A DNA stretch of 64,000 nucleotides from Ephemerocybe angulata (lineage: Eukaryota; Basidiomycota; Agaricomycetes; Agaricales; Psathyrellaceae), in contig JAACJK010000068.1 in assembly GCA_013368325.1 (NCBI GenBank), forward strand, positions 186,001 through 250,000, written 5' to 3'. This document shows positions 1 to 64,000 of this stretch, piece after piece; within the stretch, counting starts at the first letter, position 1, and every line of letters begins with the position of its first letter. The position numbers and the translations under genes were made by a program. Under the pieces are notes generated by a model. It saw nothing but the letters and a program-made list of their open reading frames with translations, made no database searches and was not told the DNA's origin.

Positions 1-3000
1 GACAATCCACGCGATGGGAGACGTAGACGGCACAGCATTCAAACTAAACCGAGGTGGAAACATATCCCCACGCACCATAGATCCGTTCGAGGAGAAGCGC
101 GTCAACGAGATCATCGAGAAAGTTACCATTGGACCAGACCTAACGGAGGACCAAAGGGAGCGCGTAAAATCTCTCGTTCGTGAATACGCTGACGTCTTTG
201 CTCTCTCCCTCAGCGAAGTCCAGTACGTCGACTGGTATACGCACAAGCTGAATGTGGACCCCACTCTCAAGTTCCCGACAAAAGTAAACCAACGCCCAGT
301 CACCGAGGCACAGAAGAAGTGGTTCCACGAGATCTTGGACGACATGGAGGCATCACACGTCATTCAGCGAGTTCCGGGCGAATTTATCAAGAACCTCAGC
401 AGCACGAACCTGGCCCCCAAGGATGCAGGAAAGGCAGGGCTGACGCGAGCCGAGGTCTTGAGGCAAGTCAATAGGGAATGCACGAAGAACGGACTCCCGC
501 CATTCTGGGAAGAGATCGAGACACCGGAGGACACGGACAAAGCAATCATAGAGGCCGTCGAAGGAGTAGCTCCGAACGAGACGAAGACGAAGTGGAGGGT
601 CTGCCACGCGTTCAACGCTCTGAACAAGATCACACAGGTACCACCATTCCCAGCCAGAGATCTGAAGGCAAAACAAGAGTTCGCAGCAGGACACAGGTGG
701 GCCAGTGTCATCGACTTTGCCGCCGGATACTATGCGGTCCCTCTAGACGATGAATCAGTCCCCTACGTGGCATTCTACGTGGAGGGTCGAGGTTACTATG
801 TCTACTTACGCATGCCATTCGGTCTCACAGGCGCCCCGGCTATGTTCTGCGAAATGGTGGCGATCGCACTGGACGACATGATCGGCAAGGAGCTAGTCAA
901 CTGGATGGACGATATCTGCATGCCCGGAGATGTGTTCGAGATCAAACTCGAGAACCTTCGACGCTTTTTCGAATGATGTCGAACCAAGAGCCTCTCACTC
1001 TCGCCATCGAAGACCAAGCTATTCTTCACGGAAGTTCTGTTCGCAGGTGCTATGGTCAGCTCACAAGGTATCCGCCCAAACTTGGACAAGGTTGGGGTCA
1101 TCGTCAACTGGCCCAAACCAGAGACGGTACAGCAGCTCATGGGATTCTTGGGCCTGACTAACTACTTCCGACGCCTCATAGCTAACTACGCCAGGATAGC
1201 TGCCCCGCTGACGGACCTCATGCGTGACATCAAGGTCGAACAACCGAGCCGAAATTGGAGAGCTCGAAAAGGGGCATACAAGAGAGCCCTCGCATCGGCG
1301 TCACTAAAAGGGCAGTGGGGGGATGCACAACAGAAAGCGTTCGTGACACTGAAATGTCTCTTATCCCAGGAACCACTCCTCAAGACACCTCAATATGACG
1401 GCCGACCCTTCAGAGTCATGACGGATGGGTGCATGAACGGCTTTGCAGGATTTGTGTCGCAAGCGTTCACATCGACGGACGCAAACGGCAAGACAATCAC
1501 GAGGTGGCACCCAATTAGCTACTGCTCGAAGCGAACCTCGAAAAGCGAAGCTAAGTACGAGCCATTCTTACTCGAATTCGCGGTGCTGAAGTACAGTCTA
1601 GATGAATTTGCACCGTACATCTACGGCTCACCCCTCGAGATCGAAACGGACTGTCAAGCGCTCCGGGACTGCCTCACGCAAGAGGAAATGAGCGTCCACC
1701 ACAGCCGATGGAAGGAGTCTATTCTCGGCCACAACATTATCGATATCCGCCACCGTCCTGGAGTCGAGAACCCGGTGGCTGATGGCCTAAGCCGCATGTG
1801 GGAGGACAGACCGCGCACGGCAACAGACGGATCCCAGTTCACAGTCCTAGCAGACTGGGAGGCAAATAAGGGTATCATTAACAACATCCTTAGCATTTCC
1901 AGTCCGTCGCCAGACCACGCCCCACAGCACCCGCTCGAAATCCTCTTCGCAGGAGATATCTTCTTTGAACCAGTCGTTCGACACCTCCTAGGCCTCTCAG
2001 CGAGTGACTTACCATCGGACAGACGGAAGTACGCCAAGCGAGCGGTGGACTTCATGATATCAGATGGAAAGCTCTGGAAGGTCAGCAATAAAGCGAGCGA
2101 TCGAGCCACCAAGACGGAATGCATCCCGAGCGCGCTGGGATTCGAGGTAGCACTGACAGCCCACATCTTGAATGGGTGCTTCGGGCCCGAGCACATCCAG
2201 CTCCACCTACGCGACAAGTTCTTCTGGCCCGGCATGATGACTGACAGTCGCCAAGCGCAGCTCGAGTGTCCCAGATGTAAATCCTTTGGAGCACCCCAAC
2301 GAAACTCAGCCCTTCAACCGATTCGCCGATCACGACCATTCCAGCTCATCGCAGGCGACTACCTCTCTCTCCCAGTTGGAAAAGGTGGGTTCAAGACGGT
2401 CGGACTCTATATTGACGCGTTCACAGGCTTCGTATGGTACGCAGAACTCAACCATGCGGGCACGGCGAAGGCAACAGTCGCCGCCCTGCGCAACATCTGT
2501 CTAGGCCACGCGACCCCGGACTGCTTCATGGCCGACGGAGGCAGTCACTTCGACGCGAAAGAGGTCGACACCTTTTGCGACGAAGAGGGAATCCGACATA
2601 TCACAACCCCCGCCTACGCACCATGGGTCAACGGTATGATTGAAAACGCAAACAAGATGCTCCTGGGCCGCCTCAAACGCCTGTGCGCACCTAACCACGA
2701 CAACGACGACGAAGATCCCACAGTCGACGCACAAGCAATCCCCACCAACTGGCCGGTACACATCGACGAAGCGGTCCGACAACTGAACGACCGCATCGTC
2801 CCCGCCCTCAATGCTACACCCCGCGAACTCATGTTTGCTCTTCCCCTCCACTCAGACATACACTCCCCCTCGTCCCCACTGAAGCATCACCCACCGATGC
2901 CCACATTGACTTCACCTTAGCGGAACTATACCACGCAAAACGCTCATTTAGCATCTCTTCGCGACGCCGAATGTCGCAAGGAGACTTTCGAAGTCGGTGA

Positions 3001-3331
3001 CCTCGTACAGTTCTATGACTCTGCCTCAGACCTCAACCATCGCTCTATCAACAAACTGGCACCGAAATGGTCCAAACCTCATATAATCTACGCTACGTTA
3101 ACTAATTCTTACTCTTTATGCTCATTAACCGGCATTCCACTAAAAGGCATATTTCACTCTAGACGCCTGCGACACTACATTCCTTTAAGAGACTCGGCAT
3201 TAGATACATTATACCCTAGGGAAGAAGCTATCCCTACTCAAGACTCAACGGACATCACAGAAGCAGAAGCACGAATGGAAGAGGAGGCCACCGCATTTAA
3301 CAACGGCCTTACCTCTGGGGACGCCTTCTAA
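1..3331 (+). mobile_element. Ty3/gypsy LTR retrotransposon, 3' part, decayed
   Basis: The window opens inside a retrotransposon whose pol region runs to a TAA at 3329-3331. The domain order reverse transcriptase, RNase H, integrase is the Ty3/gypsy order. The gag end lies outside the window, and I could not identify an LTR in the roughly 210 bp after the pol stop. The copy is damaged, with an in-frame stop in the reverse transcriptase and compensating frame changes near the integrase C-terminus, so it is probably not autonomous. Confidence 0.9.
14..3331 (+). pseudogene. Ty3/gypsy pol (RT-RNase H-integrase), broken
   Basis: One reading frame (14-976, then 1052-2920, then about 2940-3331) carries the polyprotein. 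The reverse transcriptase active site reads WMDD (about 903-914), a variant of the usual YxDD. RNase H follows, with DCQAL and a conserved DGLSR end near 1780. The integrase has a zinc-binding N-terminal region (CPRC near 2270) and a D,D35E core: D in AGDYL, D in MADGG, E in MIENAN (about 2350-2660). A GPY/F-like C-terminal module lies near 3050-3180. Breaks: TGA at 974-976, one C-to-T change away from a CGA codon, and a short stretch (about 2850-2940) where similarity moves to another frame and back, leaving TAG at 2918-2920. Family and order are clear; the copy is non-functional as read. Confidence 0.88.
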
Positions 3332-3546
3332 AACCTTCGGTCCGTTCCCCGCCAACGGCCGTGGACATACACCTGGTCATCCGTCGTACACTTGGAGTAC
3401 GCTGCCGGGTGGTGTATTAGGCGGCGCGAAGCACGTGTTATCGTTGGGTTGGGACTTTTTTTGGGTGTCCGAGGACGTGACACCACTAGGAGGGGTACAC
3501 CTGTGGCGGTGCTGGGGCTATGCCCCTGGGACATTCGGACCGGACT

Positions 3547-4463
3547 TTAGACTATAGACCTACATACACACGCTGTTTCCTCGTTCCTTGCATCATCTAT
3601 CCATCGGTTTCTCCTTGTTTTCCATCTCCAGCCTCGAGAGTCCAGCAGCCCTAGCAGTGGCTCCCAGACCCCTCCAGCGGTGGGCAGTACCATTCGTTGG
3701 AAATCATATTTCCAGTTCAAAATCCAGTCGGGATTGACAATGAGGAGAGTGTGTAAGTCCTTGACAATGCAGTTGCGCTGAGCGACAGACTCGGCGAGAG
3801 CAGCATAGTCTGCCTCTAGCTCCCTCTTGCGCTGCCTTCGGGTGCGAATTCCGGCGAACTGTCGTGGCTCTGGGATCCGACGCGTATCCAGGGGCGTGAA
3901 GCAAAGCTCAATCTTCTGTTCGATAGTCAATTCATCCTTAATCTTCCGCTTCCAGTACCCCCATGGCCGGTATGTGTGGTTTATCTCGGGATCCAATACG
4001 ACTCTAACAAATCCAACGTCCTTGGTGGAGAGCGTGAGCCCCGTGACCTTCTTCTTCTTCAGGCCTTTGCGAATGATGCTGAGTATGCCGGGGCGAATGG
4101 TATATGGAGCCTCTCTCCACACGCGTTGAACTGCATTGTACGTGGGGTTGATATCCTCATATTGACATACGCTCTCCAGTGTTGAACCTTTGATGTCGTT
4201 GGGTAAGTGGCCACTGGCAGAGTCAAACTGATTAGGACATGTTAGTTGTTGTCGCAGTTGTATACTTGTTGGCGACGTACCCCTTTGAAGTAACCATCCT
4301 CGCTATTAACGGTAGCCCATCTATGTTTTGAAGCCTTTGGGCTATGCTCGTTCTCCAGCTTGCGTTTCTTCCCATCTAAAGCCTTGCCGGTCGCCTCAGA
4401 CTTCTTCTTCAATGGTTCCAGCATTCTATCCAACAAGAGTCGCACCCTTTTGGAGAAGTTCAT
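3547..4463 (-). pseudogene. F-box/LRR-like family relic (subfamily B), truncated
   Basis: A minus-strand open region (3547-4122, extendable to about 4208) matches the middle of the complete family member at 60685-62887. Shared features are a block ending in VGFVR then LDP, a KDLHTL block and a following W-x4-DFQR-like segment. An upstream Lys/Arg-rich exon (about 4258-4463, starting MNFSKRV) could be joined through a short intron. The F-box itself is not recognisable, and the C-terminal repeats are missing, with similarity lost after about 3670. It is either a heavily shortened gene or a decaying copy; I favour the latter. Confidence 0.6.
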
Positions 4464-7289
4464 CCTGGATGGATTCAGTGTCACAGGAAAGCGATGGTTG
4501 AAAAGAAAGATGTATATGTGCAAAAGTGGCTCAGATCTTGAACGGCCCATTTTGTTTTCGTGGGACAGTTGTCAAAATAAACCCAATTGAACTGAAATTG
4601 GGAATTTGGCGAGGAGTCCCATGATCACTCGCGGACCCTCTTTCGATTCTTCATGATGACAAAAGCAGAGTCGACATTGAATAGCGGCTCAGGTTGGATA
4701 TACACACATATCAAGTACATGCGATATATTGTAAACAGATTGGAGACACCAGACGTTCACAATTCGTTCATGGACATGGGTAAAATGCCAGATAATAACA
4801 TGAGTGTCATTCCGACCCATCGAGAACCCAACCAACTCCCCTACGCACAGCGCTGCTCCTTACATTAAATAATTGGGGCCGTGTGTAGCAGAAGGACGGG
4901 CTTTGGGTGGAGTATGAATTCATTAGATGATACGAGGTAGTATATAACTGGGTGTTCTGTGTGCGATGTATCGGAAGGTTCATGACATGAGCACTTTGCG
5001 AGTCTGAGCACCCACAAATCTTCTTTTAGAAACTCAAACCATGCATTGTCACACCTTACATAGAGTCAAGGGAAAGATGGGAAAGAGAAGTAGTGGAGGC
5101 TCGGTACCGGTGTGTGTAGGTGAAATTAAAAAGGAAAAAATACTTTCCAAAAAAGAAAAGAAGGAGAGAAGGGGGAAGAGAAAGAGGAGGGAAGGGAAGG
5201 GTACTGTGAGGTACTGTGCTAGGACTTCAACAAAATGCAGGACAGCGCACACCGGACAGCTTAGATACAGCCACATATTCCATCTTGGGACGGGTTCACT
5301 TGCTTTTTCCCTAAAGTAGTCGGGAATCCCGGTCCTAATGTCATCACATCAGCATGGTTCGACCTGAATTGCGTCTGTAAGAGGGAATTTGTTGGATTAT
5401 TGCCGAAATCGTCTGGATACTGAACGGATACCCGGCGCTGATTCCGTTAGGTCCATCGGTAGGATATGCAAAGGATATGCGAGCGCAGGATCAATGAATT
5501 ATGTAGGACTACCATTGCTGCATTTCTATTCTACAGATTAGAGTTACCCTGCATATGGTTCTACCCATGTAGACTATGTATGGAGTCTATCCTCATGAGC
5601 ATCCTCTAAGCTTCCACCTCCAAGCTTCTGCCACTTCAAACAGAGAGCCTCAAGTTGCTTCTGTGACCCGAGCTTCCAGCCCTCGAGTGCCAGATGCTTG
5701 CAAGCCTGCAGTGACCATGTCCAAGGTCACAAAATTGCCAGAGCTATCCACCGGCTGTCTGGAAGAAGGAGCATGAACTCGATAGCGGCTAGTCATGACC
5801 ATCTATGTCCCGACTCGGAGTTCTCAAGCGCTCACCTGAGCTCGCGCTGCGCGCAGCAGCCGCAGTTCACCCCTGCGCTTGTCAAAGGGTCTGGGAGCGA
5901 GCACAAAAGTGCATTAGAATCACGAAACGAGCTATTCTGACTTTATATTTTAATTTTGGCCCAGTTTTGAGATCTGCAAGAGATCTCCGAAGCTGGTGGG
6001 AGGAACCGACTGAGAAAGAGTGAAGAGAGATCAAGTTTTGAGACGCGTCGCGTTCATTTCGACAAAACACGCTGAGAAAAAAATCTACCGAATATAGCAA
6101 GTCATGTGCTGATTGGAAATTCAAACTCAGTATCCCGCTATCCACTACATAGTACATACATGGACAGCGAGCCCCACTGTAGTGGAGAGCCCAGAATTCA
6201 AATCCTAACGGCGCTCTTACGAGCACCAGTCCCCGACTCCGAGTGGGTCTGAGAGTCGCTCTGTTAAATCTGATTATATTGTTGCAAGCTAAAAGACGGG
6301 GACAGAGAAGCCTTGGAGAAGCCTCGTATACATACATGTTTGAAGTATGTTACATACATTCCAGCACCTTGTTGGTCGAGTCCTTGTACGCCCAACAATC
6401 CAAAACTAAGTAATTGCCGCACGGTATCGGCATTCCCCCAAACCTTCTGTGGTCGAATAACCGTCAAACTGTCGGAGAAATTGGGTAAGCTGCGTATTAT
6501 AGAAGTAGAAACCAGAGCAACGCGAATTAAATGAATTGATGAAGACCGTACATCAGCTGCATTGCAAGGCAGTGGGCACGATAACTTCAAAATTCGGTAA
6601 TGGACGTCGGACGGGGCTACCAGTAGGTCAACAATGCTTCCTTTCGATAAGAACAGGAATTCACAATGATGGTGTGTGATAGATTGAAAATTGTGTACTA
6701 CAAGGGTGGTGGAGGAATGTCCCACGGCTGTCTGCAGCAAGACTGCAGAGTACGTGATATACCAAGCCGAGTAAACACAACTCACCCTCGACTAAATATT
6801 GGAATGTCGAATACCAGGGGTCACAACCAGTAAATTGGGACAGAGCCCACCCCACTACGTCGATTGTACGTCGAGACGGTCGAGTCGGGGATTGGTCGGG
6901 GACCAACGCAGTGAGTCTTTCCAAAAATGACCCGGAAAAAGGCGGCGCTGCATGCTTTCTAGACTTCATGTCCTCAAAAGCGGCGAGATAGTTTGAGGGA
7001 CAGGATGGGAGGCAGAGGACTCAAAGAGGAAGGGCTTCGATCTTAGTGGAAGAAGTCGGCCCCAGGTAGTACTACGTCATACTTCCCGCGCCTGCCATCT
7101 CGAACTACAGGGCCAGGTTAAGTTTCGTGGTGACAGAACCCTCCTCCAGAAGGAGTCGGGGATCACGGGGTTGAATGTTTGTTTAGTTGTGCCCTGGACA
7201 ACAAAGCGATGTTGATCCAAACAAATACATACCTTGTTGTCTAACCACCACCACTGCAGCTCCACTTTGAACACGCTATAAGACTCACC
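4464..7289. other. Intergenic, no supported gene
   Basis: I see only short ORFs without family similarity. A Lys/Glu-rich ORF at 5041-5319 contains an internal MGKR start resembling first exons of the F-box family, but nothing follows it that supports a gene. Base composition is mixed, with purine runs near 5130-5200. Confidence 0.5.
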
Positions 7290-7367
7290 ATGGGAAAGAG
7301 GAAGGCATTATCGCAGGGGAAGTCTGCGCTGAAGAAGAAGGTCAGGAAGGATGAGAGCGCAGTGTGA
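7290..7367 (+). pseudogene. Orphan first exon of the F-box-like family
   Basis: A 25-codon ORF begins MGKRKALSQG, is rich in Lys and ends in TGA. Three family members in this window (starts at 18454, 47438 and 60685) begin with the same MGKRK and a basic, nuclear-localisation-like first exon. Here no matching second exon follows directly, and the next family sequence begins about 450 bp downstream (7744-9930). It may be the displaced first exon of that broken gene. Confidence 0.45.
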
Positions 7368-7531
7368 GGATGGTGTCTCGGCTGCGCGCCGACACCATCT
7401 CATTCCGCCCTCCATTCCTGACGGGTCAACCTTGGGCCAACGATGTAGCGAGCACCCGACCTCGGACGATGACCGACTCGCCACGGGCGGTTTCATAGTC
7501 ATTTCATAGTCATCTAGTCTACTTTTCTACG

Positions 7532-7540
7532 TATATAAGG
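7532..7540 (+). promoter_or_regulatory. TATA box upstream of the 7744 gene
   Basis: TATATAAGG stands about 200 bp upstream of the ATG at 7744 and is followed by pyrimidine-rich sequence (7560-7640), a common layout for a fungal core promoter. Position and motif only; no transcript data. Confidence 0.4.
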
Positions 7541-7743
7541 ACCTCCTGTACTTACCGGTTCGCCAGTTCGCTCTCCCCCGAGCTCATCCCTCCATCCGTC
7601 CCCAAATCAATCTCCCTTTCGTCTCCCTGTCCCGCGGATCGTTCCTACCCCCCATCTAACTCGAGAGACGACCTGTCTGCGCCCAGACGGTCTCGTTCTC
7701 TTACAGCAGTCACAATTTCTACGGTACATTTTCAATCAGCGCA

Positions 7744-9930
7744 ATGACGAGCGTATTTCTCACCGAGCGGCCAATAGGAAACGACAGAAGAGCAGGCTAC
7801 GCCAGTACCAACTATCTCGCCACTGACAGTGACGGAGGCACCGGCCACCAGCCTGCCCGTAGTGCAACCAGAGGGCGAAGAAGCTATCACGCCGACCCAA
7901 GTCCAGGCTACGCAGGACTCAGTTATCGCTCCACTGAGAGTGAGCGAGGTCCAAAGTTCGACGAGGGGGCCGACTGAGATTCTTAAGAACGGGGTGCGTT
8001 TAGATCATGCTCGTACCTGTACTTCGATATACTGACAAAAACACTATCTAGGCTATCCTCGATCCCGACACCCTTAAGCGCATATTCTACGAGATCATTG
8101 TACGCGGCCCTCTCGACTCTACACCAGGCGGGTTCGGGATTCCATGGCACTTCACGGGTTTCAAGCACTCTGTTATCGATTGTGCGGCACGGGCTACCCT
8201 CCACGGCGTTTGCAACCTGTGGGTGGACCTCATAGATGATGAGATCAACCTATGGAGGCACATCCACATTGATGGAAAGCGTATCCCCTCACCTCCCAAG
8301 ACGTGGATGAAGGGGTGGGGCTGGGAACCTGAGAACTATGCGGAACCATGTGAAGATAACTGGAATGACCTAGAAGTCGTGAACATCGTCGGCGAAATGC
8401 CAAGGGCAGCGCTGTCAGTCGAGCGAAGCCAAGAGACCCCGATGGACCTTGTGCTCGTGGACCCGTCGTACGACCCTGAGCCAAACCTCGCGGAGTTCGG
8501 ACGGCCCCTCTTGGCTCGGCCTGGGCTGCTCGAGTTTATCGATGCTGCGATGGTTGGAAGTCTCTCTATTAGCACTGAGGACGTCCATTTCGTCAAGGAT
8601 CTGTTCAATCCCGGGGTGCACTCCGACGAACGGTCTGTATATGACAATGGAATGAAAGGCCCTACCGACACCAAGAAGATATCACTCGCCTGCGATGGCG
8701 AAGAGACCATCACTTCAATATCTCAACACTTCCACCCTCCACCGTCAACACCTTTAACAGGGTCAGCACTCGTACACAGCGCCAAATTGAAGAAGCCAAC
8801 AACATCGAACATGCTAGACTCAGGAAGAAGTTCAAAATATGGCCGGCCCTCCATACCCTGCGAATCTGCATCAAGGACGATACGTGGATCTATGACCGGG
8901 AGCGATGTGCCCTTCCTGCAGAGAGAGCCCCGGCCCTGCAGCACCTTGAGCTCGAGATCCACAAGCATGAGCTATGCAAGGAACACCCACTCTGGCTCTG
9001 GACCTTTCCGTATACTCAGCTCACCCACTTAACGCTTGCAACCGCGGAACCGAGCGTTATCCTACTCGGTATTGTTGCCCGGTACACGTTACCTGAGAGC
9101 CTCACCATTACTTTGCGCCACCAGGATCCTGAGGTCCAGCCTACACTCACAGTCAAGCATGTTGTATTTGCCCTCCTGAAGAAGCTGTCCGTTCAAATTG
9201 ACGTGACCAGCGTCAGGGATCCCAAAGTCGGGCGGCTCTTCCTCGACCACATCAGCACGCCGCCTCCAGTCGCTCGAGGTCATCACCTACAATGTCGATC
9301 GCGCGTATCCCATCATCCACCTCCTCACACGATCGCAGACTGCAGTGCCAGCTCCGCGAACTTCGCCTTGACTTCTCTTCCTCGGCGTTGAACGGAAGGC
9401 TGGATAGGGCTCCAGACACAGACAGGTTTAACCTACGCGAGCTTTTATACCTCGTCTCGCCCACCTTACACACTCTCGCCATTCAATGTGGGCGTATGGA
9501 CGACTCGTGGCTCGAAGAGTCCTCGGCACCGCATCTCCAGAAATTCATGGTGCTTTGCTTCGGCATCAAAAAGCCGTGGAAAATGGAGGATCCCGATGAT
9601 TCTAGCACGGCTCATGACGCTGCCCTCTATGTTCTGTGGTGGGCGGAGGAGTGGATGAAAGGGGCACCACAGGAGGAGAACTCACACCGAAGCATTGAGT
9701 TTGTGGCTGGCTCCTTCCCCACTATGCTTCACTTCCGCGACAATACCGAGGCCTTCTATGGAAGGACTGAGTACTTTAAATGCGAGACCGTTCCGACTCC
9801 TGATACAGTTGGCACGATGGTGTCCAGCATTCGCACAATGGGAGGAAAGGTCAATGTGGTGTGGACAATGATCAGGATGCATACTCATGAAGAGCAAGAT
9901 GCTTGGCGTAAACAGAAGGAGGAGGACTAG
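7744..9930 (+). pseudogene. F-box/LRR-like gene (subfamily C), multiple frameshifts
   Basis: This copy resembles the gene at 45617-47438. It has an acidic N-terminal exon ending near 7990, a 50-60 nt intron, and an exon from about 8053 with the F-box-like LDPDTLKRIFYEI and the W-x2-IHIDGKRIPS block. A LVDPSYDPE block, an ALHTLRI block, a FPYTQLTHLTL block and LRELRLDF follow. Family similarity moves between frames near 8700-8745, near 9250 and again near 9330, and the last 212 codons (to 9930) are open. The N-terminal exon also lacks a clean start in the frame that fits best. At least three frame changes make it a pseudogene unless the assembly is wrong here. Confidence 0.75.
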
Positions 9931-10671
9931 CGCAGGTCAAACTAAAGAGGGATAATATGTGGTAGTTCAGTCTTATCTCAATGTAGGGTACGAGTGAGGG
10001 TCCGTCATAGGGTACCTGATGTAGCCTCTATCTAGCGTAAAGAGCTCTAGGGTATTTAACCAGCTCTACTTACTTATCTGTGTAACTGGGTTCATTCTAG
10101 GTTACTGTACCCTGAAAATACACCGGAGCTGGAGTGGAGAATACCCTCCGCCGTCCCTGCGAAATCCACTGGAAACACTAACTGCGATACAGCAAGGCCA
10201 GCCATGGCCAATGCAATGATCTTATCGCGACATGCCGCCGACAAGCCGCCGAAGTCGGATCAGCGACCACCGGCCGATAGGCGTGGCGCCAATGGCAGCC
10301 ATCTCCTCGCTCTCATCCATGATCCTCCACCTTGCTCCTCATCCTCGGACCGTGGATTTGCTTGGAGGAAAAAGTCCATCCACCAAACTAGACTGAACTT
10401 ATGTGCATGAAGCGCCATGAAACCTGAGCCTAGAGCCTCTACCCTCGCCGTTCGCACTTAACTCGAAGCATCGACATTGACGCTCCTGAGCGAGCAGGCC
10501 GAAGAGTGTGAAGAATGCGGGACGAGGGTGTGTGTATTTTGGGCGCAAACTGTGATACGCAGCTTGGGCTAAGGATGTCGTCTAATTTTGGGAGGGTAGA
10601 TTAGGACATGGTGCGTCGAACCACCGCCTGCGAGTTCGATTATCTCACCAATTCTCTCCCTCCATTCAGCG
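9931..10671. other. Intergenic, no supported gene
   Basis: No ORF with family similarity. The left edge of the 1,465-bp direct repeat falls at 10672, so 10671/10672 is one repeat junction. Confidence 0.5.
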
Positions 10672-12136
10672 CGTTGCTCCTCGCCGGCGCACCTCGAGAA
10701 GAGAAGCTGCTTTGGCTCGGTGCAGTCGCGACCCACTCCATTGTTCCTTGAGCCCTGGCGACCTATACATGTCTGGCCTCTTTTTGACTCCATCTTCCTC
10801 GGCGCAACTTTCCCCTCCGGTTTCTGGTCTAGAATAACTCAGTATACGACTCTACACGCTCCGCTCCCCTTTTTTCGACTCGGTCACATCCTAGCCAAGT
10901 GACTCTCTATTTGGTCCGCCAGCCCGTCGAAGGGATCACCGACAACCTCTGGGGGTACGATCCGTGCTCATACGGGCGCTCCAATCGGGTGGGCCTAGCT
11001 ACCCAGTGAACAGCGAAATGGGACTATCTCTCCCTCCAGTCTCTGTTTGAGAGCCTCTGAGTGCCTGGATGAATCATAATGGATCGTATCGAGCAGCACA
11101 TCATGGTCTTTGCGTAGCATTGTGAGTGCTCCATGTGGTTTTCGACGGCGAGTGCGTATTTACCGATAAGGAAAAGCGCGAATGATACAGATATGGGGAA
11201 GGGCGATGGCAAGGCTCCCGGCAAGGATGACGATGAGCCCATATGACGGAGATCTCTATTTTGTCAGGGGGGACACTGGCCATTCTTTGTTGCGGAGATG
11301 TCCTGACTCGCCGCAGCTACTCGTACTGGTCTTCACTAATAACCAGTGGCCTCCATTCTCAAGCTCGCTACTCATTCCTGCGGTCCTACGTTTGCGTCTT
11401 TCGGGCTCCTGTAGCACTGAAATCCACCCCTTGGAGTGCTGGCATTGGGCTCTTTTATCCTCGATTCAAGAGTCAGGGTCTCTCGACAGAGCCATCGTCG
11501 ACCTCAAGGGCTCGGCTTGTGCTCAGGAGACATGCGCTTACATGGCTCTAAGCGAATGGTGTGTGTGTGTGTGGGTGGGTGGTTGAACCAGTTGTGGTGA
11601 GTACCTACTAGCCTTACTCACGGCGGAACTAGCTGCAGCGAGTACTTATTACCCTTAGCCCAAGGAGCGCTTGAGCGACAATCAAGCGAGCAGTATCTGA
11701 TTTTGATCTGTGGGTAGGGCGGTGAATGTCGCCTTGTGAGTGAGTATGTGATACAGCGGGATTTGAGTGCGCCTTTGGCGAGCAGGCAAATGGGAATGTA
11801 AAGGTGTGATATCTAACGCTATGAATCTGGCCGGGTATGATAGACCATAGAGCCCATTTGTCTTCCCGAACGTTCCTTGCTTTACAGTATTCGTATTACC
11901 CTAGTCCATATCCTAAATTTCGAGATTATACAGCTACTTATCCAGATTGAGATACCAGATATCGATAACTACTAGCCGGTATACTCGCCGTCAAGAAGTG
12001 TCTCGATCGCAGCCCCTGAGTACCACCAAATCGCTCAAGAAGGACGAGACCAACGTTAGCGATTTCATATGAGGCGGCTTGAAGTCATTGAGAATGCTCG
12101 GGTGGATATGTCGAGCTTTGATGGTAAGCTCCTCCA
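10672..12136. repeat. 1,465-bp direct repeat, copy A
   Basis: Nearly identical to 14944-16408 at a constant offset of 4,272 bp with no indels. By eye there are about eight substitutions, seven of them transitions, so about 99.5% identity. Its last 90-150 bp match the antisense 3' coding end of the F-box-like gene at 16263-18454, so copy A carries a detached fragment of that gene. Trimmed to 10675-12136 it starts with TG and ends with CA like an LTR. Confidence 0.95.
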
Positions 12137-14943
12137 TGTGGCGACTCGTAATCACACATTAGTCACCACAATCTAATCTGTTTCCTTACTCTATCTAATC
12201 TTTCCCCATTCGCTGATCGTCTCCTCTGCTCATCCTTGTACCTCTTATCCCCATCCCTACCTTCCGCTGTTTGCTAGTACTTGGTTACAACTGTATAGTT
12301 TATGTAAGGTGGTACTGGTAGAGGAAGGGTATTTAAGATGTACTAGGTAGACGGAGACTCCTCAGCTTCTTGCGAATCGATAGTTCATAACTGTCAACCC
12401 TCGTGTGAAGTTCTTCGTGTGCCGAGACCCCTTGTTTGATTGACATCAACACTGCCTCGCCACATATTTTTGACATTCGAAACTATCCTCCTCTTACTCT
12501 CTACTCTCTACTCCTTTTAAACCCCCTCCTCCTCTCTACCCTCGCTCTCGACGTCACTGGATCCGCCTCGGTCTGATCAACCCAGCCTTCCGACTCCGAC
12601 GCCGACAGCACCAACAACCAACGCTTCAAAACAACCAAGACATCCGTCAAGAAAAATGGGCTAAGAACTTCGCAACCGCGTTACCGTTACCCAAGACCAA
12701 GGTAAGTCCAGGATTCCTGTTCTCGCCAAAAAGGCTACCGGGGAAACCCCCGCTTCGCTGTTGGAGTCCTCAGACACCCGCGATCCCTCAGAGTCCTCGG
12801 ACTTTGAGGAGGCAATGCACTCCGTCGAAAACTTGATGGAGGAGGCTGAGCTTTCCGACAACGAAGGGCCGGACCAGGTGAAAACCCCCATCCATGCCAC
12901 ACGTAGCCTAGACGACCTCCGCCGTGGGGCTAGTGTACCTGTAGATACGATGAATCAAATTGAGATTGCGCAGTCCAATTTGAATAGGTCCCAGAAGGAC
13001 TTGGTCTACAAGACACGCCGAGACAAAGCACGATCTCGACGTGGTTCGACGTCCTCTCGGGGAGAGGGACTGTCTGAACCGAAGGGCAAGGGCATAGATC
13101 CCAAGAATTGGGGCGCCCTTGATTTATCAGACGACGAGTTGGAAGCTCAGAGGGCGCTGTACGAAAGTGTCGCCCATAAGAATGAGTATTATTCACTTCC
13201 TCAGGCTGATAACGCGTTCATCGCGAACGAGAGTTCGGATGAAGCTAGCGAGAACTCTGACAATACGCAGAGCTCCCGCGACAGGCATAACAAAAAGCGA
13301 CGTGCTGAATACAGGCTTAAGAAAAAGACCAAGAAGGTCAGAGCCAAGCACGACGATGCCATCTCGGTGTCGGCTATCCAGTACAACGGGAAGCGCGACA
13401 AGGAGAAAAAGAAGAAAGCCTATATAAATCCAGTTGAACAACTGGATAGGCTCAGCTACGTTTCTACGGCTCTGAAAGGCGCGAAGAAACTGGACAAAGG
13501 TAAAGCCAAGAAGTCCAGCCTGCCTCCATCAGACCCGGGGTCTGATAGTTCAGGCGATGACCAAGGCGGCGACGACTCATCGAGTGACGATGAGGACGAT
13601 GACGACGACGACGACGATGACGACGAAGAGGATGACGAGGACGAGGTACTCACCTCCTCCGAATCTGAGACCGAGTCCAACAAGAAGTCCAAGGTGTCGA
13701 GAAAAGCGGTCTATAAACCCATCATGCCCGACAACTACGATGGAAGGCCGTCGCTGCCCGCATACACTCGTTTCGTGTCTCAAGCTACAATGTATTTAGA
13801 GGACATTACTATTCCTAAGAATAGACAGGTCTACATATTATCGAGATGCCTCGATGGTGAAGCCTGGAAATGGTACGCACGAGTTGTATCTAAAAATGTC
13901 GCCAAATGGCGCGTGTCCCGCTTCTTCGAGGAACTGTTCAACGAATGTTTCCCTGTCAACTTTAAGGAGCTGCAGCGCGAGCGACTCGATACCTTGAAGC
14001 AAGGAAAATCAGACATCAAGGGATATATGGCCCGGTTGGATGAACTTTACCTCGTAAATGGTATCAGGCGCCAGCGCGATAAAGCGCGATTCTTCTTCAA
14101 AGGACTCCATGATGAGCTCAAGAAGCGACTGCGGTCTAAGGGACTATCTCCTGAGAGCTCAGACTATGGAAGGATCGTTAGAAAGGCTCAGAACTTCGAG
14201 CTCGCTATCAAAATGTCGAGCGCTCACCGAGATAACGAAGCCCGAAAGTCCAAACGCGAGAACAACTACTCCGGGCAGGCTAAGGGCAAGGGGCGAGATC
14301 GACCAGGACCCTCGACTAACTATGGTCGTAAAACCAACGGTCAGACTGAGTCCAATTCGAACCAGGACCGGTTCAGGAAGCATAACGATAAATTGGATGC
14401 TAACCGACGGGGCTGGAAGGACAAAAACGGATCTGGACGTCAGAAGAGCAACAGCAACGAAAAAGCGAAGCTGAAGGCCGAGGGCAAATGCTACATATGC
14501 AAGGAGTCTACGACTCACTTCGCACGTAATTGCCCCCAGGCTAATTCGGTGAACAGCAAGGGCTCCTCCTCATCCGGCATACAGAGTTACAGCGCGGCCG
14601 TCACTGCCTCGAACGTGGAGTCGCTTCGCGAACAGGCATTGGAGGACACCACCCAGGCGGTGCACACGCTCGATTGCAACTCTATCCCGCTAGAAATGGG
14701 ATCTCCCGAATTACCGCCAATTGATGCTGAATACATCGACGGTGACGGGCCTGATCTTCAAGAGCTGGAGTGGGCGAACAACTGGGAAGCTGAAGCCGAA
14801 GAATTGTTCAACACCTTCGAGGATGAGGATGCTCACCTCATACCCGAAGCCCGACGCTTCTTCCGAGCTGACAACGAGAGCTGGGAGGAGCTTGATGAGT
14901 GGCTGGCTCAGAACGCTGACACGCCGGTTCCACCTGTGGACTT
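12137..14943 (+). mobile_element. Retroelement gag region between the two direct repeats
   Basis: This 2,807-bp unique segment lies between repeat copies A and B. It begins with an untranslated leader (12137-12655) that ends in pyrimidine-rich sequence, followed by a long gag ORF. There is no protease, reverse transcriptase or integrase. It has the layout of the internal region of an LTR element, but pol is absent and no polypurine tract is visible before copy B. Confidence 0.6.
12139..12148 (+). other. Possible primer-binding site
   Basis: TGGCGACTCG begins two bases after the CA that ends repeat copy A. TGG directly after a 5' LTR is where retrotransposons place a site complementary to a tRNA 3' end (CCA). 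I cannot match it to a specific tRNA from memory. Confidence 0.3.
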
Positions 14944-15109
14944 CGTTGCTCCTCGCCGGCGCACCTCGAGAAGAGAAGCTGCTTTGGCTCGGTGCAGTCG
15001 CGACCCACTCCATTGTTCCTTGAGCCCTGGCGACCTATACATGTCTGGCCTCTTTTTGACTCCATCTTCCTCGGCGCAACTTTCCCCTCCGGTTTCTGGT
15101 CTAGAATAA
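12656..15109 (+). pseudogene. Retrotransposon Gag polyprotein with a stop at codon 3
   Basis: The best ATG is at 12656, but the third codon is TAA (12662-12664); the frame is then open for more than 800 codons to 15109. It encodes an acidic, Ser-rich N-terminal region, an Asp/Glu run (about 13590-13645), a Retrotrans_gag-like domain (about 13720-14210, with LDGEAWKWY and the RFFEELFNECFP block), a basic linker and a zinc knuckle at about 14490-14535. The knuckle spacing is C-x2-C-x5-H-x4-C, one residue longer than the usual CCHC. The last 55 codons run into repeat copy B and may not be original. Next in-frame ATG is 12815. Gag packages the RNA of LTR retroelements; this copy would need a downstream start. 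Confidence 0.8.
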
Positions 15110-16408
15110 CTCAGTATACGACTCTACACGCTCCGCTCCCCTTTTTTCGACTCGGTCACATCCTAGCCAAGTGACTCTCTATTTGGTCCGCCAGCCCGTC
15201 GAAGGGATCACCGACAACCTCTGGGGGTACGATCCGTGCTCATACGGGCGCTCCAATCGGGTGGGCCTAGCTACCCAGTGAACAGCGAAATGGGACTATC
15301 TCTCCCTCCAGTCTCCGTTTGAGAGCCTCTGAGTGCCTGGATGAATCATAATGGATCGTATCGAGCAGCACATCATGGTCTTTGCGTAGCATTGTGAGTG
15401 CTCCATGTGGTTTTCGACGGCGAGTGCGTATTTACCGATAAGGAAAAGCGCGAATGATACAGATATGGGGAAGGGCGATGGCAAGGCTCCCGGCAAGGAT
15501 GACGATGAGCCCATATGACGGAGATCTCTATTTTGTCAGGGGGGACACTGGCCATTCTTTGTTGCGGAGATGTCCTGACTCGCCGCAGCTACTCGTACTG
15601 GTCTTCACTAATAACCAGCGGCCTCCATTCTCAAGCTCGCTACTCATTCCTGCGGTCCTACGTTTGCGTCTCTCGGGCTCCTGTAGCACTGAAATCCACC
15701 CCTTGGAGTGCTGGCATTGGGCTCTTTTATCCTCGATTCAAGAGTCAGGGTCTCTCGACAGAGCCATCGTCGACCTCAAGGGCTCGGCTTGTGCTCAGGA
15801 GACATGCGCTTACATGGCTCTAAGCGAATGGTGTGTGTGTGGGTGGGTGGGTGGTTGAACCAGCTGTGGTGAGTACCTACTAGCCTTACTCACGGCGGAA
15901 CTAGCTGCAGCGAGTACTTATTACCCTTAGCCCAAGGAGCGCTTGAGCGACAATCAAGCGAGCAGTATCTGATTTTGATCTGTGGGTAGGGCGGTGAATG
16001 TCGCCTTGTGAGTGAGTATGTGATACAGCGGGATTTTAGTGCGCCTTTGGCGAGCAGGCAAATGGGAATGTAAAGGTGTGATATCTAACGCTATGAATCT
16101 GGCCGGGTATGATAGACCATAGAGCCCATTTGTCTTCCCGAACGTTCCTTGCTTTACAGTATTCGTATTACCCTAGTCCATATCCTAAATTTCGAGATTA
16201 TACAGCTACTTATCCAGATTGAGATACCAGATATCGATAACTACTAGCCGGTATACTCGCCGTCAAGAAGTGTCTCGATCGCAGCCCCTGAGTACCACCA
16301 AATCGCTCAAGAAGGACAAGACCAACGTCAGCGATTTCATATGAGGCGGCTTGAAGTCATTGAGAATGCTCGGGTGGATATGTCGAGCTTTGATGGTAAG
16401 CTCCTCCA
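14944..16408. repeat. 1,465-bp direct repeat, copy B
   Basis: Partner of 10672-12136. At its left edge the gag reading frame continues into it. At its right edge the F-box-like gene continues without interruption (codon 458 of the last exon spans the edge). Because the repeat's right end is coding sequence homologous to other family members, copy B looks parental on that side and copy A the derived duplicate. Confidence 0.95.
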
Positions 16409-18454
16409 GCGAGTCAGAGTTCGAGACAAGTCCCAAGATGTCGCGTACATTGAGCTCCGCGGTCCCGACGATGGTGGTGCTTTGGAAGTCCAGGTATAGA
16501 CGGCGCGGGTTACACTCAGAGCGCCGTAGCATCTCTTTGATAGGACCAGAGCAATCCTTCGAATAGGAGTGGACCCTCAGGGTCTCTAGTTTGGGGACTT
16601 GTAGCCTGCCGAGGATGTTGCGGCCATCGTTCCGTGAGGGGGTAATGCACTCGATGCTTGAAAGACGCTCAAGCGTAACGACAGTTGGTACTGAAGCATG
16701 AGCATTCTGCGCCTCCCCAAGGACTTTGAGCTTCAGGGACTCCAGATGAGCACATCCCGCGAGAATCCCAATGATGACTGTGTCTTTCTCCCACGTTTCA
16801 AGCCTGAGGCGCGTGAGCTGGGCATATGGGAGTGCAAAGGAGCACAGTTGATCATTCACTGTGAGGTCGACTTGTCGGAGGGATGGGTATATCGCAGCAG
16901 GAAGTTCGCAGCGCTGCCAGTCAGCAGCCCAGTGACGGTGTTCGCCATCTTCATCCCTTGGCTCTTCAATCCGAAGAGTGTGTAGATCCTTTGCGAGTGC
17001 ATCGCGTTCTTCATTCATACTCCTAATTTCATCTAGGATTGCCTCGTACACGTCGTGTTCTTCATTGGAGGCGTCGGCTGCGAGAGCGGGGATACGGGGC
17101 AAGGATGGATCAGCATCCTGGGAGAAGCAAGCGGCAATTAACTGCTCGTATCCCATGCTGTAGCGCCTTTCGCGCCAGACACCGTGTTTCTCGAGTTCGT
17201 GCTCGAGTTTGGGATCCAGCAGCTGCCTGATGAAGCCGATATCGCGTCCGGTGATTGAGAGACGAGTAATCCTCCGCTCCTTCAGGTGCTCATGAATAAG
17301 ATCCAAGATACCGTCGCGCATCCGAAATGGTGTTACTTGATTGTAGCACCAAGAATAGAGATGATATGTCGACTCCCGGAGAATGAGGTTGATGTCCTGG
17401 CTTTTGCTACGCGCAATGGACATCACTGCCGCAGCCACCTCGGATTTATCCTCTGCTTCTTCTTTGAGCTGCCTGTTTTGCTCTGGGGTCCGGTACGTGC
17501 ATAACCAATCTTCTGAATTTAAATTCCCCAGGATTCGCGATTTCGTGGCAAAGTATTCATTCTCTCCGGGGATGCGGGTCCCGTTGATGTAAATGTTCGC
17601 CCAGAACATGCTGTCACCATCGATGCACTCGCACCACTGCGTGCATACAGAGCGTAGGACGGTTCGTGCCTTGAGTACAACGCGACACTCGGGGGTGCTC
17701 CGAGAAGCAATATTGAACGTTTCGAGGGGGTCTGGCTCCGTGTTCTGGTTTGCTTGAAGGACTAGTTCGTTGAAGATCATCGAGAGGATCTCCCCGGGAA
17801 TGTCGTTGATAGTGGTCGCCGTCTTCTATGTAAACAAATAAAATTAGGCGTCGATTCAAGGTATTATCTGCTTTTGACTGACCTTATCCTTTGTTGGAGG
17901 GGCCGATGGCTGCTCGTGCCGCTCGGTGTAACTCCCAAACTAATTGCCATGTCTCGTGAGTATTGATTACGAACAGTCGATAATTGTCACCTACCGCCTT
18001 GACAGCCCCTTCATCTGAATCATCCGAGTCTGCACCCCAGCCCAGCTTCGAGGAGGCACGCTTTTCCGAAGTAGAATTTTCTGCGTGATTATTCTCTCCT
18101 TCCTTAAGATGTGCTTGTTTCGCTTTCTGCGTTCTCTTTCTCGTTGATACTACACCGGAGGATGTTATGAGAAAAGACTTACAATCGAGTCGAGGAGGAC
18201 AAATGTACCTGGCTGCACTTGTGCGCGAGCCACTCTGGCCCTCAAAGACGTTCCTCCTGGGAGAGTCGTCCCAACCTAACCATAATGTTGTCAGTATCAC
18301 TCAGGATTCTCTCTCAGCGGGCACTTACGATCTTGGGAGCGGCCTCGTCTTTGTTTTGGACCGCCTCAAGTAGCTCTGGTGCAGGCTCGCGCCTGAGCTT
18401 GGCTCTCTTCCCTTTTTCAGGAGCGTCCGTCGTATCTAGCTTTCTCTTTCCCAT
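16263..18454 (-). CDS. F-box/LRR-like protein (subfamily B), C-terminally shortened
   Basis: The five-exon model is 18329-18454, 18209-18275, 17995-18149, 17883-17939 and 16263-17825; all phases agree, giving 655 aa. It starts MGKRKLD, followed by a basic, disordered N-terminal region. An F-box-like segment opens the last exon (INDIPGEILSMIF, then VLRSVCTQW). The rest has the family's imperfect leucine-rich blocks, including DIGFIRQLLDP, KDLHTLRIEEP and FALPYAQLTRLRL. F-box proteins usually recruit substrates to SCF ubiquitin ligases through Skp1; the substrate is unknown. Compared with the member at 60685-62887 it loses similarity after about codon 600 and ends roughly 90 residues early, in DNA that belongs to repeat copy B. 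It is probably expressed, but its end is remodelled. Confidence 0.8.
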
Positions 18455-19009
18455 TTGTGCTATATGTGTGAGAAGGATTAGTCAAAAACGATATACGAGT
18501 GCACGCTAGACGGTGGCAGGCTTACCTGGTCGGATACGCGCTGGGGAATCTGTACACTGGTGGGGGTAAAGGGTGAAAGGCAGAATTTCTTTGTTTGTTT
18601 GGTCAAGGTCCTTGAGCCACTCGTTGCTCGAACCCGTGGGACACGGCAAACAGAGCTCCCCAAATAGCGGGGATCGCTCCCGGTAGTCCGTGACGACAAA
18701 GCAGCTTCAGAGCCCATTTTACTTCATAACGGCCTCGCATTCGGGACAAAGCATGGCATACTTAATGTTATATATCTGGTCGAGAATAATTTCGGGGATT
18801 TTTCTTTGTTTGTCATACCAGATTGGGCGAGCACTGGGGAATGGGCCGCATTGATCAAAGTGGGATCAATACAACTCTTTATTCTGAACCACCACCACCT
18901 ATAGCATTCAGCGACTCCAGTTTCTTCCTAAGATTAAATCTATATAGGTGAGTCCTATTATGGATTAGTACCTCATTGGAGACCAACGTCGTGTGATATA
19001 GCACTCGCG
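18455..19009. promoter_or_regulatory. Divergent promoter region between two F-box-like genes
   Basis: 555 bp separate the start codons of the minus-strand gene (18454) and the plus-strand gene (19010). No ORF. It must hold the promoters of both; I see no clear TATA box for either. Confidence 0.5.
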
Positions 19010-21131
19010 ATGGCACCCACCGGACGGAAGGCAGCGCGAAAGGGACCATCCAAGAAAACGGATGTTGAGGTTCCCACTCTCAATACCACCATTAACGATG
19101 TATGTGTAAATCCTACTACCGATCCCCCTGTACAAGTCTAACTCGTTTAACCCTTTCCTAGGATGTCCAGGGTAAAGCTGGGGAAGCCAGGAAGAAGGTG
19201 ACTCCGCCCCGCTGGGCGATCGGATTAGATGGTGTCAACGTAAGTTCCGCCTGGAGTACTAGCATACGAGATGTTAACTCGGCTTTTTCTAGCCATGCTA
19301 TGTTTTAAGTCTACCGTCTGAAGTGTTGGACATGATCGTGAAACTCGTAATTACGAACCCAGCGCCGAAGTCTATTCCTGGGATCAGAGCAGTGGATCGC
19401 ACCATTTTCACCGGTTTCGATTATCCACCGATAGACAAGCTCGCACATCGCAGGCTCCGAGGCGTTTCTCGAGCATGGGCTGATAACATCGACAGTAACC
19501 TTCGCGATATGCACTTCGACGGCAACCGCGCGCCGGGTCCCATGGTTCGATGGGATGACGAGAAAGGAGAGTACGAGATTCCGTCATCCGCGTTGAGAGA
19601 CGAACAGGGGAAGGAGATTATCGCTGGGGAGGTTCAGAGAGCATGGCTGGACCTCGAGCGCTTCCCCAAAGGCTCCCCAATCAATGTCACTCTGGTCAAG
19701 CCAAGATATGATTCTGCTCGTGATCCAAAGGACTCGGGCCGAGACGAGGCAGGATTGTTGCGACCGGGCGTACTCGACATCATCCAGTCCATTCCAAGGC
19801 ACGATGTGGCGAGTCTATCTATCTTCGACGACTGCGACATCGAGTATGTTCAGCGCCTCCTTGACGACGAGGGCGAACCCGCAGCGCCAGATTGGGAGGA
19901 AGAGGATACGGAGAATGGGTACTATTACCACTGGCGCAGCAAGCGAATGGAAGCCGGACGTATGGAGAACTTCCAAGACGTATGCGCAAAGATGAGCATA
20001 CCCAAACCGACCCGGATTACCAAAACACGGAGCCAAGTCTCGCGCGCGAAGATGGAGGAAGAAAAGGTGTGGAAGCGACTTCACACCTTGCGCCTCATGT
20101 TCTCTGGCCGCAGTCCGTACAACGAAATCTTCGCCAAGCTGTCCGCCTCCAGGTATCCTAAACTCCGCCGTGTCGACCTTCATCTTCACGACGACGAACT
20201 TATACACCACTGGGTACTCCCCTACTCCCAGCTCACGCACCTTACCCTTGGGTCCGATTCCACGAACTTCATGCTGTTCCCAATCGTGAAGCTCGCACGA
20301 CTCTCGCTGGAGTCGCTCACAGTGCGTATGCTCTTAAAGGAAGCACCCTACGACTACGAATACCAGGAACCATGCATCGAACTTCCAAGGCTCGACTCCC
20401 TGCGACTACACCTCGATACCACTCCGGGAATTGCCAAGCAGTTTTTGGACGCGCTCAAGTGCAAGAACCTGCAGTCGCTTGACATATCCAATGAGGGGGA
20501 CACCGACGTGGTTCCAACATACAACCTCATCAAGCGGTCGGAGTGCGCTTTGCGTGAGATCAAAATCGAATCACTATGTCCTTCTTACGGAACGGCCTAT
20601 GAAGAGGACCTATCGAAACTCATTCTATCCCAAGCCGAAACGCTAGAGGTCCTGCATCTACACACCCTTCTCATGGAGTTCGACTGGTTTGGCAGTCTTA
20701 CCGCTCCAAATCTCAGAGAGCTTGACTTCCTCTGTTTTGGACTGGACGAGACGCATTGGAGTAGGTTCGGACCTCGGAAAGACTACAACAAGGATCCGGA
20801 CGCGGAGGATCTCGCCTTGCGCCTACTGCGTTGGGTTCAAATGTGGAGCATCGAGGACGGTGAACCGGGTTCGAAGAAATCTAATCCCAGGAAGTCGCAA
20901 CTCACGACTCGCTTCTGCGCTTCAGCATCTACCATGACATTCCATGATTTCTATCGCCCTGGCCGCGAGTACTACCGCCCCACGTCGGTAGCTCTGCCGC
21001 AGGAAGTTAATGACCTGAAGGACGAATTGGTGGGCAGTGGAATAAAGGTGGAGATAGAATGGTGGGTGCATAACTGGGCAGCTGCCGGATACGAGACCCA
21101 GAGGCTCAAGGCGATGAAATCTCAGCTTTGA
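19010..21131 (+). CDS. F-box/LRR-like protein (subfamily A), intact
   Basis: Three exons (19010-19099, 19162-19239, 19293-21131), all in phase, give 668 aa. Exon 1 is short and basic (MAPTGRKAARKG), exon 2 ends in IGLDGVN at the splice site, and exon 3 begins PCYVLSLPSEVLDMIV, the F-box core, followed by LRGVSRAWAD. This exon pattern recurs at 44846, 48079, 56843 and 59979 and defines the subfamily. Further blocks are VTLVKPRYD, an acidic stretch, KLHTLRL-like, VLPYSQLTHLTLG, RLSLESLTVR and a C-terminal EIEWWVHNW. It is the best complete reference for the broken copies. An SCF-adaptor role is inferred from the F-box only. A 3' flank motif near AACTAAAGGTATCGACTA is shared by several paralogues, though not clearly here. 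Confidence 0.85.
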
Positions 21132-21926
21132 TGAGGAGGTTCGAAGAAGGGCTGAAATGTAGCATCAGACTGTACAACATGATGATTTCGATGGCCTCAT
21201 GTGTATATAATTTACCTTACCATAAACCTCGTACCTGCGCTCTGCTACAAATATGAGTACTCAGCGTCACACTCTATAATTCCGTGCTTTGCTATAGCGG
21301 CAGAAGGACTTGGTACCAGGCTGTGTGTATCTGGTGAGCAGTTCAAAGTTTATAGATATCCTCCATAGGACTGCTCCTCAAGCTTGTGGATATGTGTGCT
21401 CTCCGCCGCGACCGGTGGAACCAGTCAGTAAAATTTCAGTCCCAGTCGCCGCTGTCCCTTCATTTATCACATCATTATTGCGTCCCTCAGAGCCGTATGT
21501 CTTCATAAGTACACTTACCTGGATATCAGTGTTGTCTGCTTCACGGGCAGTTGCATTTTTCAAACGATTCACGACGCTGCTGCACCATTGCTGCACCATT
21601 CGCCCAAATCGGCGACTCTTATGGCCCCATCATTAAAGTTGCGTCGAGGAGCCCCTGGTCTGGGTTAACCTCAAGGTTCCCACTGGAACCAACGCATTTT
21701 TCGAGCAGTTGGTGCCGTGTTGCAACCACCGACCTCGTTACACTGCTCTTCCTAGTGAGGCTATTTACTTTGGCTCACATCGCTCAAGGGGACAGTCTGA
21801 ATTATAGAGGTGGCACAATTATTAAGGTTGAGTCGCGGGTATCGCGTTGTGCATCAGTCAAATAGACTCTCCACGGTGACTGCTGCATCAAGTTACTCGC
21901 AGAATATAAACTAAAGGTATCGACTA
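21132..21926. other. Intergenic between convergent genes
   Basis: No supported gene. Sequence near 21905-21930 (AACTAAAGGTATCGACTA) also lies just 3' of the paralogues ending at 51068 and 54789, so the 3' flank has been duplicated with the gene. Confidence 0.5.
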
Positions 21927-23364
21927 CTATTTCGAGGATTCATTATTCTCCTTCTTGGAAAGTCTCGCAGAATTATAAGTGTGCACACTCCACTCGTTTA
22001 GCCACCACTCGACATCGACCTCCATCCCGGCCGCGACCAATTTATCCCGCATGTCTTCGACTAGTTGGGGTGGGGATACCGACTCAAGGTGCCCAGAACG
22101 TTCATCATTACCGTAGAATCGGTAGTGCCCTGAGTTGACTGGCGCGGCGCAGAAGCGGACTGCGAGCTGCGAGTGGCGACTCTTGGAGTCCTGGGTATCA
22201 AGCAAGCCTCCACCGGACGCCCAATCCTTGGCCCAGTGGAATAGACGCAATGCAAAATCATTTGCGTCGGGTTCGGGTTCGCTTTCCGAGCGGTCAAAGT
22301 GCCACTCGTCGATCCCAAAGCAGATGAAGTCAAGCTCCCTCAAGCGCGGAGCAGTAAGATCATCCAGCCAATTGTAGTAGCCGACACCGCCGTGGAAGTG
22401 AAAGAGCTCTAGACCATCAGAGTGGTCCCTCATCAAGACCTCCAATGCTGCGATATCGCTCAGTGAAAGGTGGCTGTGCGTATCGATATACAGTTCGCGC
22501 AGGGTGCATCCAGATCGCTTGATGAATTTCGCCGCAGGAGTGAGGGATCCGATGTCGAACGCATCCTTTTCCGTTCGTATGTCGAACGTTTGGAGGTTTC
22601 TGCATGTGAGGGCGTCAAGGAACTGCTCGAGGGATTCCTGGTTGACCTTGGTGCAGACACGTAGTACCTGGAGCTTGGGAAATTCGATGGGTGAATCCCG
22701 ACGCTCGTACTCGTATTGTAAATAGTTTGCATACTGCGATGCAGCACGCACAGTGAGGGACTCGAGTGAAAGCCGAGTAAGCTTCAGTATCGCGAGGAGT
22801 ATGAAGTTTGAGGGTCCATCATGTCCTATCGTGAGGTGCGTAAGCTGTGAATAGGGAAGAACCCAGAGGTGTAGGGGCTGATCCTGGTGAAGGTGGAGCT
22901 CCACGCAACGGAGGGCCGGGAAATGGTGTGGGGAGAGCTTGATGAAAACTGGGTTTGGGGGCGAGCGATCCTGGGTGAACATGAGACGTAAGGTTTGTAG
23001 CTTCTTCCAGACTTTCTCGTCTTCCTTCTTTGCATGGGCGGTCTGCCTGCGTGTCTGGTATGGTTTCGGTGGCTGGCTGGCGTGAATCTTCTCGCAAACG
23101 TCATGGAAGCTCTTCATGATAGCCATGGCTTGGGCTAGGTTCTCATCTTGCCAGTACTGGTCCGCCTCTTCTTCTTCGTGATCGAACAACCGCTGAGCCC
23201 ATGCGGTGTCACAGTCGTCGTGGATGGTGAGGGTCGCAATATCTCGTTTGTGGACCGAGTTAACCATATCGGTCACGCCAGGCCGGATAAACCCCGCTTC
23301 TTCTCGAGTAGAGCTCTTGGGCTCCGGACGTGCGTCGTATCTGGGCTTTATCACCGTCAAGTTC
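21927..23364 (-). pseudogene. C-terminal half of F-box-like gene split by the 20.8-kb insertion
   Basis: About 477 codons are open and begin mid-protein at the block TVIKPRYDARPEPKSS. The rest follows the subfamily A order: GVTDMVNSVHKRDIATL, DDCDTAW, KLQTLRLMF, VLPYSQLTHLTIG, RLSLESLTVR, SRHSQLAVRFCAAP and VEWWLNEW. No F-box or start exon is present upstream; the next bases (from 23365) are the end of the insertion. The missing first half is at 44181-44846 on the same strand, in the same frame. I see no other stop or frameshift, so the gene was probably intact when interrupted. Confidence 0.85.
23358..23364. repeat. Target-site duplication, left copy
   Basis: CAAGTTC here and at 44181-44187 flank the 20.8-kb insertion. 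The first six bases lie in the interrupted coding sequence on both sides; the seventh also matches, so the duplication is 6 or 7 bp. Confidence 0.8.
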
Positions 23365-23431
23365 CAGGTCTCTCAGTCACTATGCGCATGGAGTATGGGG
23401 AAACTGGGTCGGAGTGTGTCCCATCCAAAAT

Positions 23432-23450
23432 AGGAAACCTGGGCCCAGCT
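23432..23450 (+). repeat. Left subterminal motif of the 20.8-kb element
   Basis: AGGAAACCTGGGCCCAGCT is matched in inverted orientation at 44094-44111 (17 of 18 bases) at the same distance from the element end. Degenerate relatives (GGCCCCAGCTGGCC near 23477) cluster around it. Subterminal repeats of this kind are often transposase-binding sites. Confidence 0.7.
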
Positions 23451-23810
23451 AGGTGATGGCGGTACCAGTGATGATGGCCCCAGCTGGCCCCTGGCACCAT
23501 ATGGGGCAGTTTAATCAGCTCTTAGTCCGTGGACTTGACCGAGACCTGACCCTATTTTCGATCTAGCCATTGCAGATATATTTGAGTGTTCAGCGGCGTG
23601 ATACGAGGACTACAAACTCAACGGTGACTACATTGGAACTACGGTTGGAGTCGTATGGATTCAGTCGGGACTCCGAGGCTTTGTGTTTCTAAAAATACCG
23701 CGCTACATAATCTGTCATCTTTGTTGATCCGAGGGTTGCTTGATCCGATAGTCGTCGGTCGGGCGGCGGATCTAGCTTGGACGCGACCTTTTTGCCTTCT
23801 TACATCTTCG

Positions 23811-25181
23811 ATGCCTCCTAGTGGACCTTCACAACTTCCTCGAGGGTTGAAGCGCTGTCAAGCCTACGCTGAATATGCTGCCTGTCTATTGGCAGAGCAC
23901 ACTGGGAAGGGGCCTCAGGTCGACGCTACTTCAGCACCGTCGATCCCACTAGATATCAAATCGGAGCTAGAGTCGATGGTTAGAAGGGTGTATGAAGCCT
24001 GGCAGATCCGAGGTGAGTGGACTCACAAAGGCTTCAACTACTTTACTCTAATTCAACAGTCCCACTCCCTTACTCCCTCGACGATGTGCAAAAAGCCTTG
24101 CGCACCACCCGCTTGGGCCAAACCCGCAATGAACATCTACGCCAGACCTTCGGCTCAAGCTTCGACCGGATGGGCGACGGGGGATATAAGCTTGTGGATA
24201 GCCCGGCAGTGTATATTGACCAAGACGATCGCGTTATCGCGTGGTACCTTCCGGACGTGTTCACCCGACGTCGCTCTGTACGTACCTCCGATTGAAGTGT
24301 CGACCTGACTCGGACGAGCGTCTTGACCGAAACAATTTCAGGAACAAGTCTACAATGCTACGAAGGAGTCGGTCGATCACCCCAAGCTCTTTCGAATCCC
24401 GCGTTCCCGAAATAAATGGCGCGACTGCCACGAGCATTTTGCCAATCCTGAGAGATGCGAGATTCCTCCTGCCAACACAGATATCAGTATATGTTGGTAC
24501 AACCAAGGCTTCGGCGTACGTATCGGCTTCACGAGTTTCCTCCCAGAGAGTCGGACTCACGCTTTAAAACAGCCGCATAACTCCCTTCCGACTCCCTCGG
24601 CCAATCTCAAGCACTCCGGCGCTGGTGGCCTTCATTTTCTTGAGCTACTGGAGGACACCAACGCGTTAATAGGCACCCTTCTCTCCCTCATCCACCCTGA
24701 ATTGTATGCCCAGCAAATGGCCGTTCTTCTCGAGTTGGAAGCCGGCCATGCGAAGGTCGGAGACCGGGACCTCATGGCTCGTGCCTTTACCGCGTGGGCA
24801 ACGCCCTTCACGGGTTTCTCTGTCATCGCCAATCGGGAGACTGTCTTCCACAGAGACAACAAGGGCGGCCAGACCTTATTTGACCTGGTGGCATCGTTCG
24901 GCCGATATCGACACGGTCGCTTTGAGGTGCCTTTGCTCGGGGCTAGATTTATCTATGATCCAGGATGCGCCTTGGTGTTTCCTGGTTACCTGTTGGAACA
25001 CGGTGCTAGTAGGACGGAAGGCGAAAGGATATGCATTGCTAGTTTCTTTAAGCCGGCAGTCGGCCACGGAGCGTTACCCGGTCAATACCAGGAGTTCGGT
25101 CCTCCGACCGTGGAGCACCTCAAAGTGATACACGGTTTGTCGACGGCTCACTCCTTGTACGCGCAAAGTATCTGGGATTAG
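23811..25181 (+). CDS. TET/JBP family 2-oxoglutarate/Fe(II) dioxygenase
   Basis: Four exons (23811-24012, 24060-24277, 24342-24515, 24573-25181) join in phase to 400 aa. The start MPPSGPSQ is preferred, although the frame is open upstream to 23655. The C-terminal double-stranded beta-helix shows GFSVIANRETVFHRD with the Fe-binding H-x-D (about residues 291 and 293), a distal His in YLLEHGAS (about 341) and the 2-oxoglutarate-binding Arg in GERIC (about 350). The surrounding blocks FDLVASFG, GRFEVPLLGARF and ASFFKPAVGHG fit the fungal TET/JBP family. Such enzymes oxidise 5-methylcytosine in DNA. All catalytic residues are present, so the protein is probably active. It lies at the left end of the element, transcribed inward, and fits the known KDZ-TET/JBP association. 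Confidence 0.87.
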
Positions 25182-25198
25182 ACTACCTATAACAACAC

Positions 25199-25891
25199 CT
25201 ATTCCAGCTCTGGATTACGGCCACCCGCCAAATAGAATTTGTTGAACTTTTCCAGCCTTCTGGACGCGCCTCTAGCCCCGTTTGCGATGACCTCCCCAAC
25301 CTCTGATAAGCCTGTCGTGTAAACGTCGATGGACTCCATTAGCTTCTCCATGCAACGGGTCGTCCTATCCAATAGCTCATCAGATCTGTCTTTTGGCCAC
25401 CGAACCAGATGCAGCCAATCCATTGTGAATTGGCGGAACACCTCGATAGGCGCGGCCGGGCGCTCATCGTCCCACCACCGATCCACCGGGAACACTATGT
25501 CATTGGCTTTCCCTTCGTCTACCAAAAGCTCCCCGCTTGTCATGACCTTCCATAGAGTGTCGGTGGAACCCAAGATAGGGAGAAGATGTCGAACTAAATC
25601 TGCAGCCACAGGCTTGTTTTCGACCCGGTGCCAATCAAGCATGCCAACTTTCATCCCTTCTAGCCTCGCTACGACGTTCTGAATAGGCGAAGATGAAGGT
25701 GAGATACATTAATATACGGAAAGTGTATCTCTGCTTACTATTTCATTATGAAGCATCTCAATATAGGTATGGTTCGGCTTCGCCGGATCCTCCCTTAGGA
25801 GAGACTGAAAGAACGCCTGTCGACGTTGGAGGAGGAAGAGATCGAGCAAGCCCCACTGCTCTGGCGTGATCATGTCTTGGGTTGTCCGCAT
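25199..25891 (-). CDS. Unknown 210-aa cargo protein
   Basis: Two exons (25739-25891 and 25199-25678) with an in-phase 60-nt intron encode 210 aa starting MRTTQDMITPEQ. I recognise no domain. The protein has no signal peptide or membrane span; it is rich in Trp/Arg/Glu helical segments (VDRWWDDERP, DWLHLVRWPKD). It is convergent with the TET/JBP gene, with only 17 bp between stop codons, and lies downstream of the 285-aa gene on the same strand. It is open and well spliced, so likely real; function unknown. Confidence 0.65.
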
Positions 25892-26056
25892 TGCAAAGGG
25901 CGATGACCGTGAAGGCGGGGGCGGGACAGGGGCGGGATGGGAGTCGAAGGCAGAAAGGAAATCAGATCAAATCAACTCAAGCCTCAAGAGATCGCGTTCT
26001 ACAGTCGCATCGAAAATGATCCCATTAAATAACATTAAGACACCTATGTACCGTAT

Positions 26057-26967
26057 TCACCGCCTTCCAGCCCCACCCGACCCCTTAGTTTCCTGCTTAG
26101 ATCCGGACTCTTCTGCTGCTTTCAGAAGCTGGGCCTCTTTCTCCTGAAGCGCCTTCTCTTCCAGATCTTTGAAGTCAATAAGCATGGCTTCAATGCCCGC
26201 GACGGACTTGATGATTCGAGCGAGATGCCAAGCGGTCACCGAGACCTCATTGTCCACCTCCTGGATCGCCTCCTTCGTCAGGGCATGTGCCTCGTCGATA
26301 TCGCTTATAGACATCTTGCCCAGTTGGAAGATGTCGTAGGCGGGTAGTACAAATGCACGCGGTACGTTCTTCCGCTCCGCTTGCCAATACTGGTAAAGCA
26401 ACGCTTGAGTTGGTTGATCTTCGTCGACGACGTTCTGGGGATGCTTGAAGTCGGACCACCAGTTCCCGCCATACGCGGGGAGTAGGGCGTCTTCTTGGTC
26501 CGGGCATGTGGAGACGACATCGACGAGTGCATCGAACTCCGCCAAACGGTTAAAGATGAAGAGTTTTGTAAGCTTTCGGAGGGCGTAGGGGGAATGGAGT
26601 CGATCGTTGTACAGGAGGCACCCTAAACCCAGGAAATACATGGCGGCAGCCTATTGTAATGGTCACTAAATATTTCCGAGCTTATCTCGAGAACAACACT
26701 CACCATTTCCTCCTTCATACGGGTTTTGAAAGCCTCCACCCCTTCGAAAGTCAAAGTTGAAGACTTTGAGATGAACGCCACGGCGATAGCGCGCACCCGA
26801 CTCGAGCAGTAGTTCAGGAACGCTTGGTAGGTCTCAGCGCTCATTTCACCAAAGTTCTCCTGGATCCATCCTCGATCCATGTTCTCCATGTCGGTCTGAG
26901 TATGTCGGTGGAATGGTGGTTGCGGACGAAAATGTTCAAACCGACGCAGAAAATGCCCATCAATCAT
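26057..26967 (-). CDS. Unknown 285-aa cargo protein next to the transposase
   Basis: Two exons (26704-26967 and 26057-26650) give 285 aa starting MIDGHFLRRFEHF. It is predicted soluble and helical, with a Glu/Lys-rich coiled-coil-like C-terminus (KDLEEKALQEKEAQLL). Its ATG lies 15 bp beyond the stop codon of the transposase gene on the same strand. It could therefore be an overlapping transcription unit or, with an alternative splice across the stop, a C-terminal extension of the transposase. I recognise no family. Confidence 0.6.
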
Positions 26968-26982
26968 TCTAAACTCCTAACC

Positions 26983-29900
26983 CTAGATGATATCCAACGG
27001 AACTATAACCTTCGAAACCTCGCTGAACTTTAGCTTAGCATTCCTCCCAACCCTTCTCCACATGTCCGCTTGCCTAAGGGCGTATGCGGTATGCCCCGGG
27101 GAGAGACCATTCGGTGCCCATTGCATCGCTAGGTTCCTAGAGTAAGCTGCAAATCGTACAAACCATTCCATCTCAGATTCGACCATTATAAGCTCTTCCG
27201 CCCATCGGTCACGCCTGGAGCGCGCTCGGATCCAACTGACCCGATATACTGGCAAATCAAATCAGAATAACAAGTCAAGGGGGAGCAAAGATGAGCCCAC
27301 TCACGTTCCTCCACGTACCCGGCAGTCCTACGGGTGCCTTTCACTTTCCAAATCCAAGATAGTTCCTCCTCGCGTTGATCCCGAGCGTTTGGGTCGTACA
27401 CCGCAGTAACCGCCTTCGTGTCGGCCGGTGTTATCTCTTCAAACTCAGGATAATTCTGCAACACGTTGAGCCGCTTTAGTGCCCAGACGGCGGAGTCGTA
27501 GACCTTGATGTGCAGGCGAAGCGAACGGGATATCTCGTTCAGAGTCGCATAACTCCTCGTTCGTCCTTCTTGGCCTTGAGCATGCCTCTTCTTCTTTCTC
27601 CACTCGAACGATTTTCGGGCGATGTCTTTCCGGATAGCTTCTAGAGCTTCGTTAGCCTGCGCAACCCTCAGCCCAACTTCAGCAGCTGCAACGTCGTCCC
27701 AACCCTCCGGTAGATCATCGAAGCTGGAGGGAAGGGGAAGAGCGACGTTCTCTTCGTCGAGGATAGCGCTCTCCTTCGGAGGTAGAGCAGGATGATCACA
27801 GTCGCATTCGTCTTCCTCGCAGAGGCAGAAGTTCCGCTCAACGGGTCTTCGGCGATTCTTCTTCGGAAGTTTAACGCCTTTCCAGAGCTTTGACGCCTGC
27901 GCATTCAACTCGTTGATATGCGTCATGAGGGAGGCCCGCTTCTTCTCGACCTCGAGACCGAACTTCACCTCAGGGTTCCCTTTTGGTGTTTTGAAGGCTT
28001 TCACGCCCCCAAAGATAAACGAACGGACGTGTAATCTAGTACTTAGTTAGAGTTAGCCATTCTCAAAATGCCGAGGATTCTTACTGTTGTTCCTGTATTT
28101 CAATAGCTCGAGCGACCCACTTGATAGAGTCCGGCCGGCGCTTATCTTTTCGAGCCGACCCCAATAGCCTTGTTTGGGCCTCCAACTTCCCTTCGACTTT
28201 CGTTACCACGCCCATCAGAATGCCGGCCGATGGAAGGAAGAGCCCGGATATGCGCACCTGGAACCACAACAGCGTTGTATACGTCCATGGCCTCGACATG
28301 CTTGGACCGGCGCTTATTGGCTTTGGCCATCTGTTTCAGCCAGCGCTTCTGTTGACGCTTGCTCGCCGTACTGTTCAAGTTATCGAAGTCTTCGGCCGAC
28401 TCTTTCGCGTGTTTGGTCGCCTTCGCATGTTGCTTGTTGAGATAGGCGACTATATATCTGTCAGTATGACCGTTCCACGTTGGTAGGTGCGCTACGAACC
28501 CATCCCTTGCAGCTTTCGCCAGTTGCTGTCTCTCATACTGGCGTCTAGAGTCTCTGCCCGGTGGGCGAGCGTCATTTGCCTCGTCATATCCGCCACGCCA
28601 TTCATTGTCGACCACAAGGATTCGAGGATCTCGCCGCTGGCTACCCCTGCGCCTGGGCAGAATGTAGGAGCAAACCTGGAAAGACATTCGCTCTTGTGCC
28701 CGTGAACATGGAAGAGGCCGATGAGAAATTGCATCTCCATGTCCGCGGGTAGGCCGGGGTAGTCTCCTGCCGCCACCCTTTGTCGGAAGTTAACGCAGTA
28801 TTGGCAGTTAACATCGTAAGCGAAGCGAGTCCCTGGTGTCTTGTTGGCCTGGGTGGTGATGGAGGCTTCATTTAGAGCCAAGTCAATATTTATCTGCCTG
28901 ATGGTACGTATAAGTTTCGTGTTCGCCTGCGCCCCGGCCGATGCGACCAACAACGTTCGCCCGACCCTCGGCCGTAGCTTGAAGTAATCGGACGTACCTT
29001 TCGCCCTTCTGCATGTCCACGGCGGACCCAGGGGCGAAGCAGCCGTGTCGTGCACATGCGATCGCAACCATTCCAGAACAGTCGTGGCCTTTCTTTGATT
29101 TATTCTTGTCCTTCGTGGCCCGGTGCTGTAGACATGTCGGTTCCTTGGCAAATCCATAAGTGACCCGGACCTTAGCTGTTATGAGGGACAAGCTTACTTG
29201 ATATATTTCCTTCGTCGTCTTCAAGTACCGGGCGAGTTTCGCGTTCTCCACAACATAGCCCGCCCCGTCGGTAAGCCATACTATCCTTTCCTCTCCCCGA
29301 ATCTCGATGTGGTTAAGAACGAAGTTACCATCGGCCGTGAGGTATCGCCAGTACTTCCACCTTGAAGCCATTAAGAATTGAAGTTGGGCTCGGCCGAGGG
29401 TTCGGGGGAAGACTTACCCGAGCTCATCGGACTTCCAGTCAGGAGGAAGATTAATCCCTGGTTGTGGACATACGGGACAGAAGGTGGCCAGTTCCCCAAG
29501 CTTAGGCTTCCTCAGTTGCTCGTGAACTCCAAAGCCCTTCCGTTTCAATTCGGTGAGGTAATTCCACTGCTGCCACGCTCGGGCTAGTTCCCTTGCTCGG
29601 TCCTAAGGAGAAAGACACTGGGTAAGTACGGACGCGACTCCAAACCTAAAGACTCACAGGGACTTCGTCGGGAAAGATGTAGTTCGTCAACCTCCTAAGC
29701 ATATGCGTGTATGCCTCGGCCGAGACATGCCCATGGATCTTCGACAAATGGAAATCTCGAAGTTGTTGAAAGGTAAAGGCGGTATTCGTTTCTTCCGATG
29801 TCACTGGATAGAGCCCCATTTTGAGCAGGTCGATATCCTTTTTCTCGTCGGGACAAAGGCACCGAAAGACGGGGAGATGGTGGATTCCGTTGGTATGCAT

Positions 29901-30745
29901 GATCGTCATTATGAGATCCTTCCCCACCGTACCTGCAGGGGGGGCATGACCAAAAGAAGGATCGTCCGAGAAGTCGCTTGCCGATCGGTCGTCCATCCCA
30001 GTGAGCGTCAGAACCTGGGCTTCTAGGGCTTCCAGGGGCTCTTGATACTCAGGGCACGGCGCTCCACCATGCCCAAGGCACAATACCGTTCCCATTTGCC
30101 AAAGCCAGGCGGGTTCCCAATGCGCGCCAGTCCAGGCTTCAATCCGATGGAGGGGATTGGAACGATGGGTTTCGCGACAGCATACGCGACAAGTCCGGGG
30201 GGAGCCCATGCAGTCGAGGCAGCGGACGTCCGTTTCTCTCTTCCCACAGGAGCAAAGAGCTTGTCCGAGAGCCTCGCCCTGAAGAATAACATTAAGGTAG
30301 TCAGCCTGTTTGCCCTGGATCCACTCCTCCATGTATTGGTGCGTTGTCTAATTTGACTTCGGATTAGCCGATATCTCGCCTTGGGACGTAGGACGCTTAC
30401 CTTCCCCTCACTTGTTTGAGCTCCGTCGTGCATTTCAAAAGCCTTATAGTTGAACGATTCCTCCTCTTCATCCGAATCCGAATCCGAAGGCAGATAAGAT
30501 GGACCGAAGTCCGGGTCTTCATCCCACAGTCGCTCGGCAGGGTGCGAGTTTTCGGGCTCGGGATCGGCGGTCTTGGGCACGGGGGCGTTATTGGGCAAGG
30601 CGTTATTGGGCAAACTCGGCTTGGATGGATGGACATCGGAAACGCGGGGTACAAGGCGCGTCTTTTCGCCTCGGGTTATTTGGGTCGTGATAACCACATG
30701 CTCCACACACCCGTCGGGAGCTATAGTGAACTTTCTGGGCGCCAT
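26983..30745 (-). CDS. KDZ (Kyakuja-Dileera-Zisupton) transposase with CxC2 cluster
   Basis: Nine exons (30401-30745, 29658-30347, 29418-29602, 28998-29360, 28496-28897, 28258-28457, 28085-28196, 27305-28035, 26983-27248) join in consistent phases to 1,097 aa with no internal stop. The start is MAPRKFTI. A CxC2-type cysteine cluster lies near residues 150-175 (CSC...CLDC...CRVCC, then NPLHRIEAW). Next come ELATFCPVCPQPGINLP, YLTADGNF, CARHGCFAP with MQKGER, the RNase H-fold core with FAYDVNCQY, FHVHGHKSEC and GEILESLW, a second Cys-rich patch (CLCEEDECDCD) and the ARSRRDRWAEEL end. These are hallmarks of KDZ transposases, which cut and paste DNA elements. The donor of exon 5 and acceptor of exon 7 are the least certain splice sites. 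It looks complete and potentially active. Confidence 0.88.
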
Positions 30746-30918
30746 GTGGTATTTTAGACGAACGAGGGAGGGCGCTGGGGGGATAATCTGACCCCCGGGC
30801 ATTCTGCATCAGCCTTTAAATGCGTTCAGCTGAATATTTCAATATTTCAGACGCCGACTTTGGTGATCGTTCAATCTTCGCCCTTCTCCTATCATCGTGC
30901 TTCATCGTCCCACCGCAA
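30746..30918. promoter_or_regulatory. Divergent promoter between transposase and HMG-like gene
   Basis: Only 173 bp separate the two start codons, so the transposase and the 904-aa protein probably share a bidirectional control region. The short sequence AATATTTCAATATTTCAG (30834-30851) is a tandem AT-rich element in its centre. Confidence 0.5.
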
Positions 30919-33853
30919 ATGACATCCCCAAGTCCTACTCCTCCTCCTCCTAGCAAATCACGACCTGTGTCCTCGTCCTCTTCACCGAAGTCAGGACCAG
31001 CTGCTCCCCTTCCTGATGAGCCCAGCCCGAAGAAAGAAGAGGACGTCGAGGATGAGGCCAACGCTGATTTGCCGCCCAACACAGCGATGGTTACGATCGA
31101 GACCGACAAGTCCCTGGATAAGCGCTTCACGCGAGCGCAGCTCGCATACATGAACGCCCGTAGGCAGGAATACCTACATGCCACAATTAAGAAACGGTCG
31201 GCAGTTACACGCTCAGTGGGTACTCACCTCCTCGACGAGAAAAAGTTGGATGGAAAGTCCATCTCACCGAAGGACCGGACCGCATTCTTGGCTGTGAGTT
31301 CATTCTATTCGTATCGCCTCTGTCCCTACTTATCATTTTGTTCAGAACGTTCGGCTTTGGTTTGCCCAGAGAGCTCGGAGGCGTAAGAAACTACCTCGTT
31401 GGGCAGTAAAGTGGAATGGACGCCAGATTTTCTATAAGGAGAACGTGGAAGAAATCTCTGAGACGCAGCGAGAGTTGTATGAAGCGAAGACCGGCATCAC
31501 GGGATCAGCAGATCCGGGGACGGGCCGGAGCAAGGGGGATGGCTTTGACCTTGATTTGGCTGGCGAGTCGGACGCCGACGTCGATGAGGAATCCACGTCC
31601 CAGCAAGATCCTTCGCGGGCCCCAAAGCCCTTCGATTTTCTTCAACTTGCCATTAGCAGGCATTGGTACGACCTGACTGAGGAGGAAAAGTCGGCATATG
31701 AGCAAAAGGCGCTGGTATGGAGGGAAAAAGGGCCTACATCGGACGAGAAGAAGCAGTATGTTCCGCACCTACCTCCTATTCCAATCTAACTCACAATGTC
31801 CCCCCAGACTCGCCGAGAAGGAAGTCGCCCACTACTGCCGTCAATTTGCGAAGGATATGTACAACCAAATGGGCGTCCGATTGTTCATGCTCGTGAGTTA
31901 CGAGGACACTGCGGGTACAATGATAGGATGTACGTATCACTTTCGATATAAGGGTCCCACTTTTTGAACTTCGGATGTGAACAGCGATGGTCGATTTCAA
32001 TGCGGAGCTAGGTGCTGGAAAGTCCTTTTTGAAGGATGCACGGGGCCCGATAACGAGGTCAGGTCTCTTTAGACGGTGGTGCGAGTACTCGCGCGTTCAG
32101 AATCCCAAGGCAACCGGAGACGACCTTCCGAAGGGCGGGAACCTCCTCCCCCTCCCTCTCAATGACTACGGAGAGCCCATCCTCCCCGACATCTCGCAAC
32201 CGACTCCCACCGGGACCCCTCCATACGTCTACAAGCAGAAGCTTATCCGCAGTTTCGTCACTCGTTGTTATTGTGAGTTACCAGTCTGTTCTCGTTTGAG
32301 GTTTCGGGCTGAAGGCGATTCTTATTGTTGTAGCCATCTCTCGCGGTGTCCCCCTCATCGGCAACGAGGTTAGCAAACGCCTTGCACCGCCTTGGAAGGC
32401 AATCGCCAAAAATCCCCGCCTCTTCATCTCCAAGGAGCACCTATCGGATGAGCTAGCTACTCACCTCGACGAGACCAACTCCATCCGTATTCAACACTCG
32501 ACGGCGATGTTGGCGCACTGGTGGGAGCGCCAGAATGCGGGACTGGTCGCCTTGGAGTTTCATTCTTATCTCGGTGACAACGGGGAAATGCTTCCACGTA
32601 CCCCACGTGCACCGTTGGCCCAAGAGGTCTATGAGGAGGTCATGAATCAGCCCATTGCAGCGAAGCAGAAACGAACCACCAAAATGAAGAAAGGGAAGAA
32701 AGGGAAGGAAGCGTGGACTTCATCGTCCGACGAAGCTTCGTCTAGCGAATCCGGCTCTGAGGATAGTCCAACAGACCCCGGGCTCAGCCTCTCGGATGGA
32801 CCTGCCGAAACGGATGACGATCACGACGATCTTGACCTTGCCGAAAAAGAAGATGAGAAGAACGAAAAGGAGAGGAAGGCTGAGGAGAAACGGGAGAAAG
32901 AACGGGTAGCGAGGGAGGCAAAGGCGTTGAAGGCCCGGCAGAAAAGGGAAAGAGATCGAAAGGCGAGGGAGACGTTATTGGAGGCGAAGGAGAAGGAGGC
33001 GGCGAAAGCGGAGGCAGAGGCCAAGGCCAAGGCCAAGGAGGAGGAGGATAGGAAGGCGAAGGCGAAGGAGGAGGAACAGGCGAAAGCAGAGGCGGCGAAA
33101 GCAGAGAGGAAGGCGAAAGCGAAGGCCAAGGCGGCCGACAAGGCAAAGGCTAAGGAGGAGGAGGAGACGAAGGCTAAGGAGGAGGCGGATAGGAAGGAGA
33201 AGGCGAAAGCCAAGGCTGAGGCGGATAGGAAGGATAAGGCGAAGGCAAAGGCAAAGGCGGATGCAGATAGGAAGGCCAAGGCCAAGGTGGACGCGGATGC
33301 AGATACGAAGGCCAAGGCCAAGGCGGATGCGGAGAGGAAGACGAGGGGGAAGGCGAAGGATAAGGATAAGGAGGAGCCGGAGAGGAAGACGAGGGGGAAG
33401 GCGAAGGAGAAGGAGGAGGAAGAGCCGGAGGATGTCGATGATGTCTCAATGGATGTCGAGAGCGACGAAGTCGATATACCGCGCTCCAAAGGACGACCGA
33501 GACCGAAGCCCCTCCACAAGAAGGCAGATAAGGATAAGGAGGAGCCGGAGAGGAAGACGAGGGGGAAGGCGAAGGAGAAGGAGGAGGAGGAGCCGGAGGA
33601 TGTCGATGATGTCTCAGTGGATGTCGAGAGCGACGAAGTCGATATACCGCGCTCCAAAGGACGCCCGAGACCGAAGCCCCTCCACAAGAAGGCAGCTCTT
33701 GAGACGTACCCTGAAACACCGACCAAGAAAATCACTGACTCGCTCAGAGGTGTTACTTTAGGATCAGCTCAACGTCAGAAGCAAGAACCGGAGCCCTCAC
33801 CTTCCAAGCGATCATCTCGTGTTCGAAAGCCTACACAACCATGGACTTGGTGA
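30919..33853 (+). CDS. 904-aa HMG-box-like, highly charged protein (cargo)
   Basis: Five exons (30919-31293, 31346-31755, 31808-31929, 31985-32272, 32334-33853) agree in phase and give 904 aa. A Pro/Ser-rich N-terminus is followed by a segment with WYDLTEEEKSAYEQKA, which looks like the last helix of an HMG box. A conserved middle region includes HYCRQFAKDMYNQMGVRLF, GLFRRWCEYSR and SKRLAPPWKAI. The last 450 residues are a Lys/Ala/Glu low-complexity tract with a 56-residue unit repeated twice (168-bp tandem duplication), ending in basic KRSSRVRKP. I know similar proteins beside fungal KDZ loci, but I assign HMG only tentatively. A chromatin or DNA-binding role is inferred. Confidence 0.75.
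33359..33694 (+). repeat. 168-bp coding tandem duplication
   Basis: Two nearly identical 168-bp (56-codon) units, 33359-33526 and 33527-33694, lie inside the 904-aa gene. Each includes ERKTRGKAKEKEEE and DVESDEVDIPRSKGRPR. The unit length is a multiple of three, so the frame is kept; the near identity indicates a recent duplication. Confidence 0.9.
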
Positions 33854-34030
33854 TTAATTGTGCACTTCTGTTTTGTACTTAGCTTATTCAAACTGTCATC
33901 CGACTAAATATCTGTCCGAATGCCCTCGCCCGAGTGGTCGATCTGTCCGAACCGTCCGAACACCCGTCCGAGTGTGCACGATACCGACTTGTACCAAAGC
34001 ATGTACCAGAGTTCATTCCGTCCGAACACT

Positions 34031-34180
34031 CGTCCGAGATCGTCGCCCGAGGGTCCTGTACAGCAATTACCTCCAACGCTCGTCCGAGATCGTCGCCCGA
34101 TGGTCTTGTACAGCGACTACCTCCAACGCTCGTCCGAGATCGTCGCCCGAGGCTCTACAATACCGACTTACACCAACTTC
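34031..34180. repeat. 50-bp minisatellite
   Basis: Units 34031-34080 and 34081-34130 differ by a few bases and are followed by a partial third unit; each begins CGTCCGAGATCGTCGCCCGA. Related CGTCCGA words extend from about 33905 to 34220. It lies between the 3' ends of two convergent cargo genes, and the 410-bp gap 33854-34263 holds nothing else I can support. Confidence 0.85.
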
Positions 34181-34263
34181 AAAAGAAATATTCGTCCGAG
34201 ATCTTCGTCCGAGGGTCCACAATGCTAACTTCCATCCTGAATAGACATGTATTCGGCCGCAGA

Positions 34264-35286
34264 CTAACGAGTTCCTAAGAGCTGCTTACGAGCTTCAAAG
34301 TTCAACATATTGGGACACCTGGGATTCCAGCACCTTCGCGACGTTCTCCAACGAAGTAAATCCGACCTCCACAAGTTCCACTCATCCTCTGCCTGGCCCC
34401 GCCGAGCCCACTGTCCCTGCACCCCACTTGACCATTCCTCGACCTCGAGCCCAGGATCGTCGTACGACTTCCTCCAAACGCCGGGACAATAGACACCACA
34501 TGGTCGAGTCCAGTGACTGTTGTCATTGGTCACTAGAAACTTGGGCGGTCGGTCATACGGCCCTGGCTGACGGACATAGTCCTCGACTGCCAAACTTTCG
34601 TTTGAAGCTACGAGCCTTGGGTAAAACAAACCAATGGTTCGATTGGTGATCGCGTTCATCTGAGCGGTGTGAGGGGTTCCGAGCACAACAGCCATCGCGT
34701 CTTCCTTGCTGACAATCACAGAGATATATGTGGTCTGGAGAGGAGGGTCAGAGGAGAATGGGAAGTTAGGATCGATTGCTCACTTGGACGCCATCCATTC
34801 TCTCAAATTCCTCAACCATAGCAGCAGTCCCCGTATTCTTATACCGAGAAACGTGGCCTATGCTTGAGCTGTATCCGAGGTCTGAGAGAAACGTATGCAT
34901 CGGATCTTCGAAATTGCGTGAAACGACGATGTTGAGGTCAAATGGGGCCGGAATGGAGACGGACGACTGCGAAAGGAGAACCTTCACCCATGGGTTGAGC
35001 GTTAGTTCAGATGATGGCGAAGCAGGAGACGCACCTGTCGCACCACTGACCCGATTACTGCTCCTTTTGAGTCCCCCAGAGTTGCAAAGAAGGCGGGTAT
35101 TTTGTCCCTCGGAATGAACGGTTCCAAAGCATCGTAAATCCGCGATCGAATCTCAAATTTGCAAACTTTAGCTGTGGGAGCAGGACCTCTTGCCAGGGTG
35201 ATCAGATGGGCCCAAGGGATGTAGCGAACGAGGAGCGGGAGCAAGTCGACTTTGAGAAGGGTAGGGATAGAGAAAGGAGCTTCCAT
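34264..35286 (-). CDS. Nucleotidyltransferase-like fungal family protein (cargo)
   Basis: Three exons (35035-35286, 34784-34966, 34264-34734) with in-phase introns give 301 aa. The N-terminus (LLPLLVRYIPWAHL) is followed by FFATLGDSKGAVIGSVV, then after the intron APFDLNIVVS and FLSDLGYSS. This resembles a large family in Agaricomycetes in which a GSxAL-type strand is followed by a DLDIYV-like motif, a layout reminiscent of nucleotidyltransferase folds. Here the motifs are weakened (GSVV, DLNIVV), so catalytic activity is doubtful. Its role in the element is unknown. Family membership is recalled, not searched. Confidence 0.6.
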
Positions 35287-35421
35287 TGCGAATAAAGAGG
35301 GAGACAAGGTGTAAAGAATATTTATTCCCACCCTTGATGGGCTTTTAGGGGCAGTAACGGATGCAAATTGATTGCATGTTCCCATACGGAGTCCTCAACA
35401 TAGCTGGTGCGAGCCGAGCCT

Positions 35422-36127
35422 TCAGTCAAAGTCAGAAGAACAACGTGATAATCCATACCTTTGCAAGAGGCTTTCGATATGGTGGAGATCTCTCTCGAGG
35501 ACATCCTGTACTTGGCCCGTTTTGCGATTACTTTTGACCACCACTACATTTCCATACACGGCTCTCGTCAAGTACCCGACTTTGAGCGTGTCGTAAAGCC
35601 GGTTACGAGGGGGGGCGGGAGAAACCTAGAAAAAATGGTTATCAGTGCAATCTCGTATGACGATCTGAGATACGAACTTGTCTAGAACGGAAGATAGTCC
35701 ATGTAAAGATCATATCTCGACTGGCGTGAGGAGGCCATCGTTGTAGGGCGGCACCATCATCGGCCACAGGCCACAGGCCAACCCTTTCCAGGGCAGGTGG
35801 ATTGAGATACACGTCGACGTCAAGGTCAACGTTTCGCGGCGTCGCCTCGTAACCTGGGTGAATCGCGACAGGGAGAAGAAGGGGCTCAGACGCTTCTGCA
35901 CCGAAGACACAGCAGACAACGGTGGAGATAAGTCCTGCCTACAAAAAAACGGCTTAGTTTCCAACGAGGCATTAGCTGGGAGAGGACATGGGGCCCACCT
36001 TCCGCGCTGCAGCTATCGAGTTGCCGGACGTCTCCAAGGCCTCGCGTGTGTACATGAGGAGCACCGGTATTGTTGAAGTATTCGTAAAGAATGGAGGTGG
36101 ACAAGGGAAGGAAAGCAACTCGACCAT
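35422..36127 (-). CDS. Unknown 197-aa conserved fungal protein (cargo)
   Basis: Three exons (35999-36127, 35678-35938, 35422-35625) are in phase and give 197 aa. It starts MVELLSFPCPPPFF and contains AAARKAGLISTVVCC, a DLDVDVYLNPP segment, GLWPVADDG and, near the end, GYLTRAVYGNVVVVKSN. There is no signal peptide or membrane span and no named domain that I recognise. It is co-oriented with its neighbours on both sides, 135 bp upstream of the nucleotidyltransferase-like gene. The clean splicing and well-formed globular sequence support a real gene. Confidence 0.6.
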
Positions 36128-36220
36128 GGTATCAGTCTGATTACGTACGCGTGCTTATTAAATTGCATATGGGCGCTAAAGGGTTTTTGACCGGCGTTAA
36201 ACATACAATGGTATCGACTG

Positions 36221-39200
36221 TTAGGTAGAAGGGGGAAGTGAAGATAAAGGAGAGCCAAAGGGGCTGAGGGTACCGACGCTACTCGAAGCGGTGGAGCCAT
36301 GAGCGGCGACAATAGACAAAGGTTGTTCACCTTCCTTAGATCTTTTCCCCTCCTTCATCCGGTTTCTCAGCAAGGCAGCACTGATTGACCGATCTTCATC
36401 CATGTCCGGGGGGCAGGCTTGTTGGGACCCAGTGGAGAAGGCCGAATAGAGAGATTGAGACTGGGACGACGAGTGAGAAGCCCCTTGCACGGCCGACTGC
36501 ACGGCCGGAGTCCCTGCAATCGACTGCACGGCCGATCTTACCTGACCCCCCAAAGATACGGCCGTCTGGAGAGAGCTTACGGCCGGAGTGTCTTCCAGTA
36601 AGGAACAAACCACTTGGTGAGATAGTGGGGCCGTGTAGTCTTGATCGACTACGGCCGTATCATCGGCCGGGACAGCGGAAGCACCCTTGGGGCAGTATCA
36701 GCTGTGTTGGTTACTTCAAGTTAAGAGAACTTACAAGGTGAGATTCAACGGGCGTAGCTTGCTCGGCCGACCCGTCGGTGGGGCGTGCGGACGAAGTCTT
36801 CTTCATCGGGTCAGTGTCGGCGGTCGGGCGGGCGGACGATGCGGACGAAGTCTTCTTCGTCGGGTCAGTGTCGGTGGTCGGGCGGGCGGACGATGCGGAC
36901 GAAGTCTTCTTCGTCGGGTCAGTGTCGGTGGTCGGGCGGGCGGACGATGCGGACGAAGTCTTCTTCGTCGGGTCAGTGTCGGTGGTCGGGCGGGCGGACG
37001 ATGCGGACGAAGTCTTCTTCGTTGGGTCAGTGTAGGTGGTTGGGCGGGCGGACGAAGTCGTCGGGTCAGGTTGGGCGGTTGGGCGGGCGGACGAAGTCGT
37101 CGGGTCAGGTTGGGCGGTTGGGCGGGCGGACGAAGTTGTCGGGTCAGTCTGGGCTGCCCCTTGGGCCATGTTGGATACACTGGCTGTGTGGATAGCCGGT
37201 TCAACGGCCGTACCCTCGGCCGGAGAGGTGGACGAACCCTTCCGATCGACGCCCTCAGGCTCCGTCGGTTGGGCTCCCTGTTGCTCGAATGGCTAGCATA
37301 AGGGGAGGGTCAGATTAGTATCATAGGATGGGATATAGTGGGCTTACCATCTGACCGGCGCCCACGAAGTTGGCATCCATCATAGTGGGGATTTCTGGGA
37401 GGTCGCCAAAGTAGCTTTGGAGGGTATTCTCAACGTCTCGAGAAATGGTGCGCGTTTGATGCTCAATCCATTCTCGCGCGCGGCCACCATAGTCAAAGGA
37501 TAGCCACTCCACCGTATCCTTCAGTGTCGTCTGTATCTTCGCCTCCACCGATTGGTCCATTTCAGCCAACGTGGGGGCGAGCCGTTCCTGAACTGCTCTT
37601 GCGATGTCCTCCGTACTTGGGTTCCTGGCAATCGAGCTCCCTACCGCCTTCTTCAACTTGACCTCCACCCGCTTCTCAACCATTTCAACTGACTCCTTGA
37701 CGGATTCCCTAACAGTCACACCGAGCGCAGGGTTGATCCCATCCATCCTATCTTCCAACTTTCGCAGTGTCTCCTTCATACCCGTCTCCAGATCGTCGAT
37801 TTTATCTTCAAGCCGGTCGTCCAACTTCGCCGCTACTGCAGCAACACCTCGTTGGAACCTTTCTTCCATGACTTCAGCGATCTCCTCCATCCTCGTCCCG
37901 ATCATGTCCTTAACCCGGGTCGCGATCGACTCTCCCATCTCCTCGATTCTGCTCTCCATCTTCTGCATAAGCGCGTTCACCATGGAGTCCCCCATTTCGT
38001 TGAGCTTCTCATCCAAGGAGGTGGCGATGACATCCAAGGCATGGGAGTCGTCGCCCGTCTCCCCCGCTCCCTTCAACTGTGTTAGCTCCTCATCCACCTT
38101 CTTCAACTGTTTGTCCATCCCCGATATCCGCCGTGCCTGGTTGAGCGTGACCTGTCCCAGAGCATTCGCTATCGCCAAATCGGCCTCATTCACCCAACGA
38201 ACGAAGCTTGCAGGCGAGCCTGTGACGAGCTCAGCAACGCTCCGTGGGCTTGGATTGCCGGTAGGCTTAAAGCCATGGGCTTGCGGTCGAGCGACCGATG
38301 ATGGCGACTGCGAGACGAGGGAGGCAACGGTTTGTCGGAGTTGAGGCAGGTCGCGACATTCACGGGTGAGAGCGCTGGTACAGCCTTGAACCTCGTTGAG
38401 CTTGGAGGTAAGTACCTGCGACTTCTCCTGGAGCACAGCTACCTCCGGCCGAAGACTGCTTGATAGTTCTCCTTCATGCGCAGAACGCACGGTCGTCGGC
38501 TTCGGCGGTGCGCGGGGTTGGGGGAGCTTGAAGCTTCTCTGATGGTACAGGATGAGCAAGTTTCGCTGTGATCTGATGATTCACGTACTGGTGCTTCCGA
38601 CTTTCGGGCGGCCGTCCCCTGTACGGCCGAGGCCTTCCCTTGATCTTCGGGGAGGGGATTGTTGAATTGATTCTGTTACCAGGTTAGAGATTATATACGC
38701 ATCGTCAACTTACCTCTTGAGCACGCACCTCATAGTCAGAGTCGATTATGGCCACGGACTTCTTTTGTTGCTTGTTCTTGGCCTTCGCAACATTCGTCTT
38801 CGGGCCTGTCGTCCTTGGTTCGAAGGGAGATCCAAGGCGGGAATGCGAGGATGAGGCGGTCCGCCTTGATGTCGCGGGCGCAGGTCGCGCAATTGACTCC
38901 TCAGGCTCTACGTCCTCTTCCTTCACGTCCTGATCTGGATCCTTTCTAACCCCTGTCGCGTGACTACAGCGAATCTTGGAGGAGAAACAACCGGTGCAAG
39001 CGTTGCCGGGTCTCTTGTCAATCCTGCACTTCTTGTTGGTTTTGAGGCACTTGATGCACCCAGGGATGTAGAACACTCCATCGTTCGGTGGAATCACGAA
39101 GTCAGAGTGGGCAGGAAGAGTCGGGTGCTCGGACTTGACGCGCTTCTTGGGCTTGGGGGGATCTTCAACAGGCGCCCTTGCGTCCGACACTTCATCGTCT

Positions 39201-40228
39201 GAAGGAGGCGCGGATGGTGTTCGCTTTCGCTTGACCTTGCCAGATCGCGTAGGTTGGGCCGTGGTTTCCTTTCTCAATCCACCGTTCTTCGACTTCTTCA
39301 GCTCCTCCTGCTCGGCGGCCCATTCATCAACGTCCATTCTCTCCTCGACGTCCTCTCTACTCTTTCCGTTCGACTTGGTCGGGCGCTTGCCTTCCCTCCC
39401 CCGTGGCTTCTCGACGTCCTCTCTACTCTTTTCGTTCGACTTGGTCGGGCGCTTGCCTTCGCTCCCCCGTGGCTTCTCGCCCTCCCTCCCCTTCCTGATC
39501 GGTTGCGGACCTGGCTTCCGACCGTTTGCCTTCGGTTCCCTGGGCTTGTTCCATTTGAGGAGTTGAACCTCGTCCTCGTCCGAATCGCTAACTTCTAGCA
39601 CTTCCGGGGCCTGGACCTGTCTTTTGACGACTGGAGCCTGCCTTTCCTCCTTTTCCTGGCGCTCCGGAGGGCGGAGCGCTCCCTTCCCTTCGCGGCCTCC
39701 TTGATCTGCAGGTTTGGCCTTGGACGCTGCTTCGGGTTTACGTACCCCGGTGCGCGTGCGCGAACGCTCCGACGGTTCATCCAGCCCTCCCTCCTCCGAC
39801 ACCGGGTCCTTGTTGTCATCGTCCTTGGTGTCATCCTGGCCATTCGTTTCGGATTCTCGTGGAATGAACGGGTATTTTTGAAACGGGGTTAGATCAAGAG
39901 GTGCGTTGGGGTCCGTAAGGTACTCGGGGTGTGCTTGGAAAGATCTCGACCATGCGATGAAGGCTTTCGATCTTTGGAACGAGTCGCGTCCATATATTTT
40001 GAACCCCAGGGCCAGTGAGATCTGGTGGTTAATGGTAAGTACAAACTACATGTCGCGATTTCAGACACTGACCGTCCGCGCAGTCAGCTCCCTTCGAAGT
40101 TGTACCAGATTGTACGACTCGTCCCATGTCGGGGCTTCGATAAGCAGTTCCTCGACGTCGGTTAGGAGGTCTAACATGGCTTGATAGGAAGTAGGGGCAG
40201 CAGGGGCAGCAGGGGCAGTCATGGCCAT
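36221..40228 (-). CDS. Zn2Cys6-type, coiled-coil and repeat protein (cargo)
   Basis: The model is 40073-40228, 38714-40021, 37348-38538, 36735-37292 and 36221-36685; all phases agree, giving about 1,225 aa. The intron at 38539-38713 is long (175 nt) and could hide another exon. Exon 1 is short and Ala/Pro-rich. Exon 2 has a basic region and, near residue 370, C-x2-C-x6-C-x9-C-x2-C-x6-C, the spacing of a fungal binuclear zinc cluster, which normally binds DNA. Exon 3 is a long helical coiled coil (about 400 residues of Glu/Met/Lys-rich heptads). Exon 4 carries Thr/Ser/Pro-rich tandem repeats, and exon 5 is low complexity. The cysteine spacing is diagnostic, but the long disordered context is unlike a standard regulator. 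It may be two genes. Confidence 0.65.
36784..37150. repeat. 54-bp and 39-bp coding tandem repeats
   Basis: About five units of 54 bp (18 codons, minus strand: TSSASSARPTTDTDPTKK) at 36784-37035 are followed by about three units of 39 bp (13 codons, TTSSARPTAQPDP) to about 37150. The units share the core SSARPT, so one arose from the other. They lie inside the zinc-cluster gene and keep its frame. Confidence 0.85.
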
Positions 40229-40460
40229 TGGGTGGATGGGTTCAGGTGCGAAGGGGCGGGAGCAAGATACCTTCAATCGGGCGCGGGTGGGATGTAAGTT
40301 TTGAGACGGATGTGCACATGCGGACTTCCGAGGTCCTCGATCTCGGCCAGTCGATCACATGAGCGTGTTAAGACTAAGCGATCGCGATCGAACTTCAAAA
40401 ACTGGATGCCGTTTCTCCGCGAACGACGCTGGCCCCTTACTCTCAACTCTCATTTCTGCA

Positions 40461-41566
40461 ATGCTCAGTGGACCAAAGCCAAAGACAAAATCAAGGCCTT
40501 CCCTTTCTGCGGCGCTCCGGAACTCGAAGCGTCGAAGTTGTGCGTGATTGTTCTACTGCCTCTGGTGTCTGGGCTTATCCTTGCACATTAGTTCTTCGGA
40601 AGGTGTCTACCCCCTCTGCTGCGAAGAGACAATTTGGGCTGTCGGCCAAGGCATTACCTGTCGGTACGTGGTGTCTCTCTATATCGTGATGCGGCATTGA
40701 AACCTCGTCAAGAAGGTGACGCTGAGTGGGGCGGCACTGGAGATGGTGCTGGGACTCTTGAAGCGTCCTGGGCGGCCCTAAACGGGGAAGACCTCTTTAA
40801 CTCGTTGGCTTCCCAAGAAAGCTCGAATAAGTCGCCCCGCGACGTCGTAAACACAGTCGGCATGTCTCCCCCGACGCTCTCACTCGATCTTAGTCCCCTG
40901 AAACCTTACCTTCTTAGATGCCGGTGCCGTGGAAAAAGACGAGGACCATGAAATGGCCACCCCGACTGCCGGCACCTCCGGCGAAAGCCTAAACCCAATC
41001 GGTACGTCTCCGCTGACCCTGTTATCCGACCTCCATCACACTGAACCTCACTCTACTTAGATGTCGATGCCGCCGAGGTCCGTGACCAGTCAAAGACCAC
41101 CACGACCGCCGGTACCGGCGCAGCTCTTGAACTTCCGCTCTCCGACCCGACCCCTGGGGGCAAGAAGATCTTTAGCATTTTCCACAATCATGCGGTTGAG
41201 GTCGGTAAACAGCTAGAGGCTAATGTGGAGGCGGTTGAGGGGGAGGCGAAGAAGGAGGGGATCTTGGCGATGGAGTCGACCACCCCACTCGTCATGAAGG
41301 TTACATGGGACCTCCACTCCCTCGATACGATCGCGGTCGGCCGTGGGGCTTTGGAGAGTCATCTCTCTGATCTTCTCTGGTTCAAGGCACGTTTGATCAC
41401 GCACCATCGCAACGCCGTTCGAACTCGGTACAACCTCCAGAAGGTGTTACAGGCCATATCTCGGGTGCGGTATTTAGAGTCGAGGGTGGAGGACTTATCC
41501 GGCGGCATCTTGCGCGAGGGTAAACGGGAGGGCGAGGATAAACAGGAGGGCCCGGCCGATAAGTAG
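40461..41566 (+). CDS. Unknown 294-aa cargo protein with duplicated exon-intron units
   Basis: Five exons (40461-40539, 40592-40663, 40716-40859, 40918-41001, 41061-41566) give 294 aa starting MLSGPKPKTKSRPS. Introns 2-4 all begin directly after a ...TCG codon and are in phase 1. Introns 3 and 4 are similar in sequence and both are followed by a DAGAVE/DVDAAE-like start, so an exon-intron unit was probably duplicated. Intron 3 fits only with a GC donor (GCATGT). The C-terminal 130 residues are helical (HDLHS-like WDLHSLDTIAVGRGALESHL, then RYNLQKVLQAISRVRYLE). No family recognised. It is divergent from the zinc-cluster gene, 232 bp between starts. Confidence 0.62.
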
Positions 41567-43322
41567 TCCTTTTCGTTGTATAGAGTTGAATGCAATGCTT
41601 TTGTCCTTGTTAAATTGATATATACGAGGATTGTATTTTATGGAGTAGAGGTTAGCAGACTTCGGGCACGGTCGCCCGGGGCGAGCTACAGATCGTGCCA
41701 GCATCACCGAACTCTGGCGTTTCGCAGCCTCCGTTACTTACTTAATCTCTTGCTAACGTCGTCGTCGTCATCATCTATCAACAGAGTGCGCAGTCGTCGT
41801 CGAGGTGTTGTTCTCTTTTATGGCGTCTATTTGCACAGGCACTCCGAGGTATGTAAAGCTCCACCACTTCTTGACCACTTCATTCAATGCACCCTCTTCT
41901 TACTTATTCCTGTTCGATGTTTTGGAAGGGAAGTTTCTCGATATTATTAACCTCGTTGTTTTTGGCCTGGCAGATAGATAGATAGACGGATGGATAGACG
42001 GATGGATGTATATGGATGCCGGGGGATTGGCGCTCGACCGACTGGGCTCGTGGAGATGTTAGTATACCCGCACTGCCTCGTCCCATCGTGGAGCCACGTA
42101 TTTATGTATGTCCTCCCTTGTGCATGCGCGCGCGTTCTGGGCGTCTATTTGAGCGCTTGAGGGGGGGGGTTCAAATTGATGGCTAATCCAAGAGGTGCGA
42201 GGTGTACCGTGTGAGGCATGGTGCGCCTGGGCCTGGGTTCGAGGTTGTAGGGAGCCTGAAATGACTAACAGTGGTAGGTTCCTTTGTCCTTTCATAATAC
42301 TAACGGGCGTCTCCCAACTAGCGGCCGACCTCTCGTCGGCAACGGAACGGCCGACCTCTCGTCCGCAACGGAACGGCCGACCTCTCGTCCGAGGGGCGCT
42401 TCTTGAGACACGGCCGCCGCCTGTATGTTCGGCGGCCGAGGTCGGCCGCTCCGACTGGGTTTCGCCCGTCTACTCTCCTGGGATGGCTACTGGGAATCCG
42501 GGTCGTCCTGATGACTTTCCTGTTGGTTTTACCCCACTCGCCTTCCAATAGGTACTGTAGAGCAGTGTCGGTTCACAATAGAAATAGCTGCATCGAATGT
42601 CCTGAGCAAGCAGAAAGAGTAAGACGGTTGAGCATAATATGCGAGAAGGGCATAGGACGCAAGAACGTGAACAGATAAATGAGCAACTGGGACACGGTCA
42701 TGTTTAAACACCCAGGTTCAACGGGATGCTGCGACAACCTCTGGGCGACGGTGTTGCTAAACTAGTAATATTTTGTTCAGATTCTACCAGCCTTCTTCAG
42801 TGCTCATGGGTATCAAGCAGCGAGCACTCGAGGTTTACTGCTAGTGTGACCAAGGATTTGCGGGGGCTGTTTCACTCGCTGGACGCAATTACTACCCTGT
42901 GATCATGAAGAGCTATGTATTGATTGTCATTTGAATTTGACTACGTACCGCCCAATATTATCAGGAGCCTCGAGGAATGGATTCGGTCAAGGATTGGGTG
43001 TAACTTTCTCAGTGCTATTATTACCTACCACGCAATTCAATGTTAGTGAGCTCGTTAACAAATCCATTCAGGCTCGAAGTTTGTCAGGCCCTGTAGGACT
43101 GCGATGGTCAAGACGACTGGAAGTAGGATGGGTCTACCAAATGGCCAAATGGCCAAATTGGATTTGGAGGCGGGTGCATGGCCTCGGTCACGGTGCTTTG
43201 CTATAAGTTCTACGTAGATAGTGAATAACTCTAAAATAATTGCGCATTTCCTGAAGCAACGGAGGCGGAGTGAGAAGGATAGATATGCTTACTTGGCTCC
43301 CTGGCCTCCTCTATACACCGCA
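41567..43322. other. Non-coding part of the element, with a 26-bp tandem repeat
   Basis: No supported gene in 1.75 kb. A 26-bp unit starting CGGCCGACCTCTCGTC is repeated 2.7 times at 42322-42392. Short (GATA/GATG)-type runs lie near 41970-42010. Confidence 0.6.
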
Positions 43323-43725
43323 ATGCTGAGCCTGGGAGCCCGCAGTGGATCGCAGACTTCGGTCATCTCTATAAAAGACCCTGGCTCATTCCATGGCTCA
43401 CTCATACTCCAAGCCCCCTCCAAACCCGACAAAAAAGACGACCGAAGACACCCAGAGTTCCCCCCTGAGATTCTGGAGCAAGTCATTGAGTTCTACTTCG
43501 AAGGCCACGCCCCGTTCTCGCTTAGACTGCTTCACGATCACGTCAAGAACCTCCGCTTGTGCAGTCGCCTGTTCAACCAAACGGTACTTCGCTGTGTTCT
43601 CAGAACGATATCGATCTCCAGCTCTACACTCTGGCTCGGAGTTCTCAGCAACGGGTAAGGGAATAAAGGCATCACCGTGTATTAATGGCTTGTTTCCCAG
43701 CTTCGGGACTGTGGTAGTGGGGTAG
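43323..43725 (+). pseudogene. Short F-box-like fragment at the right end of the element
   Basis: An ORF starting MLSLGARSGSQ contains FPPEILEQVIEFYFEG followed by LRLCSRLFNQ, a recognisable F-box core of a different subfamily from the surrounding genes. With a 46-nt intron (about 43655-43700) it ends at TAG 43723-43725 after only about 118 residues, with no downstream repeat domain. It may be cargo captured in truncated form, or a small F-box protein. The stretch 43726-44180 has no gene and holds the subterminal repeats. Confidence 0.5.
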
Positions 43726-44093
43726 GTACATGGCCTCGGTTAGTGTGGATGGATACTCACTCTCGGGCAAAATCCCCCATTTCAGGAATCGGGGTATTCC
43801 TGCGTAGAACTGACTTTCGGGCGAGCGGGCGGCTATTAACCCGAGTGGATTGGGCCACGGCCGCAAATGTCGGACGACGCACGGCAGTAATGCTGGATTC
43901 GGGAACGCGGATCAGCACTGGATCAGCAGCCCATGATTTGGTACCATTTATAGGAGTATATCCCCACGCGCTACTCCGAGGCTGTGACATGCACAGCAAA
44001 TGCACAGCCACGTGAGCCCAGCTGGCCCATTAAGGCAAGGCCATCACGCGAGACCCAGTTTGGCCATCAGCATATCGTCATGCGGGGTGAGCC

Positions 44094-44111
44094 AGCTGGG
44101 GCCAGGTTTCC
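44094..44111 (-). repeat. Right subterminal motif of the 20.8-kb element
   Basis: AGCTGGGGCCAGGTTTCC is the inverted counterpart of 23432-23450. Related words (GGCCCAGGTGGCCCATTA near 44133, GAGCCCAGCTGGCCCATTA near 44015) repeat several times in the last 180 bp of the element. Confidence 0.7.
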
Positions 44112-44180
44112 CATCACGGACGGGTCATATGCAGGCCCAGGTGGCCCATTAGGGTAAGGTCATTGATGCGTCACTATGTG

Positions 44181-44187
44181 CAAGTTC
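44181..44187. repeat. Target-site duplication, right copy
   Basis: CAAGTTC, identical to 23358-23364. On the minus strand its codons (AAC TTG) are the last family-like codons before similarity stops. Confidence 0.8.
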
Positions 44188-44846
44188 AGTGGCGCACCTC
44201 CAGGAACACGCTCAAGTTCGAGCCGCGCCCGGCGGACCTCGCCAGCAATAATCTCGTCGCCATTCTCGTCGATCAAGGCAGACGGTCGAATCACATCCTC
44301 CCACCAGCCCTCGTCGCATACGAACATGGGTGCAGGTGAACGATCGCCATCGAAGTGAACCTCGCGATGGTTCGCGTCGATGGTCTCGGCCCAGGTTCGA
44401 CACACAGAGCGTAGCCTGTGATGCACGACTTTGTCGACGGGCGGGTACGTGAACGCGGCGTGGACTGTGCGGTCAATCTTAAGCCCACGTCTGGACCGGG
44501 TAGGGGGAGAGTTTGTGGTCAAGAGCTTGAAGACCATGTCGAGAACCTCGACTGGGACATTTGCAACATAGCATGGCTATAGAGATAGTTTAGGTTAATC
44601 GTCGACATGTGTTAACGAGTTCGCTTACGTTTACACCATCCGCTCCAATCTCCCAAGTCGTCGTCTCTTTCTTGGCGTTCGCTTCCTTGTTGCCCTTTAA
44701 CACCTGTATACTAGTAAGCCATTCTGTGTTAAGTGAGGTAAATAGAGGCCACATACATGCTCAGTCTTTGCAACTGGCTTGGGAGCTTGGCGAGACTTCT
44801 TCGACGGCGTTTTGGTGCGTACTTTTTTCGGTTCGTTTCGTGCCAT
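44181..44846 (-). pseudogene. N-terminal half of the split F-box-like gene
   Basis: Exons 44757-44846 (MARNEPKKVRTKTPSKK), 44629-44703 (ending IGADGVN) and 44181-44576 (PCYVANVPVEVLDMVFKLL, then LRSVCRTWAE) reproduce the subfamily A start exactly. The third exon follows the family through DENGDEIIAGEVRRA to GGAPLNL and then meets the end of the 20.8-kb element; five more codons read into the element before a stop. Its missing half is at 21927-23364. Confidence 0.88.
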
Positions 44847-45616
44847 TAAGAAGATGAGTTGCTGTTTCCCCCGATTAGCTTTTCAAGACCTTCATACGAA
44901 AGCTAGTACTCACCTGGTGATCGTCTTGATAAAGGGAGCCGTCGACTGAACGATGGTGGTGGTTGAGAGTTGAGAAGCGAATTGCATCCGGCCATATCAA
45001 AATCGCAGTTCAACATCCGCGTGATGACCCCGCCCGAGTGGCCATTGTTCGCCCAGTTCGGCTTGGCCCACCATGGTTTTCATAGCTTGCAATTTAACAC
45101 TCATCCCAGCGTACTGTAGTGTCGCGATCTCATATGCCCCAGATATGTGTACTACGCCGAGACTATCACATTGAAGTCAATTGTGAATAGAAAGCTACAA
45201 TAACGGGCAGTCGGTATACGGAAGGCACCAAGAATGAAGAAGCAGGTTTGCACAGCAGCCGTTCGTGTGCGTGGAGTAGGCATTTAGACAATTGTCATAC
45301 CAAAGCCTTTGGAATGGATCTCTTGTACGTACATGATAACACACACATAAACATCGTGACTCGAGATCACATCTCTCCGCCAGAACTACTGGCAGGTACA
45401 CATTGCACGCTCTTCGAGGTACATATGAAGAGGTCCCATAGAGATCTGGTCCACAAATGGCGGTGTAAGGTGTTGAAATAGATAAATAATCCTTCGGATA
45501 CGGACATAATTATCATTTAGTTAAACTTCCATGGCTATCTAAGTGGGGTCACCAATCTATACCCAGAGGTCACTCGACTGGGGAGACACCATATGTATCG
45601 AGTACGTACGCGTCCA
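44847..45616. other. Upstream region with a duplicated promoter block
   Basis: A block at about 44955-45068 (GTTGAGAGTTGAGAAGCGAA through GTTCGCCCAGTTCG) recurs upstream of the paralogues starting at 56843 and 59979. No gene seen in 45069-45616. Confidence 0.65.
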
Positions 45617-47438
45617 TCAGAGACCGCTGAGCAGACCGTCGGGCACAGATTGGACCTTCCCACAGGATGTCACAGTAACCAACTGCAGCCTGGGCAGCTG
45701 AACGTCCTTGAGAAGGTCTTGGTCAATCTTCCCCGCTCGCAGCGAGAACTGTTCCAGTGATTCAGAGACGTGGTCAAGTATGTTGCGTACATTCTCGGCT
45801 GACTTTCGCTGCATATATCCCGCAAACTCTACTTCCAAGTCATCGATTGTGCCGTCCCGGTAGTTGAGACGTAGTTCTTTTAAAGCACACTGAGATCGCC
45901 GCACCAGCCCAAGAATGTGGAGGGAGTTCTCGGCATGCTGACACTCGACGTCCAAGAGTTCGAGTTTGGGGAATTTCAGAGCATTGAAGAAGAAACCCTC
46001 TGCAAGCAAGTTGGCCTTGATCGAGAGCCTCTTGAGAGATGGAAGAACAACGCGACCATCGTCGCCACCAGAATCATGTCGTCCCAGGCGATCATGCAGC
46101 ATAATCTCCGAGCTCTCAAGAGAGATACAAGCATGTAGTACCCCGAGTATGACCGTGTTTCTCTCTGTCGTGGTGAGCGTGAGATGGGTGAGCTGAGCAT
46201 ATGGGAACGACAGCAGGCAGAGCTCGTGACGCTCGCACAGTTTGATCTCGAGGTGGCGAAGCTTGGGGAATCTCTCCCCTGAGAGAATACACTGGAGCTT
46301 GTCAATGTAGTGGTTGTGACCTGTTACATCAATCCGGAGAGTGTGTAGCTCTGTCCACTTCGCGCGTGTACTTGGCACCCGTTCGTGAACCGCGACTTGG
46401 TTCTCGTCTCCAATTATGATTGCTCTGTGCTGCTTTGTGGCGATAGCTTTAACAGGAGAGTCATCCCATTCAATGCCAGGGATGGATGCGCATGCACTAG
46501 TGCAGAGATCTATCTTGTTCGTTTCCGTCAGGGTTCGAAGGCCTCCAAATGTCAGACGACGACCGTCAGATGAGACCCCCGGCACAAGCATATCCTTCAG
46601 ATAGTTGATATCGCGGGTTCGAATTGATAGACTGGTAATCCTTGTGGCAGCATCAAGTCGCTTCTGGAGGGCATTGAGCCCAGGGCGCAAGACATACGGT
46701 CTCTCCCCGATGTCATATCGTGTCTCTGGATCGTATGTCGGGTCGACGAGGACGATGCTCAAATGGGCACGCTCAGCCCGCTTCAAGAACAAGGCATAAG
46801 TCGACACTTCGTCGAGGGTGGTCGCCATTTTGGTCTCCTCCCGTTCCTCTCCGTCATCGAAGTCCGGACTGACATATGTCTGAGCACGATCCCCACGACA
46901 GAATCCGGTCCAGTCAAACATGGGTGAAGGAATGCGATTCCCGTTGATGGATATATCGCTCCAGAAACGCGAAGTGCTGACAATAAACTCGTTCCACTGG
47001 CTGCAAACACTCCGAAGAATGGCGCGTGAGGCGTAGTGAGGTCCGACAGAGGATTCTGTATATGCAGGGGGATTCTCTGGGGCGAGCCCAAACGCTTCTC
47101 CGGTGACATTATCGTGGTCTCCGCAGATTAGAGGTTCAAGGATTCCTAGTAGAATCTCGTTTGGGAGACGTTGAATGTGAAGGCACTATGTAAGTGCAGC
47201 ATTAGTACACATGCGTCTTTTCTCCATCGCAGTACGTACTTTGACTGGGTTATCACCACGACGCTGCTGTTTCTTACCGGTAGGTATACCAGATGTCGCG
47301 GCCTAGAAATATTAGTTAGTCCCGATATTCCAATTCGCACATGCGACGCACCAGCTGGGCTCTGGGAACATCGTTCAATCCCCGCGCCTTCTTCGTCGGT
47401 GGTACATAATCTTCCCTCTTCACTTTTCTCTTTCCCAT
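45617..47438 (-). CDS. F-box/LRR-like protein (subfamily C), intact
   Basis: Three exons (47352-47438, 47240-47302, 45617-47185) join in phase to 572 aa. Exon 1 starts MGKRKVKRED, and exon 2 is short and basic. Exon 3 opens with the F-box LHIQRLPNEILLGILEPLI, then AILRSVCSQWNEF and FWSDISINGNRIPSP. Leucine-rich blocks follow: LVDPTYDPE, KWTELHTLRIDV, LSFPYAQLTHLTL, SLKRLSIKA, LELLDVECQHA and LEQFSLRAG. It ends shortly after LPRLQLVTVTSC, about 100 residues before the position where the related copy at 7744-9930 stops, so the C-terminus may be shortened. A substrate-recruiting role in SCF complexes is inferred from the F-box. Confidence 0.82.
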
Positions 47439-48078
47439 TGTAAAGCGCTTGAGGGAGAACTGAGAGTGAAGTTAGGCGACGACGGTGGGGGAGGAAAGCA
47501 AGATCCCGTAGGCGTGGTTCAACTTCAAGTCGTGATATATTGCAGCCCTTTGTTCTTTGTTGCACCATCAACGTCCCATTGCTCATGGTTCGTGGGACAG
47601 ACCTGACAATCATAAGTCTTCAAATTAGCCGCAAAGCATAATATTGGGATCGCATGACTAGTATTCTTCGAAGATTCGCTTGGTTCAACTGTTCAGAGAT
47701 TTCGAAGATCGATGTTAGCCACATCGGTCCATTCCCCCTCGCTGCGGTGCTTTGACTTCTACCCCAAATTTTGATGATAAACTGTACAGATGCAGGTGCT
47801 ATTTGGTGTATCAAGGTTATGAATGTGATCTCTAGGAGCACCGCCTAAATTCGAGAGCGCGTGTTGTTCACCAATAGCGAATAATGGCCACTGCTCCGTC
47901 GTCACGCGGATGTTTCAATTTCCCGATTTTGATAAGGCCGGAAGCAATACGCGTCTTCACTATCAACCACCACCTTTTTACAGGTGAGATCTCCCTCCCG
48001 CGATACGACGTTCAGGTGAGTACCAGCTTTCACATGGGAATCTCGCAAAAGGTTAATATTGGGCGACAGGAGGTAGTG
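47439..48078. promoter_or_regulatory. Divergent promoter region, two F-box-like genes
   Basis: 640 bp separate starts at 47438 (minus) and 48079 (plus). The right part (about 47920-47980) is a diverged copy of the upstream block found at 44955, 56941 and 60090, in the matching orientation. Confidence 0.5.
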
Positions 48079-49874
48079 ATGACACGAAACAAACCTAAGA
48101 AAGCACGCTCCAACTTGAAGGCGCCGTCGACCACCAAACCAGTCGCGAGCCCTGAGCCTGTATGTGACCTGCATCCTACTCGCCTCGCGTTGACAGTCTC
48201 ACTTACTTGTATGCAGCTATCAAAACGCACCACAGAAGCGCAGACTAAGAAAGCGAAAGGAATTTGGGGGATTGGAGCGGATGGTGTAAACGTAAGCACT
48301 ACAGTCACGAAGGCCGTTGATGATTCTAAACTATCTGTATAGCCATGCTACATAGAAAGTCTCCCAACAGAGATTCTCGACATGGTCATCAAGCTGTTAA
48401 TCACCAACCCAATCCCAACCCGCTCCCGGCGGGGGCTGAAGGTCGATCGCACAGTCCACGCCGGGTTCACCTCCCCGCCAATCGACAAAGTCGCCCATCA
48501 CAGGCTACGCTCCGTGTGTCGAACCTGGGCCAAGACCATCGACGCGACCCTTCGCGAGGTTCACTTTGACGGCGATCGTGCACCAGGGCCTATGTTCGTT
48601 GTGGTGGGGGGCGTGATGGAGGAGGAGATTCGACCGTCTGCCTTGATAGACGAGAATGGCGACGAGATCATCGCGGGGGAGGTGCGACGGACGCGGCTCG
48701 ACCTCGAGCGCATACCCGCAGGAGTACCAGTCAACTTGACGTTGATAAAGCCCAGATACGACGCAGACCCTGCTCCCAAGAGCTCGGGTCGACCAGGAGC
48801 GGGGCTGATGAGGCCTGGCGTGACCGACATGGTGAACTCGGTCCATAAAGGGGACATTGCGAGCCTCACCATCAACGACGACTGTGACACTGCATGGGTT
48901 CAGCACTTACTCGACGACAAAGGCGAAGAGCCAGACCAGCACTGGCCAGATGAGAGTATGGCGGAAGCTATCGATATCATGAAGAACTTCCATGATATCT
49001 ACGAGAAGATGCACGCCAGCCAGCCACCGAAACCGCGCCAGACACGCAGGCAGACCGCCCTTTCGAAGAAGGAAGACGAGAAAGTCTGGAAGAAGCTACA
49101 CACCTTGCGTCTGATATTCTCTGGCCGCGCCTCCTATGACACGATCTTCGCCCAGCTCTCCCCGCTCAAATTCCCTGCCCTACGATGCGTGGAGCTCCAC
49201 CTTCACACGTACGATCCCCTGCATCTCTGGGTTTTTCCCTATTCCCAGATCACGCACCTCACGCTGGGATCTGACACTTCAAACTTCATCCTCCTCTCGA
49301 TGCTGAAGCTCGGTCGACTTTCACTGGAATCTCTCAGTGTGCGTTTGCTGGCGGAGTATGAAGGCTGGGCACGATCTGGCAAGTACGAGCGTCAGGAGCC
49401 ATGCATCGAGTTTCCAAAGCTCCGAGTGCTGCGCCTCTACCGCAGAACCACGCAGGAAATCTTCGAGCAGTTTCTTGACGCCCTCGAATGCCCGAACCTT
49501 CGAACGTTCGAGATAACCGCAGAAACGAATGGTAGCGGATCCCTTACTCCAGCCGCTAGGTTCATCCAGCGATCCGGGTGTGCCCTTCGCGAACTGTACA
49601 TCGACACAGAAGATCGCCGTTCACTCAGCGATAGCACAGCGCTGGAGACGCTGATGAGAGACCACTCTGATGCTTTAGAGGTCTTTCACCTCCACGGCGG
49701 TCTCTTTCACTTCGATTGGCTGGATTATTTCACCGCTCCGCGCTTGAGACAGGTTGATTTTGTCTGCTTTGGGATAAAAGATCGGAGACTTAGCTCCCAC
49801 AGGCCCGAAGCAAAGGATTTTGCACTGCGTCTATTCCGTTGGATCCAGAAATGGGCGACCGAGGACTCCAAGAG

Positions 49875-50119
49875 TATGGCGTTCCGTTGTAACATTTATT
49901 ATTTCCCCCCTCCCCCAAAACTTTTTACCCCCAAATGACCTTTTTGACTCGAAATCCATAATTTTCACTAAGACTTGAGTAAGAGGGGGAAATGTGGTTT
50001 GGGGGGATTTTCGAAAATGGGGGGGGAGGTTTTGGAAAAGGGGGGGAACTTTTGCCGCGTCCACCCCCCGAATTTTCCCACCCCCCAAATCTGTGGCGCG
50101 CCCGCCCACTTTGAGCGTG
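49875..50119 (+). repeat. Left terminal inverted repeat of the 944-bp element
   Basis: Pairs with 50573-50818. Matches include TGTAACATTTATTATTTCCC, GACTCGAAATCCATA, TTACTCAAGTCTTAG in inverse, and CTGTGGCGCGCCCGCCC. Small indels occur in the G/C runs. Confidence 0.85.
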
Positions 50120-50572
50120 CTCGGAAACAAGTCACAACGAAGACTTCTCGTAATTGTTACAAGGTTATATGTAAGTAAAAGAATGACTCTCGAGTATTCC
50201 TGTGGTAAATCGAGTGGCTTGGAGTAAGTAATGAATGGCTATGGCTTTTTTTGAAGTCCTTAGTCCGAGCTTCCTCAGTATGACTCCCTGGTGCAGATTG
50301 AGATCCCTAGTGAGCCAATCCTGCGCTTCTCAGTAAATCCAAGCAAATATCGACACACGGTGCTCGCAGCTCATTACTCTTGCCCTTTCTTTTTTGTCTT
50401 AGACTTGAAGTTAAAGCATCACACGGTCGATTGCTAGCAAAAAATCCAGATTCCTGGTCTATGTTGTGGTAAGTTGTAACACTTGGTGTGCTGTAGTGAA
50501 CCGGGCTAGTACGTGACACTTTATCATGTCTTCTTTGAATAAACACGGTTGGAGCGTATAGGCTGATACACG

Positions 50573-50818
50573 GTCAAAGTTGGGGCGGGCGCGCCACAGA
50601 TTTGGGGGGTGGGAAAATTCGGGGGGTGGACGCGGCGAAAGTTCCCCCCCTTTTCCAAAACCTCCCCCCCCATTTTCGAAAATCCCCCCCCCAAACCACA
50701 TTTCCCCCCCTTACTCAAGTCTTAGTGAAAACTATGGATTTCGAGTCAAAAGGTCATTTGGGGGGTAAAAAGTTTTGGGGGAGGGGGGAAATAATAAATG
50801 TTACATCGGAACGCCATA
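50573..50818 (-). repeat. Right terminal inverted repeat of the 944-bp element
   Basis: Reverse complement of 49875-50119 with a few substitutions and length changes in homopolymer runs. Confidence 0.85.
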
Positions 50819-51068
50819 CAAGAGTCGCCACTCGCAGCTCGCAGTTCGCTTCTGCGCCGCCCCAGACAGAGACCACTGCATGCTCTACCGCACTGATGGG
50901 CCCGATTATCTGGGTGCGGTATCCCCACCCCAAGCTGTTGAATCCATACAGAACGAGTTGGTAGGAGCGGGAATGAAGGTTGAGGTTGAGTGGTTTGTGC
51001 ATGAGTGGGGTGTGCCTGGCTACGATGAGCAACCTTCCGAGCAGGAGGAGGTTGAAGCGAAACAGTAG

Positions 51069-51989
51069 TCGATACCTTTAGTTTATATTTCCAATTGAAT
51101 TTAGGCACTACGGTCCCAGGATATAACTAGTATGTCCCTCGCGATAGAGAGTCTAATTGACTATCCTATGCACACTGGCGTACCCGTTACTTAAACTTAA
51201 TATATGTGCCATGCCAATTCGAACTGTGAGCGATGGAGCTCAAAAACATGGCACGGCACGCTGATAGACAGTTGTCGTCGCGTTCGCGTTAATGGGGGAT
51301 TCGGCCGACGTTCGCGTCGACTTTTCGACGCGCACTGTTGCTGCTGAGACTTAGTAACGCTGGGCTGGAGAGGAGCGAAGGGCTCCTCATATCATCAGGA
51401 CCGTTAGAGCATCGCAGGTGCTAGACTGGACACCCACATGCTATGTAGTTAGGTCTTAAATAATGGCGCATCCAGCACATTCAGGTCCTCGGCTGGACTC
51501 ACACCCAGGCTATACTGTGATGAAGGAAAGAGACACAAGCGCCAATTGAGCGCCAAACGACAAGGGGGGTATTAAGTATGCCCGGCGATCAAACGCCGTC
51601 CCAACTCCGCTCAAGTCACCGAACCTTCGTCATCGTTCCGAATTCGTCCTCGAGGCCCTTTCCTCCCACCTCCATCATCCGTGCACGTTCCTCAACTGCT
51701 GCTCGTCTCTATCTAAGGATGCAGAGGCCAGTGTACGTCGACATAGCCTCGAGCTCCACCTCCCCGAACTCCCCATTTGACAGGTGCCTACGTCTGCGCG
51801 AGGGCAGAACTATGAGCACGTCTAGCTCCACTTCGTCATGATATCGCGACTCCACTATTAATGAGTCGTAGAGGTAAGATTACTTATAATAGCCTCAACT
51901 ATAGTATGCTGACGTGCACATCTACTTCCTCCATCGCCCCCTTCCTCTGTCCCATCTCCGTCCTTGCACATACACTCTAAACTGCTAGG
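51069..51989. other. Intergenic, no supported gene
   Basis: Just after 51068 is the TCGATACCTTTAGTT flank shared with paralogue 3' ends. A Ser/Arg-rich ORF at 51578-51841 has no similarity I recognise. Confidence 0.5.
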
Positions 51990-53010
51990 ATGACCAAAAT
52001 ATGGGGCTTCGATCTCTCAGAGATGCACTGGAGCGCGTTTGGCAGCAAGGAGATGATGGATCCGCGATACCACCTGCGTAAACAACGAATCAGTACGTCG
52101 TTCGACCCCCCTTCATCATTCGCACAACTGACGCATCCCAGTTGTCTACAAAATCGCCATGTCCGTCTCCTTGGCCTCCGAATGCACAGCAACATACTCT
52201 CTCTCCAAATACAACGCGCACCAATCGCACATCGAATCATACCCCTTCCCCTCTGCATCACCAATACAAGCAACAGAGAACAACGAAAGCCTCATCAGGT
52301 CTGCGATCAGCACGATCGTGTTCTGCGTCCTCGTCGCCACCGTCTTCGGTGCGGACTTCTTCTTCCTTCTCTTCTTTCCGCGGAGGCGGTATCCTTTGTG
52401 GTGGCATCGGCTGAGGAGTGGGGCGGCGGTTGTTGTGATGCTGGGGGTGTTCGCGAGTGCGGTGGCAAGTACCGTGAGTTCCTTTCTTTATTCATTCATG
52501 TACCTTACTCGCTCGTTGCGTTTGGCGATTGTGGGAAGGAGAGAGTGCTGATATGAGATGCTAATGGTGTTGTATTATAGGTTGTTATCGCTACGCAGGA
52601 GGCTACGATATACGGGCCCGGTGTGACAGAAGACGTTCGACAACGGCTCATCCAAGCATACGCGCGCCCACCACTCCGTACGTCCCTCTCCCTTCCCTCC
52701 CCCTCTTCCCCATCTCACCCGTCCATCTCCAACGAACCTTCGACGTACAGGGTACCGATCGTGGCCGCAAAACATCGCCTGGGCCGTCCTCGTCTGGCTC
52801 GCCTTCGTCCTCACAGCAGCTAGCACGGCACTCCTGCTTCGCGCGTCGGCGTACGACAAGCGCTATGGGCCTGAGGAGAGGCAGGAGGGTGTGGCGCGTG
52901 ATTACGAGGATGGGGCGAGTGAGAGGGAGAGGATTACGCCTGCGCCTGAGAAGACGACGAAGGGTAGGAGGGGCGAGGTTGGGTCGGAGAAAGGGGCGGT
53001 GGGGGTGTAA
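51990..53010 (+). CDS. Four-span membrane protein, fungal, unknown function
   Basis: Four exons (51990-52092, 52142-52473, 52581-52677, 52751-53010) agree in phase and give 263 aa. It starts MTKIWGFDLSEMHW and has about four hydrophobic segments: around VYKIAMSVSLASECTATYSL, STIVFCVLVATVFGADFFFL, AAVVVMLGVFASAVAST and IAWAVLVWLAFVLTAAST. The tail after LLLRASAYDKRYGPEE is charged and probably cytoplasmic. No signal peptide; the first span is weak. I recognise the layout as a conserved uncharacterised basidiomycete membrane protein but cannot name it. It is unrelated to the F-box genes around it. Confidence 0.72.
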
Positions 53011-54788
53011 TGTGGTTTGGTCTTTTGGTCTTTTGGTATGAAGGGGCCGGAGACGTGGGCGAGCGGGTTCGGGTTTCAGGTGTTGGGGTGCTTTTGGTTG
53101 GATTGGTTGGACTGTACTATATCGTATACCCTAATACCGTCGGTGTGTGATACTACCTAGCACTTGTTATTAGACTTTCGCTGTTTCGCTTTTCGGCGGC
53201 TGCTTGGAGTGTGTATACATACAGGAGAACGTAAGTATCTCTATCGCCCGTTCGGACGCTGTGTGTATAGAAGAGCGGGGAGTACGATCTTAGCTTCGCG
53301 AGTCATGGTAGAACAGTTGGCAGCGCGAAATATACGATTATGAAGTCAAGGATCGCGGACGACATCGCGGTTATTACGACCTTCAGTGTCGATGATAGTG
53401 GGACCTACCGTCCTGAGACCTCGCGAGCGGGTAGAGTCATATCGAGGGTTGAAGTTTGTCGTCATGTCTGTATTAGTGGGATGTGTGGAAGGTGGGTGAT
53501 AAGGCGCGTTCAGTTGAGTTACCCAAGATAGCTTCAACGTGCTACTGCTAAGGACTCACTCACCGTGCCAGGGGAGAAGGTGCGCAGGAACGTACGAAAT
53601 TGATAGACCATTGGATATCTATGGTCAAAGTTCCAGATCGGCCCAGGAGTGGGTCAGAGACGGGTTAACTGCCATGAACGCAGCTGGGTAACCAGTGAAG
53701 ATGGCGGAGAACCAGGCGGAGGTGCTTAGCAAGATGAATTAAAATGGATTGTGGTTTGTGTTGTCCGCATTGGAGTGGGCTGCGCTGATGTCGAGGAGAG
53801 ATGCTCAGAGTCGAGATGATCGCACTTCAAGGAAGATGAGATTCTCTCAGCGTTTATCCGTTGTGCGCTGAAGAGACGACTGAGCGTCTGGGTGCGAGGG
53901 AGCTCGGACCTCCACCGTCAATCACTCACGTAGCTCGCAGTAGGTAGAGGATCGAATAAAATGTATTGGTGTGCACGATGAGGGGAAGTCGGGAGAGGGA
54001 AGGTGAGTTACAGGGGGGGAGAGTAAGTAAGGAATAAAATTGAAGGGAAATCGCTATATAAATCATCGGATAAATCCGACGGAACGCCGACCGATATGAA
54101 TAGGCGCTCAGGCGAGGCGACGATCCCGACAGAGTAGACTACTGATGAACGTGATTTCAGTCCAGTTAAACGCGTACGAATTGAGGAAGGACGAACGAGA
54201 TAGCGTCGAGAGTGTTGAGGGCCCCGGCTGATTAACATGTTCAGCACAGCCTGCTGCACAGGTCATCAAGTCGCGGAAGCTAGAAGATAAGGGGACGTTT
54301 TCCACCCAGGAGATAGAGCGCGACTGCAGCGCGCAGGATTAGGAACTACCCAGCCCTCTATAATCGACGAACCGCGTAGCGATATGATTTATCGCTGCGC
54401 AGGTTAACCGGGTCCAACTCTAAAATCTCCGTTGAGGAGGACGGAAACGTGAACCGCGCACTGTGGGTGGGCTACGTGTGGGTGAGTGAAGGCTGCAAGC
54501 TTGGAGAGCTCCGCCGGAGGCCTAAGTATTATTGGATTATATCACCTTTACGAATTGTTTCGCTAATTTATGGGGCGGAACCAACTGCAGCGCCGCAGTC
54601 TAGCTCGCATCGCTCAATGGAATTTGCATAGAATAGTCTATTGTACTCTTTACGGTGACCGCGACACGCATTTACAGGCTAAATGAGAGTCCATAGAGGC
54701 GGCCGTACTAGATATATCCTGGTAGTGCCTAGTAAATTCAGTTGCGGAGGGTAAAGTTTAAACTGAAGGTATCGACTAATGTTTCGCT
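53011..54788. other. Intergenic, no supported gene
   Basis: 1.8 kb with only short ORFs. The last 30 bp (AACTGAAGGTATCGACTA) is the 3' flank motif shared with the paralogue ends at 21927 and 51068. Confidence 0.5.
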
Positions 54789-56843
54789 TCACCACTCAAC
54801 TTCCCACCACTCAAGATCAATCTTCATTCCTGCCTCTACAAGCTCGTCCCGCATGGCTTCAACCGTGTGAGGCGGGGATAGCGCGGTTATAGTGCCCAAT
54901 TCGCACATGTCGTAGAAATATAGATGTCCAAAAGGTTCCGAGGGGACAGCACAGAAGCGGACTGCGAGCTGCGAGTGGCGCTGGCGACTCTGGGAGTGTT
55001 GAGTGTCCAGTCCTCCAGTGGCCCATCCCTTGGCCCAGTGAAGTACACGCAGTGGAAAGGCCGCCGCATCTTCTTCCCATTTGGCAGGGAGCCAGAAGCA
55101 GGTAAAATTAAGTTCCCTCAAGCGCGGAGCGGTGAGGGGACCCAGCCAATCGTGGGAACAGATGCCACCGTGAAAGTGAAAGACTTCTAAAGCATCAGAG
55201 TGGTCCCTCATCAGCACCTCAAGAGCTGCACCATCGCTCTCTGAAAGGGAGCTACCCGAGTCGATGTCGATGTACAGTTCGCGAACGGTGCATCCAGATC
55301 GCTTGATAAAATTGGCCGCTGGAGTGAGGGGTCCGATATGGTATTCATAATCCTCTGTGCTTATGTGGAACGTTCGGAGGTTTCTGCACGTGAGGGCTTC
55401 AAAGAACTGCTCGAGGCTCTTCTTCGCTGTCCCGGTGTATACCGAGTGAACGTGCAGTACTTCGAGCTTGGGAAAGTCGATGCACGGCCCCTGATGATCG
55501 TAACTGTATCCTCGCCCGTGTTGAGAGTCTCTCAGCAAACGGACAGTGAGAGATTCGAGTGATAGCCGAGCAAGCTTGAGCATCTCGAGAAGTATGAAGT
55601 TTGAAGTGCCGTCATATCCCAGCGTAAGGTGCGTAATTTGGGAATAGGGAAGAACCCAGAGGTGCAGGGGCTCGGACCCGCAAAGATGGAGTTCGACGCG
55701 ACGAAGGGCCGGGAACTTGAGTGGAGAGAGCTTGATGAAAAGTCTGTCGGGGAGCGGGCGACCGTCGAACATGAGACGCAGGGTATGTAGTTTCTTCCAG
55801 ACCTTCTCGTCTTCTTTCTTCGCAAGGGCAACCTGCCGGCGTGTCTGGTACGGACCCGGTTTAGGCGGCTGCCTGGCGTACATCTTCTCGTAGACATCGT
55901 GGAAGTTCTTCATGATAGCGGTAGCCTCGTCCAGATCCTGGTCTTGCCATTCCTGGTCCGGCACTTCAAGTTCGTCTTCTTCTGCTTCGTTGAGTAGGCA
56001 CTCAACCCATGCAGTGTCACACCTTTCGTCAATAGTGAGGGTCGCAAGATCTCCTTTGTGGACCGAGTTAACCATTTTGGTCAAACCAGGCCTCTGAAAG
56101 CCCCATCCTGGTTCAATAGCGTTCAAGACCCATGGGTCCGCATTGTACCTGGGCTTGATCAACGTCAAGCTAACTGGTGCTCCTGTGGGAATACGCTCGA
56201 GCTCGAGTTGTGTCCGCCGGACCTCGCCCGCGATGATCTCTTCGCCATTCTCGTCAAAGAAGTCGGACTCCCGAAATTCCTCCTCCATCACGCCCTTATG
56301 AGGCCCGCCGGGCTCGAGATACTCTGCGTCGCATATGAACATAGGTGCAGGGGAACGATGGCCGTCAAAGTGAACCTCGCGATGGGTTGCGTCGGTGGCC
56401 TTGGCCCAGGTTCTGCACACGGAGCGTAGCCTGTGATGCGCGGCTTTGTCGACAGGCGGGTAGGTAAAAGCAGCGTGGATTGTGCGATCGACCTTCAGCC
56501 CTCGTTCGGACCGGGTAGGGGGGTAGTTTGTGACCACGAGCTTGATGATCATGTCGAGGATTTCTGTTGGGACACTTTCTATGTAGCATGGCTATATAGA
56601 TAGTTTAGGTTAATCAGCGACCTGGATTAACGAATTCACCTACGTTTACACCATCTGCTCCAATCTCCCAACTCATCGTTTCTTTCTTGGCGTGAGCTTC
56701 CTTGTTGGCCTTTGACACCTACGTACTAGTAAGGGAGACTGTGGAAGGTGGGTGGAATAGAGGGCACGTACATTCGAGACGGACTCGAGAGCCTGGCGAT
56801 ACTTCTTCGACGGCGCTTTGGTGCGTACTTTCTTAGGTGCCAT
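54789..56843 (-). CDS. F-box/LRR-like protein (subfamily A), intact
   Basis: Three exons (56772-56843, 56644-56718, 54789-56591) are in phase and give 649 aa. It starts MAPKKVRTKAPSKKYRQ; exon 2 ends IGADGVN; exon 3 opens with the F-box PCYIESVPTEILDMII and LRSVCRTWAKATD. It has all subfamily blocks: VSLTLIKPRYNADP, VNSVHKGDLATLTID, KLHTLRLMFDGRP, VLPYSQITHLTLGYDG, RLSLESLTVRLL, LEVFHFHGG, RHSQLAVRFCA and the C-terminal LEWWEVEW. It is closest to the split gene and to the pseudogene at 57874. The upstream block at 56941-57070 is shared with them. SCF adaptor role inferred. Confidence 0.85.
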
Positions 56844-57873
56844 TACGGATTGCTGTTGCCCTTGCTTAGGTTTCCGAGCGACTTTCATACGAAAGCCAGT
56901 ACTCACCTGGTGTTCGTCTTACGATTCACGAAAAGGAGGTGTCGACTGGAGATGGTGGTGGTTGAGAGTTGAGAAGCGAATTGCATCCGGCGCTATCAAA
57001 ATCGCGGTTGGTTGAACATCCGCGTGATAAACGCGGAGCAGCCATTGTTCGCCCAGTTCGGCTTGGGCCGCTTGGTCCACATCCCGCGCTCCCCGTTTAT
57101 GCACAGTTCTCATAGCCATAATTGAGAACCCCTCACCCCAAGGTATACTACGTAGTCATAGATCGGACAGAATCCGTGCAGTCGTCCGAGATTATGTTCC
57201 GCAAGGGAGTCAAAGCACCGTCGTAAGTGAAGTTAGGGAAAGGGACAAACAGGCTAGCCAGGCGATGTTATGATTCTCGATACCCCAGTCTGTATATCAT
57301 TGGGAATACGGTATAGGACGAATATTAGCCGAAGAATTCTAGTCGCGCGATACGAATATTAGAATGCTTTACTGTGAGCTAACAGAACTATGTATGTACA
57401 AGCTCAGAAATCACTCTAGTTGGTACGGAATATCACACAAGAGTCGCTCCTGAGAATGCAGGAGGGACTGTCCGGAGTCTGGTACGTATGATAGACCGAA
57501 TATGCGATGGTGATGAGGACATAATAACCGGCTCGCCCCACTCCAAGCACGGAGGATATCTGGCGCAGAATTCTTGCTAAGGCTCAGCAGCAATGGTGAG
57601 CGAGTAATCTTGAAGTACCAGTCCAATCCCCCTTTAACTGAAAGAGAACAGTCAAGAGGTACGACCATTTCCAGATCAAGTAGCGATATCAATGTCGCTG
57701 GGTCGCTGGTAAAGACGACGAAGGATCCCCGGGTGTGAATAGTTGCTGTGTGGATACGATATCATGATGGATTCTCGAACACTGGCTACGATACAAATCC
57801 GAATATCACTTAATGGAGAATGTTAGAATAGAGCAGGAGCTGGCTATTAGATTATGAGGTAGGATTGCATCGA
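56844..57873. other. Upstream region with a duplicated promoter block
   Basis: 56941-57070 repeats the block seen at 44955-45068 and 60050-60195. The rest (57071-57873) has no supported gene. Confidence 0.6.
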
Positions 57874-59979
57874 TTATTGCTTTGTGGCTTTAATCTTCTC
57901 CTTCCCGGAAAGTCGGCTTGTGTTATACGCGGACACATTCCCATTATGCAACCACCACTCAATATCAACCTTCATCCCTTCCCCTACCAGCCCGTCCTGT
58001 ATGGCTTCAACCGCTTGGGGCGGAGATACCGCCATCAAACACCCAGGATCTTCATGAACATCGTAGAACGGTCGATATCCGAGTGAATCGCCGGCGGCAG
58101 CACAGAAGCGGACTGCGAGCTGTGACTGTCGACTCTGGAAGTGTTGCGTAGTATCAACTGGTAACGCTCCTCCACTTATCCATTCTTTGACCCAGCAAAG
58201 TAGATGCAGTGCGAAGTCCGCCGCATCAGGATTTTTGGGAAAGTCTTTGAAGAGTTCGGGCCGGCCAATCACCCATTCGTTGATCCCGAAGCAGATAAAA
58301 TCAAGTTCCCTCAACCGTGGAGCGGTGAGATGATCGAGCCAATCTAACTTTTCAAAGAGACCACCGTGGAGGTGGAATACTTCTAGAGCGTCGGAGTGGT
58401 CCCTAATAAGTGTCTCGAGCCCTGCATTATCGGATCGTAGAGAGTGATCCAGCGTGTCGATGTAAAGCTCGCGAAGGGTGCATTTGGATCGCTTGATAAA
58501 CCTCGCGGCGGGAGTGAGGGCTCCCTTCCCGCCTGTCTCTGTGGTGATGTCGAATGTTCGAAGGTTTTTGCACGTGAGGGCGTCGAAAAACTGCTCGAGG
58601 TGCTTATGCGCTGTCCTGGTGTATACGCGCAGTATTTGGAGCTTGGGAAAGTCAATGCACGGCTCCTGACGCTCGTAACTGTATCCTCCCGAAAGCAAAC
58701 GGACAGTGAGGGACTCGAGTGAAAGCCGAGCAAGCTTGAGCATCGCGAGGAGTATGAAGTTTGAAGCACCCTCATATCCTAGCGTAAGGTGCGTAATCTG
58801 GGAATAGGGGAGAGTTGCATGGGCTGGCCTTCGCGGAGGTGGAGCTCGACGCGACGGAGGGCCGGGAAGTTAAGTGGGGAGAGCTTGATGAAAAATCTGT
58901 TTGGGGGCGCGCGACCGTCGAACATGAGACGCAAGGTATGTAGCTTCTTCCAGACCTTCTCTTCGTCTTTCTTCGCAAGGGCGGTCTGCCTGCGTGTCTG
59001 GTACGGACCCAGCTTGGGCGGCTGTCTGGCGTACATCTTCTCATAGATGTCATGGAAGTTCGTCATGATAGCGACAGCCTGGGCTAAATCTCGATCTAGC
59101 CAGCCCTGGTCTGGAACTTCTTCTTCTTCGTCGAGTAAGCGCTGAACCCATGCGGTGTCACAGTCATCGTAGATGGTGAGGCTCGCATGTCCCCTTTCTG
59201 GATCGAGTTAACCATATCGGTCACGCCAGGCCTGATAAATCCCGCTCCTTCTCGAGTAGAGCTCTTGGGATCTGGGTCTGCGTCGTATCTGGGCTTTATC
59301 AAGGTCAAGCTTACTGGCATTCCTGCGGGACTACGCTCGAGGTCGAGCCGCGTCCGTCGGACCTCGCCCGTGATGATCTCGTCCGGACTCTCGTCTATCA
59401 ATGCGGACACTCGAATCTCCTCCTTCGCCATGTCCTCGTCGCATGCGAACATGGGTGCAGGTGAACAATCGTCATCGAAGTGAACCTCGCGATGGGTCGC
59501 GTCGATCGTCTTGGCCCAGGTTCGACACACGGAGCGTAGCGTGCGATGCGCGACTTTGTCGACTGGCGGGTACGTGAACGCGGCGTGGACTGTGCGATCG
59601 ATCTTCAGCCCACGTTTGGACTGGGTAGGGGCAAAGTTTGTGACCAAGAGCTTGATGACCATGTCGAGAACCTCGGGTGGGATGCTTGCAACGTAGCATG
59701 GCTATACGGATAGTTTAGATCCTCGCCTGGTTTCATTGCAATGAAAGCACTTACATTTACGTCATCTGCACCAATCTCCCAAGTCGTCTTCGCTTTCTTA
59801 CTAGTCTGAGCTTCCATGTTTCCCATTGATACCTAGATACTTGTCAGTGAGGCTGTCGACGTGAAAGGAGTCAGATATTGGTCACATACACGCTCAGGCT
59901 TCGCGACTGGCTTGGGAGTCCGGTCGAGGTTCTTCGACGGCGCTTTAGTGCGTGCTTTCTTAGTTTTGTTTCGTGCCAT
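57874..59979 (-). pseudogene. F-box/LRR-like gene (subfamily A), two frameshifts
   Basis: Exon 1 (start 59979, MARNKTKKARTKAPSK), exon 2 (ending IGADDVN) and exon 3 (from about 59702, PCYVASIPPEVLDMVI) are normal. In exon 3 a single-base deletion near 59188 (GACATGCG where the paralogue has GACATTGCG) shifts the frame after MVNSIQKGD. A second change, a deletion of roughly 8 bp near 58810 within the block that reads LWVLPYSQ in paralogues, shifts it again. The last 289 codons (57874-58743) are open and keep all later blocks to IEWWLHNG. Two independent frameshifts make it a pseudogene, apparently young. Confidence 0.82.
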
Positions 59980-60049
59980 CACGAAATGCTGAATTGCTGT
60001 TGCCCCGATTAACTTTGGAAAAATTTCAGACGAAGGCTAGTACTCACCT

Positions 60050-60195
60050 GGTATTCGTCTTACGATTCACGAAAAGGAGGAGACGCTGGTGGTTGAGAGT
60101 TGAGAAGCGAATTGCATCCGGCGCTATCAAAATCGCGGTTGAACATCCGCGTGATGAACGCGGGTGGGGTGGCTATTGTTCGCTTTGTTCAGCTT
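60050..60195. repeat. Duplicated upstream block of subfamily A genes
   Basis: The core GTTGAGAGTTGAGAAGCGAA, then ATCAAAATCGCGGTTGAACA and TCCGCGTGATGA, is shared with 44955-45068 and 56941-57070. It is located about 100 bp upstream of the start codon in each case. Confidence 0.75.
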
Positions 60196-60684
60196 GCTGA
60201 GCATTCCGCGTTCTCGATTCTACGCAGAACTCTTATGGACGAGATTATTAGCCTTCGCTCAGTGCGTATAGAAATTGTCCAAAATAAGATAATATCCAGC
60301 AATAAAGGCAACGCGCAGCGGTAAGTAGAAATGGGGAAATGGAGAACAGGTCCTAATCCCATCAGGCAGCCAGTGTTGCAGGGAGGGACGGAACCGGGCG
60401 GTGTAGTCTAGGCATGTTTGGTTTATCTTTTGAAATATTCTGGGCTCAGATTACGCGACTATTGACGACGACTTCTCCTAAATTGGGATAAGGATACATG
60501 TTTGTCCACCATCCAACATTTGAACTCCGTTTGCGCAATCAACACAAGCAAACACACCTTGATTTTGAACCACTTCCTGCCCGCAAGCTACGCCCGCCCC
60601 AGTCTACAATACGCCAGGTTCGTGCCTTCGTTTCCCGTGCTTTCACTTACATCTTTGGATTGAACTGCTCTACAGTCTAGAAAC

Positions 60685-62887
60685 ATGGGAAAGAGAAAGA
60701 ACGAAGCATCAGGGGCCGATACAGATGGGAAGAAAGCAAAGCTACGCCATGCCAGCAATGAAGATCGACTTGCCGCTGCTACTGGATCAACTCCGATGGG
60801 AGAGCCCGGGGCGCACATCGGAGAACAGACCTTGAATGAGGTCGCAGCCGAGGCCTCCAGTGTAGCACTCCCACCACTTACAGTAGGCGACGCTGCTGAC
60901 AACAACGGAGCTGACACGAAACACGATGTGAGTACCCAATCCCAAGCAAAAGTGCAACCGACACTTACCGGGTGAATAGCAGGATGATGCCCATTCTTCG
61001 ATCAACGACGCACCTCAACCGGACTCAGAGGAGGTATGTATTTGACTTCAGAGCTACAGGGAGTCTTTACTGACGCATTAACGAATTCAGAAGACGACTC
61101 CGACTAACATTTTGGACCTTCCAGGCGAGATTCTCCTGGCAATATTGTACCTTTTGGTAGGCACCGGTCGAGACTTCGGTATTCAAGTCGACTTCAAAGC
61201 GCGCAATGTCTTTCGAAGCGTGTGCAGAACCTGGTGCGCGTATATCGATGGAGAAAGTAAATTTTGGACGGACGTCTACATCAAAGGCTCTCGGATACCA
61301 GCCGAGGACGAATACTTTTTGCGATCAGAACTCCCAGGCGACATCAACACCAGGGACAGGGAGTGGAAGAAGATGTATGATGCCCAGCGAGAGAAGCTCA
61401 GACAGGAGGCATGCGACAAGGCAGAAGTGCCGATTGCGGAGCTATCCATCGCGCGTAGTCAAAACCGGGATATCAACCTCATTCTCCTCGATCCTACATA
61501 TAGGCTCTATTCTGGAACTCTCGGCTTAGACCCCTTCTGTGTCGTCCCATATAGCGCACGCGAAGGGGTTCTGGAACTCATCAACTCGAGTTTGAAGGAA
61601 CGGAAGGTCACCAGTCTCTCGATCGTCTCCCGCAATGTCGGGTTCGTTAGGCAATTACTCGACCCAAGGCTAGACCACGAGCTCAAGCATCCATTCTACT
61701 GGGAACGGGGGTTGTTTGAACGCATGACGAACGAACAATTAGTTCGAATCTGCTTCTCCAAGGACCCCGATCCAGCTGTGTCTCGCCTGCCGCCCTCCAC
61801 ATCAATGTCATCCGAGACGGGAAAGGAAGAACGCGACGCGATGTCTGCGCGGATGACGCGCATGGATGAGGAGCGCGATGCCCTAGCAAAGGACCTGCAC
61901 ACTCTACGAATTTTTGAACCTCCGTACGCCGGTGAATGTCAAACACACTGGAACTCCGATTGGCAACGCTGCATTCTTCCCTCCGGGAAATATCCTGCCC
62001 TGCGCCGAGTCGAAATCAAGACCTTTCAGCATCTTCAACTCTTTGCGCTTCCATATCCCCAACTTACGCATCTGAAACTTGAAACCGAAGCGAAAGAGGA
62101 GATCTTGCTTGGGATCATCAAGGGATGTGTGGCACTCGAATTCCTGGCCATTGTACTGCCGGAAGAAGAGGGTGACATTCCTGGACCTATTTCCATGGTG
62201 CAGACGCGCGTCGCGGAGTTGCATATTACGCTTAACGGGTTCGAGAATACCGGCAAAGTCTTTATCAATAGACTCCAAACTCCTAACCTTTCGAGCCTCC
62301 AAATCGACTCCGACGTGGACTGCTCTGGACCAGTCAAAGAATTGATGCAGCGCTCGACGTGTCGCTCCACCCACTTTCACCTCAACCTCAACTACTTTAG
62401 GAGGACAACCGCTGAGAATCTACGAGAAACGTTGGAAATGGTGTCGAACTCGCTGGAGCGCTTCACGATCATGGGCCGTCTCAAGGACGAAGCCTGGCTC
62501 GAGGGCTTTAAGCCCGGGCTTCGGATGAAGTCGATGACACTGGACTTGGGGTATTCCAGGCCTCTTTTTGGGATGAAGAACGACCCAAGAACAGTGGTTG
62601 AGATATGCAAATTCTTCATGTACGCCCTGAGCTGGACTGCGGACTGGATGGAACAAGCTTCGGAGCTCGAAAGAGCAAATCGAAACTTCGCGTTTGTGTC
62701 TAGAAACAGACGCGGATCTCCGGACACATGGGGCGCTGGCGATTTCTCGGGGCAACAAGAGTCCGAAGAGATGTGCTCTTTGGTCAACAGGATTAAAGCC
62801 CCCAAGGCCTCCGTTCAGTGCCTGCCCTCATCGGTGGTTCAAGATCCCTCGGTACGAATCATCTTCCTACGTGATACACACGAATAG
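60685..62887 (+). CDS. F-box/LRR-like protein (subfamily B), intact
   Basis: Three exons (60685-60927, 60983-61033, 61091-62887) are in phase and give 696 aa. It starts MGKRKNEASGADTDGKKAK, a basic nuclear-signal-like N-terminus. Exon 3 opens with the F-box ILDLPGEILLAILYLL, then VFRSVCRTWCAYID and FWTDVYIKGSRIP. Blocks shared with the gene at 16263 are DINLILLDPTYRLYS, NVGFVRQLLDP, RDALAKDLHTLRIFEP, FALPYPQLTHLKL, MVSNSLERFTI and RMKSMTLDL. Unlike that gene it continues about 90 residues further (FMYALSWTADWMEQ), so it is the reference for the full length of subfamily B. Function inferred from F-box only. Confidence 0.85.
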
Positions 62888-63310
62888 CAGCTACTTAGAC
62901 TTCCATTAACAGCCCCTTAACCCCCTCACCACCCTACTCTAGCTCAAGCCTCGGTATCAATATGCATGCACATGCATAACGTTAGGGGTGATCTGATATC
63001 ATCCAGATCGCGTGCGGTTGGTTCGATTTTGTTGCCTCTTGTTCACGAACGTTGACGACGGCTGTGGCGAGTCTGCATCCACCCCCTTTTCCTTTCCCTC
63101 TTCCGCCCCCCTTTGCCCCGTATCTGGCGCGTCCTACCACTCTTTATCACCCATCCCTCTCTTCTTGGCGTTTCAGGATCAACAGCTCCGACGTTCGCCT
63201 TATAACGACCCAGTCCACGACGATTGCGACGACCCCATCCCCTCACCCATCCCAATCCCCGATTCCACCTTCGCATTCATTTCCAGGCCAAGCCATAGAA
63301 GCCCCCAGAT
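62888..63310. other. Promoter region of the chitin deacetylase gene
   Basis: No ORF supported. A pyrimidine-rich tract (about 63080-63120) precedes the start codon, as often near fungal transcription starts. A palindromic ATGCACATGCAT lies near 62963. Confidence 0.45.
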
Positions 63311-64000
63311 ATGCTCGTCATGAAGAATCTCCTCCCTCTTCTCTCGATCGTAGGCTTCCTGAGCACCGTCTTTGCGACTCCGTTGGAGAAGCGCGCCAAA
63401 GCCCAGGTGTTCAGATCGTGCACGGTGCCGAACACTGTTGCTCTTACCTTTGTGAGCTCCGACTTCTATGTGCCTCAGCGCTTGACTCATCTAGGACGTG
63501 AAGGATGACGGTCCATACATCTACATGTGCGTCCATCGAATGTCCATAGCAACGTTCCACTTTGGAGATTGACCGCACGGGGCAGGAACGACCTCATCAA
63601 CACTCTAAACAAAGAGAACGTAAAGGCCACATTCTTCTTCAGCACGTATCACCACACTCCTTCGACCGCACATCCTTTGATCTAACGAGCTCCTTGCACT
63701 TTTAGACGGCAACAACTGTACGCACGCCTACCTCCCCACTATCCTTTCCAAAGACCAACGGCCCCTCTTACGCGCTCTCTCTCTTCCTCTTTCGTGATTT
63801 AGGGGCATGTATCTACAACGACGACAACATCCGCAACATCAAGCGCGCCTACGATAGTGGCCACCAGCTCGGCTCGCACACCTGGTCGCACAAAGACCTC
63901 ACCACCCTCTCCTGGGACCAAAGTGAGTTTCCACATCCCATCCCAGCCCCAATCGTACGAGCTACACGAAGCATGGTTAATATCTAACCCCTCTTTCGAT
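63311..64000 (+). CDS. Secreted chitin deacetylase (CE4), 5' part
   Basis: The gene runs off the window. Exons: 63311 (or the ATG at 63320)-63451, 63504-63526, 63586-63641, 63706-63717, 63803-63922. A signal peptide (NLLPLLSIVGFLSTVFA) is followed by a Kex2-like PLEKR. Splicing yields the NodB motif TFDDGP and, later, SHTWSH, which together supply the catalytic Asp and the metal-binding Asp-His-His. NGNNW and IYNDD fit the basidiomycete chitin deacetylase family, which removes acetyl groups from cell-wall chitin. Oddities are a 12-bp exon (63706-63717) and an intron that fits only with a GC donor (GCACGT at 63642). All phases are consistent. Confidence 0.83.

Follow-up and report, generated by a model that had tools for sequence, protein, structure and literature searches.

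A TET-carrying KDZ transposon of probable Kyakuja kind in Ephemerocybe angulata, with its ends, companion genes and related copies

KDZ elements that combine a TET/JBP gene with a divergent HMG protein were reportedly described by Iyer et al. (2014) in PNAS. The element presented here likewise links TET/JBP, KDZ and HMG-like genes, but differs in that its complete ends and target site duplications (TSDs) are given. CACTA/EnSpm and Plavaka transposons have a 2-5 bp TSD and a CMC-type transposase, in contrast to the 7-bp TSD and KDZ domain found here. The giant Starship elements carry a tyrosine-recombinase captain gene; no such captain was found among the eight proteins of our element in a general Pfam scan. 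The closest described systems are TET-carrying (TET+) Kyakuja DNA transposons, which occur in Agaricomycetes; according to the parts of the article available to us, Kyakuja elements have a 7-bp TSD, CA..TG ends and no terminal inverted repeats (TIRs), and the TET+ members encode an AG-type TET (Kojima 2025, PMC12730594). In the same parts, Zisupton and Dileera, other KDZ branches of which some carry TET, have 8-bp TSDs.

Our 20,816-bp element shares the KDZ transposase domain with Kyakuja, Zisupton and Dileera. With TET+ Kyakuja it also shares the AG-type TET, the 7-bp TSD, the CA..TG ends and the lack of TIRs, and it differs from Zisupton and Dileera in having 7-bp rather than 8-bp duplications, as seen in six copies. 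It further has matched repeats situated about 28 bp inward of both ends and, beyond TET and KDZ, six additional genes; neither is mentioned in the accessible parts of PMC12730594. By a match of features, namely its KDZ domain, TSD length, termini, absence of TIRs and TET type, it appears to belong with TET+ Kyakuja. We conclude from the sequence that it is very likely a complete cut-and-paste DNA transposon of this kind, probably an autonomous one, inserted into an F-box-like host gene.

Boundaries, target site and terminal repeats

The element occupies positions 23365..44180 of the window (the whole stretch of 64,000 nucleotides that was analysed) and separates two parts of a minus-strand host gene: the 3' part at 21927..23357 and the 5' part at 44188..44576, the latter with an F-box-like start (E 0.009, below the cut-off). 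As claimed in the preliminary description, a target duplication accompanies this interruption: CAAGTTC is found at 23358..23364 and, without mismatch, at 44181..44187, and the limits of the element are exact at 23365 and 44180. The eighth base is unequal between the sides (T/G before, C/A after), hence the duplication is 7 bp. Empty sites with a single CAAGTTC, which that description proposed to seek, exist in the form of host-gene paralogues that are not interrupted and lack the second copy. Compared with at least six of them, the joined flanks have one 7-nt excess at the junction; the listed alignments are those of L002 (91%), L004, L007 and window positions 59117-59505, 48930-48539 and 55975-56394, with additional gaps for L007 and the paralogues at 55975 and 59117. 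CpG depletion was not found, with observed/expected ratios of 0.99 in the element and 0.94 and 1.01 in the window flanks; values near 1 throughout thus give no methylation footprint either way.

The left tip (23365..23392, plus strand) reads CAGG....TCAGT where the other copies have the motif CAGGnnnnTCAGC, and the right tip (44153..44180), which reads CAC...TCAATGAC inward on the minus strand, is alike among copies. The termini are 5'-CA..TG-3' (CAGG..TGTG in this element) and CA..TG also delimits the two copies found by DNA similarity, on C125 and C47; for the end pairs of C120, C125:3.34 Mb, C215 and C219, CA/TG was a search condition. There are no TIRs at the tips, the first 28 bp sharing 7-11 of 28 positions between the ends of seven copies. 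An inverted repeat does start about 28 bp inside both ends: its left arm (23393..23454, plus strand) is 69% identical, at an offset of +1, to its right arm (44090..44151, minus strand), and the mean arm identity over seven copies is 61%, versus 25% over all 138 offsets. Such displaced inverted repeats would stand in elements described as having none, and this matched repeat is possibly new. The right end region (41567..44180) has no predicted gene on either strand.

The eight genes of the element

Besides the KDZ transposase and the TET/JBP dioxygenase we count six further genes, instead of the roughly seven announced earlier. Gene 1 (23811..25181, plus strand) encodes the TET/JBP dioxygenase, 400 aa in four exons with no internal stop (Tet_JBP, PF12851, E 9e-18), and this enzyme is indeed intact, as first described. 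Its best solved-structure match in the PDB is CcTet of Coprinopsis cinerea (7vpn/8jkk, E 2e-28), with which it shares the H-x-D motif and the equivalents of Gly331 and Asp337 (HRDNKGGQTLFD), as expected of an AG-type, CcTET-like enzyme. Gene 3 (26057..30745, minus strand) encodes a KDZ transposase with CxC2 (PF18758, E 8e-43; PF18803, E 4.5e-18). It was rightly reported as intact, but our model has 1,311 aa and 12 exons, without internal stop, in place of the 1,097 aa and nine exons first given. Gene 2 (25199..25873, minus strand; 204 aa, no Pfam match) was fused to the transposase in a first prediction; with a start of its own, and with the KDZ frame ending at 26057, it is treated as separate. 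It is present in the C47, C37 and C125 copies, against which its dN/dS is 0.31-0.32.

Gene 4 (30919..33853, plus strand; 896 aa, five exons) has long charged C-terminal repeats and an HMG-like character, and gene 7 (36577..40228, minus strand; exon borders uncertain, dN/dS 0.33-0.44) a coiled coil with a Zn2Cys6-like cluster. Both proteins had been named in the preliminary description. The HMG and zinc-cluster assignments are suggested by matches below the Pfam cut-off, obtained with a 96-aa piece cut out of gene 4 (HMG_box_2, E 0.0018) and a 68-aa piece of gene 7 (Zn_clus, E 0.0009); neither domain is listed by Pfam at E 0.1 for the full-length proteins. Gene 5 (34264..35286, minus strand; about 301 aa, three exons, several border choices fitting; dN/dS 0.18-0.22) had been called nucleotidyltransferase-like by eye only, a designation that we abandon, with no Pfam or PDB sequence match. 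Gene 6 (35462..36055, minus strand) codes for about 170 aa, with provisional borders and stop, no assigned family and a dN/dS of 0.09-0.11. As accessory genes, genes 5 and 6 are possibly new.

Gene 8 (40461..41566, plus strand) probably encodes a coiled coil, for which AlphaFold gives two helices at a mean pLDDT of 58.9. Its open five-exon model of 282 aa is one of 119 that fit and came from a freer search, a first set of exon windows having given none open; an annotated homologue, P0013, has 246 aa, and dN/dS is 0.15-0.20, with shifted-frame controls. C120, C125:3.34 Mb and C215 each have, on the same strand, a frame of coiled-coil appearance between gene 8 and the HMG-like gene. This frame was considered as a relative of gene 7, which has no match there at E 0.05, and homology is therefore not claimed.

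Related copies and alternative explanations

Within this one genome, to which all comparisons of copies, ends and gene order refer, five further copies have ends homologous to those of our element, each flanked by a perfect 7-bp duplication of its own, which makes six different 7-mers in six copies. Two were found by DNA similarity, C125:610697-631266 (ACATCTC; ungapped empty-site paralogues on C133, C163, C165 and C161) and C47:203576-242181 (CTTGTCG; no empty-site match spanning its junction), and three by end motifs, C120 (TTTCCTT), C125:3.34 Mb (GAATATC) and C215 (CTATTCC). The second copy with the same ends that the preliminary description called for is thereby available several times over, and positions 23365 and 44180 correspond to ends that recur. 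A seventh copy, on C219, has both end motifs but unequal flanks. For the C37 copy, the right-end motif is absent from 5001-45000 and gene 8 has no match on C37. The TSD, the empty-site paralogues and the five copies with homologous ends and own duplications support the proposal that the 20.8-kb block moves as one unit, the main genes accompanying the transposase. The identities of TET, KDZ, HMG-like gene and gene 8 are consistent with this, being correlated over six copies (r 0.92-0.97).

That a small KDZ transposon was later joined by captured neighbouring genes, so that the block would not be one mobile unit, is highly improbable. The cargo was searched for in this genome without the transposase: most of the KDZ loci tallied have TET and the HMG-like gene, but genes 5 and 6 do not follow this rule. 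Of 25 further gene 5 loci outside the four close copies, 23 also have gene 6; among the KDZ matches listed, the only one lying within 12 kb of such a pair is on C146. TET is also lost from some copies: of the four close ones, those on C125 and C37 have a broken TET, while their other genes stay conserved. However, the TSD borders the outer ends, and these recur in copies whose inner genes are arranged in the same order. It is likewise improbable, though somewhat less so, that TET is a host regulatory gene merely located near KDZ elements and serving the host genome. Oxidised methylcytosine in C. cinerea does cover other transposons too, according to the available parts of Kojima 2025 (PMC12730594). 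Against this, gene 1 lies inside a TSD-bounded element, TET and KDZ have the same divergence pattern, and 22 of the 29 TET loci found have a KDZ gene no more than 12 kb away, arranged in the same convergent order, which is missing at the other seven. Counted from the KDZ side, in a biased list of 27 loci, TET is present at 22 and the HMG-like gene at 21, in the same order.

A more serious alternative, still unlikely, is that the element is a relic, dead or non-autonomous, which another KDZ copy mobilised and whose genes have stayed open by chance. Other KDZ genes are numerous (at least 170 Pfam matches), and no near-identical sister copy with either end was detected in this genome; no other copy found exceeds about 81% identity at an end, which leaves no sign of a recent sister insertion. 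Single stops also occur in the matched stretches, which may include introns, of KDZ in C47 and C37 and of the HMG-like gene in C37. Yet genes 1-4 and 7 of our element can be read through from start to stop codon, open models exist for genes 5 and 8, and between close copies dN/dS is 0.08-0.44, below 0.5 for all eight genes. We thus retain a complete, probably autonomous transposon as the best explanation.

Proposed mechanism and significance

In such a transposon, the two conserved tips and the matched subterminal inverted repeats would serve as recognition sites for the KDZ transposase, which would excise the element and insert it at a staggered break; filling in of this break would yield the observed 7-bp duplication. 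The transposase probably has partners in the HMG-like and coiled-coil/zinc proteins, which would bend DNA or act on chromatin. The TET enzyme would act on the element that encodes it, oxidising 5-methylcytosine and perhaps N6-methyladenine as well, and would thereby counter its methylation-based silencing. More generally, we lean towards considering TET+ Kyakuja as multi-gene transposons in which TET, KDZ, HMG-like gene and gene 8 have long been inherited as one unit; their ends would be two-part, with an asymmetric conserved 28-bp tip followed by an inward-displaced, subfamily-specific inverted repeat providing matched transposase-binding sites.

TET-carrying KDZ elements were known before, and exact ends, companion genes and further complete copies are now added. 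As a reference, the present locus offers a delimited element for which the TSD, gene models and empty-site paralogues are given, together with five copies in the same genome that can be compared with it. From its end sequences, tips together with displaced inverted repeats, an excision assay can be designed directly, and so can a test of the proposed anti-silencing role of TET. Altogether, these data suggest that TET has long belonged to this transposon lineage and has sometimes been lost from it.

Insertion site and shared ends

As the preliminary description had proposed, the 20.8-kb block (window 23365-44180) is an insertion that splits a host gene: when its flanks are joined and aligned with uninterrupted relatives of that gene, 7 excess bases appear at the junction in at least six alignments spanning it, and the same excess confirms the bounds 23365 and 44180 with the target site duplication (TSD) CAAGTTC. 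The best uninterrupted paralogue (L002 on contig C55, 91%) shows a gap at the junction only; additional gaps occur in the alignments to paralogue L007 and to those at window 55975 and 59117. Several paralogues lie within the window, and the right half of the interrupted gene has an F-box-like start below the Pfam cut-off (E 0.009). One paralogue harbors a foldback element (~49874-50819; arms ~250 bp, 95%), flanked by CAAGAG on either side, by eye. An open frame at 43218-43658, in the right end region, resembles an F-box start by eye, has no Pfam match and is perhaps a captured host fragment. Elsewhere in the window, direct repeats (10672-12136 and 14944-16408; 1,465 bp each, 99.45% identical) enclose a Gag-like frame with a CCHC knuckle (by eye), the sole frame above 180 aa in 10601-15300; the region 10672-16408 resembles a non-autonomous LTR retrotransposon of young age.

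End searches established that the ends are common to further copies in the 58.7-Mb genome, in which the window occupies C232:186001-250000. The right end matches C125:610697-610808 (81%, through the very last base) and C47:242006-242178 (74%), and the left end C125:631145-631259 (76%). The C125 copy spans C125:610697-631266 (20,570 bp; TSD ACATCTC) and the C47 copy C47:203576-242181 (38,606 bp; TSD CTTGTCG), the latter with ~7 and ~12 kb of additional sequence inside. The joined C125 flanks align to C133, C163, C165 and C161 ungapped at the junction, with a single ACATCTC. For distant relatives, equal 7-mers adjoining CA and TG were sought, giving 10 candidate pairs in C120, 8 in C219, 12 in C125:3.34 Mb and 10 in C215, so that the 7-mer alone is no proof there. 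One candidate pair with end motifs was found for each of C120:362224-381168 (TTTCCTT), C125:3341806-3359837 (GAATATC) and C215:291485-311575 (CTATTCC); the left motif CAGGnnnnTCAGC, searched independently of the 7-mer, led to the same left ends in these three copies. C219 has both end motifs and unequal flanks. Perfect 7-bp duplications are present in six copies (this element, C125, C47, C120, C125:3.34 Mb and C215). Several TET-KDZ copies lie close to contig ends (e.g. C66:1-17 kb; C125:3.704-3.712 Mb of 3.713) and are perhaps subtelomeric; at C117:1001863-1031386, the order of matches suggests a TET+ KDZ element nested within another one.

A displaced inverted repeat

No inverted repeat was found in the first 28 bp, where 7-11 of 28 positions are identical between the ends. 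Further in, left positions 28-90 match right positions 29-91 in inverted orientation, with a mean identity of 61% in seven copies against a background of 25% (sd 4.4) across all 138 offsets. This offset (+1) comes out on top in six of the seven copies; in C47 it is third. The local alignment score of the ends was reached by 0 of 500 base shuffles in C232 (this element), C125, C47 and C120, by 4 of 500 in C125:3.34 Mb and by 2 of 500 in C215, where the highest-scoring local alignment is not in register. Left/right repeats match at 0.58-0.61 within and 0.46 between subfamilies as we assigned them. The displaced repeats may be paired transposase-binding sites that change along with the transposase.

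Gene content, linkage and selection

A small splice-aware predictor, trained on ORFs of the window, supplied the gene models, which were checked against the C125 copy. From the left, the order is TET (rightward), gene 2 (leftward), KDZ (leftward), HMG-like (rightward), genes 5, 6 and 7 (leftward) and gene 8 (rightward). Genes 1 (TET) to 4 (HMG-like) and 7 can be translated in full, from start to stop codon. For genes 5 and 8 there are open models in which several alternative borders fit, and the stop of gene 6 is provisional. Pfam bore out the TET/JBP enzyme (Tet_JBP, E 9e-18) and the KDZ transposase (KDZ, E 8e-43; CxC2, E 4.5e-18), and gave nothing above the cut-off for the other element proteins. 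Below it, cut-out pieces matched HMG_box_2 (E 0.0018; E 0.003 for P0012, the Coprinellus homologue) and Zn_clus (E 0.0009). Against PDB, TET matches CcTet of Coprinopsis (E 2e-28), and its stretch HRDNKGGQTLFD retains the spacing of CcTET His326, Asp328, Gly331 and Asp337 (numbered as in PMC12730594); the Gly and Asp positions are retained in the six copies with this stretch intact. The closest TET protein is P0001 of Ephemerocybe angulata, and another record of that species, DFP72DRAFT_1069346, matches gene 8 at 99%.

Manual merging of HSPs gave 29 TET, 27 KDZ, 25 HMG-like and 19 gene 8 loci. Downstream of TET, at most 12 kb away, 22 of the 29 loci carry a KDZ gene in opposite orientation, followed by an HMG-like gene in 18 and by gene 8 in 11; such a partner is absent at C98, C117:995 kb, C18, C112, C189, C58 and C117:44 kb. 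The tallied KDZ loci are a biased set, comprising loci matched by this transposase and two Pfam-search loci near TET, and the proportion of them with TET, 22 of 27, is therefore not the rate for all KDZ genes: the Pfam KDZ search of the genome gave 170 matches, many of which, among those listed, are at places that this transposase missed. C98:183640-186441 is possibly an internally deleted element: TET and, ~1.5 kb away in the same orientation, a relative of gene 8 have no KDZ between them among the matches listed. Linkage of KDZ and TET, together with a divergent HMG protein, was reportedly noted by Iyer in 2014.

TET, KDZ, the HMG-like gene and gene 8 appear to share a history: between-copy identities are correlated for TET-KDZ (r 0.97), TET-HMG (0.93), KDZ-HMG (0.92), KDZ-gene 8 (0.92) and TET-gene 8 (0.93), with 2-7 of 720 permutations, the observed one counted, equally high. 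These are query-anchored identities in C232, C47, C120, C219, C125:3.34 Mb and C215; C37 and the 20.6-kb C125 copy were omitted because their TET is broken, surviving only as fragments (115/400 and 123/400 codons, respectively). Comparison of this copy with C47, C37 and C125 gave dN/dS values, rough because dS approaches saturation in many of the comparisons, of 0.08-0.10 for KDZ, 0.17 for TET (vs C47), 0.12-0.15 for HMG-like (first 546 codons), 0.31-0.32 for gene 2, 0.18-0.22 for gene 5, 0.09-0.11 for gene 6, 0.33-0.44 for gene 7 and 0.15-0.20 for gene 8 (C47 and C125 only; shifted-frame controls >1.3). Matched stretches contain one stop in KDZ of C47, one in KDZ of C37 and one in HMG-like of C37, possibly intronic.

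Accessory genes and relation to Kyakuja

All four close copies (C232, C47, C37 and the 20.6-kb C125 copy) clearly contain genes 2 and 7; beyond these, gene 2 has a marginal match in C120 (E 0.001), and gene 7 is undetectable. Neither gene 5 nor gene 6 was detected in C120 or C215, and C125:3.34 Mb has only a weak stray gene 5 match (E 0.03). Beyond the close copies there are at least 25 gene 5 loci, 23 of 25 with gene 6 within 2 kb; among the matches listed, only one of these 23 pairs (C146) has a KDZ gene within 12 kb. A weak relative of gene 8 (28%, E 1e-5) is located ~10-16 kb from such a pair on C32 and on C115, and some pairs may thus belong to other KDZ-like elements. At C92, C93, C154, C185, C199, C200, C214:361 kb, C215:453 kb, C217 and C226, the pair is accompanied by another gene 5 relative in inverted orientation. 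Scores are equal at the majority of these loci, and none has a KDZ within 12 kb among the matches listed; they are perhaps another mobile family sharing genes 5-6 with the TET+ element.

According to the main text of Kojima 2025 (PMC12730594), TET+ Kyakuja of Agaricomycetes have 7-bp TSDs and CA..TG termini without TIRs, and the present element fits in all three features. That main text contains neither 'HMG' nor 'cargo' and does not appear to mention the displaced inverted repeat or genes 2 and 5-8. The element is a real, exactly delimited TET+ Kyakuja-type transposon and is probably autonomous; it provides a useful reference for this already known kind of transposon.
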